Positions 1 through 64,000 of a stretch of DNA of 64,000 nucleotides are shown in pieces. Every line of letters starts with the position of its first letter. Within the stretch, counting starts at the first letter, position 1. A program made the translations under genes and the position numbers. The notes beneath the pieces are model-generated. The model was not told the origin of the DNA, did no database searches, and worked only from the letters and a program-made list of their open reading frames with translations. Source of the stretch: Bdellovibrio sp. NC01 (lineage in GTDB: Bacteria; Bdellovibrionota; Bdellovibrionia; Bdellovibrionales; Bdellovibrionaceae); assembly GCF_006874625.1 (NCBI RefSeq), contig NZ_CP030034.1:1240001-1304000 (forward strand), given 5' to 3'.

Positions 1-2
1 AG

Positions 3-794
3 GATCCACTGGATATCACAGAAATCGCTTTTGCCGATCGTATTTACTCGATCGAAGAGCGTGCCTTCGGGCCTTCCAATATGGCGATGCCGCGTTGGGT
101 GTTTTACGACTGTGCAGTGATGCCGGGCTTTGTGGCGGGTTTTGCAGCTCGTCCGCGTGCACTTTCTAAAATGGTGCGCGAAGTCTTAGATCCTAAAAAG
201 CACCCAGCGACGAATTCTCCCATCAAAACTTCTGCGATTCTTAAACACATTGAGTCTTTGGATGAGATGGATTGGGTGCCTTTGTCGCTCTTTATCATCA
301 TTCCTACAATGCACAAGGGCGAATGGGTTGCGCACAACCTGTGCTCTGTGAACTCGCTTTTACCGAAGGAAGAGCAGTTTTACGGGCTTGGCTTCCTCTC
401 AAAAGCCTTTGGTCTGTGGTATGCCAATGTGGAGCAGTGTTCTGGGATGACTCAATGGGGCAGTCCAGCATTGAAACTCCACTCGCATTATGGGCATTTA
501 GAGGTGATTGGGGCTTACGCTCCGGTGCATTCTCATGCTAAAACTATTACTTATCGTGTACAGGTAAATACTCATTGCTGGGAAAAGTTCTTCAATAAAG
601 AGCCTGACCTTGCCTTCTTGGAAGCCTACGGTCCCACGGGATCATTTATTGATCCAAAGAGTGAAGACAGTATGGTCGACTTGCAAAGACGAATTGAGAT
701 GGAGCAAGGACCTTTCTTCTTAAGTGCAGGTGAAATTGCGCAAAAGAAGCTCGATGAAAAATTAATGATTTATAGATTGAAACAACAATACTAG
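3..794 (+). CDS. Hypothetical protein, 5' end outside the window
   Basis: The open frame runs without a stop from base 3, so the gene starts before the window. The first in-frame ATG (81) is probably internal, because upstream codons already read as ordinary protein. About 263 residues are visible. I recognise no family. The protein is soluble-looking, with no signal peptide in the visible part, and has a histidine-rich stretch (LKLHSHYGHLEVIGAYAPVH) near the middle and a charged helical C-terminus. The next gene begins 14 bp downstream on the same strand and may be cotranscribed. Function unknown. Confidence 0.75.
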   Translation, partial: DPLDITEIAFADRIYSIEERAFGPSNMAMPRWVFYDCAVMPGFVAGFAARPRALSKMVREVLDPKKHPATNSPIKTSAILKHIESLDEMDWVPLSLFIIIPTMHKGEWVAHNLCSVNSLLPKEEQFYGLGFLSKAFGLWYANVEQCSGMTQWGSPALKLHSHYGHLEVIGAYAPVHSHAKTITYRVQVNTHCWEKFFNKEPDLAFLEAYGPTGSFIDPKSEDSMVDLQRRIEMEQGPFFLSAGEIAQKKLDEKLMIYRLKQQY

Positions 795-808
795 ATAGGA
801 AGAAAAAA

Positions 809-1249
809 ATGACGATGAATACTCTGCCACCCGTCGCAAAATCTTTTTTTGCATTTTGTAAGAAGTGTGATGCTGATAGATACCACGTGGTACTAGCGCA
901 CACGACAGCGACGTCAGCAAAGATCAAATGTGAAATCTGTGGTTCACAAAAAACGTATTCTCTTCCTAAAGCACAAACTCGCACTGGCAAGCCATTGACG
1001 GGTGCTGCAGCGAAAAAACGTGAACAAACATTGAACTCACGCAAATCAAGCCACCGCAACGAATACGACATGTTGATGTCGAATGAAGGTGCTGCGACGG
1101 CTGCTTACAACATGAAGTCTAAGTTCGAAAAGAACACAAAACTTCAACATCCAAAATTCGGTTTGGGTTTCATCAAAGACGCAATGACAGACAAAATCGA
1201 AGTTGTGTTTGAAGATGAAGTAAGAACTTTGATTCACAACCGCGTATAG
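809..1249 (+). CDS. Zinc-ribbon protein with a C-terminal Tudor-like tail resembling that of PcrA/UvrD
   Basis: A 146-residue protein. Two CxxC pairs (C17/C20 and C41/C44) form a likely four-cysteine zinc ribbon. A basic linker rich in K, R and S follows. The last 35 residues begin LQHPKFGLGFIKDAM and run to a short beta-rich end. This pattern (HPKFGxG, then a V-V-F-x-D strand) resembles the small Tudor-like domain at the C-terminus of PcrA/UvrD helicases, which binds RNA polymerase. The neighbouring helicase, 87 bp downstream, appears to lack such a tail. A role as a nucleic-acid- or RNA-polymerase-binding accessory protein is an inference. A terminator separates the two genes. The start is supported by AGGAAG upstream of the ATG. 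Confidence 0.8.
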   Translation: MTMNTLPPVAKSFFAFCKKCDADRYHVVLAHTTATSAKIKCEICGSQKTYSLPKAQTRTGKPLTGAAAKKREQTLNSRKSSHRNEYDMLMSNEGAATAAYNMKSKFEKNTKLQHPKFGLGFIKDAMTDKIEVVFEDEVRTLIHNRV

Positions 1250-1271
1250 TTTGCGTCTGATAGTTCTTTGT

Positions 1272-1308
1272 AAAACGGTTGCAGGCTGAGGGGCTCGCAA
1301 CCGTTTTT
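1272..1308 (+). terminator. Rho-independent terminator after the zinc-ribbon gene
   Basis: An 11-bp perfect stem (AAAACGGTTGC pairing with GCAACCGTTTT) encloses a 14-nt loop and ends in a T-run. It lies between the zinc-ribbon gene and the helicase gene. Confidence 0.85.
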
Positions 1309-1336
1309 GATTTTTAGTTTTTGAGGGGAATGGTTT

Positions 1337-3349
1337 GTGGATTGGCTTAAAGGTTTAAATCCTGAACAGCAGAAAGCCGTTAAGCATAATTTCGGTCCAT
1401 TGTTGATCTTGGCGGGGGCCGGATCTGGCAAGACAACCGTTCTTGTTTCACGCACGGGACGTATGATTTCAGAAAGGGTCGCCAAGGCTCCAGAGATCTG
1501 CGTTTTGACGTTCACAAATAAAGCAGCTCGCGAATTAAAACACCGGGTCGGGCAGAAACTGGGTGGCGCGGGCGAAGGCTTGTGGGCGGGAACGTTCCAC
1601 TCTTTCGGTCTTCAGATTCTTCGTCGTTTTCACAAACATGCAGGTCTTTCACCGTACTTCGGGATCGTCGATCAAACGGATTGTAATGCCGTTTTGAAAG
1701 AACTCATCAAAGACATCAAAATTACTTCTAAAGATAAATTCGACATCGATAAAATTTTAACGATGATCAACGACAAGCGCACTGGTGTTGCGCCTGTACA
1801 CGAAGGCCAAGATGAATACCACGAAGTTGTGGAAGTGCTTGCGCCAAAGTTCGCCAAACGTTTGGAACACCTGGGTGTCGTCGACTTCGAAGGTCTTTTG
1901 ATTAAGCCTTTGCAGTTGTTTAAAGAACATCCTGAAATCTTAGAAAAAGTTCAGAATCAATTCTCTCAAGTCATGGTCGATGAGTTCCAGGATACCAACC
2001 GTATCCAAATGGATCTTATCCAACAAATCGTACGCACCCATAAAAACATCACTGTGGTTGGTGATGACGATCAGTCGATTTATGGCTGGCGTGGAGCGGA
2101 AGTAAAAAATATTTTGAACTTCCCCCACGAGAATAAGAACTGCGAAGTGATTAAGCTTGAACGCAACTATCGTTCTTCAGGTGAAATCTTGGCGGTGGCA
2201 AATGCTGCGATCTCGAAAAACAAAAATCGTCACGGTAAAGTTTTGAAAGCGGAAGCCGCACAAACGACCGGTGATCTTCCGGAAGTCTTCATTCTTGAAC
2301 GTGAAGAAGACGAATGTGAATTTGTTGTCAGCGAGATTCTGCATTGGCAGCGCGAAGGTTTTAAATTGAAAGACTTTGCCGTCCTTTATCGTTCGAACAC
2401 ACAAGGCGGCTTAATCGAGGGTTCGCTTCGTCGTGCCGGTATCGCCTATAATATTTCGGGCGGTACTTCGATCTTCGATCGTAAAGAGATCAAAGATATC
2501 ATGGCGTACTTGAAGCAGTCGTTTGCCCCGAATGAAGTGTCTCTGCGTCGGATCATCAATGTCCCTTCGCGTGGCATCGGGGATACGACAATCGAAAAGC
2601 TGACAGAGTTTTCGCAAAAACGTCGTGTCAGTTTCCTAGATGCTTGTCGCTTGTGGAAAGACGCTGAAATTCCCGATAAGACGGGCGAAGCCATCGAAGA
2701 TCTTTTAGGTTTTATCGAATGGTTGCCAAAACATCTTTTAGATTTCCCAGTGGGTTCTTCACCTGGAGCCAAGCTTGTCGAGATGTTCGATCAGCTTGGT
2801 TATAAAGAATACGTCTATGCAAGTGCCGCGGACCCAGCAGGGGCTGAGAAAAAATGGATGGTCGTCGAAATCCTAGGTCGTATCCTTGATGCCTACTTAG
2901 GACGTCGTGCTTACGAAGTTGAATACATCAAATCGTTCGTCGATTCGATGATGCTTCGTGATGATTTGAATGATGAAGAAGAAGATAAAAACAAAGTCCA
3001 ACTGATGACGTTACATGCATCGAAAGGTTTGGAATTCCCGATCGTAATTCTTGCTGGCATCGAAGAAGATCTTCTGCCACATAAAAACTTAGGATCGGAT
3101 ATTGATGAAGAACGTCGTTTGTTCTACGTTGGTGTGACTCGTGCGAAAAAGCGCTTGATCATGTCACGCTGTCAGCAGCGTAAAAAGAATGGCGTGGTCA
3201 GACCGTCTGTGCCGTCACGTTTCTTGCTTGAAATTCCAACAGAGCTTTATAAAGAATATCCACTCGGCGCTCGGCCGGTCAGTGGCCAGGCTCGCGAGGA
3301 TTTGGTTTCAAGTTTCCTCTCAAAATTAGATAGCAAAATTAATAAATAG
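1337..3349 (+). CDS. UvrD/Rep-family superfamily 1 DNA helicase
   Basis: A 670-residue ATP-dependent 3'-5' DNA helicase of the UvrD/Rep/PcrA family. Visible motifs in order: Walker A GAGSGKTT (residues 27-34), motif Ia FTNKAARE, Walker B VDEFQDT (about 215-221), motif III GDDDQSIYGWRGA, motif IV ERNYRSS, motif V TLHASKGLEF and motif VI YVGVTRAKKRL (about 597-607). The order is complete, so an active enzyme in DNA repair or replication restart is expected. The C-terminus ends soon after motif VI and lacks the usual PcrA Tudor-like tail, which makes the protein more Rep-like. The start is GTG, with GAGGGG eight bases upstream; the nearby ATG at 1330 is out of frame and closes quickly. uvrD, rep and pcrA are not separable by eye. 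Confidence 0.95.
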   Translation: MDWLKGLNPEQQKAVKHNFGPLLILAGAGSGKTTVLVSRTGRMISERVAKAPEICVLTFTNKAARELKHRVGQKLGGAGEGLWAGTFHSFGLQILRRFHKHAGLSPYFGIVDQTDCNAVLKELIKDIKITSKDKFDIDKILTMINDKRTGVAPVHEGQDEYHEVVEVLAPKFAKRLEHLGVVDFEGLLIKPLQLFKEHPEILEKVQNQFSQVMVDEFQDTNRIQMDLIQQIVRTHKNITVVGDDDQSIYGWRGAEVKNILNFPHENKNCEVIKLERNYRSSGEILAVANAAISKNKNRHGKVLKAEAAQTTGDLPEVFILEREEDECEFVVSEILHWQREGFKLKDFAVLYRSNTQGGLIEGSLRRAGIAYNISGGTSIFDRKEIKDIMAYLKQSFAPNEVSLRRIINVPSRGIGDTTIEKLTEFSQKRRVSFLDACRLWKDAEIPDKTGEAIEDLLGFIEWLPKHLLDFPVGSSPGAKLVEMFDQLGYKEYVYASAADPAGAEKKWMVVEILGRILDAYLGRRAYEVEYIKSFVDSMMLRDDLNDEEEDKNKVQLMTLHASKGLEFPIVILAGIEEDLLPHKNLGSDIDEERRLFYVGVTRAKKRLIMSRCQQRKKNGVVRPSVPSRFLLEIPTELYKEYPLGARPVSGQAREDLVSSFLSKLDSKINK

Positions 3350-3470
3350 ATCCATTTGAGACACTCTTCTGCAATGTCATGAAGAGTGCGCTCACTCTGT
3401 GGGAAGAAGATCCTGGATATGTTTAAATGGTAGAGTGTTTACCCCGATAAAATAGCAGGGGGATGCTGCC

Positions 3471-5162
3471 ATGAACTTCCGGATCGTACTTGTTCTGTTA
3501 ATGGTTTTGCCATTGCAAGCTCATGCATTAGAAGGAACCTATAAAGTCGGCGACAAACTGCTTGGTGTCGATGATCGAGAACGCATTCGCATGAATGAGG
3601 AAGCGAATAAGTCGGGTCTTTATAAAGATAAGCTTCCGACGACTCCTGCTGAACAAACGCCAGCGGGCAATCAGGGTTCTGGAGCGCAATCAGCGCCGCA
3701 AAATACTTCAAATCAACAAGTTGATAATTCCGGTGGTGGAACTACTCCGCAGCAGCAAGCGGCGCCCGAATATTATAATAACGCTGATGGTGTTACCAAA
3801 ACGCACATCGAATCGGGTGAAATCGTTTTGCGCGATGACGGCGGTGGCCCTCGCACTTCAAGTAATCCGCAACCTCCACAACAAGATGCCTCGGCCGCGC
3901 CACAACAACGCGAACCTTCTGCTCAGCAGATGGAAGGGCAGAATACCGAAGCCGCGACACCTGAAGTTGCTGCGGAAGCTCCTGCTGCCAGTGACAAAAC
4001 AAATGTGGATGTGAAGCAAGCGGATGGCGAAGTTAAAAAAGAAGCGGCGGCTCGTGATGGCTCGGCTCACAATCAGATTATGCAAGCGACGACAAGTTTG
4101 ATGGGGCTTCCGGCAAGAGCAGCCAGCGTGGGTTTGCATTTTCCGGGTGAAGCAAAATTAAAGTCCGTACAGGCCGCGTATAAAAAAGCTTATGAAAGCT
4201 GCGGTGTGGATAAGCCACGTGCGACGTTCTTTTGTATGGAAGAAACAAATCCAAATATTCAAAGCACTTTGCAAACTGTGAATATGATTATGGCGGGTGC
4301 ATCAGCCATCGCAGTGAAAGATGCTTGCAGTAATATGGCCAAAGCACTGCAAGTGGCACAAACCGGTCTGACAGCCTACACGACCGCTTGTACAATTTTA
4401 AAAGTGAAGTGCGAATCGTCCTGCGGATCAAGCTTGAAAGCCTTGCAGGGAATTCAAGAAGCCGTGAGTGGTGCCGCCACATGTGAATTTGTTACGACTG
4501 TGGATCAGCAATTAAGCTGTCAAGCTTATCAAAAAGAGTACGTGGGCTTAGTTAAACAAACGATGATGGGTCTGAAGAAAGAAATGGGCATTGAGTCGCA
4601 AGGTTCAACAGCCCAATATAATAAAACTTGCGCCGTTGACTATATGAAATCTTTGGCGTCGGCAGGTCTTGGTATCATGCAAATCGTAAACTCCGCGAAG
4701 CAAGCCAATCAGTGTGAGGATAAATCAAGTGGGACATCGACGGCTGGCAGTTCCTCAGCGGCAGGTTCTGCGACAGCGGCCACGACAACAAGTGCGGCGA
4801 CGTCAACTCAAGCGACGGGTACTGCGGAAGATTTAGCGGCTGCACGTGGTATTTCAACAACGCCGACATCATCTTTGCAAACGATTGAAGCCGTGCAAGC
4901 CACAGATCCAAAAATGACAAAAGGCCCGCAAGTCACGGCACCTTCAGAGCCTGTAAAAACAAAAGAACAGCTGGAGGCCGAAAATCCATACCGAGCTTAT
5001 TTGCCCGGTGGTTCAAAAGCGATGAAGACTGCACGTGATCCCGCTGCGGAAGAATTCGCATTATGGCGCAAAGAGGTCACTCCTGCGAATGGCAAAACCA
5101 ATTTTACGAAGATGCAGGAAAATTTCACCAGTCAGCGTAAGACTTTGTTTGATGCTGATTAG
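3471..5162 (+). CDS. Secreted Q/A/T-rich protein with a cysteine-rich core
   Basis: A 563-residue protein with a clear signal peptide (hydrophobic LVLLMVLPLQAHA, cleavage near residue 20). Residues about 55-200 are low complexity, rich in Q, P, A, S and E. The central part (about 205-420) is helical and carries more than a dozen cysteines, which suggests disulfide-bonded folding in the periplasm or outside the cell. A second A/S/T-rich linker follows (about 425-470). I recognise no family. AGGGGG lies eight bases before the ATG. It is a single gene, and the next gene converges on it with a 4-bp overlap at the 3' ends. Confidence 0.8.
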   Translation: MNFRIVLVLLMVLPLQAHALEGTYKVGDKLLGVDDRERIRMNEEANKSGLYKDKLPTTPAEQTPAGNQGSGAQSAPQNTSNQQVDNSGGGTTPQQQAAPEYYNNADGVTKTHIESGEIVLRDDGGGPRTSSNPQPPQQDASAAPQQREPSAQQMEGQNTEAATPEVAAEAPAASDKTNVDVKQADGEVKKEAAARDGSAHNQIMQATTSLMGLPARAASVGLHFPGEAKLKSVQAAYKKAYESCGVDKPRATFFCMEETNPNIQSTLQTVNMIMAGASAIAVKDACSNMAKALQVAQTGLTAYTTACTILKVKCESSCGSSLKALQGIQEAVSGAATCEFVTTVDQQLSCQAYQKEYVGLVKQTMMGLKKEMGIESQGSTAQYNKTCAVDYMKSLASAGLGIMQIVNSAKQANQCEDKSSGTSTAGSSSAAGSATAATTTSAATSTQATGTAEDLAAARGISTTPTSSLQTIEAVQATDPKMTKGPQVTAPSEPVKTKEQLEAENPYRAYLPGGSKAMKTARDPAAEEFALWRKEVTPANGKTNFTKMQENFTSQRKTLFDAD

Positions 5163-5764
5163 GTCTTCGTCTTATCCATCCACAAAAGCATTTCTAAGTC
5201 AGAGCTTAATATCTGCTTCTTAAGCTCAGCTCTGACTTTTTCTTGATCTTGCTTTTTTCTGTTCTGGCTTAATTTAAATTTTCCTTCGATCGTTTCAATG
5301 TGGATCTTAATGCCGGTAATATGTTTCACCAGTTGTTCACGAAACTTAAGCGGCAGATCATAGTTCCATTGAGTGTGATTGCGCTTTTCAAACGCAGTCA
5401 CCGAAGCAGATAAGATATCTTCGATACCGCTAAAGTCTTTTACAAGTTCGATGTTACCGCGCACTTCGATGGCGGCATAATTCCATGTCGGCACTTCCAT
5501 CTTGGATTCGTACCATTCGGGCGAGATATAACGATCGGGGCCTTTAAAAGATACCAACACCGATTTGTCGTGAAGGCCTTGAGTCTGCGGGTTCATATTG
5601 GCGATGTGACCGATAAGATCGCCATTGTCCGTCATCACGAAGGGCAGGTGACTGATTTGCGGCTCGTTGTTTTCAACCGTGATCATCATTCCTAAAGGAT
5701 AGTGAGCAATAAACTCGCTCAGTAAACCGGTGTCGTCGACGTTAAAGGCTGAGGGTCTGTACAT
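5159..5764 (-). CDS. paiB: PaiB-like FMN-binding protein
   Basis: A 201-residue protein of the PaiB family (FMN-binding split barrel, often named negative transcriptional regulator). Family features seen: the N-terminal MYRPSAF, HLPFV, the stretch SFKGPDRYISPEWYESK, and the motif VPTWNYAAIEVRG near residue 90. In Bacillus, PaiB acts alongside the acetyltransferase PaiA. Here the gene overlaps the 3' end of a GNAT acetyltransferase gene by 23 bp on the same strand, so the two are surely cotranscribed and translationally coupled. The divergent MocR-type regulator suggests shared control through the inverted repeat in the intergenic space. The exact substrate is unknown. Confidence 0.9.
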   Translation of the reverse strand: MYRPSAFNVDDTGLLSEFIAHYPLGMMITVENNEPQISHLPFVMTDNGDLIGHIANMNPQTQGLHDKSVLVSFKGPDRYISPEWYESKMEVPTWNYAAIEVRGNIELVKDFSGIEDILSASVTAFEKRNHTQWNYDLPLKFREQLVKHITGIKIHIETIEGKFKLSQNRKKQDQEKVRAELKKQILSSDLEMLLWMDKTKT

Positions 5765-6377
5765 CGTACTTCCTTAAATAACCGTGCAGAGTTTTTTTGA
5801 CGTTTTCCCACTCAGTATCGATGATCGAATAGCAGTGATAATCGCGTTTCCGTCCATCAGGTAAAAGCATGTAATTGCGCATTTCGCCTTCGAACTTTGC
5901 CCCCAGGCGTTTTACTGCGCGTTGCGAATTAAAATTCAAACAGTCGACTTTGAAACTCACTCGCAAGCAGCCCAGTTGTTCGAACGCATGTTGCAACATC
6001 AGAAGTTTGCTTTCGGTATTGATGTGCGTTTTATGAAACTCAATCCCGATACGCGTACGTCCAATATCTAAATTGCGATTCTTGCGGTTTAGATGCAGAT
6101 AATTGCTATAACCGACAGCTTCGCCTGTGCGTTTGTCGATGATGGCAAAGCCGTTTTCAAGTTGCAGTTCTCGGGATTTTAAACAATGCCTAATTTCTTT
6201 TTCGACATCAGCGGGATGTACGCAGCCGCCGTAATCGTCCACAAAGTGCTGGGGAAACAACACATGCCGTGACAGGCTTTCTAAGTGTTGCAGACCAATG
6301 GGTTCAAGGCGAGTCGCCAGGCCTTCTAAAGTGACTGGGGCGGACCAAGGATCGGTGAAGACTTGATTGTTTTCCAT
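5742..6377 (-). CDS. GNAT-family N-acetyltransferase (RimJ/RimL type)
   Basis: A 211-residue acetyltransferase resembling the RimJ/RimL branch of GNAT enzymes, which transfer acetyl from acetyl-CoA to an amine. It shows the usual core: an N-terminal LEPIGLQHLESL segment, a conserved strand FAIIDKRTGEAVGYSNY, the acetyl-CoA region GRTRIGIEFHKTHINTESK and the C-terminal NFNSQRAVKRLGAKFEG motif. It is the first gene of a two-gene unit with paiB. The start lies 65 bp from the divergent MocR-type gene. The substrate cannot be read from sequence; small amines are a guess from the PaiB neighbour. Confidence 0.92.
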   Translation of the reverse strand: MENNQVFTDPWSAPVTLEGLATRLEPIGLQHLESLSRHVLFPQHFVDDYGGCVHPADVEKEIRHCLKSRELQLENGFAIIDKRTGEAVGYSNYLHLNRKNRNLDIGRTRIGIEFHKTHINTESKLLMLQHAFEQLGCLRVSFKVDCLNFNSQRAVKRLGAKFEGEMRNYMLLPDGRKRDYHCYSIIDTEWENVKKTLHGYLRKYDVQTLSL

Positions 6378-6397
6378 GTTCTTGTTTTAGCGAATTA

Positions 6398-6442
6398 CTG
6401 GTATAGTAAGAATAACCAGAAAATAATTAAGGACTATACCAG
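6398..6442. promoter_or_regulatory. Inverted repeat between the GNAT and MocR genes, likely MocR operator
   Basis: Two perfect 10-bp arms, CTGGTATAGT (6398-6407) and ACTATACCAG (6433-6442), are separated by 25 bp. The right arm abuts the MocR start codon and overlaps the spacer after its AAGGA ribosome-binding site. MocR/PdxR-type regulators commonly bind such repeats in divergent promoter regions. Binding here is inferred. Confidence 0.7.
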
Positions 6443-7867
6443 ATGGCCAGCGCGACAAAGTACCAACGAATCTATGATCGTTTTTTAAACGAAATCAAAG
6501 AGGGCGTTTTAAAATCGGGCGAACGCATTCCCTCGACACGTGACCTTGCTAAAACGCATCGTTGTCACCGCTTAACCGTCATGAACGCGCTTCAGTCATT
6601 GGTTGCCGAAGGGTGGTTGGAAGCGCGGGAAAAGTCACACTATTTTGTTTCAGAAAAAACACCGATTACAAATTCACTGAAACAGGCAAAGTTGACGGCG
6701 AAGGTGCCAAAATTCCGTCTGAGTAAACCGGGCTTTTCACTGCGCGAAGAAAAAGCCAAACATCGCATTGAGTTTTGGGGCGGCCAACCCGATCTGCGTT
6801 TGTTTCCAATGAACGAGTTTCGTTTAATATGTGCAGACTCTTTAAAGCGGGTGAAACCTGAGCTTTTGAATTATGGTTCGTTTGAAGGGCTTGAGGTCTT
6901 TCGTGCACAAGTTGCGGATTACTTCCGTCGCAGTCGTTCACTGACAGACAAAAGTTATTTGATTACGAATGGCTCGCAAGAAGGAATTTATTTGATTGCA
7001 CAGGCGTTGCTAAATCCGGGGGACGCGATTGCGGTTGAAGCAAAAGGCTATGCTCCGGTGTGGGGCTTATTTGAAAATCTCGGATTGCAGATTGTTCCGA
7101 TTTCAGTCGATGAAGAGGGACTGAATACCGAGGAGTTAGAAAAAGCGATTTCTGCGAAGAAGATCAAAATGGTCTATGTGACGCCACTTCATCAATACCC
7201 AACGACCGTGACTTTAAGCCCGCGTCGTCGTCAGCATTTGTTGCAGCTAGCAGAAAAACATCAAATGCCCATTCTTGAAGACGATTACGATCATGAATGT
7301 CATTACCTTAGTCCTCCTCCGGCACCACTTGCGACGCAAAGTTCGTACGCGATTTATATCGCAAGCTTTTCAAAAATCTTATTTCCGGGTTCACGCTTGG
7401 GTGTGATCGCATGTCATGAAAGTTTGCTGAAGCCTTTGGCTGAACAAAAATATCTAGTATCGCGACAGACTGATGCCATTGCGCAATTAGCATTGGCAGC
7501 CTGGATGAAAGAGGGCGGCTTTGAAAAACACGTGCGTCGAATGACTCGCGCCTATGAAAAAAGATTCTTTCTGATGCAAGAGCACTTGAAGCAAATAAAG
7601 GCAGAACACGACATCTCGTGGTATCAGCCCAACGGCGGCTTATGTTATTGGGTGAATCTGCATACGAACTCGCGCCTTGTTGCCGAGGATGCCAGTCAGA
7701 AGGGCTATTTCTTTCAGAATGAAAAATCGAGTGATTTTAATAAAAAGGACGGCACTCATCTGCGTATTGGTTTTGCCTGTGTGAACGATGACGAAATTGC
7801 TGAAGGAATGCAGGCCCTAGGGCAGATTTTAAAGAAACGTAAAACTAAAACTTCCAACTTAAAATAA
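6443..7867 (+). CDS. MocR/PdxR-type transcriptional regulator (GntR HTH fused to aminotransferase fold)
   Basis: A 474-residue fusion. Residues about 5-75 form a GntR winged helix (YDRFLNEIKEGVLKSGERIP, then STRDLAKTHRCHRLTVMNAL). Residues about 110-465 form a class I aminotransferase-like domain. The PLP-lysine region is seen in IASFSKILFPGSRLG, and LEDDYDHECHY and NGSQEGIYLIAQAL are typical family motifs. These proteins usually use PLP to sense a ligand rather than to transaminate. Target genes are inferred to be the divergent GNAT-paiB pair, with the inverted repeat as operator. The 3' end overlaps the convergent outer-membrane protein gene by 23 bp. Confidence 0.93.
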   Translation: MASATKYQRIYDRFLNEIKEGVLKSGERIPSTRDLAKTHRCHRLTVMNALQSLVAEGWLEAREKSHYFVSEKTPITNSLKQAKLTAKVPKFRLSKPGFSLREEKAKHRIEFWGGQPDLRLFPMNEFRLICADSLKRVKPELLNYGSFEGLEVFRAQVADYFRRSRSLTDKSYLITNGSQEGIYLIAQALLNPGDAIAVEAKGYAPVWGLFENLGLQIVPISVDEEGLNTEELEKAISAKKIKMVYVTPLHQYPTTVTLSPRRRQHLLQLAEKHQMPILEDDYDHECHYLSPPPAPLATQSSYAIYIASFSKILFPGSRLGVIACHESLLKPLAEQKYLVSRQTDAIAQLALAAWMKEGGFEKHVRRMTRAYEKRFFLMQEHLKQIKAEHDISWYQPNGGLCYWVNLHTNSRLVAEDASQKGYFFQNEKSSDFNKKDGTHLRIGFACVNDDEIAEGMQALGQILKKRKTKTSNLK

Positions 7868-8714
7868 GAGGACTTAAAAAATACTGACCCCAGCGGTCCT
7901 TTTCAAGGTAAGGGGAAACATATTTAAAGTTTCCCTGCCAGAAGCCCCATTTCAAAGCCAGCGACCATTCTTGGCGATAGGGGCGTTCATCTTTGTATAA
8001 CTGACTGTAGGTTTGAAAAACCAAACGGTTTTCAGCAGCAAAAGAAAAATTATCACTGAATGGCCAAACGAAAGAAGTTTGAATAGTGTAGTCCTCCATG
8101 ACAATACTTCGATCGTAGTACACCGTCGATAGCAGAAAATCGTTCCACAGATAACCAAGCCCCACAGAACCCGCACCGTATGTGCCTTCTTTTCTTTCGC
8201 CAAAACGATCCCAATCATCAGGGGAAGCGACCATTTCGTGAATGGTGCGATAGATGTCGTCAGCGTGATAATTACCAAAGAAATCGCCTTCAAATGATAA
8301 TTCAAACTTCATCCGCCCTATGAGGCGACTGTAAGAAATTTGTAAAGCAAGCCACTCGGCCAACACACCTTCGGGCTGTGGTAAATCTTCTTGATCAAAA
8401 CGAGTTTTAATAATGGGTGTCAGCAGGCGTGAACCCAGAATGACGGCAAAAGCTTCGGGTGTTGGATCAGACGGATGAGCTTTTGTTTGTAGATTGCGAT
8501 AGTAAGCAAGATTTGAAGAAAAGGTCAGAAGCTTGTCGGTCTGACCAATCCAATCGTTATTGTGAATTTCAAAAAGAAAACTGGGATCGGCTAAATATAA
8601 AGTTCCGGCATCACCAATCGCTGTACTGGGAGTATTGGGTAAGCCCCAGTCGGCAGCAGTTAGGAATAAAGCAAGTATCAATAAACCAAGGACCTGCTTT
8701 ACTCTTTTCATCAT
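7845..8714 (-). CDS. Predicted outer-membrane beta-barrel protein
   Basis: A 289-residue protein with a signal peptide (VLGLLILALFLTAA). It has alternating hydrophobic/polar beta strands rich in Y, W and F, and a C-terminal aromatic residue (LILSWKF), the usual sorting signal of an outer-membrane barrel. The segment FEIHNNDWIGQTDKLLTFSS, soon after the signal peptide, faintly resembles the start of LpxR-type lipid A deacylases, but I do not see enough to assign that. The start ATG overlaps the stop of the upstream pseudouridine synthase gene (ATGA), so the two are translationally coupled. Confidence 0.75.
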   Translation of the reverse strand: MMKRVKQVLGLLILALFLTAADWGLPNTPSTAIGDAGTLYLADPSFLFEIHNNDWIGQTDKLLTFSSNLAYYRNLQTKAHPSDPTPEAFAVILGSRLLTPIIKTRFDQEDLPQPEGVLAEWLALQISYSRLIGRMKFELSFEGDFFGNYHADDIYRTIHEMVASPDDWDRFGERKEGTYGAGSVGLGYLWNDFLLSTVYYDRSIVMEDYTIQTSFVWPFSDNFSFAAENRLVFQTYSQLYKDERPYRQEWSLALKWGFWQGNFKYVSPYLEKDRWGQYFLSPLILSWKF

Positions 8715-9394
8715 TCGCTGCTATTTCCTGACTGCAGAAGTTTTCTAAAATCTTCCGGCAAAGGGGATTCGAATGTTTTTTCTTCGCCGGAAATTTTGAT
8801 CTTCAATTTGGCTGCGTGAAGAAACATACGATCCGTGTCATAGATCTTTGCCATACGAGAATTGTACTTAGGGTCCCCATAACGAGCATCCCCGATAATA
8901 CTGTGTTTTGCCATAGCACTGTGTTTGCGGATTTGATGCTGTCTTCCCGTCAGAAGTTTGACTTCAATCAAAGAAAAATATTTGGTGGCTTCAGTAACTT
9001 TATAATTCGTGCGGGCTTCGACGCGGTCCTTGGAAAGACCTTGCGGATTCTTGCGCCCTTCCGCTTTATCTGAAATTGGTAGAGTCCACGATTGATAATT
9101 TTCGTTTACGGGCATTGCTCCACGCAAAATAGCAAAATACGTTTTCTCGCAGGTATGAGCTTGAAACTGCTCGGCCAATTCACGGGATAACGTTGCATTC
9201 AGGGCAATCAGCAGTAACCCGCTGGTTTCTTTATCCAATCGGTGAACCGGGTGGATGTCTTGAAAAGTTCCCGTCTTCAATTGTTTGCGCAGAATCTGCG
9301 TCACGTCTTGAGGGTCGTTATGAACGCTGACACCTGCAGGCTTATCAATAACAATCCAGCCGGGTCCTTCTGCAATAATCGGTAAAGTCATCAT
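8711..9394 (-). CDS. RluA-family pseudouridine synthase
   Basis: About 227 residues from the chosen ATG. It isomerises uridine to pseudouridine in RNA. The family motif HRLDKETSGLLLIA, with the catalytic aspartate, is near residue 55, preceded by the typical opening IIAEGPGWIVIDKPAGVSVH. Further family features are LTGRQHQIRKH and IIGDARYGDP. No S4 domain is present. The frame extends 45 codons further upstream, but that part overlaps the divergent small gene at 9477 and reads like non-protein, so I start at ATG 9394. The target (rRNA or tRNA) cannot be told. The gene is coupled to the outer-membrane protein gene by an ATGA overlap. Confidence 0.9.
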   Translation of the reverse strand: MMTLPIIAEGPGWIVIDKPAGVSVHNDPQDVTQILRKQLKTGTFQDIHPVHRLDKETSGLLLIALNATLSRELAEQFQAHTCEKTYFAILRGAMPVNENYQSWTLPISDKAEGRKNPQGLSKDRVEARTNYKVTEATKYFSLIEVKLLTGRQHQIRKHSAMAKHSIIGDARYGDPKYNSRMAKIYDTDRMFLHAAKLKIKISGEEKTFESPLPEDFRKLLQSGNSSE

Positions 9395-9476
9395 GTTCTG
9401 ATTCTTAGCAAGAAGATGGCTTTTTGTGAATGAAAAGACCGACAGCACGTCAAAATAGAGTGGTGGAGGGCTTGTT

Positions 9477-9725
9477 ATGAACGAAAACATCCAAGAGTTC
9501 CTAAATTTTCTCGAACACGAAGATGACACCGACTATGGCGATTTCAAACGCGAAGTCGATCTGCATCTTTTAAGGCTCTCGGAAAGTTTAAGACCCCTCA
9601 GTAGCGAGCAGTTGTGGCGTCTACGCAAATTGCGTGAAGAACTATTGTGGATGTACCACGATGACGTTGAAGACATGCGCAGCCACCTTAAAGAGGAAAT
9701 TCCTCGTCTAGAACCGGGACTCTAG
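9477..9725 (+). CDS. Small conserved-looking hypothetical protein
   Basis: An 82-residue acidic, helical protein (LSSEQLWRLRKLREELLWMY, many D/E). GGAGG lies seven bases before the ATG, and composition fits a real gene. No family is recognised. It is divergent from the RluA-type gene and about 100 bp upstream of the parA-like gene on the same strand. Confidence 0.65.
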   Translation: MNENIQEFLNFLEHEDDTDYGDFKREVDLHLLRLSESLRPLSSEQLWRLRKLREELLWMYHDDVEDMRSHLKEEIPRLEPGL

Positions 9726-9822
9726 CGGGGAGTCCCCTCTAGCGACGCACCCTTTCCAAACACAATCTCATCCTTCGCATTTGCGCGAAATAAGGCTAGG
9801 CTTTCTGCATAAGGAGGTCTTT

Positions 9823-10752
9823 GTGTCATCACTTGCGCAACAAGAGTTCTGCATCACCCTGAGTGATCTTGCTTCCTTTCTGGAAATCACTCCCTCTGAA
9901 GCAAAGAAAAAAGCCGAAGAAATTTTAGCGAAAAAACTAAAATCGCCATGGCTTTTGCCAGAGGAAGTTCGCCAAGTCATGTTGGCTTCGGGTTACAAAT
10001 ACCCTCACAAAGTCATCTCGATCCAAATGTTGAAGGGCGGAGTTGCCAAGACGACCTCGGTTTTGAATATGGGCCTTCGCGCAGCCATGTACGGAGCGCG
10101 TGTGTTGTTCATTGACCTCGATCAACAGGCGAACTTGAGTTTTTCATTGGGCGTTGAAGACGAAAGCCTACCAGTTTGGGTTGATATCGTCGAAAAAAAG
10201 AAAAACATCGAAGAGTGCGTGCAATTTATCGAGCCGCATGTCGATTTGATTCCATCAAGTTTGAATAACTCAGTCTTAGATCGCGTTTTGATGAACTCAA
10301 ATCGCAATTGGGCGCAGGCGGTAAAATCGCCTCTAGAGAAGATTAAACACCGCTACGATCTGATTTTGATCGATACGGCTCCGTCTTTAAGTGCCACGAA
10401 TACGGCGGTCACGGTCGCCTCTGATGAGATCATTTTGCCTGTGAATCCTGACAAATTTGCCTTCTTAGGACTCGAAAAGAACCTGGGGGAATTGGAAGAT
10501 ATTAAATTAGATTTCGACCTGAACTTTACAAAGAAGATTTTGTTCACAAAGTTTGATGGGCGAGAAAACACCAGTCATGAACTTTTACAGAAGTGCATTG
10601 ATTCTTTTGAGGGTGACCTGATGAAGGGTTATATTCGAACATCCTCAGAGGTTAAAAACTCTGTACGCTCGGGAAAAAGCCTTTTTGCAGGTAAATCCCC
10701 AGTAAAAGCGGATTATGACTTTGTGACTCGTGAAGTACTTGGATTTACTTAA
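9823..10752 (+). CDS. ParA-like ATPase with an N-terminal helical/HTH-like domain
   Basis: A 309-residue ParA/Soj-type ATPase. It shows the deviant Walker A KGGVAKTT (about residues 72-79), Walker A' FIDLDQQAN and the Walker B region LILIDTAPSLSAT. An N-terminal segment of about 65 residues (CITLSDLASFLEITPSEAKK) resembles the HTH-bearing extension of ParA proteins that bind DNA. The start is GTG with AAGGAGG five bases upstream; an earlier TTG at 9781 is rejected because it precedes this strong site. No ParB follows. Instead there is a hypothetical gene 28 bp downstream, then bolA. The role may be cargo positioning or plasmid-like partitioning; the partner is unknown. Confidence 0.92.
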   Translation: MSSLAQQEFCITLSDLASFLEITPSEAKKKAEEILAKKLKSPWLLPEEVRQVMLASGYKYPHKVISIQMLKGGVAKTTSVLNMGLRAAMYGARVLFIDLDQQANLSFSLGVEDESLPVWVDIVEKKKNIEECVQFIEPHVDLIPSSLNNSVLDRVLMNSNRNWAQAVKSPLEKIKHRYDLILIDTAPSLSATNTAVTVASDEIILPVNPDKFAFLGLEKNLGELEDIKLDFDLNFTKKILFTKFDGRENTSHELLQKCIDSFEGDLMKGYIRTSSEVKNSVRSGKSLFAGKSPVKADYDFVTREVLGFT

Positions 10753-10780
10753 GACGTTTATGTCTAAAGGAAGGTGAGAT

Positions 10781-11398
10781 ATGCCAGATATTAGAAATTA
10801 CGAAGGTAAAAAGAAGAGTAAAGAAAATCACCACGGTAAGCATCACAATAAGCATGCGAAACGTCGCCTTCATCAAGAGGCGGATCACGGTGAAGAAATC
10901 ACTGATGACACTGAAATCAACGAACAGACAGCGGATATTATGGCAGAATCAGGCAAAAACAATAATGCAATGAACGAAGAAAACGACGCGATCAACACGG
11001 AAGCGCAAAATGAAGGTGTTCACGCTTCTTCTGGAAATCACCAAGGCAGCACCAACGCTGAGTCGACTTTCCAAGCGCAAAAAGAAATGATCAATGAAGG
11101 CGCTCCTGCTGATGGACAAGGTGACAAAGTTCACTTGCACTTCTACGGCAGTGAAGTGATCCGCGAAAAAGCTCCTAAAGTGATGGAAATCGCTGACACA
11201 GTAGCTGACGAGTGGGTGAAAGACGGTCAATTCGAAGGTCTTCCACTGGGTAATCCTTTGGCGCAAATGGCAGCGGCTAAAGTTTTGCGCAAAGCTAAAG
11301 ACGTCGAAAAGAAATTGGAAGAAAAAGGCGTTTTCGCAATGGCGAAGATGGGTCTTGAGTACGCGAAGTCAGAAATCGAAAAAAGAAAAAAGCACTAG
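10781..11398 (+). CDS. Hypothetical acidic/His-rich protein downstream of parA
   Basis: A 205-residue protein. The first 35 residues are basic and His/Lys-rich (HHGKHHNKHAKRRLHQ), then comes a disordered acidic N/E/Q/D-rich stretch. A folded part from about residue 115 begins KVHLHFYGSEVIREKAPKVM and ends in a charged helix. No family is recognised. AAGGAAGGTGAG lies before the ATG. Its place directly after the ParA gene, where parB would usually sit, suggests it could be the ParA partner or cargo adaptor. That is inference. Confidence 0.75.
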   Translation: MPDIRNYEGKKKSKENHHGKHHNKHAKRRLHQEADHGEEITDDTEINEQTADIMAESGKNNNAMNEENDAINTEAQNEGVHASSGNHQGSTNAESTFQAQKEMINEGAPADGQGDKVHLHFYGSEVIREKAPKVMEIADTVADEWVKDGQFEGLPLGNPLAQMAAAKVLRKAKDVEKKLEEKGVFAMAKMGLEYAKSEIEKRKKH

Positions 11399-11402
11399 AT
11401 AA

Positions 11403-11720
11403 ATGACAGCTCGCGAACTACGTATTCGAGAAATTATTGAAGGCTCTCTGCATCCGACTCTTCTTGAGATCGAAAACGAGAGCCACATGCACTCTGGGCC
11501 CGGCAGCGAGACTCATTTTAAAGTCTTAGTCGTGGCTCCGGCCTTCGAGGGGAAATCCCGCATTGATCGTCAGCGCATGGTCAATGATCTATTAAAAAAC
11601 GAAATGCAAACAGGCCTGCACGCCTTAACGCAAAGAGCATTAACGCCTCAAGAATTTGAAAATCAAAAAGATGCTTTGAATTTTATTTCGCCAGAATGTC
11701 GCGGTGGTAGCAAAAGGTAG
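11403..11720 (+). CDS. bolA: BolA-family protein
   Basis: A 105-residue BolA-fold protein. It carries the family core: an N-terminal helix RIREIIEGSL, the loop ENESHMHSGPGSETHFKVLV and the helix FEGKSRIDRQRMVNDLL. The conserved histidine-containing loop links BolA proteins to [2Fe-2S] partners such as monothiol glutaredoxins. The gene starts 4 bp after the upstream hypothetical gene, so the parA, hypothetical and bolA genes probably form one transcript. Confidence 0.93.
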   Translation: MTARELRIREIIEGSLHPTLLEIENESHMHSGPGSETHFKVLVVAPAFEGKSRIDRQRMVNDLLKNEMQTGLHALTQRALTPQEFENQKDALNFISPECRGGSKR

Positions 11721-11731
11721 GGTTGGTCTAC

Positions 11732-11750
11732 ACTTCGACTTCGTCGAAGT
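11732..11750. terminator. Hairpin between convergent bolA and a small gene
   Basis: ACTTCGA and TCGAAGT pair around a 5-nt loop (CTTCG) in the short space between two convergent genes. There is no strong T-run, so terminator function is likely but not certain. Confidence 0.5.
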
Positions 11751-11758
11751 AGCACTGA

Positions 11759-12004
11759 CTATTCTTCGAACGCGGCAAGTTTAGATTTTAGCTCGCCCAA
11801 GAGTTTTTTCACTTCATGAAGCTGCTCTTCTTCAGGGGAAACCTTCGTCGCCATTTGCTCCGTCAGCACTTCCCAAGTGTCTAAGGCTTGTTTCAAATCA
11901 GAGTTAAGGTTCCCGAATAAGGACTTGCGAGAGCCTTCTTTCGGGCTCTCTTTGGCGCTAGGGGCCAATGATTCGGGTTGTTTCTCTAAGATGTCATCAC
12001 TCAT
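11759..12004 (-). CDS. Small hypothetical protein with helical C-terminus
   Basis: An 81-residue protein. The N-terminal third is polar and probably disordered (SAKESPKEGSRKS). The rest is helical, with a coiled-coil-like end (EEEQLHEVKKLLGELKSKLA). No family is recognised. It is divergent from ettA and convergent with bolA. Confidence 0.6.
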   Translation of the reverse strand: MSDDILEKQPESLAPSAKESPKEGSRKSLFGNLNSDLKQALDTWEVLTEQMATKVSPEEEQLHEVKKLLGELKSKLAAFEE

Positions 12005-12101
12005 TATGCTTAAAAACTATCCAGTTTTAACTATCGAAGCCGCTTCGTGCGTCTCTTCTACTTCTTGTGGAAGGGCGATAGTGTCTTCAAATGAACTCCA
12101 T

Positions 12102-12129
12102 TTGACAAGTACTTTCAGCCTGATAAATT
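12102..12129 (+). promoter_or_regulatory. Sigma-70-type promoter of ettA
   Basis: TTGACA (12102-12107) and TAAATT (12124-12129) are 16 bp apart and lie about 35 bp before the ettA start codon. The match to the consensus -35 is perfect. Confidence 0.6.
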
Positions 12130-12164
12130 GCTGATTTTATACTTGAACCTAGGAGAGCGACATC

Positions 12165-13835
12165 ATGTCTCAAGAGATTATCTACACAATGAAAGGTGTA
12201 AGTAAAGTATATCCTCCACAACGTTACGTTTTGAAGGACATTTATCTTTCTTACTTTTACGGCGCAAAGATCGGCGTTCTTGGTTTGAACGGTTCTGGTA
12301 AATCCACTTTGCTTAGAATTATGGCAGGCGTAGATAAAGATTTTATCGGCGAAGCTTTCCCTTCGAAAACAATGAAGGTGGGTTACTTCGAGCAAGAACC
12401 ACAATTGGATAACAACCTGACTGTGAAAGAAAATATCTTCGCAGGTATGGGCGAACTTCCAAAAGTGATGGCCGAATACAACGCGATCAACGATAAATTC
12501 GCAGATCCAGATTTGGATCCAGATGAGATGAATAAACTCATCGAAAAACAAGGTGCACTTCAAGAAAAGCTAGATGCGTTGGGCGCGTGGGATGTCGATC
12601 AAAAGATCGAAATCGTGATGGATGCTCTTCGTTGTCCAGATGGCGACATGGCTGTCACAAATCTATCGGGTGGTGAAAAACGCCGTGTGGCTTTGGCGCG
12701 CTTGATTATGTCTGAACCAGATATCTTGTTATTGGACGAGCCTACGAATCACTTGGACGCAGAATCAGTGGCGTGGCTTGAGCAATATCTTTCTAAGTTC
12801 CCAGGCACAGTGATCGCCGTAACCCATGACCGTTATTTCCTAGATAACGTTGCGGGTTGGATTTTGGAATTGGATCGCGGTGAAGGTATTCCTTGGAAAG
12901 GGAACTATACTTCATGGTTGGAACAAAAAGATAAACGTACAGCGGCTGAACAAAAAGATCAGGCTCGCAAAGCGAAAACTCTTGAAAGAGAGTTGGATTG
13001 GATTCGTCAAGGCGCGAAAGCTCGTCAGGCGAAATCAAAAGCCCGTATCTCTAACTACGAAAATCTATTGAAAGAAGCATCTCCAGAGAAAATCCAAGAG
13101 ATGTCTATCTATATCCCACCGGGACCTCGTTTGGGTGATATCGTTGTGGAAGCAAAAGGCATCACAAAAGCCTACGACCACAAAGTGTTGCTTGATGATG
13201 TGAGCTTCACAATTCCAAAAGGTGCGATCGTGGGTGTTATCGGACCGAACGGTGTCGGTAAATCAACGTTGTTCCGTATGATTACTGGTAAAGAGTCGCC
13301 AGATAAAGGAACTTTCAAAGTTGGTGAAACTGTGAAGATTGCTTACGTGGATCAAACGCGTGAGACATTGGATCCGAATAAATCTATTTTCGAAGAGCTT
13401 TCTGGTGGCGCTGATGTGATCCAGTTAGGTACTCGCGAAATCAACTCTCGTCAGTACGTTTCATGGTTTAACTTCTCGGGTTCTGACCAACAAAAGAAAG
13501 TCGGTCAATTGTCGGGTGGTGAGCGTAACCGTGTGAACATGGCGAAAATCTTGAAGCAAGGTGCAAATCTTCTTCTTCTGGATGAGCCAACGAATGATTT
13601 GGACGTCAACACAATGCGTGCGCTTGAAGAAGCGTTGCTTGAGTTCGGTGGATCTGCTGTGGTGATCTCGCATGATCGCTGGTTCTTGGACCGCGTCTGC
13701 ACACACATCATGGCCTTCGAGGGTGAATCAAAAATTGAATTCTTCCCTGGAAACTTCTCTGAATACGAAGAAGACCGCAAAAAACGCCTTGGCGAAAATG
13801 CAGGTCCGAAACGTATTAGATTTAAAATGATCTAA
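12165..13835 (+). CDS. ettA: ABC-F protein EttA, energy-dependent translational throttle
   Basis: A 556-residue ABC-F ATPase, the same size as E. coli EttA. It has two nucleotide-binding domains: Walker A GLNGSGKST, then signature LSGGEKRRVALARL with DEPTNHLD; and the second Walker A GPNGVGKST, LSGGERNRVNMAKI and DEPTNDLD. The family-specific linker (RELDWIRQGAKARQAKSKAR) and ends (MSQEIIYTMKGVSKVYPP; KKRLGENAGPKRIRFKM) identify EttA rather than other ABC-F proteins. It binds the ribosomal E site and gates early elongation according to energy state. It has its own promoter and terminator. Confidence 0.96.
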   Translation: MSQEIIYTMKGVSKVYPPQRYVLKDIYLSYFYGAKIGVLGLNGSGKSTLLRIMAGVDKDFIGEAFPSKTMKVGYFEQEPQLDNNLTVKENIFAGMGELPKVMAEYNAINDKFADPDLDPDEMNKLIEKQGALQEKLDALGAWDVDQKIEIVMDALRCPDGDMAVTNLSGGEKRRVALARLIMSEPDILLLDEPTNHLDAESVAWLEQYLSKFPGTVIAVTHDRYFLDNVAGWILELDRGEGIPWKGNYTSWLEQKDKRTAAEQKDQARKAKTLERELDWIRQGAKARQAKSKARISNYENLLKEASPEKIQEMSIYIPPGPRLGDIVVEAKGITKAYDHKVLLDDVSFTIPKGAIVGVIGPNGVGKSTLFRMITGKESPDKGTFKVGETVKIAYVDQTRETLDPNKSIFEELSGGADVIQLGTREINSRQYVSWFNFSGSDQQKKVGQLSGGERNRVNMAKILKQGANLLLLDEPTNDLDVNTMRALEEALLEFGGSAVVISHDRWFLDRVCTHIMAFEGESKIEFFPGNFSEYEEDRKKRLGENAGPKRIRFKMI

Positions 13836-13839
13836 AAGA

Positions 13840-13866
13840 AAAAGGAGTCGCAAGACTCCTTTTTTA
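13840..13866. terminator. Rho-independent terminator after ettA
   Basis: AAAAGGAGTC pairs with GACTCCTTTT around a GCAA loop and is followed by a T-run. The A-rich left side allows it to act also for the convergent histidine kinase gene. A near-copy of the inner stem and loop (GAGTC-GCAA-GACTC) recurs at 45510. Confidence 0.9.
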
Positions 13867-13872
13867 TTTTCA

Positions 13873-15144
13873 TTATTGAGCAAGGGGAATACGGAGAGTG
13901 ACTTTGGTGCCTCGTGGATTATTCCCCCGAGCTTCCTCTTTAGAAGTGATATCAATGCTTCCGCCCATCATGGTCAAATATTCTTTCACCAACGGCATTC
14001 CATAGCCGGTGCCTTTTTCCCCATGAGTGCCCGCACGAGTTGTGATGGCATCAAGGCTGAAGATCTTTTCTAACAAAGGTTCAGGCATGCCGACGCCATA
14101 GTCTTGGATTTCGATCACGGCTAAGGATTCAGCCGGGTAGGCGCGCAGATCAATGCGATCCCCGGGGTGCGAGAATTTCACAGCGTTATTTAAGAGATTT
14201 GCTAAAACGACGTTGCTTAGAATCGTTTTTTCGCCATTCACGAGCATTTTATCGCGGGTCAGATCCAGCGCGATCTTAATACCTTTTTGCGTTGCAACGG
14301 CTTCAGTCTTTTCTAAAACCTCATGCAGAACAATCGCAACCGACACCGGTTTCAGTGGCATCGCAGCTTTACCGTCCTTCACTGACTTCAAATGGCGAAC
14401 CTGGGTCAATAGACTATTAATGTCGTTCACGGCGCGTTCCATCTTGTCCAGTTCAAGCGTCATAGGGGTCGCTTGCTCCTGGTCTTCACGGGCCTTCACT
14501 AAATTATAGGTCATCGATGATAGCGTATTTGCGACGTCATGCAGAAGAACGCGTAAGAGGTTTTCGACGTCCATATTCTGCTCTTGCATGCGTTTAACGT
14601 ATTTTTGCTCACCTCTTATATAGAGGTGAGTTGTCACTGCTGCAAAAAGTAAGAATGTACAGACGTTAAAACTCTTTTCGAAATTGTAGTTCCCGTATTG
14701 CGCCACGACGTTGACGCCGCCACCTTGCTGTCTAAGGAGCCAGAACCATATCATCGTGGCAAGCACGATAACGTAGCCTGTGATGGCGCCACGCACTTTC
14801 AATAAGACGCCCATAACTAACGGGACGGCTGCAAGCCAGAAAATTCCTGGTGCCTCTACTCCGCCTGACAAATAAAGAAAATATATAAGGACGCCTGTCG
14901 CAAGACTGCTGCAAGTCATCGCAGCATAGGTATAGCTTTTAAAACCATACAGACAGAGTGGTGGGATTAAAGCCGTCGCGAACCACAGCGATAGCAAGCC
15001 TGGATTGTAAGTAGAGACGTGGTATTCGAAGTTGAACTTGATGAGGTAGACGCTAGAAATAGCCAAGCAGATGAAATAGATCATCTTTAAATAACGGAGG
15101 CGTTTCTGTTGAGCTTCCTCAGCTGTGATTCTGAATTCGAACAT
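13873..15144 (-). CDS. Membrane-bound sensor histidine kinase
   Basis: A 423-residue sensor kinase. Residues about 20-175 contain six predicted membrane helices with almost no loops, so the sensor is probably the membrane domain itself. The phosphoacceptor region is LLRVLLHDVANTLSS, with H202. The ATPase domain shows the N box NLLNNAVKFSH, G1 box DYGVGMP and G2 box GTGYGMPLVKEYL. No HAMP or receiver domain is seen. No response regulator is adjacent, so it is an orphan in this window. It converges on ettA at the shared terminator. Confidence 0.9.
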   Translation of the reverse strand: MFEFRITAEEAQQKRLRYLKMIYFICLAISSVYLIKFNFEYHVSTYNPGLLSLWFATALIPPLCLYGFKSYTYAAMTCSSLATGVLIYFLYLSGGVEAPGIFWLAAVPLVMGVLLKVRGAITGYVIVLATMIWFWLLRQQGGGVNVVAQYGNYNFEKSFNVCTFLLFAAVTTHLYIRGEQKYVKRMQEQNMDVENLLRVLLHDVANTLSSMTYNLVKAREDQEQATPMTLELDKMERAVNDINSLLTQVRHLKSVKDGKAAMPLKPVSVAIVLHEVLEKTEAVATQKGIKIALDLTRDKMLVNGEKTILSNVVLANLLNNAVKFSHPGDRIDLRAYPAESLAVIEIQDYGVGMPEPLLEKIFSLDAITTRAGTHGEKGTGYGMPLVKEYLTMMGGSIDITSKEEARGNNPRGTKVTLRIPLAQ

Positions 15145-15259
15145 CTTAGTTGTGATTCTAGTCCTCTTCCGGGTTTATATCGGCATAAGCAGGACTCGAC
15201 GGAAGAGGATTATCTTATATGTAATGTTGGGAGTGTCTCGAGATGAAACGGTCTTCTTA

Positions 15260-15664
15260 TTATTTAGTGAAGATCGCTTTCAAACTTTCGTAGTGAGCTT
15301 TCAGCTCGATGAACTGCTGGGTATTGCCACCACGGTCAGGGTGGAGGATCAAAGCAGCCTGGCGGAACGCTTTTTTCAATTCGCTTTCGCTATAACCCTC
15401 TGAAAGATCATGGATCCAAGTCTTTAGAAACTCGAAAGACTGACGTTGTGCCGTCGAGAAAGAGTGCGGTTTTCTTTGAGGACGAACTTTCGGCGCTGCA
15501 TATTGTCCACGGGGTTTTTGAAATTCGAAGCGACCGATATGGCCCATAAGATAGGCTAGGTTTGCAGGGTCGGCGCTCATCTCAGAGGAGAAATTCACTT
15601 GGGAACCAGTCCCTTCGTTCATCTTTTCCTTCAGAATTTGTTTGAAGCTCGTCTGAAAACTCAT
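15260..15664 (-). CDS. Small J-domain (DnaJ-like) protein
   Basis: A 134-residue protein. The C-terminal 55 residues form a J domain with the HPD motif (ALILHPDRGGNTQQF) and the final helix of that fold. The N-terminal part is not recognised and has no glycine-rich or zinc region, so this is a class III J protein that would stimulate an Hsp70 for a specific client. It is divergent from the SWIB gene across an intergenic space full of GGGAAA-type repeats. Confidence 0.88.
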   Translation of the reverse strand: MSFQTSFKQILKEKMNEGTGSQVNFSSEMSADPANLAYLMGHIGRFEFQKPRGQYAAPKVRPQRKPHSFSTAQRQSFEFLKTWIHDLSEGYSESELKKAFRQAALILHPDRGGNTQQFIELKAHYESLKAIFTK

Positions 15665-15714
15665 GCTTTTCTCTTCGGAAGAAGCGTGATTTGCACGAGT
15701 CTAGAGCTGTTTCA

Positions 15715-15798
15715 AGAGGGAAAATCGCTACAAAAGAGCAATTTTCAGAGGGGAAATGGCCGTTTTCCCTCTAGGAAAGCGCTTTTCCCGAGGGAAAA
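15715..15798. promoter_or_regulatory. Array of GAGGGAAA half-sites between the J-domain and SWIB genes
   Basis: Five copies of GAGGGAAA or a close variant lie in mixed orientation. The two forward copies are at 15715 and 15747. One inverted copy is at 15763-15772. The last pair forms the perfect palindrome TTTTCCCGAGGGAAAA (15783-15798). Copies two and three form a larger inverted repeat, and GGAAAGCGCTTTTCC sits between. This looks like a multi-site operator; the binding protein is unknown. Confidence 0.5.
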
Positions 15799-15800
15799 AC

Positions 15801-15832
15801 AAAAAAAATGCATAAGGCTTGCATTTTTTTTT
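15801..15832. terminator. Strong hairpin with flanking A- and T-runs upstream of the SWIB promoter
   Basis: AAAAAAAATGCA pairs with TGCATTTTTTTT around a 7-nt loop. It is shaped like a bidirectional terminator but lies in a divergent intergenic region. It may insulate the SWIB promoter or end a short RNA. Confidence 0.6.
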
Positions 15833-15859
15833 GGACAAACGCCTGGACTTAGATACACA
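15831..15859 (+). promoter_or_regulatory. Probable promoter of the SWIB gene
   Basis: TTGGAC (15831-15836) and TACACA (15854-15859) are 17 bp apart and lie about 50 bp before the SWIB start. Moderate match only. Confidence 0.4.
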
Positions 15860-15909
15860 CTAAGCTCATTCGAGAGTAACAAGACAATAATCCTAACGGA
15901 GGAATTACA

Positions 15910-16314
15910 ATGGCAAAAGCCGCTAAGAAAGCTACTACTAAGAAAGCTGCAGCTAAAAAAGCTGCTCCAAAAAAAGCTGCAACTAAAAAAGCTGCTGCTC
16001 CTAAAAAAGCCGCTGCTAAAAAAGCTGCTCCAAAAGCAAAAGCTCCAAAAGCTAAATCTGCTCGTAAACCAAACGCAGCATTCATGAAAGCTTTGACTCC
16101 ATCTGCAGCTTTGGCAGCAGTTGTTGGCGCTTCTCCACTTCCACGCACTGAAGTTGTTAAAAAACTTTGGGCTTACATCAAGAAGAACAATCTTCAAGAT
16201 TCTAAAAACAAAAGAAACATCAATGCTGATGCGAAACTTAAAGAAGTTTTCGGTGGCAAAACTACAGTTTCTATGTTCGACATGACTAAATTGGTTTCTA
16301 AACACCTTAAGTAA
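15910..16314 (+). CDS. SWIB/MDM2-domain protein with a histone H1-like K/A tail
   Basis: A 134-residue protein. Residues 1-55 are repeats of K, A and P (AKKAAPKKAATKKAA), like the DNA-binding tail of histone H1 or Hc1/Hc2-type proteins. Residues about 60-134 are a SWIB domain: TPSAALAAVVGASPLPRTEV, then VVKKLWAYIKKNNLQDSKN and a C-terminal MFDMTKLVSKHL. Bacterial SWIB proteins are known mainly from chlamydiae and some others, where a role in chromatin or DNA topology is suspected. GGAGG lies seven bases before the ATG, a probable promoter and an operator-like array are upstream, and a terminator follows. Confidence 0.9.
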   Translation: MAKAAKKATTKKAAAKKAAPKKAATKKAAAPKKAAAKKAAPKAKAPKAKSARKPNAAFMKALTPSAALAAVVGASPLPRTEVVKKLWAYIKKNNLQDSKNKRNINADAKLKEVFGGKTTVSMFDMTKLVSKHLK

Positions 16315-16345
16315 TTAGGGTCTTAGATTAACTAAGTCATAAAAG

Positions 16346-16377
16346 AAACCCAGGGATAAACCCCTGGGTTTTTTTAT
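16346..16377 (+). terminator. Rho-independent terminator after the SWIB gene
   Basis: AACCCAGGG pairs with CCCTGGGTT around a short A-rich loop and runs into seven T residues. Confidence 0.9.
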
Positions 16378-16394
16378 TTCGTCATTGCTATGGG

Positions 16395-16517
16395 GGATGA
16401 TGAAAATGGCCCGATCGACTGCGTTGTCGGGGCTTTTCCTTCTCTCCGACGTGGCGCTGCCACGCCTCCGTTTCGAAAAAGCCCCTCCGCCTTGCGCTCG
16501 AACCATTTTGATCATCC
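16395..16517. repeat. 123-bp hairpin repeat, copy 1
   Basis: It is bounded by arms GGATGATGAAAATGG and CCATTTTGATCATCC. The interior holds CGACTGCGTTGTCGGG, the hairpin GTGGCGCTGCCAC and CCTCCGCCTTGCGCT. A second copy of identical length lies at 17673-17795, on the other side of the methionine aminopeptidase gene. The outer arms differ in sequence but still pair. The rest of the gene-free stretch 16518-16906 is T-rich. It contains a further 8-bp inverted repeat (TGCGGGGG near 16523 with CCCCCGCA near 16645) but no convincing gene. Confidence 0.8.
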
Positions 16518-16906
16518 TAATCTTGCGGGGGTAGGTCTTTCTTAGTTTAAGGGTATCTTCGTAGTTTCTTGTCTTTTCTGGCTGGTGCTTCGCACTCCGC
16601 TTTTCTTTTTGGCTTGGCCAATATCGCTTCGCTCTATTGTTGCCCCCGCATTTTAGCTCTTTGTCTTCAGTGCTCTTGTTGTTGGGGGCTGGTGCATGCG
16701 ATGGGGCGTTAGAATTGAATCTGATCTTGGCTTCTTTAGGTGTGGCTTCGTTTATATTTAATTAGGGTGGTTAGTACGCTTGGTTTTTGGGTTTTTGTGA
16801 GGGGTTTTTGCCTCTCTTTAGTCTGTTTTTTCATTCTTATGTCATAGGGTGTGGGTTGGTTACGCTCTGCTTTGAGTTGTAGGTGGTTTGTGGTATAGGT
16901 TTTGTC

Positions 16907-17671
16907 ATGGGAATTAAGCCTCTGTCTCTTGATGAGATTAAAAAAATGACTGTGGCCTGTCGTATTGCGGCCGATACTCTGACTTATCTTGAAAAATACG
17001 TTAAAGCTGGGATTTCGACTCTTGAGATTGATGAGCTCGCGAATGATTTCATGCAAACGCGAGGAGCGAAGTCGGCTTGTCTTGGGTATCATGGTTATCC
17101 TAGATACACTTGTACGTCGGTGAATGAAGTTGTTTGTCATGGTTTGCCTGATGCTCAAACTATTCTTAAAGACGGGGACATTATCAATGTCGATGTGACG
17201 GCGTTGATGGATGGTTTTTATGGCGATACTTCGCGCATGTACTTGATCGGGAATGTCTCTGATGATGCTCGTGATCTGGTTGAAACAGCGATGCTGGCTC
17301 GTGACGTTGGTATCAAAGCGATTACTCCGAATGGCTATACAGGTGATATCGGTTTTGAAACGAACAAGCTAGTGACTCGTAAGGGTTATTCAGCTGTTAA
17401 AGAGATCGGTGGGCACGGTGTCGGACGCAAGTTCCATGAAGAGCCCTTCGTTCCTTCTTTCGGTAAAAAAGGGAAGGGTGACCGTTTGGTGCCGTTCCAT
17501 TGCATCACGGTTGAGCCGATGGTGAACCAAGGAACTGATGAGTATGTTGAGTTCAACATCCCTGGTTCCAGCATTAAGTACTACAACACGGCCGACGGCT
17601 TGTTGTCTGCGCAGTATGAGCACACAGTGCTTGTTACTGACACTGGGTACGAAATCCTAACTCTGCCATAG
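16907..17671 (+). CDS. map: Methionine aminopeptidase, type I
   Basis: 254 residues from the chosen ATG. It removes the N-terminal methionine from nascent proteins. The five metal ligands and catalytic histidines are visible: VCHGLPD, D in INVDVT, D in YGDTSRM, H in GGHGVGR, E in TVEPMV and E in YEHTVLV. An earlier in-frame GTG at 16883 adds eight unlikely residues, so I choose ATG 16907 (MGIKPLSLDEIKKM). No strong ribosome-binding site is seen for either. The CYS pair and extension of some long forms are absent. The gene is bracketed by two copies of the 123-bp repeat, the second of which starts 2 bp after the stop codon. Confidence 0.95.
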   Translation: MGIKPLSLDEIKKMTVACRIAADTLTYLEKYVKAGISTLEIDELANDFMQTRGAKSACLGYHGYPRYTCTSVNEVVCHGLPDAQTILKDGDIINVDVTALMDGFYGDTSRMYLIGNVSDDARDLVETAMLARDVGIKAITPNGYTGDIGFETNKLVTRKGYSAVKEIGGHGVGRKFHEEPFVPSFGKKGKGDRLVPFHCITVEPMVNQGTDEYVEFNIPGSSIKYYNTADGLLSAQYEHTVLVTDTGYEILTLP

Positions 17672-17672
17672 C

Positions 17673-17795
17673 GGCTGGTGAAAAAGGCCCAATCGACTGC
17701 GTTGTCGGGCCTTTCCCTTCTCTCCGACGTGGCGCTGCCACGCCTGCGTTTCGGGAAAAACCCTCCGCCTTGCGCTTGGACCTTTTTGACCAGCC
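17673..17795. repeat. 123-bp hairpin repeat, copy 2
   Basis: It has the same length and core as the copy at 16395-16517. The outer arms are GGCTGGTGAAAAAGG and CCTTTTTGACCAGCC. Compared with copy 1, paired positions changed together, and a single G-G mismatch at the eighth position is kept in both. It begins immediately after the map stop codon, so it is probably transcribed with map and may serve as its 3' structure. Confidence 0.8.
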
Positions 17796-17874
17796 TTGGC
17801 TTTGGGTAATTGTTGATGGAATTAGGAATTTAGAATTAAGATTAAGAGCGTTTTAAATTAACAAGGAAGATTCA

Positions 17875-19293
17875 ATGTCATTTACGACTACGAACGGAAA
17901 AGCAATGAAGAAAAATGCAAAGCCAATGAAAGCAGTAGCTGCGAAAACAGCACCAGCGACTAAAACTTCAAACCGTGATTTCATGGTTGTTAAAGAAGCT
18001 ATGGAGAACCCAGAAGTTTTCGATAAACTTGCTAAATGGGGTCGCGAAGAAATCAAAATCGCTGAAACTGAAATGCCTGGTTTGATGGCTCTTCGTAAAG
18101 AGTACGGCAAACAAAAACCTCTTAAAGGTGCAAAAATCGCTGGTTGCCTTCACATGACAATCCAAACTGCAGTGTTGATCGAAACACTTGTAGAGCTTGG
18201 TGCGGAAATCCGTTGGTCTTCATGCAACATCTTCTCGACTCAAGATCACGCGGCTGTAGCGATTGCTGCTGCTGGTATCCCAGTTTTCGCTTGGAAAGGT
18301 TTGACTGAGCAAGAGTTCAACTGGTGCATCGAGCAAACTATCACTGGTTGGGGCAAAGATGGCTTCAACATGATCTTGGACGACGGTGGTGACTTGACGA
18401 ACATGATGCACGAACCACGCTTCGCAAAAGAACTTAAAAAAATCATCGGTATCTCTGAAGAGACAACAACGGGTGTTCACAATCTAGAAGTGATGTTGAA
18501 AGCTGGAAAATTGAAAGTTCCTGCAATCAATATCAATGACTCTGTCACTAAATCTAAATTCGACAACTTGTACGGTTGCCGCGAATCATTGGCTGACGGT
18601 ATCAAACGTGCCACTGACGTGATGGTAGCTGGTAAAATCTGCGTTGTTGCAGGTTACGGCGACGTAGGTAAAGGTTCTGCGCATTCATTGCGTGGTCTTG
18701 GTGCTCGCGTTCTTATCACTGAAATCGATCCTATCTGTGCTCTTCAAGCTGCGATGGAAGGTTTCGAAGTAACGACTATGGATGAAGCTGCGAAATTGGG
18801 CGACATCTTCGTAACTGCGACTGGCTGCTGCGATATCATCACTGATAAGCACTTCCAATCTATGAAAAACAACGCGATCGTGTGCAACATCGGTCACTTC
18901 GATATCGAAATCGATATGGCATGGTTGAACAAAAATTCAAAAGTTCGTGAAGTAAAACCACAAGTTGATATTCACACTTTGAAAAACGGCACTCAAATCA
19001 TCATCCTTGCAAAAGGTCGTTTGGTGAACTTGGGCTGTGCGACTGGTCACCCAAGCTTCGTTATGTCGAACTCATTCACGAACCAAGTTTTGGCGCAAAT
19101 GGAACTTTACAACAACCGTGACAAGTACCAAGAAATCGCAGTTTACCGTCTTCCAAAACACTTGGACGAAAAAGTTGCTGCTCTTCACCTTGGCAAATTG
19201 GGTGTGAAATTGACTAAGCTTACTCAAAAACAAGCTAAGTACCTACACATGAATCAAAACGGTCCGTTCAAACCAGAACACTACCGTTACTAA
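17875..19293 (+). CDS. ahcY: Adenosylhomocysteinase (S-adenosylhomocysteine hydrolase)
   Basis: A 472-residue NAD-dependent enzyme that splits S-adenosylhomocysteine into adenosine and homocysteine in the methyl cycle. Family blocks seen: [44 protein letters not shown], the NAD-binding glycine motif [15 protein letters not shown] and the C-terminal [10 protein letters not shown]. The N-terminus has a K/A-rich extension of about 30 residues ([20 protein letters not shown]), which is unusual. AAGGAAG precedes the ATG. I looked for an SAH riboswitch upstream and saw none; the upstream space holds repeat copy 2 and an A/T-rich leader. Confidence 0.97.
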
Positions 19294-19299
19294 GAACCC

Positions 19300-19429
19300 G
19301 CTTTGAAGGCCCTTAGGGGTAGTCAAAATCTTCGGACAGTCCTCGCTCGAGGCTGTCCGTTTTTTTTTGCGCTGTTGGTATCCTCGCTTGCGGAACTTGA
19401 TTTTGACTACCCCTAAGGGCCTTCAAAGC
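19300..19429. repeat. 130-bp element with 31-bp perfect inverted ends and a nested terminator
   Basis: The arms 19300-19330 and 19399-19429 are perfect reverse complements over 31 bp (left arm starts GCTTTGAAGGCCCTTAGGGG). The 68-bp interior holds a terminator at 19333-19368. The whole lies right after the ahcY stop codon. No flanking target duplication is evident. Confidence 0.85.
19333..19368 (+). terminator. Rho-independent terminator of ahcY
   Basis: CGGACAG and CTGTCCG pair, with an inner CCTCG/CGAGG stem, followed by nine T residues. It sits inside the larger inverted repeat. Confidence 0.9.
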
Positions 19430-19511
19430 TGGCATGCAGTGGTACTAGTTGGTTTGAGGCGGGGTTTTTCCCGTGGTGGGATTTGTTTGAGTAGCTGGCG
19501 CAACGGCGTTT

Positions 19512-20249
19512 TTATTTTTCTGCGGTTTTGTTCAGATGATTTTTGATTGTAGGGTAGGCGTCTAGGTTGCCGCTGAGGCGTTTTTTTAGGGCGGCTTCGA
19601 TTTCTGGGATGTCGGCTTTGAATTTTTTGTTCATCGAGAAATAGATTGGGACTTCGCTGAAGGGTTCTTCGCTGTGGGCAATTTTGCCTTTGGCTTCTGG
19701 GTGAGCGGCGACAGAGGCTAAGCCCACTTCTTCGATGGCGATGAAGTATTCTATTTTTCCTTCAAGAAGAAGTTGCAGGCTTTGAAATGGTGAGCCTGTT
19801 GTGATGTATTTCAGACCTTTTTCTTTCGCTTTGTTTTCCAAAGCCACATTGTTTGCTGTCAGTGCACCTTTATATTTTTTCAGCTTCTTTAGATTAATTT
19901 TTTTTGCGCTTTCATAGAAGACAAGTGCGCGGGTGCGAATTGTTGGGAATGATAATGTCACGACTTGATCGCGTTTTTCTTTTGAACCCAAATCGTCATA
20001 AGTGATGGCGTCGACATCACCGTTGATTAAAATTTCATAAGTGCTGGTTGCTGGAATTGTTTTGGTAACAACGTGAAAGCCGGCGTCGCGTAAAAAGTCA
20101 GCGTGGAGATTTTGAAATTCGATCAAGGCTTGATTGCGGGTGATTCGGTAGGGCATCCCAATTGTCATCGTACGCAACTCGGTTTGAGCTGCGGCGGAAG
20201 ACAGATACAAGAATAGAAAGCCGAAAAGAATCTTCACTTTCTTAATCAT
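19512..20249 (-). CDS. Periplasmic solute-binding protein, family 3-like
   Basis: A 245-residue protein with a signal peptide (ILFGFLFLYLSSAAAQ). The fold pattern matches bacterial extracellular solute-binding proteins of family 3: an early strand RTMTIGMPYR, the helix-strand STYEILINGDVDAITYD, and GSPFQSLQLLLEGKIEYFIA, as in amino-acid binding proteins. No ABC transporter permease or ATPase gene is nearby, so it may be a stand-alone sensor or an orphan binding protein. Ligand unknown. Confidence 0.8.
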   Translation of the reverse strand: MIKKVKILFGFLFLYLSSAAAQTELRTMTIGMPYRITRNQALIEFQNLHADFLRDAGFHVVTKTIPATSTYEILINGDVDAITYDDLGSKEKRDQVVTLSFPTIRTRALVFYESAKKINLKKLKKYKGALTANNVALENKAKEKGLKYITTGSPFQSLQLLLEGKIEYFIAIEEVGLASVAAHPEAKGKIAHSEEPFSEVPIYFSMNKKFKADIPEIEAALKKRLSGNLDAYPTIKNHLNKTAEK

Positions 20250-20280
20250 ATGCTCGACTTTCTATTCTTACAATTTCCTT

Positions 20281-20733
20281 CTAACGTGGGTGTACTTCCT
20301 CTGGACGATGGCTTGGAACTGCATTCTTCACAACGTCTGCTTTTTGGACGCGTGACTGGAATTTCCATCCCATCGAAGTGCGTACGACTTTGTCGTTTTT
20401 GAAGCTTCCAGTTTCGTGAATCAAGTGATCGTGCGCGCCAATGATCATGTACTCTGAATCCACATAGGCAGAGTCGACACTTTCACCTTCGCGGACAACG
20501 GTGTTAAATTGCACCAGTCGTTTGGAGCCCATGGAAGCATCGTGCAGTTCCTTCGCAAGATTCCTGCGCAGTTGATCCCAGTTTGTGATTTTTGATTTTC
20601 CATTATCGAAAGAGATCCCGCTCTTCGCCCAGCAATCCATCGCACCTTCTTCATCGGCACCATCTAAGCAGCGGTTGTAACGGGCACACAGATCTAAAAT
20701 TTCAAAACGATCGTTTGCAGAAATCAAAGTCAT
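20281..20733 (-). CDS. SnoaL/NTF2-like fold protein
   Basis: A 150-residue protein with the cone-shaped SnoaL/NTF2-like pattern: an N-terminal helix RFEILDLCARYNRCLDGAD, the motif DCWAKSGISFDNG, and C-terminal strands ending GWKFQSRVQKADV. Members include small-molecule enzymes and binding proteins, and catalytic residues cannot be assigned by eye. AAGGAG lies seven bases before the ATG. Confidence 0.8.
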   Translation of the reverse strand: MTLISANDRFEILDLCARYNRCLDGADEEGAMDCWAKSGISFDNGKSKITNWDQLRRNLAKELHDASMGSKRLVQFNTVVREGESVDSAYVDSEYMIIGAHDHLIHETGSFKNDKVVRTSMGWKFQSRVQKADVVKNAVPSHRPEEVHPR

Positions 20734-20817
20734 AACAGACTCCTTATTTGCAAAGAGTCTTGCTTACGACGTTTTGAAAGCCAAATTACCAGACCATAAA
20801 TCTGAGAAAATACAGAA

Positions 20818-20848
20818 ATAAAAAACCCGCTTCATCGAGCGGGCTTTT
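20818..20848 (-). terminator. Rho-independent terminator of orn
   Basis: CCCGCT and AGCGGG pair around a 6-nt loop, with A-runs on the left, so on the minus strand the hairpin is followed by T residues. Confidence 0.85.
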
Positions 20849-20849
20849 T

Positions 20850-21377
20850 TTATTTTTTGAAATTTAAATTGTCGCAGTAATGACGAAGCTCTTGGATGCT
20901 TTCGCGAATGTCGTCCAAAGCGCGATGCTTATTGGACTTCTGATAGACATAATTGAACTTGTTGTTGATGATCACTTTCCATGAAGAAACGTCCACCATG
21001 CGATAGTGCAGACGAGCAGCAAGATCAGGCATGTACTTATTGATGAACAGACGATCTTGCATGATCGAGTTACCAGCTAAAACTGGGCGATCTTTTGGAT
21101 CGGGGAAAAACTTTTTCACCATATCCACTAATTTGGCCTCTACCTGATCTGGTGGCATTCCATTTGGAACTTTCGCAGTTAAACCAGATTTAGAGTGATG
21201 CTCTTTGTTCCAAGCATCCATGGCCTCGAGATATTTTTGCGGTTGTTTTACGACGGTTTCGAAAGTTTCAAGCTCTGCAAAGTTTAAATCAGTGACGATA
21301 GCAGCGACTTCGATGATCACTTCTTTTTCGACATCAAGACCTGTCATCTCCATGTCGAGCCAAAAAAGTTTATTCAT
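20850..21377 (-). CDS. orn: Oligoribonuclease, DEDDh 3'-5' exoribonuclease
   Basis: A 175-residue enzyme that degrades very short RNAs, including pGpG from c-di-GMP breakdown. DEDDh motifs are seen: WLDMEMTGLD (Exo I) at the N-terminus, AGNSIMQDRLF (Exo II), and HRALDDIRESIQEL (Exo III, with catalytic H and D). Length and motifs match E. coli Orn closely. Confidence 0.96.
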   Translation of the reverse strand: MNKLFWLDMEMTGLDVEKEVIIEVAAIVTDLNFAELETFETVVKQPQKYLEAMDAWNKEHHSKSGLTAKVPNGMPPDQVEAKLVDMVKKFFPDPKDRPVLAGNSIMQDRLFINKYMPDLAARLHYRMVDVSSWKVIINNKFNYVYQKSNKHRALDDIRESIQELRHYCDNLNFKK

Positions 21378-21455
21378 GGAACAAATCCTATTCTAGGGCA
21401 CGAGCCCGGGTAGGAATCCATGATGAATCATCTTAATAGGGGAGACAAGGAAAGC

Positions 21456-21869
21456 TTACGGATTGCCTGAAGATTGACCCATTTGCAGTGCTTTTTGCAC
21501 CGTGCGGATCAAATCACGCTCATTCCAGGGTTTATCAATGAACGCAAAGACGCCAAGACGTTGTGCTTCTTGAACCATCTCTTTTTGACCGTAGCCAGTG
21601 TGGATAATGAAGGGCGTTTCGATCTTATTATCGCGCATCCATTTCAAGACTTCTAAGCCTGATTTTTTAGGCATTTTTTCGTCAGACAAAACGGCGTCGA
21701 ATTTTTCAGTTTGCAAAAGCTTGATGCCTTCAGCGCCATTCGCAGCTTGCAAAATGTTTGTCGTCGTATCCTCAAGCAGAGCAACCAAAACTTCGCGCAA
21801 TTCTGATTCATCATCAATAATCAGTAGGCGGCCTTGAGGTAGATTTTGTTCTGAAGTTGCGTTTGTCAT
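21456..21869 (-). CDS. Single-domain response regulator (CheY-like receiver)
   Basis: About 137 residues from the chosen ATG. The receiver domain shows LLIIDDESELREVLVALLED, the phosphoacceptor aspartate in VLSDEKMPKKSGLEVL, the switch threonine in IIHTGYG and the lysine in FIDKPWNERDLI. No output domain follows, so it would act by protein contact. The frame extends 12 codons upstream (hydrophobic MTKIMVFVIMVF), but MTNATSEQN starts a more usual N-terminus. No kinase is adjacent. Confidence 0.9.
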   Translation of the reverse strand: MTNATSEQNLPQGRLLIIDDESELREVLVALLEDTTTNILQAANGAEGIKLLQTEKFDAVLSDEKMPKKSGLEVLKWMRDNKIETPFIIHTGYGQKEMVQEAQRLGVFAFIDKPWNERDLIRTVQKALQMGQSSGNP

Positions 21870-21989
21870 AAACACCATTATGACAAACACCATGATTTTC
21901 GTCACTCATGTCCTAGGCGAAGGCTGGTCAATTTATTTTGATTAAACGCTCTGATAAACGAATGTGAATCCGAACTCGTAAAGAGTTTT

Positions 21990-22265
21990 TTATTTGCTAG
22001 ATTTTGAGCCGGTGATTTTATAATCGCCTGCTTTTGCCATCGCTTCTTGGATTTTTTCTTGAGAGATCGTAATGCCTGGTTTCGTAGCGACAACAATTTT
22101 GCCCATCGTAACTTCGCATTTTTCCATGCCGTCCATTCCACACACTTTTGATTGGATCATCTTGGCGCAACCACCACAGTGCATGCCCTCAACCTCATAG
22201 GTAGTTGTGTCGGCAAATGCAGCACTTGTAAACAGAAGTGAGATTATAAGAATAGCCTTGTTCAT
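21990..22265 (-). CDS. Periplasmic heavy-metal-binding (HMA, MerP-like) protein
   Basis: A 91-residue protein: signal peptide (AILIISLLFTSAAFA, cleaved near residue 18), then a ferredoxin-like HMA domain with the metal-binding motif GMHCGGC (C30, C33). The rest of the domain follows (VCGMDGMEKCEVTMGKIVVA). It resembles exported MerP/CopZ-type carriers that bind one soft metal ion such as Cu(I) or Hg(II). No transporter is adjacent. AAGGAG precedes the ATG. Confidence 0.92.
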   Translation of the reverse strand: MNKAILIISLLFTSAAFADTTTYEVEGMHCGGCAKMIQSKVCGMDGMEKCEVTMGKIVVATKPGITISQEKIQEAMAKAGDYKITGSKSSK

Positions 22266-22398
22266 GGAGACTCCTTGTTAAGATGCTTTAAAGCATAGCT
22301 TTCGATGATGTTCAAAGGCGAACAAAACGGCAAAAGTCGCTGATTTTGCTCAAAAAACCAGCATTAAACACCTCGTAAAAGAATTTTAAAAAATGTTG

Positions 22399-22427
22399 TT
22401 GTCAGCAACCATTACAGTAGCTATAAC
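22399..22427 (+). promoter_or_regulatory. Promoter of tRNA-Asp
   Basis: TTGTCA (22399-22404) and TATAAC (22422-22427) are separated by 17 bp. The -10 box ends 20 bp before the mature tRNA. Confidence 0.65.
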
Positions 22428-22447
22428 AAGTCTTCCAAAACACCACT

Positions 22448-22524
22448 GGGGTGGTAGTTAAGTTGGTTATAACGTCCGCCTGTCACGCGGAAGGCCGCGG
22501 GTTCGAGTCCCGTCCACCCCGCCA
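22448..22524 (+). tRNA. tRNA-Asp (anticodon GTC), CCA encoded
   Basis: The acceptor stem is GGGGTGG/CCACCCC with discriminator G and encoded CCA. The anticodon arm is TCCGC-CTGTCAC-GCGGA with GTC at 22482-22484. The T arm is GCGGG-TTCGAGT-CCCGT. It closely resembles E. coli tRNA-Asp. Its 3' end is the integration site of the island, and the serine recombinase frame runs antisense through it. Confidence 0.97.
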
Positions 22525-24185
22525 TTTTGTTCTTTATCCGTACTTTGGTTCTCCAAGGTGACGGAAGAGGAAGAAGATGGAACCCCACAAGATCGATTTA
22601 GGAAAAGATTGCCATCTACGGATGGCTTTTGTTTTTTTAGGCCCCTGTTTTTTTCAGGCTCTCCGTAAAGTACCAGTTCCAATTTGTTATCCTTGTAAAC
22701 TTTAATCTCTTTTATCAGTTTCTCTATGAGGTTTCGTTTTTCTGTACCCGTAAGGGTACTTAAGCGCTCACCAAATGTTCTTACCGCTTTCTTGAGGTCA
22801 TCCAAGCCCGTCTTACGCAGAATCTCGTCCCGCACTTTTCTAAAGCCGTCCAACTCAGTTCTTTTCTGAAGGCGCTCAGCATTAATTTTTTCAAGTTGCT
22901 CATCCAGCCATATTAACAAGCTTTCTTTTTTGATAGCCAAATTTACGATTTGATTTTTGAGATTGGCTTCTCCTGCAGCAAGTTCAGCAAGAGATTTCTC
23001 TATGCGTCCTATCAGGTTTTCGACTTTAGGAAGCTCGCTCTGGCGTCGTAGCAAAGCTTGCTCAACTAAGTTCAAAAAATCTTTATGACTTGTGATGTAT
23101 CCCTTTATGCGCTTTTCGATCAGTGTATGAATCTCATCACACCGAATACGTAAATTGTGCTTTCTGTTGTGATAATAGCGGTACTCACGATTTTTAGCGC
23201 ATTGACCGCTGAAATTGCTACCATCTTCAAAAATCAATATGTGCGATAGAAGGTAGATGTAATCGTTCGATCCTGAACGCTTACTTTTCTGCTTTGTATC
23301 TTCCAGCTTGGCATTCACCGCATCGAGCAACTCGAGGTCAATAAGTGGACCGTGAGGCAGAGGAACCAGCTGGAATTGTTTTGCAGGAGGAAGGATAGAC
23401 TGATCTAAATCTTTATTCTCTTCATTCGCATACCAAAGGCCTCTGTAACGCCATTTCGCATTTGCAACAACGCCTTCAATAATTCTGGCGGTAAGAGTTC
23501 TGCCCCTTGGGCCTGTGATGCCCATTGTTTTCGCGGCCTCTAAGACTTTCTTTTTGCTTGATAGTTGAACAAACAAACGAAGTATTTTTTCTGCCATTTC
23601 TAAACCCTCCGGATTCATGAGGAAATGTCCTCGTTTGTTTGGGTCGCGATCAAGTCCCAGAATTTCGGCAGCACCGTTAATCTTACCATCTTTTAAAAGA
23701 CGAGCCGCTGCGTTTTCGCGAACACGGTGTGAGGTCATTTTTCTCTCAAATTCAGCAAGTGCTACCAGAATGATCAGCAACATTCTTCCAAACACATCAG
23801 ATGTGTCGAGGTTTAGACCGATGATAATTACATCGACTTTGTGTTTCTCGCAGTGTCCGATTAAGTCTAAAAAGTCGACGACGGAGCGACTGAGGCGACT
23901 TAGTTCTGTGGTAACGATAAATGTAATTTGCTTAGTGGATACAAGATCCCACATCCTTTGATATTGCGGGCGTGCTGTGTTTTTTCCGGAATACCCTTCG
24001 TCACTAAGAAATTCTATAATCTTGAGCTTCTGCTTTGGTCCTTGGGAAAGATATTCAACGTGCCTTTCACAACGTTCTTTTTGGGCCTCTGGTGAGGCAT
24101 CGTCCTTCCTACGTCCATCTTCGTCTTCCATTTGCCCAGTAGTACTAACACGCCCGTAAGCGATACCTAACTTAGTTGTCTTCAA
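22467..24185 (-). CDS. Large serine recombinase (integrase), 3' part replaced by tRNA antisense sequence on integration
   Basis: A 572-residue site-specific recombinase. The N-terminal resolvase domain (about 1-150) has the catalytic serine in YGRVSTTGQ (S14) and ELSRLSRSVVDFLDL. A recombinase domain follows (about 175-300; LGLDRDPNKRGHFL, GVVANAKWRYRGLW), then a zinc-ribbon-like segment (SGQCAKNREYRYYH with a later C and H) and a coiled coil (about 380-470). The start is TTG with AAGGAG six bases upstream. The last 16 residues (VDGTRTRGLPRDRRTL) are the antisense of tRNA-Asp and are plainly acquired. Through the shared 12-bp repeat, the same frame continues at the other island end (39815 down to 39348), giving a predicted 711-residue protein in the circular form. 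It most likely integrates and excises this island. Confidence 0.9.
   Translation of the reverse strand: MKTTKLGIAYGRVSTTGQMEDEDGRRKDDASPEAQKERCERHVEYLSQGPKQKLKIIEFLSDEGYSGKNTARPQYQRMWDLVSTKQITFIVTTELSRLSRSVVDFLDLIGHCEKHKVDVIIIGLNLDTSDVFGRMLLIILVALAEFERKMTSHRVRENAAARLLKDGKINGAAEILGLDRDPNKRGHFLMNPEGLEMAEKILRLFVQLSSKKKVLEAAKTMGITGPRGRTLTARIIEGVVANAKWRYRGLWYANEENKDLDQSILPPAKQFQLVPLPHGPLIDLELLDAVNAKLEDTKQKSKRSGSNDYIYLLSHILIFEDGSNFSGQCAKNREYRYYHNRKHNLRIRCDEIHTLIEKRIKGYITSHKDFLNLVEQALLRRQSELPKVENLIGRIEKSLAELAAGEANLKNQIVNLAIKKESLLIWLDEQLEKINAERLQKRTELDGFRKVRDEILRKTGLDDLKKAVRTFGERLSTLTGTEKRNLIEKLIKEIKVYKDNKLELVLYGEPEKNRGLKKQKPSVDGNLFLNRSCGVPSSSSSVTLENQSTDKEQNGGVDGTRTRGLPRDRRTL
22517..22528. repeat. 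Left attachment site core (direct repeat 1)
   Basis: CCCCGCCATTTT spans the last acceptor-stem bases, the CCA end and four following T residues. An identical 12-bp copy lies at 39815-39826. Together they bound the island. Confidence 0.75.
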
Positions 24186-24534
24186 ATGAGTCTCCTTTGT
24201 AAGAATCCAGGGTCGTATTAATTGTGGTCGTCATCTCAACATAGTCGACGATGCACTTTCGCGACGAATAATTGTGAGAGATGAATTGAGTTTCAACTAC
24301 GTGGAACTCATCGATATTCAACACGGATCCAGATCTTGTAACTTGTAACGTCTTTCTTGCGATTTTAGTTTGCTGTCGGTGCCGCGTCTTTTTTGCTCGA
24401 ATGCATTCTTTACAACTACTGTCTATGCGCCCCGGACCTTTTGAGTAAAAGTCAGAACCGCTTTTAACTTGACCACATGTTGTGCAAGTCTTAGCCAGGT
24501 TTTTTAAACTTTCATTTAAAGGTGGGGCGCGCAT
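24172..24534 (-). CDS. Endonuclease VII-like zinc-finger protein
   Basis: A 120-residue protein. Residues 17-44 carry two zinc knuckle pairs (C17/C20 in TCTTCGQVK and C41/C44 in SCKECIRAK), with the spacing seen at the start of recombination endonuclease VII and similar phage HNH proteins (CxxC...FY...CKxC). The HNH nuclease part itself is not visible; the C-terminal half is unrecognised and polar. It overlaps the recombinase start by 14 bp on the same strand, so it is cotranscribed. A DNA-binding accessory role, for example in controlling recombination direction, is inference. Confidence 0.7.
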   Translation of the reverse strand: MRAPPLNESLKNLAKTCTTCGQVKSGSDFYSKGPGRIDSSCKECIRAKKTRHRQQTKIARKTLQVTRSGSVLNIDEFHVVETQFISHNYSSRKCIVDYVEMTTTINTTLDSYKGDSFEDN

Positions 24535-24551
24535 GGAAAACTCAGATGATT

Positions 24552-27218
24552 CTAAATATTTGTTTCAGAGACTATGTTGCGTCTTAGAGAAGGATGTATT
24601 AGGACCACTTCACTGACGGTTCCATTTGTATTTGATTTTAAACTTACTACTTTCGCGCATCCTGCTTTTTCAAGTAAAGCCATGCCTGAAATCACATCAC
24701 ATCTTTTCTTTAGTTGAGGCCAGTTTTTACGATAGATCTCACGGACGGTAAGGCCATTTGTGAGAGATCCCGACTCAATTTTTTCAAGTAAAATAAGAGA
24801 CTTTGCTACCTCTGGGGAGCTGCATCCAAGGTATGTCTTGCGAGCATGAGCTTCGATGATTTCACCCCAGCGTATTGCAAGAACTAAGGAGTTGTATGAA
24901 ATTGGTTCAAGCTTTTCGCAGTTAGTGGATAGCTGTTCGCAAAGGTGAAAGATTAATGCGAGGGTGCAGACAGTATTAGGATGCTTGCCTAGAAAGGCTT
25001 CAAGTGCTTCTGATTTAGATTCACGTGCTTCTTTTTCTATGTTTGAAATAAGCCAAGTTACAAATAGTGACTGTGCGTGTTGCGAAAAACCAATATATGG
25101 AAGACCGGATTTATCCATGGCCTCAATACCTTTGTTCTTTGCAGAAAAGGTCGAAAGATTTTTCATAACCGTTTGAAGATCGTTGAAGGCATCAATATTG
25201 GGTTCTCGATCAACGTATCTATAAGGAACGTCATCGGGCCAGATTAGAACAAAACGCGCCATGAGGCCGTCGGCACCGGAGCCGCCGTTGTTGGCCGCGC
25301 TAATATATTCTGCCAATGGACCCGGTTGGATCCCTCCAACGATTGATGCAACAGTTGCTTTAAGAGAAACCGCTTCTCTTGATCTTCTGCGCTCAACGTA
25401 AGGCACTTTGCCGTTGTAAAGTTCAAGATAAAGTCCGCGATCTTGCTCGCGACCTTTGATATTTAAACCTTTTAACCAGGCGGAAAGCTCGTCTCTAACA
25501 ATTAAGAGGCCATTGGGATTATCCTTCAAAACATCGACAAGCGCTTCTTTAGTTGTATCACTTACGAAGTAAACCACCTCGGCCGGTCTCCCATTGCGCA
25601 ACTGATACTCAATACGAGCAATCTGTTCTTTAATTTCGTCACGTGAATTATTAGAATTGTCTGAGTCTTCGTGCTCTTCAGTTCGTCTCCCTCTTGAGTT
25701 GAGGGACTTCAAAAGATTGTCACGTTCTTGAGATAAAATTTTTGATTCGGCAAGCCAGTCAGCATGATTTTTCTCGTTTTGATCATGGATCTCAGCACTT
25801 AGATTTTCCAGAAAAGCAATTCCGCAACCTAAAGCGGGTGACTTCTTTTTTGATGGTCTTCCGATGAGCATCGGCCAAAGAACTGGAACGATTGTCCAGG
25901 TATCTTTCAGTTTTGGACGTATTGCTAATTTACGACCGATGAGGCTGGCTGCGACAGCAAATACTGATAGTGAAATATACTCAATGGAAACGGAAATGCG
26001 TTCGGCACAGTCTTTTATGTAGTTGCGAAAAATCGCGGGTAAATCACTATCATCGATCTGTGGTAGAGGCTTAGATCCAAATTCAATTTCTTCAGGTTCG
26101 CGATCCCACTCGTCGTCGAACTTTTCAATCTGATCGCATCCCGAGAATCCTTTATTAATGAGGTCGTCTGGAAAGTTAAGATTCTTACCAATGAATCTTA
26201 AATATTCTTCAGCTTCAGGAGTACTAAGATATTCAAGTTCACACTTCCCTTGTAAAGCATCGTCCACGCCTTTGTAATCGTGATCGCTCCAGTAAAGGAA
26301 CTGGACATTGTAACCTAAATTTTTAAGCTCACCAAAAAGTCGCGCAACCGGGCGGAAGACGCCATGGTTTTTTTCAATATCACGGTCCGGAGCTAGCACT
26401 ATTCTTTCGGGTTTAAGTTCAGAGATAAGTTGTAAGGATCTGCGGCAACTGCTTATGCCTGGTAGGCCTAAAGCGGTGTGAGTGGGGAATTGCTGAGTGA
26501 ATCTAGTGGCCTTAAATTCTCCTTCAGTGACAATTAAAGTTTTATTGTCATGTAAACTTCCATACGCTACATGAATATTTGGATCAAGTTTAACCCCATT
26601 GCGCAGGCTGAACCAATAATAACGGGAGCCGCTATCGTCTACTTCATCTACGCGAAGACGAAGTGAAGAGATTTGTCCTTTCAAGTTCATAGATGGAATA
26701 AAAATTCCGGATCTTTTTAAAGTTTGAACTTTTGTTATTCCATCCACCTGCTTTTTTGTAAAGCCTGGGACATCGAACAAACCATCACCAAATTCACTGT
26801 AAAGGCGTTGAACTGTGAGATCTAAATTGCGGGCAGAACTATACTTGCTCTTCTGAATCGTTTCTTTGAAAAAACCCCTCTGAAGATGTAGATGCTCCAT
26901 ATGATCGTCGTGAAGTAGGCACAGATCCATGAAACGACGATAGATTTTGTCTCTGTGCTCGACGGCTTCATCTTCGCCTAGTGGGCGGCGCGGAACATAG
27001 CTACGAGCAGAGAAAGTCTTGCCTTCCACGTAATTGGGACCTTTGTGAACAAAGTAAGGATCGCCGTTACTGTCGATCTTTTCTCTGATGCAGCCGTCGT
27101 TCTTAAAACGACAGTTGGTAAAGGAACCATTTGAGTCTGTGCTGCACCATTTTTTTGCTCCACAGATAGGGCAAGGACTTTGGCTATTAGCTGTTTGCCA
27201 GTTTGCTGAATTTGACAT
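24552..27218 (-). CDS. DUF3987 primase/helicase-like protein with zinc finger and Toprim-like region
   Basis: An 888-residue protein typical of phage, plasmid and island replication modules. N-terminal zinc-finger-like cysteines (CPICGAKKWC, residues 16-25, with C at about 36 and 42) are followed by a Toprim-like region (TLIVTEGEFKATRF near 228-240; VLAPDRDIEKNHG). The DUF3987 part starts near residue 395. Its P-loop is GRPSKKKSPA (about 452-461), which keeps K and S but lacks the usual second glycine. A Walker-B-like IVRDELSAWLKGL follows, and later the family stretch GGIQPGPLAEYI. AGGAGA precedes the ATG. The role is probably priming or unwinding during replication of the excised element. 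Confidence 0.85.
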   Translation of the reverse strand: MSNSANWQTANSQSPCPICGAKKWCSTDSNGSFTNCRFKNDGCIREKIDSNGDPYFVHKGPNYVEGKTFSARSYVPRRPLGEDEAVEHRDKIYRRFMDLCLLHDDHMEHLHLQRGFFKETIQKSKYSSARNLDLTVQRLYSEFGDGLFDVPGFTKKQVDGITKVQTLKRSGIFIPSMNLKGQISSLRLRVDEVDDSGSRYYWFSLRNGVKLDPNIHVAYGSLHDNKTLIVTEGEFKATRFTQQFPTHTALGLPGISSCRRSLQLISELKPERIVLAPDRDIEKNHGVFRPVARLFGELKNLGYNVQFLYWSDHDYKGVDDALQGKCELEYLSTPEAEEYLRFIGKNLNFPDDLINKGFSGCDQIEKFDDEWDREPEEIEFGSKPLPQIDDSDLPAIFRNYIKDCAERISVSIEYISLSVFAVAASLIGRKLAIRPKLKDTWTIVPVLWPMLIGRPSKKKSPALGCGIAFLENLSAEIHDQNEKNHADWLAESKILSQERDNLLKSLNSRGRRTEEHEDSDNSNNSRDEIKEQIARIEYQLRNGRPAEVVYFVSDTTKEALVDVLKDNPNGLLIVRDELSAWLKGLNIKGREQDRGLYLELYNGKVPYVERRRSREAVSLKATVASIVGGIQPGPLAEYISAANNGGSGADGLMARFVLIWPDDVPYRYVDREPNIDAFNDLQTVMKNLSTFSAKNKGIEAMDKSGLPYIGFSQHAQSLFVTWLISNIEKEARESKSEALEAFLGKHPNTVCTLALIFHLCEQLSTNCEKLEPISYNSLVLAIRWGEIIEAHARKTYLGCSSPEVAKSLILLEKIESGSLTNGLTVREIYRKNWPQLKKRCDVISGMALLEKAGCAKVVSLKSNTNGTVSEVVLIHPSLRRNIVSETNI

Positions 27219-27328
27219 GGGCTCTCCTAATGAATTTTTGGAGAGACTTGCATAGAAAAGTATTAGGACAAAGTTAGCACGCAGGCTGGTTCGTTGTTAG
27301 ATTATCCAAGTATTTTTAGTGGTCGCTG

Positions 27329-28363
27329 TTAGTTGTGATCTTTGGTAGGTATGACTATTACTTTGAAATCATTATTGATTTGAAGAAGTCCTTCCTTATT
27401 TTTTCTTTCGCCTGGCTGAACTGTTTCCAGTAAATTGCCCAATTCAATTGTTGAAAGAGATTTTCTGAGGCCGGTAAGGGCCGTTCTGAGAGCACCACCC
27501 GTACTGGCAATTTTCTTCTGTACAAGCTGTGATGATGCCTGTGGTGCCCGTGCTAGCTGGAGCAGGATATCAACCTCCTGGTTTTTAAGATTAACTTCAC
27601 CATGCCCTGCTAAAGGATAAAGGCAATTTTTCTCGGTATTTAATATTATGATTTTCTGCCTTATCAAAGCATTGATGAGTGTGATTTCCTTTTTTAAACT
27701 TGAGATGTCCTCTTTTAAATAAGTGATGCCAAGCACGCCCTCAAGGTAATGCTCCAAAAAATTAAATTGATCTATTAAGCTTTCATCTGAAAAATTGAAA
27801 TTTAGAAAATCCTGTGGACTTTGAATTTTAAGTGTAAAAAATTCGACTAATGCCCAATCCCAGGCATCCTTAATTGGAGGCCATTCAATTTGACGCCACT
27901 CGGATCTTGCAATGGCGGCGTGGACTAGTTCTAAAGGCGCAAAGAACACCTCTCTCAGAAGTTGGATGCAGAAAGCATATTTGCGCTTTAAAAACTCTTC
28001 AGTGCGGTCTTTGTTTTTGAGCTCTGTGTTGATAATTGGGTAGTCTTTGAGATTTTGATGTGAGTCAGCCAACTGACAGAACTGACACCATATTTTTTCG
28101 GAGTCCTTCTTTGAAGATCCATGTCGCGAGCTTTGTGACCACTTTTTTAGGTGGCATTTGATTGCTAATGAAAGAAGAATCCAATTGAAGTCATTATTGT
28201 CTGAGGTTTTCGGTGAGTGTTTCGTAAAGTCCCGTTGTATCGTAATATAATCGCGAAATGCTAGGCGAAATGGATTGTCATTCCAACCGTCAGAATCTGT
28301 GCGGTCGAATAGCTCTACGAAAACAATTATTTGACGGTTATTTAAAACTTGCTCTGCATCCAC
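27329..28363 (-). CDS. Hypothetical island protein with a possible C-terminal winged helix
   Basis: A 344-residue soluble protein with GTG start preceded by GGAG. The first 240 residues are helical and rich in W, F and K. The last 90 (VDILLQLARAPQASSQLVQK, then GGALRTALTGLRKSL) look like a winged-helix fold. A short pair of Cys residues (WCQFCQL) lies near residue 90. No family is recognised. It is upstream of, and in the same direction as, the DUF3987 gene. It could be a replication initiator or regulator, but nothing proves it. Confidence 0.65.
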   Translation of the reverse strand: MDAEQVLNNRQIIVFVELFDRTDSDGWNDNPFRLAFRDYITIQRDFTKHSPKTSDNNDFNWILLSLAIKCHLKKWSQSSRHGSSKKDSEKIWCQFCQLADSHQNLKDYPIINTELKNKDRTEEFLKRKYAFCIQLLREVFFAPLELVHAAIARSEWRQIEWPPIKDAWDWALVEFFTLKIQSPQDFLNFNFSDESLIDQFNFLEHYLEGVLGITYLKEDISSLKKEITLINALIRQKIIILNTEKNCLYPLAGHGEVNLKNQEVDILLQLARAPQASSQLVQKKIASTGGALRTALTGLRKSLSTIELGNLLETVQPGERKNKEGLLQINNDFKVIVIPTKDHN

Positions 28364-28529
28364 ATCCAGACTCCGTTTGCTGGTTTGTAGGCTATCCTGT
28401 CAGTTCTGTCAGCTGTCGAAAGTACAGGAGCTAGTGAGATGAAAGAGAACAGGTATGCACATGGAGATTGTCGCGGCGGGTTACGTTATTTGCGCAACTG
28501 ATCTTCCCATTTCTGTGACCCAAAGAAAT

Positions 28530-29906
28530 TTAACTATAAATTTTTACGTTATGACCTAGCGCCTTTAAAGCCTTGCTAGTGCGCCCGTTACGGGGGGGAT
28601 ATCTATCCGGCATAGCCCAACCAATAATCTCACCCATGCAGCTCAATCCAAATTGAGGTATATGCCACTCGTCAGTAAAGGTGGCTTGCCATAAACGTTC
28701 ACAAATATCGTCGGGGCTACCCTTGTAAAGAACGAAGCGAATGACGTCTACGACGTTGGAGTGATTGCCCGATTTTTGTGTCCAAATCCACTTTGAGACC
28801 ACCTCTAGTCTTTTGGGTTGATTAAAGCTGGTGTTACTTTCGAGCCCCAATGTTTGGTTCTTGGTTTGGCGGGACGAGTGCCAGAATGCGAAAATACTTT
28901 GGCAGATCTTGAGGAACTCAGCTTCATTGATGTTTAGTAAGCCTCGTTCTGTCAGAATGTCCTTCAAGTAGGGAGCCTTTTCATAAATAGCTTTGTCTTC
29001 ATCCTCAACTGGTTTTCCTAGCTCACGCCACCAAGACATGGCATCTTCCAAAGCGGCCTGAGGACGAGTTCTATTTTTCTCATAAAATTCTTCATGCTTT
29101 GAACTGTTGCCTGTTTTAATAAAACTGTAAAAGTATGCATGCAAAAATTGATCGACCTGCACGCCTTTGGGGACGTCTTTAGAGATCCATTTAGGGCGGT
29201 ATTTATCTGATGAAACTTGTTCGGAAATTTGTCTAAGTATTTCAAGAGTATCATTCCATTCCGCCAAAAACTTGAGACGCTTTTTCTCGTTGGCGCTTTT
29301 CTTTGACACGACCGTAAGACCCTCAAACTTTGGTGATATAAAACTTCCAATCTTGTTCTCAAATGCCTTTTCTAAGTCTTTCTGTTGGATGCTTAAGTCA
29401 GAATATTTATTGTAAAAGGTATCTTCGACATCCTTTATCTTATTAAATAACTCGCGTGTTAGAGGAGCGGATCGTTCATCAATTCCCTCGAAGAGATCGT
29501 TTAGTTCTGAAATTAGCCCTTCAGTTTCAAGTTGTTCTTGAGAAATAAAAACGCCACATTCAATATTTTTATACCAGGCACGCTCTGTGAGATTCGCGGA
29601 CCCAATGTAAACGCCATATTCTCCAAACCATATGATCTTTGGATGGTAAAACTCCCACACCAATTTGCATTTGAAACCAGGCCCGGAATTAAGGAACTTT
29701 TCCAGAACGCTTGTCCCTACGGAAAGACCACAGTCCATACGCCCCCAAAACTCTAACGGAATGGAATTGATGCGACAAAATTCAAGTAGCTCGGGTGTGC
29801 CACTCGCGTAGGCCACAGCTGCTTTAATCCACTCAACTTGGCCTCGTGAAGAATCTAGAATCTCTCTCAAATAGCTTCCGTTCAATCCATTGGCAATTAG
29901 CTTCAT
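28530..29906 (-). CDS. PLD-like nuclease-fold protein with a single HxK motif
   Basis: A 458-residue protein. Residues about 1-140 form a phospholipase D-like domain: WIKAAVAYASG, then the active-site type motif EFYHPKIIWFGEYGVYIGSA with NLTERAW directly after. Canonical PLD enzymes have HxKxxxxD; here the Asp position is not kept, but GSANLT is. Only one motif is present, so an active enzyme would need to dimerise, as for BfiI-like nucleases. Residues 140-458 are unrecognised, helical and W-rich (WISKDVPKG, WTQKSGNHSNVVDVIRFVLY). AAAGAGGA precedes the ATG. Stand-alone PLD-like genes in islands are often restriction or defence genes; that role here is inference. Confidence 0.75.
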   Translation of the reverse strand: MKLIANGLNGSYLREILDSSRGQVEWIKAAVAYASGTPELLEFCRINSIPLEFWGRMDCGLSVGTSVLEKFLNSGPGFKCKLVWEFYHPKIIWFGEYGVYIGSANLTERAWYKNIECGVFISQEQLETEGLISELNDLFEGIDERSAPLTRELFNKIKDVEDTFYNKYSDLSIQQKDLEKAFENKIGSFISPKFEGLTVVSKKSANEKKRLKFLAEWNDTLEILRQISEQVSSDKYRPKWISKDVPKGVQVDQFLHAYFYSFIKTGNSSKHEEFYEKNRTRPQAALEDAMSWWRELGKPVEDEDKAIYEKAPYLKDILTERGLLNINEAEFLKICQSIFAFWHSSRQTKNQTLGLESNTSFNQPKRLEVVSKWIWTQKSGNHSNVVDVIRFVLYKGSPDDICERLWQATFTDEWHIPQFGLSCMGEIIGWAMPDRYPPRNGRTSKALKALGHNVKIYS

Positions 29907-30150
29907 TTTCCCATCCTCTTTGTGAGATGCATGAGTATTTCTTATGCTTTTTAGATTGCCTCATCACAATGTAAACAAGAAGAAATTTCATAAGACTTTC
30001 GTCTTTGGTCGATATGACAAATTGAAGCCCTAGACGTTCTCCAAAATCTCAAAATCCATAATACAGGTTATAAGAAAATGAAGACGCATAAACCTAATAA
30101 TATGGTGAAGATCACCGAAGAAAGGCATCGTGACATTCAAAGAATTGCCC

Positions 30151-30342
30151 ATGAATCAAAAGCTACTTTTTACTGCGCATACGCTTGTTGCATTCGCAGG
30201 TTTGCTAGCAGCATACGCAAATATTCTTGCCCTAACTGAAAAAGGTGTGTTGCCTGCGGAAATTACAAGTACGAAAAACAACAATATTAATTCTAACTCT
30301 GTGTCATCTCAACAGAGAAGCCGCAGTGGATTTTTTGAATGA
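30151..30342 (+). CDS. Possible small membrane protein
   Basis: A 63-residue frame with one membrane helix (FTAHTLVAFAGLLAAYANILAL) and a polar N/S/Q-rich tail. It ends 7 bp before the next start, as expected for coupled genes. The ribosome-binding site is weak, and an in-frame GTG at 30130 is an alternative. Low confidence. Confidence 0.35.
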   Translation: MNQKLLFTAHTLVAFAGLLAAYANILALTEKGVLPAEITSTKNNNINSNSVSSQQRSRSGFFE

Positions 30343-30349
30343 GGAGCAT

Positions 30350-30727
30350 ATGGATTTATACACTAGACGATTGATTGAGAGGCGGGCTCTGCAGCTCACC
30401 AGAATTTGCGAAGATTTTTTACTGCACAAAGAAGATCAATCCGACGATGTCATCGTTAATGGCTTTAAATGGGGATTTCTGATTCTAAGAAAACCCAAGC
30501 GTTATCTTGAGGAATTTAAACATGGATCCCTCTTGATTGATCCGCACCTCTTGCAACGAGCTTTCTTACGCCACCAAGACCAGATCGACGGTCATGAGGG
30601 CATGATGGAAGAGGAAAAGTTGATCTTAGAGGAATTTAGCGAAGAAGCCTCTGAATGGATGGCTATAAATCCTCGTACAATTTCATTGGTTCCTGAACTG
30701 GTGGAGCCGGATCGCTACACATACTAA
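30350..30727 (+). CDS. Hypothetical acidic island protein
   Basis: A 125-residue charged, helical protein (LIERRALQLTRICEDFLLHK; GHEGMMEEEKLILEEFSEE). ATGAGGAG lies shortly before the ATG, which decides this start over an in-frame ATG 105 bases upstream. No family is recognised. It precedes the tyrosine recombinase gene by 81 bp on the same strand. Confidence 0.6.
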   Translation: MDLYTRRLIERRALQLTRICEDFLLHKEDQSDDVIVNGFKWGFLILRKPKRYLEEFKHGSLLIDPHLLQRAFLRHQDQIDGHEGMMEEEKLILEEFSEEASEWMAINPRTISLVPELVEPDRYTY

Positions 30728-30808
30728 TTAAGCTGTGAAAAAAGCATGCAACATATCAACCCATAAGTTGCACGAGTCTTATTTCAGATCGAAAGGAAGT
30801 TATTTCTA

Positions 30809-31759
30809 ATGAGTTTTTTGCCAATAAAAATCGAAAATTTTGTGCAACATATGGATCAGGATGAACTTCCTGCGCTGATTGTTCGGTACTTTCATGAGGA
30901 AGTCGTTGGTCGTTCTCCGCATACCCTCTACGCTAGAAAAACAGACCTAGGAAAATTTTGTCTCTTCTACCACGCCATCAATGGACACCTGCAAGTAAAA
31001 GGCTTAATGCCCCAAGATGTGAAATTGTATTTAAATGACCTCGAAGCCAAAGGGTATGCCGCGAACTCGCGGAATCGACAATTGGGCTCAATTAGAGCTT
31101 TTGGATCATGGTTACTTGAAAATGGGTTCGTGAAGATTCACCCATGTAAGTCTATTCGTGATGTCCATGTTGATCTCGGTGTTCCCAAAGCCCCACGTGA
31201 TCGCGAGTATCATAGGCTTCGTAAGGCCGCAGAGGTCAGGGCCACAAATACAGGTTTTCGATTCTCTCAGCACTTCCGGGATATGGTGATTTTGGAAACA
31301 TTGAATTCCAGCGGTTTGCGTATCAGTGAGCTTTTGTCCATCAAGTTAGGACAATTAAAGGGAAAGAGGTTCCATAACGTGAAATGCAAAGGCGGAAAAG
31401 TACGCTCGATTTCTATCAAGTCTGGCACTTGTGAATTGATTGGGACCTATGTTTCAAGCCACAGAACCGAAGGGAGTGAGTATTTATTCACCTCGAAAAA
31501 TGGACTGCAGCTTGATCGTGTTACGGTATGGAAGTCACTTAAGAAAATTGCGCAAGCTGCTTCCGCAAATCTTCAGCCCCACGAGAAAATGACCTTGCAT
31601 CCGCATATGCTCCGCCATCGTCACGGGTTCAAAAGCCGTGAAGCTAAGGATGCCGTTTTCGCGGCAGCCCGACTTGGGCATTGCTCACTAAATTTCGTAC
31701 ATAGATATACTCAAGAAACAACAGAAGAAGAACAAATCATTCTAGAGAAAATTGATTAG
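30809..31759 (+). CDS. Tyrosine recombinase (XerC/D-like integrase)
   Basis: A 316-residue tyrosine recombinase. The N-terminal SAM-like core-binding domain spans about 20-115 (SPHTLYARKTDLGKFCLFYH; NSRNRQLGSIRAFGSWLLEN). The catalytic domain shows R in SSGLRISELLSI (about R170), the beta-hairpin lysine in VKCKGGKVRSI, HPHMLRHRHGFKS, and the tyrosine in LGHCSLNFVHRYTQ (about Y299). All catalytic residues are present. It sits in the middle of the island, far from either end, so it is unlikely to be the integrase for these borders. Possible roles are resolution of multimers, a cassette within the island, or a relic of an older element. Confidence 0.92.
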   Translation: MSFLPIKIENFVQHMDQDELPALIVRYFHEEVVGRSPHTLYARKTDLGKFCLFYHAINGHLQVKGLMPQDVKLYLNDLEAKGYAANSRNRQLGSIRAFGSWLLENGFVKIHPCKSIRDVHVDLGVPKAPRDREYHRLRKAAEVRATNTGFRFSQHFRDMVILETLNSSGLRISELLSIKLGQLKGKRFHNVKCKGGKVRSISIKSGTCELIGTYVSSHRTEGSEYLFTSKNGLQLDRVTVWKSLKKIAQAASANLQPHEKMTLHPHMLRHRHGFKSREAKDAVFAAARLGHCSLNFVHRYTQETTEEEQIILEKID

Positions 31760-31775
31760 TCTTTATATCGCAAGC

Positions 31776-31955
31776 TCAAGGCACCGCAGCTGCGGCAATT
31801 ACTTGTGTTCCGATCGCCCATACAGTTTCTGATACAGACAAAGCGCATGTTTTAGTTTCCATGTGGTCTCCTTGTTTCTCGGCTGGTGTTGATAATTTCA
31901 AAGCTATCATTTTCACTACGAACATTAGGACAAGAGCGACCAAAAGCACTTTCAT
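31776..31955 (-). CDS. Candidate small exported peptide with an internal start
   Basis: A 59-codon frame. It begins with a hydrophobic leader (KVLLVALVLMFVVKMIAL), followed by STPAEKQGD and a 28-residue part METKTCALSVSETVWAIG plus a short alanine-rich end. The internal ATG (31862) has an ideal AAGGAG six bases upstream, while the outer ATG has only a weak site. So either a 59-residue membrane peptide, a 28-residue peptide, or both are made. The rest of the gene-free stretch 31760-32165 shows nothing else I can support. Confidence 0.4.
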   Translation of the reverse strand: MKVLLVALVLMFVVKMIALKLSTPAEKQGDHMETKTCALSVSETVWAIGTQVIAAAAVP

Positions 31956-32165
31956 TCCACAGCTGAAGCCCCAGGCAGTCAGCCCCTTCAGCTTGCGAAC
32001 CTAAACGATATCATAGTTATGATTTTCGCAATAGTCCGTTCAGAGAGAATCTCATTGTTAGACAATTACTCGTTAGTAGAATCATCCCTTTATCCGGGTA
32101 TAAGTCCTATGAGTAGAAGACAATGTCGTCTTCTATGAAATCGCCTAGATGGCGAAGGAGTATCT

Positions 32166-32390
32166 ATGGACACCATCAACGAAAAGAAACAAAACAAAGT
32201 CTTGCGAAAACGCGAAATTGACTGGGTTGAGGCCGGAATGCAAGTCGCAATTTTGATCGGCACGGGAGCGGCCATGGCCCTCGGTGGATCGCTTGCGAAC
32301 GCTTGTGTGAACAAAGTGACATCGGGCTTAAAGCCTTCCCGGCCTCTGCCTGATAATGTTGTCGAGTTAAAAAAGACAGTTAACGGATAA
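32166..32390 (+). CDS. Small hypothetical membrane-associated protein
   Basis: A 74-residue protein with a basic N-terminus (EKKQNKVLRKREIDWVEAG) and a central hydrophobic, glycine-rich helix (AILIGTGAAMALGGSLA). AAGGAG lies six bases before the ATG. No family is recognised. Confidence 0.6.
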   Translation: MDTINEKKQNKVLRKREIDWVEAGMQVAILIGTGAAMALGGSLANACVNKVTSGLKPSRPLPDNVVELKKTVNG

Positions 32391-32434
32391 TGCTATTTAT
32401 AGCCAAGGATGGCGGCTTTGTTCAGCGGGTAGGA

Positions 32435-32520
32435 CAGGACTCAAAAGGCTCTATAAAAGCCAGGTCTATTGCGCTTGCCAGGGAGTCCTGTGCGACTAAT
32501 GAGACAACTGTGCGATTAAT
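32435..32520. promoter_or_regulatory. Operator-like repeats upstream of the XRE regulator
   Basis: CTGTGCGACTAAT (32488-32500) and CTGTGCGATTAAT (32508-32520) are direct repeats 20 bp apart, about two helical turns. An 8-bp inverted repeat CAGGACTC (32435-32442) / GAGTCCTG (32483-32490) overlaps the first copy. They lie 48-133 bp before the XRE gene. Confidence 0.55.
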
Positions 32521-32567
32521 CGTTTCGACATACCCAAAAATCTAAACAAATCCGAAAATAAACTCGC

Positions 32568-32891
32568 ATGAAAAAACTTAAACTTCACGAGACTATTCCA
32601 GCATTGCTTAAAAAACGTGGAATGACTTTACGTGCGTTAGCTAAAGCATCTAAAGTTCCGCCGTCCAATATTTCAGGATGGGCAGTTCCTGGCGCTAAGC
32701 CTAAAGACATTTTGCAAGTTGCTGCTGTGGCAGAAGCTCTCGAGGTCAGTTTGAACTTTCTTTTGTTTGGAAAACCGGAGAAAAAAATTGACCTTGATGA
32801 ACTTCCTTCTGAGGTCGTTGTGAGTGGTGTGTACAGACTTCGTCTAGAACGCATCATTCAGCACAAAAACCAAGACGAAGATGAGGACTAA
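32568..32891 (+). CDS. XRE-family transcriptional regulator
   Basis: A 107-residue protein with a helix-turn-helix over residues about 7-65 (LLKKRGMTLRALAKASKVPP, then SNISGWAVPGAKP and AVAEALEVSLNFLLFG), followed by a short charged tail (HKNQDEDED). It resembles Cro/CI-type repressors of mobile elements. The direct repeats upstream are its likely autoregulatory operator. It may control island cargo or excision. Confidence 0.88.
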   Translation: MKKLKLHETIPALLKKRGMTLRALAKASKVPPSNISGWAVPGAKPKDILQVAAVAEALEVSLNFLLFGKPEKKIDLDELPSEVVVSGVYRLRLERIIQHKNQDEDED

Positions 32892-32972
32892 CTTTAGAGT
32901 CAAGGATGGTATTTTCCCTTTTGATGTCCGAATCTAAATAATTTTCTTTTTAAATATTTATATGGAGGATTT

Positions 32973-34187
32973 ATGTTCAAGTCTATTCTGGTTACGACCA
33001 TTCTATTTGGAGCTTCATTTTCTCAGGCCCGAGTTGACCCTGCAGCGTGCTCTAAGCCTGGAGTTCGTAACATTCCCTCTGTGAAGAAAGAGTGTGAAGA
33101 GCTAGATCGTCAAAAAAATGGGAGCTTTAAACTCCCATGTCAGGAAACTAATAACATTGATAAGTGCTGCTTTAATAATACAAGTGCTTGTAAAGAAGCC
33201 GGAGAGCGTTTTTTAAATCAGGGTTCTCCAAAGGACGCCATAAAGTACTTAAAACCGGTTTGTGATTCTGCTATTACAACTTCAGACGATTGTGATCTTT
33301 TGGCTACGGCTTATTTCAACTCCGGCGAAGTAGATAAGGCGATCAATTATTCAAAAGAATCGTGTGAAAGCTACGGCCATCCCCTGGCATGTAAAGTTTT
33401 AGGATTCACCTACATTAATAAGGGCAAATATCGCGAAGCTGAAGTAATCATGGAGAATATGTGCAATACACACAGTCAAAAAGAATTTTGTATCGGTAAG
33501 GCTTATGCACAGTATGAACAAGGTAACATTGGAGAGGCTCTTAAAGGATTTAATGAATTTTGTGGAGCTGACCAGAGAGAAGCATGCGCAAAACGTGCCG
33601 ATGCAAGTAAGCTGATTAAAGAGTTTTGTTTGCCAGATGACTTTGAGTCTTCAACGAATGACAAAGGGATCTCTGAGTGGAAGTGTGATCTTGGCGAAAA
33701 TAAAGCGAAAGCCATAGAGTGGTATTCTCTGGATAAAAAATATGCTGAAGGTATGTATCAGGGTTTGGAAAAGTCCGGTATTTGGAAATACTACGATCAG
33801 AGCGGTAAAGTCACAGAAGAGAGCCAACAAGAAAGAGCGAAAAAAGTGGCTGGCGAAAAGAAGTTGAACCAACAAAAAGAGCAAAAGGCGCAAGCAGCTG
33901 CAGATGCAATTCGTAAGGAGCAGCAATCTGAATTGATTTGCAAGTGCCAGCAGTATGAGGCTTCTCTGAATGAAATGGTCGGCAAAGAAAAAGAAGTTGG
34001 GGCTACGGTCGGCGTAGTGAACAAGCAAAAACTTCACAAGCTTGGCACTCAACTTGTTGTGGTGAGAGACTTCATTAAGTATCTTAGAGCGCAGCCTGAA
34101 TCAGCTAAGCAATGCTCAAAAAAGTATTCACTCCAGGTTCAATCCGAGTGTGGAATTGAGGCGGGAGCATTTACGCTAAAAAAATAG
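32973..34187 (+). CDS. Secreted cysteine-rich TPR-type protein with a MORN-like motif
   Basis: A 404-residue protein with signal peptide (ILVTTILFGASFSQA). Residues about 65-215 hold tandem TPR/Sel1-like helices with regular cysteine pairs (DAIKYLKPVCDSA; DKAINYSKESCESYGHPLAC; REAEVIMENMCNTH; GEALKGFNEFCGADQREAC). This indicates disulfides in the periplasm or outside. A short MORN-like strand (GMYQGLEKSGIWKYYDQSGK) follows near 258, then a Q/K/E coiled coil and a C-terminal four-cysteine part. GGAGG precedes the ATG. It is island cargo of unknown function. Confidence 0.75.
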   Translation: MFKSILVTTILFGASFSQARVDPAACSKPGVRNIPSVKKECEELDRQKNGSFKLPCQETNNIDKCCFNNTSACKEAGERFLNQGSPKDAIKYLKPVCDSAITTSDDCDLLATAYFNSGEVDKAINYSKESCESYGHPLACKVLGFTYINKGKYREAEVIMENMCNTHSQKEFCIGKAYAQYEQGNIGEALKGFNEFCGADQREACAKRADASKLIKEFCLPDDFESSTNDKGISEWKCDLGENKAKAIEWYSLDKKYAEGMYQGLEKSGIWKYYDQSGKVTEESQQERAKKVAGEKKLNQQKEQKAQAAADAIRKEQQSELICKCQQYEASLNEMVGKEKEVGATVGVVNKQKLHKLGTQLVVVRDFIKYLRAQPESAKQCSKKYSLQVQSECGIEAGAFTLKK

Positions 34188-34326
34188 AGTATTAAGAGTT
34201 GTATTGCAAACTGGCTTTATTTTATAAGGCCGTCCGAAGTAGATGAAGATCGAAAAGAGCTTCTCTAAAATGTAAACGTTAGCTCCGTAGCTCATATTCA
34301 TTTGACCCAAATGATAGGAGGCAAGC

Positions 34327-34719
34327 ATGACTAGCGAAAAAGATATTTACCATAATATTAAACGTCAGGTAGTTGTTTTAAATTTGATAAAAGAGCGGAT
34401 GCTTTTTCTGGCTTATAAGATCACTTCTGAAAAGGGGGCAATCGCTGACCTCATCGGTATTATCGATTGTTTTAAAGAAGAATTTCTTCTAAGTCATCCC
34501 ACTCACAAACTGGATGGCGATGATGTCAATGCCTACGCCCTCATGACATTTGAAGATATAAATAGTCATCTACCTGAGTATTTAAAAAAAACAAAAGCCT
34601 CGCTGGGAGTGTTGAAACGACTTCTCTTCTGTATTCCGTTGTGGCGGGCTGAAACAAGAATGAAAAAAGTCGCCTTACTCGCTCAAGCAGTTTTAGACAG
34701 GCACAAAGAAATTAATTAA
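34327..34719 (+). CDS. Hypothetical helical island protein
   Basis: A 130-residue protein, mostly helical, with no signal peptide (NIKRQVVVLNLIKERMLFLA; LKRLLFCIPLWRAETRMKKV). ATAGGAGG lies before the ATG. No family is recognised. It is probably the first gene of the group that leads to the PIN and SIR2-like genes. Confidence 0.6.
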   Translation: MTSEKDIYHNIKRQVVVLNLIKERMLFLAYKITSEKGAIADLIGIIDCFKEEFLLSHPTHKLDGDDVNAYALMTFEDINSHLPEYLKKTKASLGVLKRLLFCIPLWRAETRMKKVALLAQAVLDRHKEIN

Positions 34720-34874
34720 TAAAAACTCATGCTTACATTTATATGGGGTGCGTCTATCTCCAGGGGTATGATGCGCCAGGCCGTGCGCTCGGTATTTCAC
34801 TGCCTTGACGTATTTCATTTCGTGCCCAAATTAATTATTTGAGGAATATCTTCAATTTTTACAGGGGGAATATA

Positions 34875-35081
34875 ATGTCTAACAAAACACATGCGCAGAA
34901 ACTTGAGCAACTGATGGAAGAGGTTCACGATCTTTCGATTAAATTGCGTGAAAAGCAGATGATTGCAAGAGGGCTAGAAGACCAAGCCGGGGCAGCTAAT
35001 GACACTGATGTTGCCCGAAAAGCACTAGAGGTTCACAGTGCTTTGGGGCAGGCCTTTAACATCGTCGACTCAATTAAGTAA
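34875..35081 (+). CDS. Small helical protein directly upstream of the PIN gene
   Basis: 68 residues, highly helical and coiled-coil-like (KLEQLMEEVHDLSIKLREKQ). The start at 34875 is chosen because GGGGGA lies just upstream; the longer frame adds an unlikely segment. It ends 7 bp before the PIN-domain gene, so the two are coupled. The arrangement recalls an antitoxin-toxin pair, but the protein shows no known antitoxin fold. Confidence 0.6.
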   Translation: MSNKTHAQKLEQLMEEVHDLSIKLREKQMIARGLEDQAGAANDTDVARKALEVHSALGQAFNIVDSIK

Positions 35082-35088
35082 ATCAGCT

Positions 35089-36012
35089 ATGGCAAAAAAA
35101 GATCATCTGCTCTCCATAGGTGAGCGACTTGAGATTGATATTGATGCTTTTGGCGAAAAGCTGGTGAAGCATATTTCGATGTGTAAAATTCGATACCGTG
35201 GAAGTCTTAGTTCCCACGGTATCGCCGTCATTGCTCCAGAATATTGTTGGGAAAGAAATGATCCAGACGACCAATTGATTGAGATGGGTTTGCTCAAAAC
35301 ATTTAAGTCTTGGTGGGAGATTTACGCACTTTTGTTTGCTGATGCTGGTGACTCGTTAACTAGAGAACTTGAGGCACTCCGTAAATCTTGGGAGACATGG
35401 ATTCAAAGAACGCATTGGTTTGATATTCCAACGACTGCTGAAGAAGCACGCGAAAATCTTAGTATTACGTTTGACACCACCAAGCGTTTATTGAAGGCCT
35501 TAAGAAAAACAGGCACTTCTTTGGTCGTGTTGATTATCGATACTAACTCGCTCCTTATTTGTCCTGACGTTCAGGCATATCGTCAGTGTGTTGAGGAAAC
35601 CAAATTCGCTGTGGTTATTCCGTCAACAGTGTTAGGTGAGTTGGACGAGTTGAAAGTCTTCGGAAAAAGCCCAGCGGTTCAGAATAGGGCTCGCAAGGCT
35701 ATATCGAGGCTTAAGGGGTATCGAACTCAAGGCAGCCTAGTCGAAGGCGTGACGATAGATAAAACAATTAGTTTAAAAACTCTTTCGGCAGAACCTGACT
35801 TTAGTAAAACTCTTCAAGTTCTAGATAGAGCCAATAAAGATGATAGAATTATTGCTATGACGTTACAGGTTCAACGAGAAAACCCGTCACAGGTGGTGGT
35901 TGTGGTAACGAGCGATATAAACCTGCAGACCAAATGCGCGGCCATTAAGATCCCTTTTGTGGAACCACCGGAAAACATAGATGCTATGGTAGAAGTTGAG
36001 CATATTTGCTAA
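35089..36012 (+). CDS. PIN-domain ribonuclease-like protein with an N-terminal extension
   Basis: 307 residues from the chosen ATG (MAKKDHLLS). The PIN domain is C-terminal (about 145-300): LIIDTNSLL (D151), VLGELDELK, DDRIIAM and VTSDINLQTKCAAI. These supply the four acidic metal ligands of a PIN nuclease. The N-terminal 140 residues are not recognised (GDSLTRELEALRKSWETW). VapC toxins are only about 130 residues, so this is a larger stand-alone PIN protein. It is probably an RNase acting in stress or anti-phage response; inference from context with SIR2-like and DUF4238 genes. Confidence 0.82.
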   Translation: MAKKDHLLSIGERLEIDIDAFGEKLVKHISMCKIRYRGSLSSHGIAVIAPEYCWERNDPDDQLIEMGLLKTFKSWWEIYALLFADAGDSLTRELEALRKSWETWIQRTHWFDIPTTAEEARENLSITFDTTKRLLKALRKTGTSLVVLIIDTNSLLICPDVQAYRQCVEETKFAVVIPSTVLGELDELKVFGKSPAVQNRARKAISRLKGYRTQGSLVEGVTIDKTISLKTLSAEPDFSKTLQVLDRANKDDRIIAMTLQVQRENPSQVVVVVTSDINLQTKCAAIKIPFVEPPENIDAMVEVEHIC

Positions 36013-36073
36013 GCATTAGTAATGTGTTCGATTGCTGTTCAAATAACGGAAATATCTTATTTGAGGTTTAACG

Positions 36074-37111
36074 ATGAGCTTGACGAAAAAGCAGCATTAC
36101 GTCCCTAAGTTCTATCTTTCTAATTTTGGCAATCACGAAAGCATTAACGTCTTTGATAAAAAAGACTCTCGAAGATTTGGTGCGAGTGTTGATGATGTCG
36201 CCCAGGAACGCTATTTTTATGCGATTCCAACAGAGGGCTTATATACAAAAGAACAGCTCACTGCTATCGAAGATTACCTCGCGGGCATCGACGGCAAATC
36301 TGGTAGTGCGATATCATCTCTCCTCCGAAATATTGAAGCCTCTAAAATAATTTCCGTCGATGGTTTCCCGCGCTACGTTCTCAATGAAGATGAAAAAGTG
36401 GATCTTGCTATTTTTATGATCTTTCAGGAAATTCGCACGAGAGAATTTAGAGAGAAGCTTGCACAGATGGATTATCAGATTTCAAGATCTGTTTTGGATT
36501 GGGTCATTGAGGCTAATGGGCACACTGAAAATGTTGGTAAATATGACATTGAGCTTACTCCTGAACGCGAGGCTCACAACCAAATAGAAATGCTAACAAA
36601 TCGAGATTTTTTAGCGAAGCTACTCGCGCATGCTTTAGACAAGCATTGGATGATTGGCTACAGCGTCGGAAATCGACCTCTTATTACTTCCGATCACCCA
36701 ATTACTATGCGTGGACACAACCCGCACCCTCTTCAGAAAGGGATTGCAGCATGGGGAGCGCCTTTTACGGAAATCACAGTTCCCTTGAGTCCAAAGGTCG
36801 CCCTGTTGCTAATGTGTCATAGCCTTTTTGATAGCACTCCTGGGGGTAATGCGAGCAAAAGATGGACGCAAAATCAGGTTATCCCTTTGAATGATGAAAA
36901 TATTCGCTATTGCAATCATCTTCAGGTGACAAGGTCTAACCAGTATCTATTTTCAAATACAGAGGACTTTCATGAAGTGGAAGATATTTTAAGAAAAGAT
37001 CCTGAGGCGGGAAATCCAAATAGAAGGAGGGCTGAGATTTCCGGGCGCACATTTTCATTGCCGCAGCACTGGGCAAATAGGCCTCGAAAATTTGTTAAAG
37101 AAAGAGCCTAG
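36074..37111 (+). CDS. DUF4238 family protein
   Basis: A 345-residue protein that starts with the hallmark of DUF4238 (KKQHYVPKFYLSNFG) and continues with the family pattern VDDVAQERYFYA, IFQEIRTREFR and RPLITSDHPI. The biochemical role of DUF4238 proteins is not established. They often appear in accessory regions. GAGG precedes the ATG. The gene lies 61 bp after the PIN gene and 49 bp before the SIR2-like gene. Confidence 0.85.
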   Translation: MSLTKKQHYVPKFYLSNFGNHESINVFDKKDSRRFGASVDDVAQERYFYAIPTEGLYTKEQLTAIEDYLAGIDGKSGSAISSLLRNIEASKIISVDGFPRYVLNEDEKVDLAIFMIFQEIRTREFREKLAQMDYQISRSVLDWVIEANGHTENVGKYDIELTPEREAHNQIEMLTNRDFLAKLLAHALDKHWMIGYSVGNRPLITSDHPITMRGHNPHPLQKGIAAWGAPFTEITVPLSPKVALLLMCHSLFDSTPGGNASKRWTQNQVIPLNDENIRYCNHLQVTRSNQYLFSNTEDFHEVEDILRKDPEAGNPNRRRAEISGRTFSLPQHWANRPRKFVKERA

Positions 37112-37160
37112 TGATACAGAGCTTTTAAGGAAAAGGTAGGAGTTTTTTTGTGAGGGCATT

Positions 37161-38156
37161 ATGGCAGTTACTACGTTAATTTTAGGGGCTGGTGCGAGTC
37201 TTCCTTATGGCTATCCTAGCGGTGAAAAACTGGTTCAAGATATTATTAAGCGTCTCGAAGAAACTGATGATGTGACCGGCACATTGGAGCGACTTAAAAA
37301 AGTTCGCCCATACTCCATAGATGAGTTTATTAATAATAATCCAGATTTGCGAAGACATCTTCTTTGTATAGTTACAGAAGTAATTACCAAGTATGAGGAT
37401 ATAAACAGTCTTTATTCAGTTGAAGCAAAAGATGATATCTATCGGAAAATATTTAACTCAATCCCTCTAGAGAAATTTAAAGACTATCGAATTATAACCT
37501 TCAATTATGACAGAAGTTTAGAATTTGCTCTTCAAGAGCACCTTGTGAAGAGAATGTATCGCCAGCCTTCTCACCTAATTAAGGCCAAATATGATGAGCT
37601 TAAGGTAATTCATATTCACGGCAGAATGCCACCGCTTGGATTTGAAACAGATGCCTCAAGTGATTTGCTTTTTGGTTATGGTAAAGTAGTGGAAAGGTTA
37701 AATGATTTTGGCACTCAAACAGACTGGCCGACACCCCTTGCCTGGAAACGCGCTCAATCTAAAGTTTTAGCAGAGGTCTGGCGCTGGTCCGAATCGCTTA
37801 ATGTAGTCTATGATGTTGGAAGCCTCAATGTTGAGGCAAAAAAAATATTGGAAGAGTCCACAAGAATATTTTTTTTAGGATTTGGCTATCACCCCTTGAA
37901 CATGCTTAAGCTCGGTTATGACTTCAGGAAGGTGTGCTCTACCAAAGTCATCGCGGGAACGACATATGGAATGCCTCGAACAAAATTGAGAGAGTTAAAG
38001 CGGCTGTCTCCCGGAGTTCAGCATCTTTACGACTGTAAAATTGTTGATTTTCTTAGCGAAGAGTTTGATTTGTCTGAACCAATGAACGATAGCGTTCATC
38101 CCGCTGGTATTCCTTCAATCGCTTTTGCTCATGATGTTGAGCCAGCGGAATCTTAG
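37161..38156 (+). CDS. SIR2-like domain protein, probable NADase
   Basis: A 331-residue protein with SIR2-like motifs: LILGAGASLPYGYPSG (residues 6-21, nucleotide-binding glycine motif), ITFNYDRSLE (about 112-121, with the conserved N and D) and VIHIHGRMPP (about 149-158, catalytic-type histidine). A later IFFLGFGYHPLNM motif matches the end of this fold. SIR2-like proteins of defence systems degrade NAD+ to stop phage growth. No other known defence gene such as Argonaute or ThsB is adjacent. It is the last gene of the cluster and converges on the 338-residue gene. Confidence 0.82.
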   Translation: MAVTTLILGAGASLPYGYPSGEKLVQDIIKRLEETDDVTGTLERLKKVRPYSIDEFINNNPDLRRHLLCIVTEVITKYEDINSLYSVEAKDDIYRKIFNSIPLEKFKDYRIITFNYDRSLEFALQEHLVKRMYRQPSHLIKAKYDELKVIHIHGRMPPLGFETDASSDLLFGYGKVVERLNDFGTQTDWPTPLAWKRAQSKVLAEVWRWSESLNVVYDVGSLNVEAKKILEESTRIFFLGFGYHPLNMLKLGYDFRKVCSTKVIAGTTYGMPRTKLRELKRLSPGVQHLYDCKIVDFLSEEFDLSEPMNDSVHPAGIPSIAFAHDVEPAES

Positions 38157-38179
38157 TCGCTATGGTAAGCCGTCCACTT

Positions 38180-39196
38180 TTACTGCTGAAACCACCCATA
38201 AGGCACTTTTCTCTTTAAAGCTGCCTGCTTATATGGAGATCTAATATTGATTTTGCTAGAACTTTGTTCGGAACGAATTTCCGCTGTAAGTGGAATATAT
38301 TTGTCAGAAAAGTATTGTACCTCGAACCCATCTTTATCTGAGCTGTAGACGGCAATAAGAAATAGAACCTCTTGATTGCCAAGGAGTTCTGGAATCTTAA
38401 CTATTTTTTTGGTTCCGTCATCAAATGGCGAGCTGATTAAATACTGCTCTGGTTGACCTTTGTCTTCAAAGGATTGTTTTATGGTTTTCCAATCATGCGA
38501 AATAGGATGTTTTATATCGCTGTAGAATCCTAGTACACTTGAACTCTCAAATTCAATTGAAGTGTCGTATAAAGCTTCTGATGATTTGTTTTTTACTTTA
38601 AAAAATAGAAAGCCAACTTGATTTGATAAGTCACTTTCCGGTTGTCTTGACCACTTAGATCTCACTTCTTCGGGATAGTTTACATCTCCAGACTCGTCCA
38701 TATAATTTTCATCAATCCATCTCATGACGTTGATATCGTCAGGAGGTTTTGCCAAAAAATCTAGTCTGATACCTTCTTCATGATTGAACGAATATAGGTC
38801 CCAAAGTGGATCTCTAGCCACGAGTAACGGTGCGGAGCGCTTCACTTTTAAATTATGAAAAAATGAAAAAATTGGTTTCTTGAGCAGTACGAATTTATCT
38901 TCCCCGCTTGCGAAGTGAAGATTGGCATAGGGCCATTCGTCATCCGACAATCTCTTTTCTTCAACAGAGTATTCTTCAGCCAGGACCCTCATAATAAGGG
39001 GAACTGTCGCCCCTCCGAACAAACGCCAGTACTCAAAGGATAGTGGGATGCCGTCATTTTTTTGTGACTCGTGAACCTTTTCATAAATTTTTTTGGCTAT
39101 TCCCCAGGTTACCGTGCCGATAGAACCAACAGCTAATAGTAAAATACCAATTTGAAAGTCTTTTTCCACCACAAGAGAACGGAGGTAATTCCACAT
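38180..39196 (-). CDS. Hypothetical protein with one N-terminal membrane helix
   Basis: A 338-residue protein with one membrane helix near residues 15-32 (IGILLLAVGSIGTVTWGIA). The remaining part is soluble and beta-rich, with an Ig-like segment late (GFLFFKVKNKSSEALYDTSI). No family is recognised. AAGGA precedes the ATG. It lies between the SIR2-like gene (convergent, 23 bp apart) and the recombinase tail fragment (same strand). In the circular form it would lie directly downstream of the full-length recombinase gene. Confidence 0.7.
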   Translation of the reverse strand: MWNYLRSLVVEKDFQIGILLLAVGSIGTVTWGIAKKIYEKVHESQKNDGIPLSFEYWRLFGGATVPLIMRVLAEEYSVEEKRLSDDEWPYANLHFASGEDKFVLLKKPIFSFFHNLKVKRSAPLLVARDPLWDLYSFNHEEGIRLDFLAKPPDDINVMRWIDENYMDESGDVNYPEEVRSKWSRQPESDLSNQVGFLFFKVKNKSSEALYDTSIEFESSSVLGFYSDIKHPISHDWKTIKQSFEDKGQPEQYLISSPFDDGTKKIVKIPELLGNQEVLFLIAVYSSDKDGFEVQYFSDKYIPLTAEIRSEQSSSKINIRSPYKQAALKRKVPYGWFQQ

Positions 39197-39347
39197 AAAG
39201 ATCGAGTCCTTTAGCTAATACGTGATTAAGGCGCTAGATCCTTATAAATGAGGGGGATAGATCGTCAATTAAGTGCTAGGCCGGATCAGAGCGTCAAAGC
39301 CTTATGGTCTTTTGAGCGCTCTGCCCACCGATGAGATTGATCGAATC

Positions 39348-39815
39348 TTAACTTCTGCCTTCAGAGGCACTCATATCAATAATCCTTTTAATCATTTGTG
39401 GATGCCAGGAAGCAGCGCCATTCTTAGTAGAAACCTTGAGGTTAGTCAGTATTTTAGCTATCTGCCTAAGGCTTAACCCTTGAGCTTTAAGCTGATTTAT
39501 CGTGGCAATGACGTCCAGTTCTCTTTTGTTTTTCTGAAGCTTTCCGGCAGACAGCCTTGTTCCAAATTTTGCTTGAGAAGGATGACCGTGGTGCTGTGAT
39601 GGCTCGCGAATAGGTATCTTGAACTGTTTTAACGCCTTGCGCACCGCCTCTTTGGAGGAAGAAATTTCTTCTGAAATTTGAGCGATAGAGTACCCTTCGA
39701 GGGTATATCTACGATGGAGGAACTCATGATTCCTGAACAACGGAGTATGTATAAATTCAATAGAATCAATAAGTTCTAAAGGAGGAATGATTGGTACGGA
39801 GTATAGAGCAGAAGC
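39348..39815 (-). pseudogene. C-terminal part of the serine recombinase, separated by integration
   Basis: An open frame of 155 residues plus stop that enters from the right attachment repeat and has no usable start of its own (no ATG; first in-frame TTG at 39740 lacks a ribosome-binding site). It reads ASALYSVPIIPPLELIDSIE, then two DNA-binding-type segments: GYSIAQISEEISSSKEAVRK (HTH) and GLSLRQIAKILTNLKVSTKN with SWHPQMIKRIID, a pattern common in recombinase domains. Through the shared repeat its frame is continuous with the recombinase at 22517-24185 (both read NGG across the core). It is inferred to be the 3' exon-like remainder of that gene, intact only in the excised circle. Confidence 0.7.
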
Positions 39816-39826
39816 CCCGCCATTTT
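39815..39826. repeat. Right attachment site core (direct repeat 2)
   Basis: CCCCGCCATTTT, identical to 22517-22528 at the tRNA-Asp 3' end. It marks the right border of the island. Immediately to the right is a terminator of the kind expected after a tRNA gene. Confidence 0.75.
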
Positions 39827-39847
39827 TTCCAAAAGATGGTCAAAATC

Positions 39848-39873
39848 ACCGAAGCAAAGTCTTCGGTTTTTTT
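39848..39873 (+). terminator. Terminator next to the right border, probably originally that of tRNA-Asp
   Basis: ACCGAAG pairs with CTTCGGT around a 6-nt loop and is followed by T residues. It lies 22 bp after the right repeat with no gene before it on this side. If the island is removed in silico, it lands about 25 bp after the tRNA CCA end. Confidence 0.8.
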
Positions 39874-40000
39874 ATGTCTTCTGCTTACCCATACTAATTT
39901 TCCAAAACTGATCATTTTGAATTCGGCCTGAGTACTTCAAATTGATTATGCTGTCGATATTCGCTAAATAACTTTTGCTTTGATAAATACGGGAGTTTGC

Positions 40001-40351
40001 ATGAAGAAGATATTTTTGATGGCTTGTATGGTGTGCTCTGCTGGTGTTGTGAACGCAAAAACAGTACGTTTTGTGTACATCAATCATGGTGGTTTTGTAG
40101 GCTCGCTTAAAGTTTATTCGTTGCCATCTATGCAGGAAGTTTATGAGGGCCCTAGAGTGCAACTTGGTTATGGAGCTTCTGGCGAAGTGAACGTCGACGA
40201 TTCCGTCACAGATTTTTACGCGGTTGTAAATGTTTTGCACGGCCGTGAGTGCATCATTTCTTCTGTTCCCCTAAAGGGAGATACGATCACTGTACTCTCC
40301 AAGGGGACAACACTTTCTAACACGTGTGAAATCTATAAGGCCGAGTGGTAG
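40001..40351 (+). CDS. Small exported hypothetical protein
   Basis: 116 residues with a signal peptide (KKIFLMACMVCSAGVVNA). The mature part is beta-rich and begins KTVRFVYINHGGFVGSLKVY. Two cysteines near the end (GRECIISS, SNTCEIYK) could form a disulfide. GGGAG lies six bases before this ATG, favouring it over earlier in-frame alternatives. No family is recognised. Confidence 0.75.
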   Translation: MKKIFLMACMVCSAGVVNAKTVRFVYINHGGFVGSLKVYSLPSMQEVYEGPRVQLGYGASGEVNVDDSVTDFYAVVNVLHGRECIISSVPLKGDTITVLSKGTTLSNTCEIYKAEW

Positions 40352-40356
40352 AAAAC

Positions 40357-40392
40357 AAAAGCCCACAACCTCCTCGATTGTGGGCTTGAATT
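40357..40392. terminator. Bidirectional terminator between convergent genes
   Basis: AAGCCCACAA pairs with TTGTGGGCTT around a 9-nt loop, with A-rich sequence on the left and T-rich on the right. Confidence 0.85.
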
Positions 40393-40419
40393 TATTTATC
40401 CATTTTTATCTCGAGAGTC

Positions 40420-42492
40420 CTACATAAACACAGCTTCACAACGAAGGCCTGTTAGAACTTGAGCCGACTCTTTCGCTGGGCGAACTCTTTCGTAGCGGAC
40501 CTCGGAAGAATCTTTATCAACAGACAATCTTGCAACGACTTGGGTTTCGACTTTATCACGTCCTTTGCGGAACATGTTTATGATGGCGCGTTTAATTTGA
40601 TAGAAGCTCAAAGGGAAACCCGCCGTTTTGTATTCATTCTTAGAACTTTTCACATAACCGTAGTGGATCAATGAACTTTGCAAGTCACCACGAGCTTCCG
40701 CAGCTTTTACAGCGGCATCAAAAACATCTAACGGCAACTTCACTTTACGGTTTTGAACTTTCTGATCTGTGACAAGACCGGCAGCACTCAACGCTTGCAA
40801 AGTGATGTCAGCGCAGTTGCAACCTTTCGCATCGTAGTTCATGCGACCTTGTGACCAATCAGCATCGATCTTTGTAAGCTGGGCGATCATCGCTTGTTTG
40901 CTTGCGTCCGTCATACCGTCGATACGAACCGAGATCGTATCTTTGGCGTAAGCTTGCCCCTGCATACCTGTGAACTCTTCGTTTTTATAGTATTCTTGAA
41001 CCGAGTACAGATATTCATTCAAAGTCGTTTTGTGAATCACGTGTGGTTCAGAGCCACGTTCAGCCATGTGGTTGATCGTGTAAACCTCGTTACCAACACG
41101 AATCGCGATGTGACCGAAAGGATTGCTTTCTTTGCCATCACCTAGGTATTTTCCGTTTCTAGATTTTGGATAGCTCAAAAGAACTTCCACATCACCTGGG
41201 AAGTCTTTGTCCAGTTTCGCAAGCGCAGATTCAGAACCTTGAACGGCTGCACCTTCTTTAAGTCCAAGATCAAAGCGGATCGATTCCTGAGATTTAGGTT
41301 CTGCATTCCATTTCACAATATAATCAAGATTCACAGAGTTGCGGTATTCACGTTGATGCTCCATCATTTTTTCCATCAACTCTGGATTCGCCAAAACTTC
41401 CGCAGCTTTTTGACCAAGATCTTTTGAAGAGTTCACGATCTCTGCCATTTCGGTTTTCTTGAAGAAGACTGCGTTTTCAGCTTCGTGACCGCCGTACTCA
41501 TTGATCAATACTAGGGGACGCATCAACAACGCACCTTCAGTTGGTGACAAGCCGCCGGCCTTGGTTACGTAAAGGTCTGCAACAGAAACCAGGTCGATCA
41601 ATTGTTTGTTCGGGATAAAGCCAAGCGGTTTCAATTCAACGTTTGATGGAAGAGTGGCCGCCAATTTTTCAAGCTCTGCTTTTGCTTTTTCATTCTTCCC
41701 GCAAATCGCTACGATTTGAATTGGCTCTTTGAATTGATTTGCCAAGGACTTGATGGCAGTTGGGTAGTCCTTCAAGCCTTCAGATCCACCTGACATAACG
41801 AACGTCACCGGTTCTGCTTTTAAGCCCACAGCTTCAAGAACGGGTTTTCTTTGCGCTTCACCTGGTTGTGGCAAGTTGCGCACAGGGATGCCTGTGACCG
41901 CTACTTTATCAGCACTCACGCCCACATCTTTCCAAGAGTTCGCAAGTTCCTCATGACCTAGGAATGTTTTATCCAGACGTTGTGAAATACGTGGGAAAAA
42001 ATGCTCAATATAATCTGTATGAACCCACGCTGTTTTAATACCTGGAAGTTTGCCTGATGTTTTTAAGTTGCCAAGGTTGATCGCTGATCCATAGTGAGTT
42101 GCGATCACTGTGTCTGCGTGAGAAGACTTAATATATTCCAACAATGCTTTCTCGTCGTAACCTGTTTTGATTTCTGAAAGATCATTCAGTTGCAGACCAT
42201 TTTGCATGGATTTCAAATAGGCTTTATTAAATGTCTCTGGAAGATTTTTAAAAACAAACCAGTAGATCTTCTCGTCAATCTTACGAGCGGTTGGTCCCAT
42301 GAAATCACGGATGTTTTTAAGCTCCACTTCGGCGTTTGGATTTTGCGCTTTGATTCGCTCTTCAATTGCGCGAGACGCACTCAAATGCCCCATTCCAATA
42401 GATGAATAAAGGATCAGAGTTTTTTGAGCAAAGGCCCAACTCGAGATAAATAGGCTTATCAGGAACGTCGCAACTATGTGCAGGGATCTCAT
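40420..42492 (-). CDS. Exported MGDG-synthase-like glycosyltransferase fused to a cysteine-peptidase-like domain
   Basis: A 690-residue protein with a signal peptide (LHIVATFLISLFISSWAFA). Residues about 24-190 match the N-terminal domain of MGDG synthase / processive diacylglycerol glucosyltransferases (LILYSSIGMGHLSASRAIEE). Residues about 205-390 match the GT28 C-terminal, UDP-sugar-binding half (FVMSGGSEGLKDYPTAI; VTKAGGLSPTEGALLMRPLV). The last 270 residues carry a papain-like or NlpC-like pattern with FGHIAIRVGNEVYTINHM and CNCADITLQALSAAG, that is, a candidate His and Cys dyad. Family members are normally cytoplasmic, so the export signal is odd. AGGAGGA precedes the ATG. Acting on lipid or wall outside the cytoplasm is a possibility, not shown. 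Confidence 0.8.
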   Translation of the reverse strand: MRSLHIVATFLISLFISSWAFAQKTLILYSSIGMGHLSASRAIEERIKAQNPNAEVELKNIRDFMGPTARKIDEKIYWFVFKNLPETFNKAYLKSMQNGLQLNDLSEIKTGYDEKALLEYIKSSHADTVIATHYGSAINLGNLKTSGKLPGIKTAWVHTDYIEHFFPRISQRLDKTFLGHEELANSWKDVGVSADKVAVTGIPVRNLPQPGEAQRKPVLEAVGLKAEPVTFVMSGGSEGLKDYPTAIKSLANQFKEPIQIVAICGKNEKAKAELEKLAATLPSNVELKPLGFIPNKQLIDLVSVADLYVTKAGGLSPTEGALLMRPLVLINEYGGHEAENAVFFKKTEMAEIVNSSKDLGQKAAEVLANPELMEKMMEHQREYRNSVNLDYIVKWNAEPKSQESIRFDLGLKEGAAVQGSESALAKLDKDFPGDVEVLLSYPKSRNGKYLGDGKESNPFGHIAIRVGNEVYTINHMAERGSEPHVIHKTTLNEYLYSVQEYYKNEEFTGMQGQAYAKDTISVRIDGMTDASKQAMIAQLTKIDADWSQGRMNYDAKGCNCADITLQALSAAGLVTDQKVQNRKVKLPLDVFDAAVKAAEARGDLQSSLIHYGYVKSSKNEYKTAGFPLSFYQIKRAIINMFRKGRDKVETQVVARLSVDKDSSEVRYERVRPAKESAQVLTGLRCEAVFM

Positions 42493-42726
42493 GGAGTCCT
42501 CCTACCGCACTAATGTTCAAGGAGTAGGCCGAAGCTTCATTTTTGTTAAGGACGCGATTAATTTCTTTTGGATCCCGAGTATGCGTCAAGTTTCCCAAAC
42601 TGAGACACAACAGAGGGCAAAAAGCCGTTAAAGAGTTAAGCGGCTCACTGCCGAAAATTGACATGAAAGGCTTCAGTTGAATTCTTCACCGCAAATGATA
42701 TGACGAAGAGATAAAGGAACTCAATT

Positions 42727-43251
42727 ATGGACGCCCACTACGGCAAAGTGATGCAAGCACGAGATCAAATTAAAACTGACGGCAGCAAATTGTATTTTGC
42801 GTATTCGGGAGTATTGGATCGCCAAGCTTTCGAAATTTGGGCAGAAGAGCACAGCTATCAGTTTTTCACATTGCCTGAAGGGCAAGTGGCCGAAGCCAAA
42901 GGTGTTGATTTGATTTTTGACTTTCCATCGCGCTGGTGGGGAGGCCGTGTTGCTGGTTTGACTGAAAAAGAAGGCGCATCTGTTTTTGGAAGACTGTTTG
43001 CAATTCCAGAAAAAGAATGGCCGATCATTCAGCACAAAGAAGGCGTTGTCACGGGAATGTCGGTGGAAACAACTCTGCGTGTTTTAGTCGACGGGCAAGA
43101 GTTTGAAGCCACAGCTTTCGTCACGTCGCCAAATCGTCGCAGTCTTGATGGCCCAGTCAGTGAGCGCTACTTGGAAGCATTGGTACGAGGCGCACGCGCT
43201 TCGGGATTGCCGGAAGAGTACATCGCTTCATTACCGGCGAAAGCGCAATGA
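42727..43251 (+). CDS. Gamma-glutamylcyclotransferase-like protein
   Basis: 174 residues. The pattern LYFAYSGVLDRQAFEIWA near residue 22, followed by LIFDFPSRWWGGRVAGL and the acidic residue in GMSVETTLRVLVDG, fits the GGCT-like fold (YFAYGSNL type). These enzymes release 5-oxoproline from gamma-glutamyl compounds; here the usual YGSN is changed to YSGV, so activity is uncertain. AAAGGA precedes the ATG. The 3' end overlaps the convergent HNH gene by 21 bp. Confidence 0.7.
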   Translation: MDAHYGKVMQARDQIKTDGSKLYFAYSGVLDRQAFEIWAEEHSYQFFTLPEGQVAEAKGVDLIFDFPSRWWGGRVAGLTEKEGASVFGRLFAIPEKEWPIIQHKEGVVTGMSVETTLRVLVDGQEFEATAFVTSPNRRSLDGPVSERYLEALVRGARASGLPEEYIASLPAKAQ

Positions 43252-44094
43252 AGCTTCCGATTTGTGTTTCCAAATAATGGCCAAGAATTGATCCCCATAG
43301 AGGCGAGATTTTTCTGGCGTGACGCCAATGATACGCGCCATCGCTTGAGCATCTTGGGGCATTTGTTCTGCCATCTCTGTAAGAGTGTGATTCTTAAACA
43401 CTAAATAAGCCGGAATGTTTTCTTCTTTAGCCAAGCGATTTCTTTCGCGTCTGAGATCGGAAAAAAGTTTTTGGGAATTACCCGTCGATCTATAAGTGAA
43501 ACGGACCTTTGGCTTTTGCACCTCAAATTGAGGACGGACGGGTGAAGTATATCGTTTGAATCCAACGCCCAAATAGTTTTCTAAAAGAATGCCTTTGTGT
43601 TCATCAACGAGCACTTGTTTTTGTTCTTTAAAGCTTGGATAGCGACCGTTTGCTTTTCTTTTCCATTCTAACCACGCGTGAACCAACTCGTGTTGGCGTC
43701 GATCCATCACGCAAAGATTTATTAATCTATTATCAGATCTTACGCCGTTGATGTGATGCACGACTTCGTTGGGAAATAATTTTCGCTTTAAGGTCCTCAT
43801 GGCAATGAGGCGGTGTTCGTATTCGTCACGACCTTTCATCACGACGTAACCCTGGTCGTCTTTATATCTATTTTTTGATTTTCTTCTTGTGAGCGAGAAA
43901 AGGTAAGCGAATGAAAAGACGGTTGCTAACCCAATCCAGAAGGCTTTTGAAAGCGGATTTGTTTTTGGAATAAGAACGGTCGCTATTGGAATAGCCGTCA
44001 TTAATAGAAGGGCCATGGTCCACAAGAGCTGCCGTATTTTTCGCTTCAACCATTGCATAGGCATCTGATCGACATTCGTCGAGGATAAATTCAA
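43231..44094 (-). CDS. Membrane-anchored HNH-HRDC fusion protein
   Basis: A 287-residue protein. Two membrane helices lie at about 22-42 and 50-68 (LLWTMALLLMTAIPIATVLI; AFWIGLATVFSFAYLFSL). An HNH-type nuclease motif follows (VVHHINGVRSDNRLINLCVM, with RRQHELVHAWLEW). The C-terminal 80 residues form an HRDC domain, as in RecQ and RNase D (FSDLRRERNRLAKEENIPAY; LYGDQFLAII). A membrane-tethered nuclease with a nucleic-acid-binding HRDC domain is an unusual combination. It might act on incoming or prey-derived DNA, but that is speculation. Confidence 0.8.
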   Translation of the reverse strand: MNLSSTNVDQMPMQWLKRKIRQLLWTMALLLMTAIPIATVLIPKTNPLSKAFWIGLATVFSFAYLFSLTRRKSKNRYKDDQGYVVMKGRDEYEHRLIAMRTLKRKLFPNEVVHHINGVRSDNRLINLCVMDRRQHELVHAWLEWKRKANGRYPSFKEQKQVLVDEHKGILLENYLGVGFKRYTSPVRPQFEVQKPKVRFTYRSTGNSQKLFSDLRRERNRLAKEENIPAYLVFKNHTLTEMAEQMPQDAQAMARIIGVTPEKSRLYGDQFLAIIWKHKSEASLRFRR

Positions 44095-44322
44095 ACAAAA
44101 TTAAATGAATTTCAAAGCGGCTTCGTCTTGTTTTGAGAATGGGGATCACTTTGAGACGCTGCTAAGTTTTCATCTGCTGAAAATTCAGCGGCTGCTGAGA
44201 TTTCAGCGCTTTTTCATCCTGCCTTCGCATACTTACGCACGAATTGGCGTGGCCCCGTCCTCGCAATACTCCTAAAGCATGAAGCGAGTTTGAATCGCTC
44301 ATCAAATATCCAAGGAGGATTT

Positions 44323-44472
44323 ATGAAGAAGGTACTCAGCATATTGGCAATCGCAGTTGCCCTGTCGGTCGCAGCATGCGCGCCAGCAGCCAAAGATGAA
44401 GGAAGCACAACAACGTCAGATCAAGTGTTTCCAGACAGTCTTAAATTCGTAACACCAGCAGGAGTGAAATAG
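44323..44472 (+). CDS. Small lipoprotein
   Basis: 49 residues: MKKVLSILAIAVALSVAAC is a lipoprotein signal with the lipid-modified cysteine at 19, followed by a short acidic/Ser/Thr tail. AAGGAGG lies eight bases before this ATG and decides the start. The gene ends 2 bp before the next gene, so they are cotranscribed. Confidence 0.75.
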   Translation: MKKVLSILAIAVALSVAACAPAAKDEGSTTTSDQVFPDSLKFVTPAGVK

Positions 44473-44474
44473 TC

Positions 44475-45491
44475 ATGAAAGACTTAATTAAAAAACTAGC
44501 AGTTCTTGGTATCGCATCTTTAATTAGTAACGCCGCTTTTTCTGCCGCTCCAACTGTTGATAACTATCGTGGTGTGGTTCGCGCAGTGTTGGCAAAATTC
44601 GACCGTGACTATTCACGCTTGAACCCGCAAGGGCAACCCGATCCAGGCGCACTGATGATCGTGGAAAAATTCTTGTCCGTCTTCAATGCTTTGAAGATCA
44701 CCGGACCGGGAGAGTACCACTTCTTCATGACCGAAGCGTCCCCAATGCAGGGATGTTTTCAGGCCGCAGAGGATTGTCAGGAGTTAAAGGTTCTAGTTCG
44801 CAACAGTACTCATAGCGGTGATTCAACACTGTTTGGTGCTGCGAACGCCTTCACTTTCGACATCATCGTGTGGTCGAATTCGGGTAATGGCTTTGAAAGA
44901 TTTTTGCTGGGTCACTACACCCCTGTATTGGGTACAGCTGGCAAAGCGAACATGACAGTGATCTCTTGCAGTGGGTGCTCGACAGTGGGTCATTCACAAA
45001 TCGAATGGGATGGTACGGGAGTCTTCTATCATCTGCGCTCGACGATGTATGACACGCACATTGAAAACTCGAATGCAGACTCGGGTATTCAAGCAGATGC
45101 AGTGTACTCGCCACTGACAGGTCAGATGAAGGTTGCGATCTCTGGTAAGAATGTGTGTGATGTGGCAGCGATTGGTGACTCGATCTGTTCCCAAGGGCCG
45201 AACTCTCGCACGACTGGTTATGCAGCGATCCTTCATGCGAATACGATCACTGGTAACGTGTATCTGCAAGGTGTGCAAGGTGCGAATGACAGTGTAACTG
45301 TACCGACTCAGGATCCAATGTGCTTGAAGGCCGATGGGACTGAAGATGTGTCAGCAGCTGTATGTCAAGCCGATGCAATTGATAACTTCAATGGTATCAC
45401 ACCGTACTCTGCGAACGATGCACCAGTATCTTTCATCGCAGCAGGCAGCCCATGGCCGATGGCGGAAATCACAGACTCTCCAACTTTCTAA
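44475..45491 (+). CDS. Secreted protein with disulfide-type cysteine pairs
   Basis: 338 residues with a signal peptide (LAVLGIASLISNAAFSA). The mature part is beta-rich and has several close cysteine pairs (MQGCFQAAEDCQELK; VISCSGCSTVG; NVCDVAAIGDSICSQ; PMCLKADGTEDVSAAVCQ), suggesting disulfides. No family is recognised. GGAG precedes the ATG. It is the second gene after the small lipoprotein gene, followed by a terminator. Confidence 0.75.
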   Translation: MKDLIKKLAVLGIASLISNAAFSAAPTVDNYRGVVRAVLAKFDRDYSRLNPQGQPDPGALMIVEKFLSVFNALKITGPGEYHFFMTEASPMQGCFQAAEDCQELKVLVRNSTHSGDSTLFGAANAFTFDIIVWSNSGNGFERFLLGHYTPVLGTAGKANMTVISCSGCSTVGHSQIEWDGTGVFYHLRSTMYDTHIENSNADSGIQADAVYSPLTGQMKVAISGKNVCDVAAIGDSICSQGPNSRTTGYAAILHANTITGNVYLQGVQGANDSVTVPTQDPMCLKADGTEDVSAAVCQADAIDNFNGITPYSANDAPVSFIAAGSPWPMAEITDSPTF

Positions 45492-45509
45492 GGATGTTGG
45501 AGTAAAAGA

Positions 45510-45536
45510 AGAGGGAGTCGCAAGACTCTCTCTTTT
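45510..45536. terminator. Terminator shared by convergent genes
   Basis: AGAGGGAGTC and GACTCTCTCT pair (with one G-T) around a GCAA loop and lead into T residues. The same loop and inner stem as the ettA terminator. Confidence 0.85.
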
Positions 45537-46767
45537 AGTTTTCAGTGGCTGATTTAAAGTCACTCCATGCAAGAACCGGCTGTTGACTGCTTAAGACAGC
45601 AGTTTCAATCAAAGCTTCTAATTCACGATAATTTCCTGGGAAAGAACGTTTCGAAAGTTCTTCGATCACTTGGGGATGAACACTTTGAATTTGTTTGCCA
45701 TAAAAATTGCCAAGGCGTTTGGCTTCCGCCAATACCAAGATCGGTAAATCTTCTTTGCGAGTGCGTAGGGGAGGTACCACAATCACGTTATCGCTCATGA
45801 ACTCCCACAAATCCCAGCGGAATTTATTTTTACTCACGCGCATTTCAATTTCTTTTTCGTGAGCTGTTCCAATAATGCGCACATCGGCTTCATAAAAATG
45901 AGTACCGCCAGAGCGCTGAGTTTTCTTTTGATTAAAGACGCGCGAGAGCATCCCTTGGCAGCGTTTTTCGATATGATCGATGTCAGAAAGAATCAAACTT
46001 CCAAAGTGAGCTTTTTCAACAAGACCTGGGGTGCCGCGAATGCGCACGCCTACTTCCATGCGCTCTTCATTGCCAAAAAGTTGTGGTTCGTGGAATTCAC
46101 CTGGCACCATTGAGCAATTAAATTGAATAAGGCTGTTTGAACTCCACGGACTGTTGTAGTGAAGAATCTGAGCAATCTCACTTAATTGACTGCCGGGTTC
46201 ACCTAATATGAGGACGGGTGTACGAACCTTCAGATAGAGCTTAATACTTTTTTGTAACTCTTGAACCTGAGGACTTGCCCCTAACATGCTGGCCAAATGA
46301 TAGCGAACGTCGAGGTTTTCTTTCAACGCACGATTCTCGGCACTCAATCTTTGATTTTCTTTGCGCAGATGGCGCTTTTCTAAAATCTTATTTACAAGGA
46401 TTTCCAAAGTGCCCAGTTCAATAGGCTTCAAAAGGTAATCTTCAGCGCCATCTTTCATCGCATTGACTGCTGTTTCAATACTACCAAAGGCGGTCATCAT
46501 CACTATCGAGACAGTTGGATCTTCTTTTTTTACTTGTTGAACTAATTCAAGACCACTTTCGCCAGCCAAGTTCAGATCCGTGAGCAATAAATCAACATTG
46601 GTTCTGCGAATCGCATCCAGGGCTTGGGCAATATTTGAGGCCACGATAGTCCTGTAACCAAAAGTATGAAGCGCCAAACTTAAACTGTCGCGAATGCGAA
46701 GTTCATCATCGACGATCAAAATTAACTCTCGACTTTCGCCTGAAGTATTTCCTGACATTGTGCTCAT
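45535..46767 (-). CDS. Degenerate NtrC-family response regulator
   Basis: 410 residues. An intact receiver domain (LILIVDDELRIRDSL, phosphoacceptor D64 in LLLTDLNLAGE, switch T in VMMTAFGS, K in LLKPIEL) is followed by an AAA+-derived domain. That domain has lost key parts: the Walker A is GEPGSQLSE instead of GESGTGKE, the GAFTGA sigma-54 contact loop is replaced (GVRIRGTPGLVEKAHFG), and there is no C-terminal Fis-type HTH. It therefore should not hydrolyse ATP, activate sigma-54 or bind DNA in the usual way, and it may act by protein contact. A complete paralog lies at 50658. Confidence 0.85.
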   Translation of the reverse strand: MSTMSGNTSGESRELILIVDDELRIRDSLSLALHTFGYRTIVASNIAQALDAIRRTNVDLLLTDLNLAGESGLELVQQVKKEDPTVSIVMMTAFGSIETAVNAMKDGAEDYLLKPIELGTLEILVNKILEKRHLRKENQRLSAENRALKENLDVRYHLASMLGASPQVQELQKSIKLYLKVRTPVLILGEPGSQLSEIAQILHYNSPWSSNSLIQFNCSMVPGEFHEPQLFGNEERMEVGVRIRGTPGLVEKAHFGSLILSDIDHIEKRCQGMLSRVFNQKKTQRSGGTHFYEADVRIIGTAHEKEIEMRVSKNKFRWDLWEFMSDNVIVVPPLRTRKEDLPILVLAEAKRLGNFYGKQIQSVHPQVIEELSKRSFPGNYRELEALIETAVLSSQQPVLAWSDFKSATEN

Positions 46768-46811
46768 TGTTAAAATTTAGCATAATGAAAAACATTGGAG
46801 TACATAATTAT

Positions 46812-47948
46812 ATGCTTAAAGCACTTTCCTTTATCTTTGTAGGTGCGGGAATTTTTTCGGCAAGTTTGCTGACATCGTGTCAGAAAAAAACCTCACCTCC
46901 TGTTGCTGCACCGACGGTGGTGCCGACAGCTGTGTCCTCGGCAACTCCAACTGCGTCACCATCTCCAACCGCAACTGTGATGCCGCCTGCGTTAGCTAAT
47001 CTTGTGACTTACAAAAACCAAGTCAGTTATCGTCGCGCCCAAGAGCTGGGATGGAATGATATCCAAGCCGAGTTGCCATTTTATCGTCAGGACGCGATTC
47101 ACACCCTGAGCAAATCTCAAGCGCTCATTCGTTATGTCTCGGGCAGTGAAGTTGCGATGAAAGAAGATACTTATTTGATCATCGATGATGCTTCTTCTGA
47201 CAACCCCACAGTGGATCGCGCCGTTATGCGTGCCGGGAAAGTCGAAGGGGAAACTTCTGGCGAGATGTGGATTTTAACATCATCCGCTTTGATCAAAGTT
47301 CGCGCCGATAAGAAAACACAGAAAGCTAAAGTCAAAATTCAAATTCAAGAAAAGAAGTCCTTGGATGTCGAGTTGAAATCGGGATTAGGGGAAGTCATTC
47401 TTGCCCAAGCTGACAAAGGACAACAAAGCAAATCTGCCGATACGGCCCAAGCTGTCGAACTTAAGACGGATAAGAATGTTTCGTTTCCATTGAAACAAAA
47501 TGTATCTGAAAATTTTGGATATAAATCTGAATCAACGGATTGGCTTGAGACGGTGAAGGTTATCAAGGAAGCGATTCGTGCGAAACCAACTCCTAAAGTA
47601 ATTCCAACCGTAGCAAAAGAAACTCCCACCCCAGCGCCGTCGGTAACACCGAGTCCAACGCCAACGGCTTCGGCAACACCGGTGGCTGAAGGTGAGCCCG
47701 CTCTTAATATCGCATCACCGGCCTATAAGGCGCGGGTGACTGAAGAAATAGTCAAGTTAACTGGTACAGTGACACCTGCGGGATCGACAGTGACTTTCAA
47801 TGGTCAATCATGTCCTGTGGATCAAAACTTGCGTTTTACTTGTGACGTTCCGTTGCAGGTTGGCTGGAACTTTTTCATCGTTCAAATGACGACTCCCAAT
47901 GGAAAATCCATCTTTAAAAAATGGATCCTGACAAGGACTCCACGCTAA
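46812..47948 (+). CDS. FecR-like lipoprotein with a C-terminal Ig-like domain
   Basis: 378 residues from the chosen ATG. Lipoprotein signal ends at LLTSC, followed by a P/T/S/A-rich linker. A FecR-like domain (about 70-190) shows RYVSGSEVAMKEDTYLIIDD. After a second P/T-rich linker comes a short Ig-like domain (KLTGTVTPAGSTVTFNGQ; PLQVGWNFFIVQMTTPNGK). GGAG precedes ATG 46812; an ATG 27 bases earlier is possible. The last base of its stop codon is the first base of the histidine kinase start (TAATG), so the two are translationally coupled. It may deliver an envelope signal to the kinase. Confidence 0.8.
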   Translation: MLKALSFIFVGAGIFSASLLTSCQKKTSPPVAAPTVVPTAVSSATPTASPSPTATVMPPALANLVTYKNQVSYRRAQELGWNDIQAELPFYRQDAIHTLSKSQALIRYVSGSEVAMKEDTYLIIDDASSDNPTVDRAVMRAGKVEGETSGEMWILTSSALIKVRADKKTQKAKVKIQIQEKKSLDVELKSGLGEVILAQADKGQQSKSADTAQAVELKTDKNVSFPLKQNVSENFGYKSESTDWLETVKVIKEAIRAKPTPKVIPTVAKETPTPAPSVTPSPTPTASATPVAEGEPALNIASPAYKARVTEEIVKLTGTVTPAGSTVTFNGQSCPVDQNLRFTCDVPLQVGWNFFIVQMTTPNGKSIFKKWILTRTPR

Positions 47949-49672
47949 TGTTGATTCATCTTCGTAGTAAAATTATCGCGCTGGTCTTATTTGCTGTCGT
48001 GCTTGCAGTTGCGGGCACAGTTTTTTTTACGACTAAGAATTTCCTGGAAGATAAAAGAAACTATATCACTGATGTGAATTCGGTAGCTTCAGCCCATGCC
48101 TCAAAACTTTTAAGTCAGATACTGGAAAACTATCGCAACGAGTTTGAGCATTTAAACGATTTACTACCTCGCGGCGGCAACGCCTTTGCCGAGCGCTTGC
48201 AACAAATTGAAGGGCTAGAGCAAGTTCGCATTTACGACGTGAAAAAGAATCTTCTGCTCAGCGCAGGGCGCACCGGCAAAAACGAAGATATGAGCTGGGT
48301 CGAAAAAGACATCGAAGTATTTAAAGCGACTGGCAAAGCTCTTTTTAAAACTCCGAATGAAAAATCGTTTTTATTTATTAGCCAAATTGATAACCATGTT
48401 TATGCCGCAACCTTTGATAATCGCAGCTTGTTGTCTGGATTCAATCTGGCAAGTGCCCTGAACGTATCGTTGATTAATGGCGATGGTGAAATTCTTGTTG
48501 AAAATAAAGAAACGAAAATTTGGTCTGATCCCGCAATTAAAACTTTTGCGGCTGAATTCTTTGCGGCCCATCAAAATCAACAGGTGTGGGCGCGAGTGCT
48601 CAGCTTGCAAGAAGGGCCTCGTGTTCTTGTTGCCATCAGCCCCTTGGACGGACTTAAACAAGTGGGTGTGATTGTGTCGGTACCCGATGCGGAATCGGCG
48701 CATCTGGCTTCGCAGATTACTCGGAACTCAATTCCGTTTGTTGTAGGCATTTTGATTCTGGTTTCTCTTTTGGCGTTATTGTTTTCTTCGCGTTTAACTC
48801 GCTCGCTGGAAGATTTAACGAAGGCAACGTCTTTGATTTCTGGCGGTAACTGGGATGTGCAATTCAGTTATCGTTCCCGTGACGAAGTCGGACAGCTTGG
48901 AAAAGCCTTCAGAAAAATGGGTAAAGAGCTTAAGATTCGTGAAGAGGACCTTAGAAAAGCTCATAACAAAGTTTTACGTTCAGAAAAGTTAGCATCCCTG
49001 GGTCAGTTCAGCGCCGGCGTCGCGCACGAGATTAAGAATCCTCTGACTTCTATTTTGACGTATGCGCAATTAATCGAACGTAAATTGGGGGTTGAACAAG
49101 ACAACCCTCATTCTCCTGGGCAGTTCGCGAAATACATTGTCGAAGAAACGTTGCGTGCAAATCGCATCGTGACGGATCTGCTTACTTTTGCTCGTCAGAA
49201 AGCTCCGACGTTGACTTCGCAAAACATCGTGGCCTTGACCGAAAGTACTTTGGCTTTGATGGCCCCGCAGTTGGAGACAGCCGCTGTGACGTTACATCGT
49301 CAATACGATCCGACAAGCACTTTAATGGTGGCCGTTGATGCCGATCAAATTCGCCAAGTGATGAGTAACTTAATTATGAATTCTTCACAAGCGATGGAAG
49401 AGCAGTCTGCTGAAAAAAAAAATATCACGGTCAGCCTAGCACAAGAGAGCGATGAAATGGTGATGAAGATCGCTGATACCGGCCCAGGAATTGCCCCTGA
49501 AAATTTGGGAAAAATATTTGAACCTTTCTTTTCCACGAAAGCCACAGGCAAGGGAACGGGCCTAGGACTTTCCATGTGTCATGGAATTATTCAACAGCAT
49601 CAGGGACAGATTTCTGTAAATTCTAAAGTGGGTGAGGGTGCCGAGTTTGAAATTCGTTTGCCACTGGCTTAG
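47948..49672 (+). CDS. Sensor histidine kinase with periplasmic sensor and HAMP
   Basis: 574 residues from ATG 47948 (overlapping the upstream stop as TAATG). Membrane helices lie near 8-30 and 258-280 and enclose a periplasmic sensor of about 225 residues. HAMP follows (SRLTRSLEDLTKATSLISGG), then HisKA with LGQFSAGVAHEIKNPLTSIL (H near 360), and HATPase with NLIMNSSQAM, DTGPGIAPENLGKIFEPFFS and GTGLGLSMCHGII. This is an NtrB/ZraS-like kinase. The likely cognate regulators are the NtrC-type protein at 50658 and perhaps the degenerate one at 45535. Confidence 0.93.
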   Translation: MLIHLRSKIIALVLFAVVLAVAGTVFFTTKNFLEDKRNYITDVNSVASAHASKLLSQILENYRNEFEHLNDLLPRGGNAFAERLQQIEGLEQVRIYDVKKNLLLSAGRTGKNEDMSWVEKDIEVFKATGKALFKTPNEKSFLFISQIDNHVYAATFDNRSLLSGFNLASALNVSLINGDGEILVENKETKIWSDPAIKTFAAEFFAAHQNQQVWARVLSLQEGPRVLVAISPLDGLKQVGVIVSVPDAESAHLASQITRNSIPFVVGILILVSLLALLFSSRLTRSLEDLTKATSLISGGNWDVQFSYRSRDEVGQLGKAFRKMGKELKIREEDLRKAHNKVLRSEKLASLGQFSAGVAHEIKNPLTSILTYAQLIERKLGVEQDNPHSPGQFAKYIVEETLRANRIVTDLLTFARQKAPTLTSQNIVALTESTLALMAPQLETAAVTLHRQYDPTSTLMVAVDADQIRQVMSNLIMNSSQAMEEQSAEKKNITVSLAQESDEMVMKIADTGPGIAPENLGKIFEPFFSTKATGKGTGLGLSMCHGIIQQHQGQISVNSKVGEGAEFEIRLPLA

Positions 49673-50654
49673 TGCCTTCTTTATTACGTGCCTAGCGGGG
49701 CAAACATTTGCAGGGGTAAAAAAACTGTATCCTGGATCTGTATTGATTTCTGGAACCTTGAAGCCATTGACCTTGGCGATCAATGGGCAAAAGGTTTTAT
49801 CGACGGCGCAAGAAGAAACACTGATCTATATTAACGGTCAGGAGGTCACTTCTGAAAATAAGGACGCGCATCGTTCTGTTTTTTATAAAACCACTGACGA
49901 TCACCTTGAAATCAAAAGTGCGCAGAAAAAAGTTTTGATTGAAATGGATTTGCCATCTTTAAAAAAATTGAAGAGCAAAGATAACACGTTCGTTGCGACG
50001 GTTGCTCCAGAAACGGCTATCCTGAAGGTCGATGATGAAGTTATCCCAGCGGATGGGGCGGATCGAATTGTTTCTAGCGATAGCAATGAAAAAAGCGCGT
50101 GGTTTTCCGATGATCACGCCTTGACGATTATTGATCCCGTCAGCAAAGTAGAGCGCGTCTATGTCGCAGAAGTCAGTTATGATCTTCCGGCGCAGGATTT
50201 GCAAAGAATCGGCTTTGATTTTTCTGATTCACCGATATCTGCCATCGGCCTTGGAGTTGGAACTGGCTTTTTCTATGATCGCATTTTCAAAAATCATTTG
50301 TTGATCGGCGGAAGAGTTGCACTTCCATGGCCGAAGAGTGGTTTTTACGATCCCGACAATGGTTACATCTTGCAAGTGCGTGCGGGTTATCAATTCTTCC
50401 GTCAGTCTAATGCACCGAAATCGCCGGTGTGGCTTGAAGCTGGAGTTGGCGGTCAGTATGTCACTTGGAAAGAGGGCGTGATGGGAAGTCCGACTCCTCA
50501 GTCACAGAATGCAACGGTGCCATTCTTCTTTATACACACAATTCCCTTGGTGATTAAAGGCATTCAGTTTGGTTACACGATTCAATTTGGCAAGCGTGCC
50601 GCCGATTCAATTCCCAATGACGTGAACACGTTAATGGCTATTTACGAATGGTAA
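49632..50654 (+). CDS. Predicted outer-membrane barrel protein coupled to the kinase gene
   Basis: Up to 340 residues. The start is uncertain: GTG 49632, or TTG 49647 with GAGG nine bases upstream, the latter giving a neat signal peptide (KFVCHWLSAFFITCLAGQTF). Either overlaps the kinase gene by 26-41 bp. The middle (about 40-190) is polar and beta-rich. The C-terminal 130 residues resemble a small outer-membrane barrel (GLGVGTGFFYDRIF; VWLEAGVGGQYVTW) ending in YEW, an aromatic terminus. It is the last gene of the lipoprotein, kinase and barrel operon. Function unknown. Confidence 0.75.
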   Translation: MRVPSLKFVCHWLSAFFITCLAGQTFAGVKKLYPGSVLISGTLKPLTLAINGQKVLSTAQEETLIYINGQEVTSENKDAHRSVFYKTTDDHLEIKSAQKKVLIEMDLPSLKKLKSKDNTFVATVAPETAILKVDDEVIPADGADRIVSSDSNEKSAWFSDDHALTIIDPVSKVERVYVAEVSYDLPAQDLQRIGFDFSDSPISAIGLGVGTGFFYDRIFKNHLLIGGRVALPWPKSGFYDPDNGYILQVRAGYQFFRQSNAPKSPVWLEAGVGGQYVTWKEGVMGSPTPQSQNATVPFFFIHTIPLVIKGIQFGYTIQFGKRAADSIPNDVNTLMAIYEW

Positions 50655-50657
50655 AGA

Positions 50658-52034
50658 TTAAGCCGCGAATTTTTTAAGTTTGTATTGAAGGGTCCCGCGA
50701 GAGATTTTTAAAATCGCCGCCGCTTGAGTTTGATTGCCGTCAGCTTTTGTCATGGCATCTTCAATAAGTTTACGCTCCAAGCGTTCTAAGCTTTCATCAA
50801 GTCCAAATGATTCTTCATTCACGGTATTAATCGCAACAACATTGCTAGGCATTACACCTGTGATTTCCGGTGGCAATAAAGACGAGGGGATAAAGCCTTG
50901 ACGAGGTCCTAGAACGGCAAGGCGCTCTAGGATATTTTGCAGCTCACGGATATTTCCAGGAAATGAATACGCACACAAAGAAGCCAATAATTCTGGCGGC
51001 AATTGCGCTTTAGAATTTGAATTCATGCGAGCTTTTTGCCAGAAGAACTCAATCATCTCTGGAAGGTCTTCTTTGCGTTCAGCCAACGTCGCAAGATTGA
51101 AGCTTAAAACATTCAAACGGAAGAACAAGTCTTCACGGAAGCGACCATCTTGAGTCATCGCTTTTAAATCACGATGAGTTGCCGCGACCACGCGTACTTC
51201 CGACTTAATTGTTTTCACACCACCTAAGCGCGTGAATTCTTTTTCTTGAAGTACACGCAAGAGTTTCGCTTGCAATGACAGTGGCAGCTCACCAATTTCA
51301 TCAAGGAATAAAGTACCACCGCGAGCCAATTCAAATTTTCCGGGCTTTGAAGCGACGGCACCAGTGAAGGCACCTTTTTCATGACCAAAAAGTTCAGACT
51401 CAATCAGATTTTCATTCAGACTCGCACAGTTGATACCTACAAAGGGCATATCTGCACGAGTGCTCAATTCGTGAATTGATTTCGCCATCACTTCTTTGCC
51501 GGTACCACTAGGACCTAATAGTAAAACTGGGGCAGGGGCGTCAGCCACTTTATCGATAAACGCTTTAGCGTTATGCACGAAGTGAGAATTTCCTAAAAGA
51601 CGCGTGTGATTTTTTTGATTGTCTTTTTCCACAGACAATCGTGCACGCCATTTACGCATATCTAAAACGCGTTGTACGCGATGCTCAAATTCGGGAATTT
51701 CAATGGGTTTTAAAAAGTAGTCTTCAGCGCCAAGTCGGATCGCTTGCACGGCTTGGTTGACGTCGCCGAATGCTGTCATCATCATGAACGATGTTTCGGG
51801 TGAAACCTCTTTCGCTGATTTGATGAACTCAAGGCCCGTTAAACCTGGCATTTGGTGATCCGTAATCACCAGATCAAAACTGGTTTTTTTCAATAGCTCT
51901 AAAGCGACAAGCCCGCTTTCGCAAGTTTGCACTTGATAAGTCCCAGACAGGACCGCCGCTAATGAATTTCGAAGATGAACTTCGTCATCGACAATAAGGA
52001 TCTGCATTCCGTTCTTTTCGTCATTTTTTGACAA
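50658..52034 (-). CDS. NtrC-family sigma-54-dependent response regulator
   Basis: 458 residues and complete. The receiver has [12 protein letters not shown] and phosphoacceptor D59 ([10 protein letters not shown]). The AAA+ domain has Walker A GPSGTGKE (about 174-181), the sigma-54 contact loop GAFTGA (221-226), Walker [13 protein letters not shown] and the arginine finger region [12 protein letters not shown] Fis-type HTH ends the protein ([20 protein letters not shown]). The start is TTG 52034; an in-frame ATG at 52007 directly before the receiver is an alternative. It converges on the kinase operon 3 bp away and is its probable output regulator. Confidence 0.95.
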
Positions 52035-52066
52035 CTTCTAAACGGGATTGGACCTCGGTCCAGCAG

Positions 52067-52627
52067 TTAATTCAAATCACTGTCTTTGTAGTATTTGGTG
52101 CCTTTGATGGTTGCTTCCGCGGCAAGCCCCGCGTCGGTCAGTTGATACAACCACACTCCAGGGGACACTGACATAGCCCCTTGGTAGGCGGCACCTTTGC
52201 CGCCCTCGGTCGCTGCTGCCGTCGCTTGTGCTCCTGCTTCCCAACCGGAGTTAATGAAGTCGTTCAGTTTCTTTTGATCTTCAAAAACAAAGATCACTCT
52301 GAATTTTTTCACTCCCAAGCCCAAGCCAGCTTGAACCTCTACCATCTTCATAAAGGTTTCTTTTTTAGTGCTTTGATTGTAAGCAATTCCTTTTCCAGAT
52401 CCTCCTCCGGCAAAGAAGATCTTCATACCGAAATTGCTGAAGACGGCATAGCCAGCGGCGGATTTTATCAGAGCTTTGGCCGATGGTTGAGCCTTATAAA
52501 GCTGTGCAAGAATGTCTTTCGTGTTCTTGCGAATTTCTTGTTGTTGCTTAGCCTTGTCGGAAGCAAAGCAGAGAGTGGAAATAAAGAGCGTCACAATCAA
52601 GGCTGAGGTGATTTTCAATGTAGTCAT
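52067..52627 (-). CDS. Exported SYLF-domain (YSC84-like) lipid-binding protein
   Basis: 186 residues from the chosen ATG. Signal peptide (ITSALIVTLFISTLCFA), then a SYLF domain with the family core AGYAVFSNFGMKIFFAGGGS and the GKGIAYNQSTKKETFMKM and GLGLGVKKFRVIFVFED segments. SYLF domains bind phospholipids; bacterial versions are mostly uncharacterised. An earlier in-frame ATG (52660) adds 11 unlikely residues. Confidence 0.88.
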   Translation of the reverse strand: MTTLKITSALIVTLFISTLCFASDKAKQQQEIRKNTKDILAQLYKAQPSAKALIKSAAGYAVFSNFGMKIFFAGGGSGKGIAYNQSTKKETFMKMVEVQAGLGLGVKKFRVIFVFEDQKKLNDFINSGWEAGAQATAAATEGGKGAAYQGAMSVSPGVWLYQLTDAGLAAEATIKGTKYYKDSDLN

Positions 52628-52811
52628 GCTTCGAATATCCCGCAGAAAACGAGGACTCAAAAGAACATTGTCGCTTCCGTGATGTCTTACAGAGGATGTT
52701 GTGCGACCTAGACCTTTGTCTTGAATAATGCCTCAAGTCTATCTCAATTGTTCTCAAGTAAGAAAACCTGGCCTAAAGTAGGGAGCATTATTTCATCCGG
52801 AGGATTCATCC

Positions 52812-53561
52812 ATGGGCAGTGTTGTTTCATTTATCAATCAAAAAGGTGGCGTTGCTAAAACAACGACAGCAATCAATGTCTCTGCACAATGGGCGCAAGA
52901 GGGTAAGAAAATCCTTTTGATCGACTTGGATCCGCAATCATCAGCAACGCGTGCGATCTTTGGTGATGTTGAATTTGAAAACACAATCTATGATGTATTG
53001 ACGGGCGAGTTGGAAGCCCAAGATGCCATCGTTGCTTCGGAAGCTTTTGGTATCGACGTCATTCCTGCTGAAATCATGTTAAGCGGTATTGAAATTCACA
53101 TGGCGACTAAATTCGGTCGCGAAAGCATTTTGAAAAGAGCATTGGCCGAAGTGAAAGAAAACTACGATATCGTGGTGATCGACTGTTCGCCATCATTAGG
53201 TCTTTTGACGGTGAACGCGTTGATTGCTTCTAAAGATATCGTGATCCCAATCTGTCCAGAGTATTTCTCTTTAAAAGGCATCGATTTGATTTTGGATACT
53301 TTGAAGCACATTCACACAGGCTTGGGACATAAAATTGAGGTGCGTGGTATTATCATTTCTAAATATCGCAATCGTCGTATCGTTGAAAAAGTGATCAACG
53401 ATTTGCGCACGATCTACACAATTCCAGTATTCAATAACTACATCCCTGAATCGATCGTCGTCGAAGAAGCCCATCACAATCATTTGCCGATGTTGGAATA
53501 CTCACCAAAAAATCCAGCAGGTTTGGCTTTGGCAAATCTTGCAGCGGAAATGTGGATCTGA
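52812..53561 (+). CDS. ParA/Soj-family ATPase
   Basis: 249 residues. Deviant Walker A QKGGVAKTTTAIN at residues 9-21, A' motif LLIDLDPQSSATRA and B motif IVVIDCSPSLGLLT. It lacks an N-terminal HTH, so it is a Soj/type Ib-like or MinD/ParA-like protein. The neighbour 1 bp downstream is a 164-residue hypothetical, not ParB, so the cargo is probably unusual. GGAGG lies seven bases before the ATG. Confidence 0.93.
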   Translation: MGSVVSFINQKGGVAKTTTAINVSAQWAQEGKKILLIDLDPQSSATRAIFGDVEFENTIYDVLTGELEAQDAIVASEAFGIDVIPAEIMLSGIEIHMATKFGRESILKRALAEVKENYDIVVIDCSPSLGLLTVNALIASKDIVIPICPEYFSLKGIDLILDTLKHIHTGLGHKIEVRGIIISKYRNRRIVEKVINDLRTIYTIPVFNNYIPESIVVEEAHHNHLPMLEYSPKNPAGLALANLAAEMWI

Positions 53562-53562
53562 T

Positions 53563-54057
53563 TTGAGTAACGTAAATCCGCTCTTCGTAGATTCAACGAA
53601 ACCCATTGGTGATAAAGTTGTCACCAATGTGGAGCTTTTGCATGTGACTTTACAGTCAGGTGAATCGTTGTTCTTTGAACTGACGGATGAATTTGGTTTC
53701 GTGCAAAGATTCGCAATGAAGCTTCTTGAAACCAAAAAGTCTGCGAAGTACACCGCAGAAGTTTGGCTTAAGTATCAACATCAAATTCAGTATCGTTTTT
53801 TGATTGTTGCTGAAGGCGTTGAAACACAGACTTCAGCAACGCGCGAAGTTTGCGTCGGCCATATCATTTCCGAAAAGTGGGAGCCTTGCACAGAGCCGCA
53901 GTTAATAAAAACGACGAAAGCCAAACGAGCCAAACCTAAATCGCCAGCGACGGCGGATAAGAACGCAGCTCCGACTATTAAAGCCAAGTCGGCGAAACCC
54001 TTATATGAGCCGCACTTGGTGGATCAAATTAAGTCTTTGTTTGACGACTTACTTTAA
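53563..54057 (+). CDS. Hypothetical partner of the second ParA protein
   Basis: 164 residues from TTG 53563, directly after the parA stop codon. Residues about 1-105 form a beta-rich domain (VTNVELLHVTLQSGESLFFE). A lysine/alanine-rich linker follows (KTTKAKRAKPKSPATADK), then a C-terminal helix (PHLVDQIKSLFDDLL). No family is recognised. Tight spacing indicates translational coupling and a working link with ParA; the C-terminal basic region could bind DNA or ParA. The 3' end overlaps the convergent giant gene by 4 bp. Confidence 0.7.
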   Translation: MSNVNPLFVDSTKPIGDKVVTNVELLHVTLQSGESLFFELTDEFGFVQRFAMKLLETKKSAKYTAEVWLKYQHQIQYRFLIVAEGVETQTSATREVCVGHIISEKWEPCTEPQLIKTTKAKRAKPKSPATADKNAAPTIKAKSAKPLYEPHLVDQIKSLFDDLL

Positions 54058-57000
54058 TTTGGAATCGGCAGAACGGATACCGGCGCTAATCTGAAAGATT
54101 TTGCAGCTCTTCCGAATTGACCATAATCATCAAGGCCCGCTCCGTACCAATCTGTCCCAACTTTAATAAAGATTTTGCTCGAGCCAATAGAGATATCTGA
54201 ATAAGCTCCTAGGGCCGCAAAGCCCGATGGCGCGATCGGTGTATAATAAGTTGTAGTCGCTAAACTTCCAACACCCATTTGACCATAGACATTGTCACCC
54301 CAGCATTTTAAGGACCCAGAATCTGTAACGCAATAGTTCCAGTTATTTCCTTTAAGTGACGTGACATTTGTAAGTCCTGAAACTGCTGTTGGAACTAATT
54401 TCGCACCAGAACCTGAACCGTGGGAAGTACCCCAACATGTTACAGTGTTATTGGCGAGTAGGGCGCAAGTCCCGCTTCCCGTTGAAGCAATTGCTACAGC
54501 TGTGGTAATTCCAGAAACTTGTGTATGCGTCAGACGTTCAACGTTGTCATTCTGACCAAGTTGTCCTGAACCGTTAAAGCCCGCACACCAAACAGTGCCG
54601 TCACTTTTTAGAATACACGTATGATAGGCGCCTGGTGCGATTTGAATGACGTCTGTACCGACTGCGGTGATTTTAAACGGAACTTTTTGCACCGTTTTAT
54701 TTCCGGTCCCAAGCGCGCCGTAATCATTCAATCCCCAACAATAAGCTTCGCCAGACTTTACGGCACAGTTTGCTTCACTGAACGAGTAAGTTGCAATCGA
54801 AGTAACCCCTGAAGACATGCCCGTTGGCGTAATCGGATTTCCGCTGTTCGCCGTTGAATTGACGCCGCGATTGTTACCACTGCCGATGCACGCCACTGAG
54901 CCTGACGTATTCAGACTGCAAGCCCCGTGATCATTTATGATGACGCTTACAATATTCGACGTGGAATTTTTAACTTCCGTAGGAACTTGATAAATCATGT
55001 CCGTTAATAAATTACCGACGCGATTGTATGTGTTATCACCCCAACACTTCATTCCGCCATTGAAGATTCCACACATTCCATAGCCGCCAATCGCTAGTAC
55101 ATTGGCACCATTCGCACCTGAAAACATCGTGCCTTTAATCGGCGAGCTGATAGCTGGGTCGTAACCGTCGCCTAAATTTCCCATGCCTCCATACCCTGTG
55201 CAATAAGCTTGGCCGGAACGAATGAAGCATGTCGTATCGCCTTCTTGGTTGCCCGTGACATAAGTGACATTGGCTTCGGCGCCGATGACTTGCTGAAGAA
55301 CTGGATTTGTTTTGCTGCCAGCGACGTTGTTGCCAAGACCGCCATAATCATTTCGACCTCGGCATTTCAGATTGCCATTGACGATACCGCAAAGGTTATA
55401 AACATAACTCATTTGTGATGCGTTTTTAAATTCTGGAAGCAGGGTAGGCAGCTCTTCAGCGTCCGTGACTGGCGACAAAATTTCGCCATCGCTGTTGTTA
55501 CCAAAGCAATAGACATCACCCAAACTATTTTTAGCACAAGTACCATACGTGCCAGCCCAGAAGTCCACGACAGTGCCGATACCATTAACAGCAGTTGGCG
55601 TACTTATACCTGTCGTTTGAGTCCCTTGACCCAACTCACCTTGAGTATTTTTACCCCAGCAATACATAATTCCTGTCTTCAATGCACAGACATGATTCCA
55701 ACCTGCGGAAATTTTGGAAACGCCTGAATCCATTGGTGCAGGAACAGCCAATGGCACAAGTGCATTTCCAACTTTAAGGGTGGCGTTTGGATCTTTACCA
55801 AGAGTATACAGTTGATCCGTACCCCAGCAATAGACGGCACCATCTTTGATCGCGCACATGTAATTGTAGCCAATGCCAACATCCGTCACACCAGAAGTCA
55901 TACCCGTAACTATTTTTGGAATGCTGTTACTTGCGCCGGAACCGTTACCTAAAATACCATCGCCAAAAGTTGCGTGAGAACCCATGCCCCAGCAGTACAA
56001 AGCTCCGCCAGCTGTAATCGCGCAGGTATCTTCGTAACCAATTTTAATTTTAGTAACATCGGTAGTGCTAGTTGCAACAGTAACAAGTGTCGGAGATGGA
56101 ATGGAGTTTTTAACATTCAGTCCCGTTTGGTAGTAATTGGATTTACCCCAGCAATAAACTTTTTTTGCTGTCGTTAAAGCACATGTATGAGCTGAGCCAG
56201 TTTCAATACTGACGACCTCGGTTCCCGCAGTGAAATCATTATCATTAATATAAACAGTAGCACTACTTGAATACAAAGTCGCACCTGTAGCGCTTGTTAG
56301 TTTGATCGGCACGCGTCTGTAAATTTCATCAGTCGCATTATCAACGGTATTGATTTGACCGAAGTCAACGTACGTATCACCAGAAGGGATTATCGCGGTT
56401 CCACTTGTTGCAGAAGTTGTATAGTCGGTTCCCTGAACAGCGCAATCGCTGCCCACACATGTATCCATACTCCAGTTGATAGAGACATCGCCTTTATCCG
56501 TCGGCGTTGATAGACTTGCACGGAACGATGAAGAAGCCCCTTCGGTTACGAAAATATCTTGAATCGTCACAAGAGGTGGATCGTCATCATCTGTGATCGT
56601 GACGGTATGCTGAGTGTTTGCACCCAAATAAGCCCCGGTCGGGGAGCCTAAAGTCATTCTGAACGTTTCATCGTATTCATCACGAATGTCATCATTAATG
56701 GGAATTGATATTGCGACAGAAGTTGAACCGGCGGGAATCGTGACGGTGCCATTTGTGCCCACGAAGTCTGTACCGATAGTTGCAGGATAAGTTCCCACGG
56801 CGGTGAAAGTATATGGTGCAGAAACCGCAATATCAGCCGCAGCCGCAATCGAAACATAAACTTTATGAGTCGGGCTGTCGTATTCAGAAATAGAACTTGT
56901 CGTCACCGTAAACTGGATATCCGGAGAATCTTTGGTCCAAGTTTTTGTTGTCGCACTGGCGTATGTCTGCCAATTTCCAGCAGAGTCTTTACCAACCACA

Positions 57001-59897
57001 CACAAAGTGATGCTGCCATCACTGAGCCCCGAAATATTATCTGTGATATTTACGCTGGCATTAGTTTCCGCAGAATATCCCGTTGCGCTTGAGCACGTTG
57101 TCGAAGCTGTTAAACCCAATTTGTATTTGAACGTAATGACGTCAGTTCCCGCGACGTCGATGTTCATCGCATATTTTGCGCTTGTTCCAGTCGGGAAGCC
57201 GGTCACTGTCGCAGTCGGAGGAGTGTTATCAAAGGTCACAGCATTTGAAGTCGCCATCGCACTGACATTGCCAGCCAAATCTTTGACCCACGCATAAAGT
57301 GTTTTCGAATTATTTGTTGTTGTGACCGTAAATGTCGCAGGTAGTGTCGCACCCGCAGTCCACGCACAAGAAGCAACTGTTGTGCTGTTTTCAAGGATAC
57401 ACCACGACGTTGGAGATCCACCCACTGTCGTCGTTAAATTATAAATATTCGAGTTCGTAGGCGTGGTGTTTGTCACCGTAAACACACTGATCGTTGGTGC
57501 TGTCGTATCAATGACGATATTTTTTGAACCACCTAAAGAACCTGCGCCGCCCAAAGCGGGCAAAGTAATCGCTGCACCATTGCCAGCTAGATCGGCAATG
57601 GTTCCTGCCCCTAAACTCAATGCGGCAGTTGAAAGGTATTCAAGATCTGCGGAAGTATCCGTTGCCTGCACGGTATAGACAAAATTTAACGTGTTCGTTG
57701 CAGATCCTGTTGTATAAATGGCTGATCTGTTTGTCGGCGTTGTATTTAAAGCAAGCGATGGAGATCCCGTGACATTCACGACCTCAGAAAAAGTCATCTG
57801 AATATCGATAAGATCGCCTGCTTTATATGATCCATTAGCAGTACTTGAAGTCACAGCTAAAATTGTCGGAGCCTGCGTATCAATTGTGATAGAGTCAGAA
57901 CACGAAGAATCAACGGTATTCGAAGCATTATCGATCGAAGTGATTTTGTAAGTGTAAGTGCCACCATGGACACCCGTAAAACTTTGCGATGTCGTCGCAG
58001 ATGATAAAGCAAGCAACGAGCCCGTTGCACTCGTACAAGTCGCATCTGAATAGAATTGAATTTTTTGTGAAGCAAGAGCTGCGGACGGGGACTTCGTCCA
58101 GGTCGCAACTAACGCTGTTGTATTTGCAGGATTGCTTTGCTGCCATACCAAGTTCGATGAATTATCCGGAGCCGCTGTATTGTATTCAACCGTGTGATCC
58201 GTGCTTGTGGAAGCAGTGTTGGTATTTCCAGCCAAATCCGTAACAACACCAGCAGCGATGGATGGAATCAAAGTTCCGTTGCCTGCGGCAGTCGCCTTTA
58301 AGCTCCATACTTTATTGTTCGATGTCGTTAAATTCCAGACGATTGACGTTGCGGTACCACTTTGCGTGATATCAGCGACTGTAAATGAACTTGGTTCAAT
58401 CACTTCACTAAACGTGATTGTGAACTCAATAGGTAAAGTATTCGTTGGGTCTGCCTGGCCAGCCTTTTGATTGATCGTCAAAGTTGGTTTGATAGAGTCG
58501 TAAAGAACACTGCGATCAGCACTATTGGCAGCCTGATTGAAGTTGCCCGAAACATCGCTGACTTCACCTGCATTAATTTGCGGAATCACTGTGCCGTCGC
58601 CAGTGATCGCTGTCGCTTTTAAAGACCACGTGACGTTATCTGAAGTTGCAAGACTCCAAGTAATCCCAGTTGCCGAACCCGTTTGTTGAATAGCTGCAGT
58701 CGTAAAAGTACCTGGCACAATCGGTTTATTAAAGAGGACTGTGAATTCAACCGGCGTGTTAGTTGCTGGATCAAGTTGTGTCAGTGCTTGATTTAGTGAA
58801 AGAGTCAAAGGTGTGTCATCAAAATGCCAATCATAGTGAGTGGCAAGATTGTAGGGCTGCCAAAGATTGTGACTTTCTTTCCCCACAACACACAGGCGAA
58901 GATTTTGATTTGTATAAGAAGATAGGGCATTCGTGATATGCGTCGCAACTGCGATCTCTGAAGAATAATCAGCGGAATCGCTGCAATCCGTGGAGCTCTG
59001 AAGTCCAAGTTTGTATTTATAGGCCGTCACATCAGTACCACTGACTGTGACATTCAAAGACGAGATATTGCTATTGCTTGTTGGTAGCCCACCCAAGGTT
59101 GCCGCGACTTCGACACCCAAGCCCCACAGTTGAACGCTTTTTGAACTATCAACATCGGGAGTTTTATAAGTGGCATTGAAGTTTAAATTATGCGAAGCAG
59201 GTTCTGTCGGCGCATAAGTTAAAACCATCGTACACGATTCGCCACCAGCCAATGTGTTTGCGCAAGTTCCGCCACTTCCAGGAAAGCTTCCGCCTTTGAA
59301 GGCGAAAGGCGCAGTCAAAGAATCCCACGCAATACTTTCTGCCGTCGCTTCGCCAGAATTTGTAACCGTCAACGTTCGTTCAATATTGCCATCTTTTAGA
59401 ACTGCACCGAAGTTTAAGTCGCTGGCAGTCAGAAGAGCTTTGGTTGTTGTGTCGCGAACATGCAATTGGATTTTGAACGCCTCAAGATTTACGAAGTCGG
59501 AGCTTTCGAAAGTAAGTACGAAGTTCTGATCACCTTCGACATTGCCGTTACGTTTAACTTCAATAGGGAAACTAATTGAATTCGTACCTGGGGCGATCAT
59601 CACCACGCCAGACGAATATAAGAAATAGCCGTTTGCATTTTCGATGTGCCATTGAAGTTTTGAAACAGCGTTATTAAGCTTGTCGCTATTTTCAACAAGC
59701 AGAGTGATTTGCAAAGCACTACCTTCGTCGATCACAAGCGAAGTGCCATCTTCCGACGGTGTCAGTTTCATTTTAAAGGCGGAAGTATCAACTGCAGACG
59801 GGCTTAACTGTGCATCGAGGGAACAGCCAAAGCAGGCCCAAAGCACGAGCAGAAACGAGATATTTTTAATGCGTGAGTATAGTACGTCCAAATTCAC
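54054..59897 (-). CDS. Giant surface lipoprotein: Ig-like, Calx-beta and 14 RCC1 repeats
   Basis: 1947 residues with GTG start. The lipoprotein signal ends at LWACFGC. The N-terminal half has Ig-like domains, some in tandem near-repeats: TPVEFTVLFNKPIVPGTFTT and LPIEFTITFSEVIEPSSFTV; and VSGTDVTAYKYKLGLQSSTD and VAGTDVITFKYKLGLTASTT. A Calx-beta domain follows near 1000-1100 (ISIPINDDIRDEYDETFRMT), then a second. The last 650 residues contain 14 RCC1-type blades (for example HTCALTTAKKVYCWG, HVCALKTGIMYCWG, HTCILKSDGTVWCAG), enough for two seven-bladed propellers. Thirteen blades carry a cysteine pair about ten residues apart, implying one disulfide per blade. Probable role in adhesion or surface recognition. 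Confidence 0.88.
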   Translation of the reverse strand: MNLDVLYSRIKNISFLLVLWACFGCSLDAQLSPSAVDTSAFKMKLTPSEDGTSLVIDEGSALQITLLVENSDKLNNAVSKLQWHIENANGYFLYSSGVVMIAPGTNSISFPIEVKRNGNVEGDQNFVLTFESSDFVNLEAFKIQLHVRDTTTKALLTASDLNFGAVLKDGNIERTLTVTNSGEATAESIAWDSLTAPFAFKGGSFPGSGGTCANTLAGGESCTMVLTYAPTEPASHNLNFNATYKTPDVDSSKSVQLWGLGVEVAATLGGLPTSNSNISSLNVTVSGTDVTAYKYKLGLQSSTDCSDSADYSSEIAVATHITNALSSYTNQNLRLCVVGKESHNLWQPYNLATHYDWHFDDTPLTLSLNQALTQLDPATNTPVEFTVLFNKPIVPGTFTTAAIQQTGSATGITWSLATSDNVTWSLKATAITGDGTVIPQINAGEVSDVSGNFNQAANSADRSVLYDSIKPTLTINQKAGQADPTNTLPIEFTITFSEVIEPSSFTVADITQSGTATSIVWNLTTSNNKVWSLKATAAGNGTLIPSIAAGVVTDLAGNTNTASTSTDHTVEYNTAAPDNSSNLVWQQSNPANTTALVATWTKSPSAALASQKIQFYSDATCTSATGSLLALSSATTSQSFTGVHGGTYTYKITSIDNASNTVDSSCSDSITIDTQAPTILAVTSSTANGSYKAGDLIDIQMTFSEVVNVTGSPSLALNTTPTNRSAIYTTGSATNTLNFVYTVQATDTSADLEYLSTAALSLGAGTIADLAGNGAAITLPALGGAGSLGGSKNIVIDTTAPTISVFTVTNTTPTNSNIYNLTTTVGGSPTSWCILENSTTVASCAWTAGATLPATFTVTTTNNSKTLYAWVKDLAGNVSAMATSNAVTFDNTPPTATVTGFPTGTSAKYAMNIDVAGTDVITFKYKLGLTASTTCSSATGYSAETNASVNITDNISGLSDGSITLCVVGKDSAGNWQTYASATTKTWTKDSPDIQFTVTTSSISEYDSPTHKVYVSIAAAADIAVSAPYTFTAVGTYPATIGTDFVGTNGTVTIPAGSTSVAISIPINDDIRDEYDETFRMTLGSPTGAYLGANTQHTVTITDDDDPPLVTIQDIFVTEGASSSFRASLSTPTDKGDVSINWSMDTCVGSDCAVQGTDYTTSATSGTAIIPSGDTYVDFGQINTVDNATDEIYRRVPIKLTSATGATLYSSSATVYINDNDFTAGTEVVSIETGSAHTCALTTAKKVYCWGKSNYYQTGLNVKNSIPSPTLVTVATSTTDVTKIKIGYEDTCAITAGGALYCWGMGSHATFGDGILGNGSGASNSIPKIVTGMTSGVTDVGIGYNYMCAIKDGAVYCWGTDQLYTLGKDPNATLKVGNALVPLAVPAPMDSGVSKISAGWNHVCALKTGIMYCWGKNTQGELGQGTQTTGISTPTAVNGIGTVVDFWAGTYGTCAKNSLGDVYCFGNNSDGEILSPVTDAEELPTLLPEFKNASQMSYVYNLCGIVNGNLKCRGRNDYGGLGNNVAGSKTNPVLQQVIGAEANVTYVTGNQEGDTTCFIRSGQAYCTGYGGMGNLGDGYDPAISSPIKGTMFSGANGANVLAIGGYGMCGIFNGGMKCWGDNTYNRVGNLLTDMIYQVPTEVKNSTSNIVSVIINDHGACSLNTSGSVACIGSGNNRGVNSTANSGNPITPTGMSSGVTSIATYSFSEANCAVKSGEAYCWGLNDYGALGTGNKTVQKVPFKITAVGTDVIQIAPGAYHTCILKSDGTVWCAGFNGSGQLGQNDNVERLTHTQVSGITTAVAIASTGSGTCALLANNTVTCWGTSHGSGSGAKLVPTAVSGLTNVTSLKGNNWNYCVTDSGSLKCWGDNVYGQMGVGSLATTTYYTPIAPSGFAALGAYSDISIGSSKIFIKVGTDWYGAGLDDYGQFGRAAKSFRLAPVSVLPIPN

Positions 59898-60011
59898 GCT
59901 TACTTATCGGGAGATCATTCAGTACATGTTAGCTTTTTATTAAGAATCTGTGTCTTATTTTGTCGCTAAATGAGTTTTTACTCATATCACCGGACTCACT
60001 TTTGTGAGCGG

Positions 60012-62543
60012 CTAGTGATTTATTGAAATGGTTTTCATAAGTTCAACCGTACCTTTTTTTGCCTCGGCAAATCGAACCTGAAGTCCCACGGTCGTTGGTG
60101 ATAATTGTACAAGACCAACTGTCTGAGAGTAGTAGATAAATCCTCGGCCTTGAGGGACAGCCTTGTCGGTAATATCGTTAATTAAAAGCCAACTTGAATC
60201 CGGCTGAAGTTTCTTAAGCTGATTATCTGTCGTCAGCACAAAGACTTTGTCGTCAGTTGTAATAAGAATATCTTGTATATTTCCAGTGCTTGGCAGAGCC
60301 GACCATGACGTTCCACCATCCGTACTTTTTAAAATTTGTGCGAGCTGTTGTAAATAAACGGCTCCTGACGAATCAAAACCGATTTTCACATAAGGATTGT
60401 CAGTCGTGTTGGATTCACGAAGAACCTCTGTCCAAGTCACACCACCATCTGTGGATTTATAAAGAGCTCTTTCCGGTTGAGAGGAAGTATTAGATTCTTT
60501 GGACGAAAGCCAAAGTGTATTGTTACTACTGACCGTAAAGTCGACCAAGCTGAAGCCTTTGTAGGCACCATTTAATGGGAAGGTTTTTACTGTGCTCCAA
60601 TTTTCACCGCCGACGTCACCTTTGCGAATTTCAACACCATAGGTGTTAGTCCCCACATTATAAAAGGCTGCGCCATGATAGGGGATATTGTTTTTATCCA
60701 CGACCAAGCGACCCTTGCTCATCCAACTGACCGGTTCGGCGGGATAGGTTGGATGAACATAGTTTTCTTTCGTTGACCAGGTTTGCCCATTGTCGGAACT
60801 TTTGCGAATGATAGAAGTAAAGCTCGTCTCACCAATTCCAAAAACAAAGATATTGCCCAGTTGATCGTAAGCGACGTCATAAGTTGTAAGTTGATCACTC
60901 GGATCTGTGAATAGATCTGGATATATCCACGTCTTACCCTTGTCAGAACTCATGCCGGTGAACCAAGGATGGTTTGTCGTCGTTTTACTATAGTCGTTTG
61001 CAAAACCGATGGTAAAATAATTTCCAGAAGGCAGAACTAAAAATTTACTGATCTCGTTATAAAATTTTTCTGTGTATATGATATAGTCTTTTGCGACCCA
61101 AGTTGCACCACCATCATTCGATGTAAAGTGAGTCGCGTTGTCCTTGGCTGAGTTAATTGAATGAATGTCACCGGCATTATCTTTGAAAAGAAGGCAGCCA
61201 TCTGCAAATTTTCCTGAGGTAACGGTGGCGACCGACCAAGTGGTGCCTCCATCTGTGCTGCGCGCAACTTTCACATCGCTGGGTCCGAATCCGGGAGGGT
61301 GGTAAGTTCCCATCGCCACAATAGTGCCATTGCTAAGGATTTCTAGTTCACCGGCATCGGTGCGAGAACCATAGTCAAAAACATTGCTCCAACTGACGCC
61401 GCCATTTGTTGTTTTTTTGATATTCCAGGTATTGCCAAATCTGGAATTTAAGAAAGCCGTATTGCTATCGACAATCGTGAGCTCTCCAAAAGTTTGATAA
61501 TTGGTCGCGTTGGCGCTTCCAAAATTCACATTCATATCAACGAAATTCCACGCACCAGAGAATGTCCCTTTTAACAGAATGGCATTTGCAGGAGCAGGGG
61601 TTGTTCCAATCATCCAAATAGTATTGTCCGGAGCCACCTTCGCGTGCATGATGCCGACATTATACCCGCCGGGAATTTCTTGAGCATAAATATTGGACCA
61701 TGTTTGGCCTTGATCGCGGCTTTCTCTTAAGATGCCACGAGGATTTCCACCACTTCCCAAACGATCAAATCCACCGGCATATAAATATCCCGTCGTAGGG
61801 GACACTGAAAGAGTTTGGCAAACACTATCATCAGCATCTGAATCTAAAGCGACTGTTGTCCAAGTAGTGCCGCCATCAGTGGATCTTCTTACCACCCAAT
61901 AAGCCGTTCCTGCACCGTCGCTGTCCCATTGATAGCCGCAGTAGTAGGCGTTATTTCCCTGACTTGTCATAGCCAAAATATGCGCTTCACCATTATCGTA
62001 AGGCTGATAGTTATCAACGATCGACCATGTGGACCCGTTGTTGGTGCTGCGATAAATAGCGGTCCATTCCCAGCCGCCTGCTGAGTCAATATACGTGCTA
62101 CCAAATAACATCGTGCCGTTGGCTAACTTAGTTCCAGCCTCGGGATAGTTTTGATCGCCATAAGTTTGAGGAGTTTCCATAATGAAAGACTCATCAAGGC
62201 CGTCAATTTTAATAGGAATATTCTGGGTGCCACCGTCTTCATTAGTTGCAAGAAGCTGCACCGTTCGCGAGTTCAGATTTTTCGGAATAATTAAAGAGTT
62301 GGTGTTTGAGTCATAGTATCCATCGGGACTTGAGAAAGTGATGCCTGCAACTTCGGAAGGATTGAACATTGAGGTTAGTGATAGTGATTCACCAGAATAA
62401 ATATTAGTTTGGGATGGCACGAGGCTTGGTACCGTCTTGTCGACTTTGGAATTAAGCTCTTCAAGAATATTTGCATCAATCTGACAGGCGGTCAGAAGAG
62501 CGGCTGCGATACAGGAAAGTGCGAAGCGCCAAAATTGGTTCAT
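60012..62543 (-). CDS. Lipoprotein with BNR/Asp-box repeats (sialidase-like propeller)
   Basis: 843 residues. Lipoprotein signal (FALSCIAAALLTAC), then an Ig-like segment (about 40-110) and about ten Asp-box motifs S-x-D-x-G-x-T-W, such as STNNGSTWS, STDGGTTWTT, SRDQGQTWSN, SSDKGKTWIY, SSDNGQTWST and STDGGVTWTE. Asp boxes mark beta-propellers of sialidases, VPS10 and related exported proteins. The arginine triad of true sialidases is not evident, so a binding or structural role is as likely as glycosidase activity. Same strand and 114 bp from the giant RCC1 lipoprotein gene. Confidence 0.85.
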   Translation of the reverse strand: MNQFWRFALSCIAAALLTACQIDANILEELNSKVDKTVPSLVPSQTNIYSGESLSLTSMFNPSEVAGITFSSPDGYYDSNTNSLIIPKNLNSRTVQLLATNEDGGTQNIPIKIDGLDESFIMETPQTYGDQNYPEAGTKLANGTMLFGSTYIDSAGGWEWTAIYRSTNNGSTWSIVDNYQPYDNGEAHILAMTSQGNNAYYCGYQWDSDGAGTAYWVVRRSTDGGTTWTTVALDSDADDSVCQTLSVSPTTGYLYAGGFDRLGSGGNPRGILRESRDQGQTWSNIYAQEIPGGYNVGIMHAKVAPDNTIWMIGTTPAPANAILLKGTFSGAWNFVDMNVNFGSANATNYQTFGELTIVDSNTAFLNSRFGNTWNIKKTTNGGVSWSNVFDYGSRTDAGELEILSNGTIVAMGTYHPPGFGPSDVKVARSTDGGTTWSVATVTSGKFADGCLLFKDNAGDIHSINSAKDNATHFTSNDGGATWVAKDYIIYTEKFYNEISKFLVLPSGNYFTIGFANDYSKTTTNHPWFTGMSSDKGKTWIYPDLFTDPSDQLTTYDVAYDQLGNIFVFGIGETSFTSIIRKSSDNGQTWSTKENYVHPTYPAEPVSWMSKGRLVVDKNNIPYHGAAFYNVGTNTYGVEIRKGDVGGENWSTVKTFPLNGAYKGFSLVDFTVSSNNTLWLSSKESNTSSQPERALYKSTDGGVTWTEVLRESNTTDNPYVKIGFDSSGAVYLQQLAQILKSTDGGTSWSALPSTGNIQDILITTDDKVFVLTTDNQLKKLQPDSSWLLINDITDKAVPQGRGFIYYSQTVGLVQLSPTTVGLQVRFAEAKKGTVELMKTISINH

Positions 62544-62664
62544 ACCTCATTATCGGAGTGAACCGCAGTGGTTTGAAACGATCATCCACAAAATTCTTCC
62601 AAAGTGTGGCTCGTACGACAGCCATGTCGCGAAGTTAAAATAGATCGTTTCGAAATGAACCGAT

Positions 62665-64000
62665 CTATTTTACTTCTTCCGTGCCTAAAGAATACGGACT
62701 GCTAGCGATATGAAAATTGAGTTTCAAAAACGGAACGTCAGAATAGGAATTAAAGCTCAACGGCAGGAAGAAATTATTCAAGCCAAGGTCTTTGAGCTTT
62801 TTATAATTTTCTGGGATCCCAGCTTCATTTTTCGCATCCAACGATGCAATCATTTTTGCATCTTGAAACTTGCGCAGAGTTTTCGCCAGTTTTGTTTTTG
62901 GCGAACTCAAATTGAACTCTTTGATGACATATTTAAATGCATCCGTGTTCACTGAAGAGCGTCTGCCGATGAATCCATAGCTCCAGAATTGTCTAAGTTC
63001 TGAACCTGTTTTCATCGCAAGCTCAATGAGCTTTTCATCTTTCTTTGCATCGATACCGCGAGCATCAAAGAAGATTCCATCGATGTCATTGTAAAGAGCA
63101 AGATCATGAATCAACTGTTTTGTATTCGCAGCGTTTTTCAAATAGTGAAGTGGAATTGTTGCGTAAACTCTGTCAATGCGTGCGCGATTTTGTAGAACGT
63201 GTGCAACGCGGCCAAAGAAATTCGCTTTCACAGGCAATTGCGTTGTTGGGAAGTAAGCCTCACCATGAGCGCTGATAGCTTGGATCAAAGCCAGATTCGG
63301 TCTGACATCTGCGGCCTTATCATTCAACTTACCCAGGTGGGCGTTTGACTCTTCTTCTGAGCCAGCCCAAACAGAATCCAGATCAATCGATACCGCTCGA
63401 ACGGGCGCACCTGAAACGAATGATTTTTTCAAACCTTCTGTGAAGTCAGAAAACGAAAAATGAGTGAGAACCATCGTGCGATTCACCAACGTCATATTGC
63501 TGGCGTTGTTAAGTCCATGTTCGACTGAAAACTGCATTGGCATTCCCAATTCAGTAGCAGCTTGTCGAGAAAGGCCGTTGTAAGTGCCGTAAGGCCAAAC
63601 GATCAGCGGGTAGTTCTTGCCAATATGTTTAGTGATAAGTCTTTCGTTTTCCGCCAAGTCTGTTTTGACTCTGGCGAAAAATTCCTTTTCAGTCTCGTAG
63701 GATTTCGTCTCGTGGTTGTACTTTAAAAATCCTGCAGAAGCTTGTTCATTGCCTTGCGGATTAAAGACATGACCGTGGTGCATGTCGTAAGTATGAGACA
63801 CAACGGCAACCAAGCCTGAGTCTGACATCTCTTTCAACTGCGCCCAGCTCGTCATCGGAGGGTTGACGTCAGCATACCCATAATCCGGAGATTTGCCGTC
63901 TTCAATCCACTTACCAACAACCGCGAAAACCGCTGGGAACTTATAGCGTTTCAAAAGAGGATAAGCTAACTCGTAAAAAGAGGCCAAGCCGTCGTCAAAA
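62665..64000 (-). CDS. PgaB/IcaB-like polysaccharide N-deacetylase, 5' end outside the window
   Basis: About 445 residues are visible; the frame stays open to the window end, where FDDGLASFYELAYPLLKRY supplies the NodB motif 1 (TFDDG-type). Motif 2 is VVSHTYDMHHGH, giving the metal-binding histidines. Later, YPLIVWPYGTYN fits the PYG-type motif 3. The C-terminal half (about 240-430: AVSIDLDSVWAGS, DIDGIFFDARGIDAK) resembles the glycoside-hydrolase-like domain of PgaB, which deacetylates or cleaves poly-beta-1,6-GlcNAc in biofilm export. pgaB is likely, but the polymer cannot be known from one gene. Confidence 0.82.
   Translation of the reverse strand, partial: FDDGLASFYELAYPLLKRYKFPAVFAVVGKWIEDGKSPDYGYADVNPPMTSWAQLKEMSDSGLVAVVSHTYDMHHGHVFNPQGNEQASAGFLKYNHETKSYETEKEFFARVKTDLAENERLITKHIGKNYPLIVWPYGTYNGLSRQAATELGMPMQFSVEHGLNNASNMTLVNRTMVLTHFSFSDFTEGLKKSFVSGAPVRAVSIDLDSVWAGSEEESNAHLGKLNDKAADVRPNLALIQAISAHGEAYFPTTQLPVKANFFGRVAHVLQNRARIDRVYATIPLHYLKNAANTKQLIHDLALYNDIDGIFFDARGIDAKKDEKLIELAMKTGSELRQFWSYGFIGRRSSVNTDAFKYVIKEFNLSSPKTKLAKTLRKFQDAKMIASLDAKNEAGIPENYKKLKDLGLNNFFLPLSFNSYSDVPFLKLNFHIASSPYSLGTEEVK

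Follow-up and report, generated by a model that had tools for sequence, protein, structure and literature searches.

The window analysed here, a 64,000-nucleotide stretch of the Bdellovibrio sp. NC01 genome (contig NZ_CP030034.1), contains an island that begins at the 3' end of a tRNA-Asp gene and closes with a second copy of the same 12-bp core. Its features, numbered from the first base of the window, are as follows.

22448..22524, plus strand: tRNA-Asp (GTC), the integration target, left intact (ARAGORN; identical to uninterrupted tRNA-Asp loci in same-genus genomes)
22517..22528, no strand: left attachment core CCCCGCCATTTT, the tRNA 3' end plus TTTT (exact 12-bp identity with 39815-39826)
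22467..24185, minus strand: truncated large serine recombinase (LSR), 572 aa (Pfam Resolvase 2.7e-29; PHROG "integrase" 1.8e-66, spanning residues 2-503)
24552..27218, minus strand: cargo, DUF3987/DUF3854 primase-helicase-like protein (Pfam 2.4e-62 and 1.2e-08)
30809..31759, plus strand: cargo, tyrosine recombinase within the island (Pfam Phage_integrase 1.9e-23)
37161..38156, plus strand: cargo, SIR2/AbiH-like, a possible defence gene (Pfam AbiH 0.0019, below cut-off; PADLOC SIR2 1e-07)
39348..39826, minus strand: detached C-terminal recombinase tail, 155 aa from core to stop (predicted helix-turn-helix plus second recombinase-type DNA-binding domain)
39815..39826, no strand: right attachment core, in the same reading phase as 22517-22528 (12-bp identity)
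39848..39877, plus strand: rho-independent tRNA-Asp terminator, displaced to the far side of the island (terminator scan)
22517..39826, no strand: whole island, 17.3 kb, core to core (joining the flanks restores the natural empty-site order)

Both cores and the end of the tail frame had been placed at these positions in a preliminary description of the locus, and all coordinates stated there hold. On the minus strand the core reads AAAATGGCGGGG, and its two copies are identical for exactly 12 bp, with identity ending on either side. The recombinase frame, which opens at a TTG codon with a good Shine-Dalgarno sequence (AAAGGAGACTCATTTG; AAAGGAG precedes the TTG), adjoins tRNA-Asp on its downstream side in antisense orientation and meets no stop before the tRNA. 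It comprises 552 residues, followed by the core codons, which read Q-N-G-G over the tRNA 3' end, and then by 16 residues encoded by antisense tRNA-Asp. At the far end of the island, the frame running from 39826 to 39348 is open; the core is the only way into it, and the 50 codons after the core contain no ATG, in agreement with the earlier account of a start-less 155-residue frame in the same phase as the recombinase. The single 711-residue frame that had been proposed for the joined ends was likewise recovered by computation, as 711 aa plus a stop.

Judged by its domains, the window protein meets the criteria for an LSR, namely a resolvase catalytic domain and a recombinase plus zinc-ribbon/coiled-coil region; its attP × attB activity was not assayed. 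Its PF07508 match is weak (8.7e-4, below the Pfam cut-off), and a relative shows a strong one (9.1e-10) together with a weak match to Zn_ribbon_recom. The catalytic residues R12, S14, R72, R97 and R100 are invariant in a 20-sequence LSR alignment. The relative G001:C1, 42% identical to the window LSR, has the same structure at tRNA-Asp.

In nine same-genus genomes, the terminator directly follows an uninterrupted tRNA-Asp gene. Same-genus genomes match the 53 bases immediately right of the far core at 83-93%, and when the window flanks are joined by computation, the joint aligns with natural empty sites through tRNA-Asp, CCATTTTTTCC and the terminator. Because this joint matches natural empty sites, the island must have entered between tRNA-Asp and its terminator, pushing the latter to the far side. 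The criteria for a tRNA-integrated genomic island, namely an intact tRNA at one end, a 3' fragment at the other and an empty site in relatives, are met.

Recurrence of the arrangement across the order and phylum

The tail was searched over the order, as was the recombinase, and a 25-row tail profile was then applied. This profile detected tails in 74 of 141 genomes from the order and 184 of 369 from the phylum, many of the surveyed genomes being draft assemblies. Nearly all tails are separate frames of about 150-250 aa. Fifty LSR/tail pairs lie on one contig within 100 kb. The tail is on the same strand and 5' of the LSR in 45 of them, the order expected if a circle had been opened inside one gene; in the remaining five it is on the same strand and 3' of the LSR, most of these being tandem islands or fused frames, and no pair has its members on opposite strands (0/50).

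An RNA gene was identified for 31 pairs, and in all 31 the LSR frame runs antisense through the 3' end of a tRNA or tmRNA gene. Ten kinds of target are represented: tRNA-Asn (6), Pro (6), Asp (3), Arg (3), Met (3), Ala (3), Gln (3), Glu (1) and Val (1), and tmRNA (2). The same split at other tRNA-flanked islands, which the preliminary description had asked for as support, therefore occurs at each of these targets. Related recombinases ending naturally near residues 556-572 in elements not joined to a tRNA would have refuted it; the related recombinases in the survey also run antisense into a tRNA. Across 29 islands, no stop codon occurs in about 2,311 codons between the end of the LSR profile and the tRNA core (naive P about 6.5e-49).

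The reading phase was compared at both ends of each island. By script, the tail region's best match to the tRNA 3' end keeps frame and phase in 27 of 31 pairs; among mispaired controls having a run of at least 6, 118 of 393 do so. The other four are in phase by eye (NWRS/SWRG in G006, NGR/IGR in G074, NGRP/IGRP in G075:C10 and NGCG/FGCG in G003:C5), the script having disagreed because it had picked a longer off-site repeat. Phase also co-varies between recombinase and tail at a single target: at tRNA-Asp, the window reads N-G-G, G067:C8 and the public record DISW01000013.1 (L184) read W-R, and the tail follows its own recombinase each time. In the tandem islands of G051:C3, identical core sequences are read in different phases, and no recombinase fits any tail but its own.

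The recurrence of the split bears on a different reading of the window, in which the tyrosine recombinase at 30809-31759 integrated the island, the serine recombinase being carried along as a passenger and its end overlapping the att core only by coincidence. A Phage_integrase protein is indeed present in the island, and tyrosine integrases usually target tRNA genes (PMC4383910). However, homologues of this protein are absent from ten other islands built in the same way, the 8-kb island G061:C21 has the LSR as its only site-specific recombinase by Pfam, and the feature that the islands share is the split LSR. We therefore consider this reading very improbable, and the tyrosine recombinase was rejected as the general integrase.

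The reach of the survey has limits. For the tRNA-Ser recombinases (G018), the frame enters the tRNA too, but no convincing tail or core was located within 40 kb upstream, so the split rule may not hold for this clade. Tail searches of a phage collection, a plasmid collection and viral contigs returned no relative, and searches of the viral contigs with the profile and full-length queries returned only ordinary LSRs (L203, L204), whose own recombinase domain cross-matches the tail profile. Some islands have decayed (G010, G005).

Nature of the tail and its tie to the recombinase

The tail was modelled with AlphaFold2 from a 17-tail alignment (mean pLDDT 81). In this model, residues 79-157 match the LSR recombinase domain, with the SPbeta integrase giving Z 9.5 over 78 aligned residues (rmsd 2.7), Bxb1 giving Z 8.4 and the Listeria integrase Z 6.1; the seven best structural matches are all LSRs. 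Sequence profiles agree (PF07508 3.7e-06; YokA 4.9e-07). Residues of about 32-66 make up the helix-turn-helix, for which the structural matches, over residues 24-73, are only middling (Z about 5) and name no specific family. Judged by the predicted fold and these profiles, the tail consists of a helix-turn-helix followed by a further DNA-binding domain of the LSR type. The helix-turn-helix and recombinase-domain-like motifs that had been read from the tail by eye are borne out: the PF07508 and helix-turn-helix matches are real, and the predicted fold is that of LSR DNA-binding domains. TP901-1 and similar known LSRs align to residues 20-523 of a full-length member, that is, without the tail. 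From the predicted tail fold and this alignment together, it follows that integration would strip an added pair of DNA-binding domains and leave the canonical LSR layout.

Several lines of evidence tie the tail to the recombinase as one gene. Distances among LSRs and among tails are correlated (Mantel r = 0.70; the maximum of 9,999 permutations is 0.28). Within the first 50 codons, a start codon of any kind accompanied by a Shine-Dalgarno sequence occurs in only three of 29 tails, and 16 of 29 have no ATG, so that homologues of the tail rarely stand as separate genes with a start of their own, as the preliminary description had required. Proteins of about 700 residues, which it had proposed to look for, exist as unsplit single frames of 767 aa (G309:C42), 793 aa (G309:C277) and 784 aa (G063:C46). 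The 767- and 793-aa frames lie on short contigs (6 kb and 9.5 kb), leaving their context unresolved, and the 784-aa frame arises where two tandem islands place the recombinase of one in frame with the tail of the other.

In G309, the unsplit frame on C42 can be set against a split tail on C44. The two are identical at 30 of 30 positions immediately to the right of the core and at no more than 11 of 30 per 30-bp block to its left, and C44 carries a terminator left of the core. When the printed sequences were compared, the core common to both corresponded to the tRNA-His 3' end that lies under a related recombinase frame in G305. As far as sequence comparison can tell, the pair has the appearance expected of an attP and an attR from the same type of element.

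The tail could instead be a small gene of its own, perhaps encoding a directionality factor or regulator, whose position at the other end of the island in a matching frame is accidental. Tails do survive in arrays and mini-islands without a recombinase, as such a gene might. Against this stand the scarcity of starts noted above, the agreement of phase in 27 of 31 pairs by script and in 31 of 31 after inspection, the fused full-length frames, and the correlated divergence of LSR and tail. The idea has little left to recommend it, and the tail as an independent gene was rejected on those four grounds.

Between related tails, dN/dS is mostly 0.1 to 0.3, with an exception at low divergence (L012/L013, 0.74); by this measure, the tails are under purifying selection. 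This argues against ordinary decay, in which a full-length integrase gene would have been broken by later rearrangement or nested insertions. The decayed islands G010 and G005 show that decay does take place, but every breakpoint coincides with the core at the tRNA 3' end, and the phase is kept in dozens of islands with intact frames. Decay as the origin of the split can be set aside with near certainty.

Proposed mechanism and related integrases

We very probably have here a self-splitting integrase, that is, an enzyme whose attP lies inside the recombinase gene and which is split by its own integration; this is the best explanation overall. The anatomy, the target, the phase, the recurrence, the purifying selection and the unsplit copies are observations, and the claim of an attP within the recombinase gene, first made for the window alone, has gained from them, with the same arrangement in 31 pairs with identified tRNA or tmRNA and with unsplit frames in existence. 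In the proposed scheme, a long serine integrase of about 711 aa would begin with a canonical LSR that extends to about residue 505, continue through a linker and end in an additional DNA-binding tail. The attP would sit in the linker region of the integrase's own gene and mimic the tRNA-Asp 3' end (CCA plus acceptor stem), read antisense. The gene would be whole in the circular form. Recombination of attP with attB, at the tRNA 3' end between tRNA and terminator, would restore the tRNA and cut the integrase gene, leaving at the left end a recombinase with 16 antisense-tRNA residues in place of its tail and at the right end a start-less tail frame. Strand exchange is inferred to take place within the shared core, with the TGG found in all targets as its probable site. 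It is also inferred that the full-length enzyme is made in the circle and that the truncated form behaves differently; because the helix-turn-helix and second DNA-binding domain are removed, the two should differ in site preference.

Self-splitting, or suicidal, integrases have been described as exclusively archaeal tyrosine enzymes. As in the archaeal examples (SSV1/SSV2, pTN3, pT26-2), the attP lies within the integrase gene, the gene is split at a tRNA, and the parts bound the element. The criterion for the suicidal mechanism, an attP in frame with ends that join in frame, is met; no excised circle was seen, the joined gene being known only from assemblies, as unsplit or tandem copies, and there are no reads. 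Unlike the archaeal integrases, this is a serine enzyme of an unrelated family, found in bacteria of the predatory type. It fails the requirement for membership of the archaeal SSV-type family, since the split protein is a serine recombinase without a tyrosine catalytic domain (Phage_integr_3). Nor is the catalytic domain in the detached C-terminal part, as the SSV type demands: it stays N-terminal, and the detached part is predicted to bind DNA. The split LSR works like a suicidal integrase, yet it lies outside that family. The parallel with SSV drawn in the preliminary description thus holds for the splitting of the gene at a tRNA and needs qualifying as to what is lost: in archaea the catalytic domain is cut off, whereas in the islands described here the catalytic domain remains joined to the canonical LSR domains and nothing but the extra DNA-binding tail goes. 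Since no more than this tail is lost, the truncated enzyme need not be dead.

The protein resembles phiC31, Bxb1, TP901-1, SPbeta YokA and the Listeria LI integrase in its Resolvase catalytic domain, recombinase domain and coiled-coil region, and the second half of the modelled tail also has the LSR recombinase domain fold. It differs from known LSRs in its extra C-terminal helix-turn-helix and second recombinase-type domain, in having attP inside the gene rather than beside it, and in targeting tRNA/tmRNA gene 3' ends, which LSRs were, as of 2014, "not known to specify" (PMC4383910). A comparable position is found in the Dehalococcoides ssrA islands, where a serine recombinase (DsiB) adjoins attL at the tmRNA gene end and islands stand in tandem at one site; in contrast to the split LSR, the 540-aa DsiB is a Ccr-like enzyme accompanied by DsiA, and no split gene or tail is described (PMC3146451). 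In the tRNA islands of tyrosine integrases (the Islander set), the tRNA gene is likewise restored and a displaced 3' fragment marks the far end, but the enzyme family is different and its gene is normally whole, beside attP.

What the split does for the element is less certain. We lean, without much assurance, towards a lock, in which the full-length form integrates, truncation stabilises the integrated state, and excision depends on full-length enzyme supplied by a further copy, a tandem junction or a helper. This is inferred without read or expression data, and is our first choice because of the analogy with archaeal suicidal integrases, for which a full-length copy from another element has been suggested to act as directionality factor (PMC8371274). 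The main rival, plausible because the catalytic core is unbroken, unlike that of the archaeal enzymes, holds that the truncated recombinase is the excision form and that gene splitting is a built-in directionality switch: the full-length enzyme would recombine attP with attB and the short form attL with attR, replacing a separate directionality factor. In every island examined, the canonical LSR domains lie upstream of attP, and the catalytic residues are invariant in the alignment; TP901-1 and other known LSRs align with the tail-less portion alone; and the elements are clearly mobile even though nearly all copies found are integrated and split. Biochemical data are lacking, however, and known LSRs need a directionality factor for excision. 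Moreover, truncation confers no common excision domain, because the tRNA-encoded tag differs for each target. The switch remains a possibility that we hold only tentatively, behind the lock. More speculative still, and in our judgement doubtful, is a scheme in which the 711-aa enzyme integrates and the tRNA-tagged 572-aa protein is a stable or excision-competent second form (one gene giving two enzymes according to location). In the same scheme, relatives reduced to a tail and an att site would form arrays of cassettes mobilised in trans behind tRNA genes, a novel kind of cassette system with no relation to integrons.

In the literature, no earlier bacterial or serine self-splitting integrase was found, within open-licence coverage that does not exclude a prior description. 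Such integrases have so far been treated as an archaeal peculiarity that arose once within the tyrosine recombinases. Because the same logic appears in an unrelated enzyme family and is widespread in a bacterial phylum, self-splitting would have evolved at least twice and needs a general explanation. The split islands offer a large natural set for testing how a self-cutting element gets out again, and they add tRNA and tmRNA 3' ends to the targets of LSRs. LSRs are the enzyme class used for DNA insertion in biotechnology, and a removable LSR tail may set the direction of the reaction.

As a separate observation, tail-only arrays and mini-islands (L216, L217, L267, L269) keep tails where the recombinase is gone. 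Because tails persist without a recombinase, the tail may have a further role.

Tail-only units and mini-islands

Downstream of tRNA-Pro on contig C1 of genome G248, locus L216 (1193-15649) contains four consecutive units of 2.4-5.2 kb each, which have a left end of about 100 bp in common and are each closed by a tail frame (the detached C-terminal part of a large serine recombinase) of 154-181 aa. The tail frames start with L/I-N-G-R at the tRNA-Pro core and display dN/dS values of 0.28-0.48; none of the four units carries a recombinase. Its appearance is that of cassettes reduced to a tail and arranged in an array. Two genomes of one contig each also hold recombinase-free mini-islands about 4 kb long (L267 in G005 and L269 in G010), featuring a tail at one end and a tmRNA or tRNA-Arg at the opposite end. 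In L269, an in-phase remnant, KKIGDSGTTRT, adjoins tRNA-Arg.

Arrangements around recombinases

Several tandem tails lie 5' of a single full recombinase on the same contig at loci L217, L228 and L226 (G214:C66), as if satellites had accreted beside an autonomous island. Positions in two of them are:

L217 (G187:C14): recombinase 593029; tails 632739, 641620, 646123
L228 (G177:C14): recombinase 896112; tails 938132, 946249

One recombinase clade (L135 in G018, L143 in G026 and L148 in G014) has frames entering tRNA-Ser (91 bp) antisense; up to 40 kb from the G018 copy, no tail was recognised.

Cargo genes

Two regions of the window island encode possible defence functions:

28530-29906: PLD-domain protein, a possible defence gene
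36074-38156: DUF4238 protein, then SIR2/AbiH-like protein; the two genes may together form a defence module

The PLD-domain protein matches PHROG 28026 (function unknown) over its full length (4.4e-140) and shows weak DrmC likeness. Another split-integrase island, of 8 kb (G061:C21), carries defence-type cargo (L064:2698-7763), with genes for DarT/macro-domain, TOTE-type primase, helicase and Mrr-like proteins.
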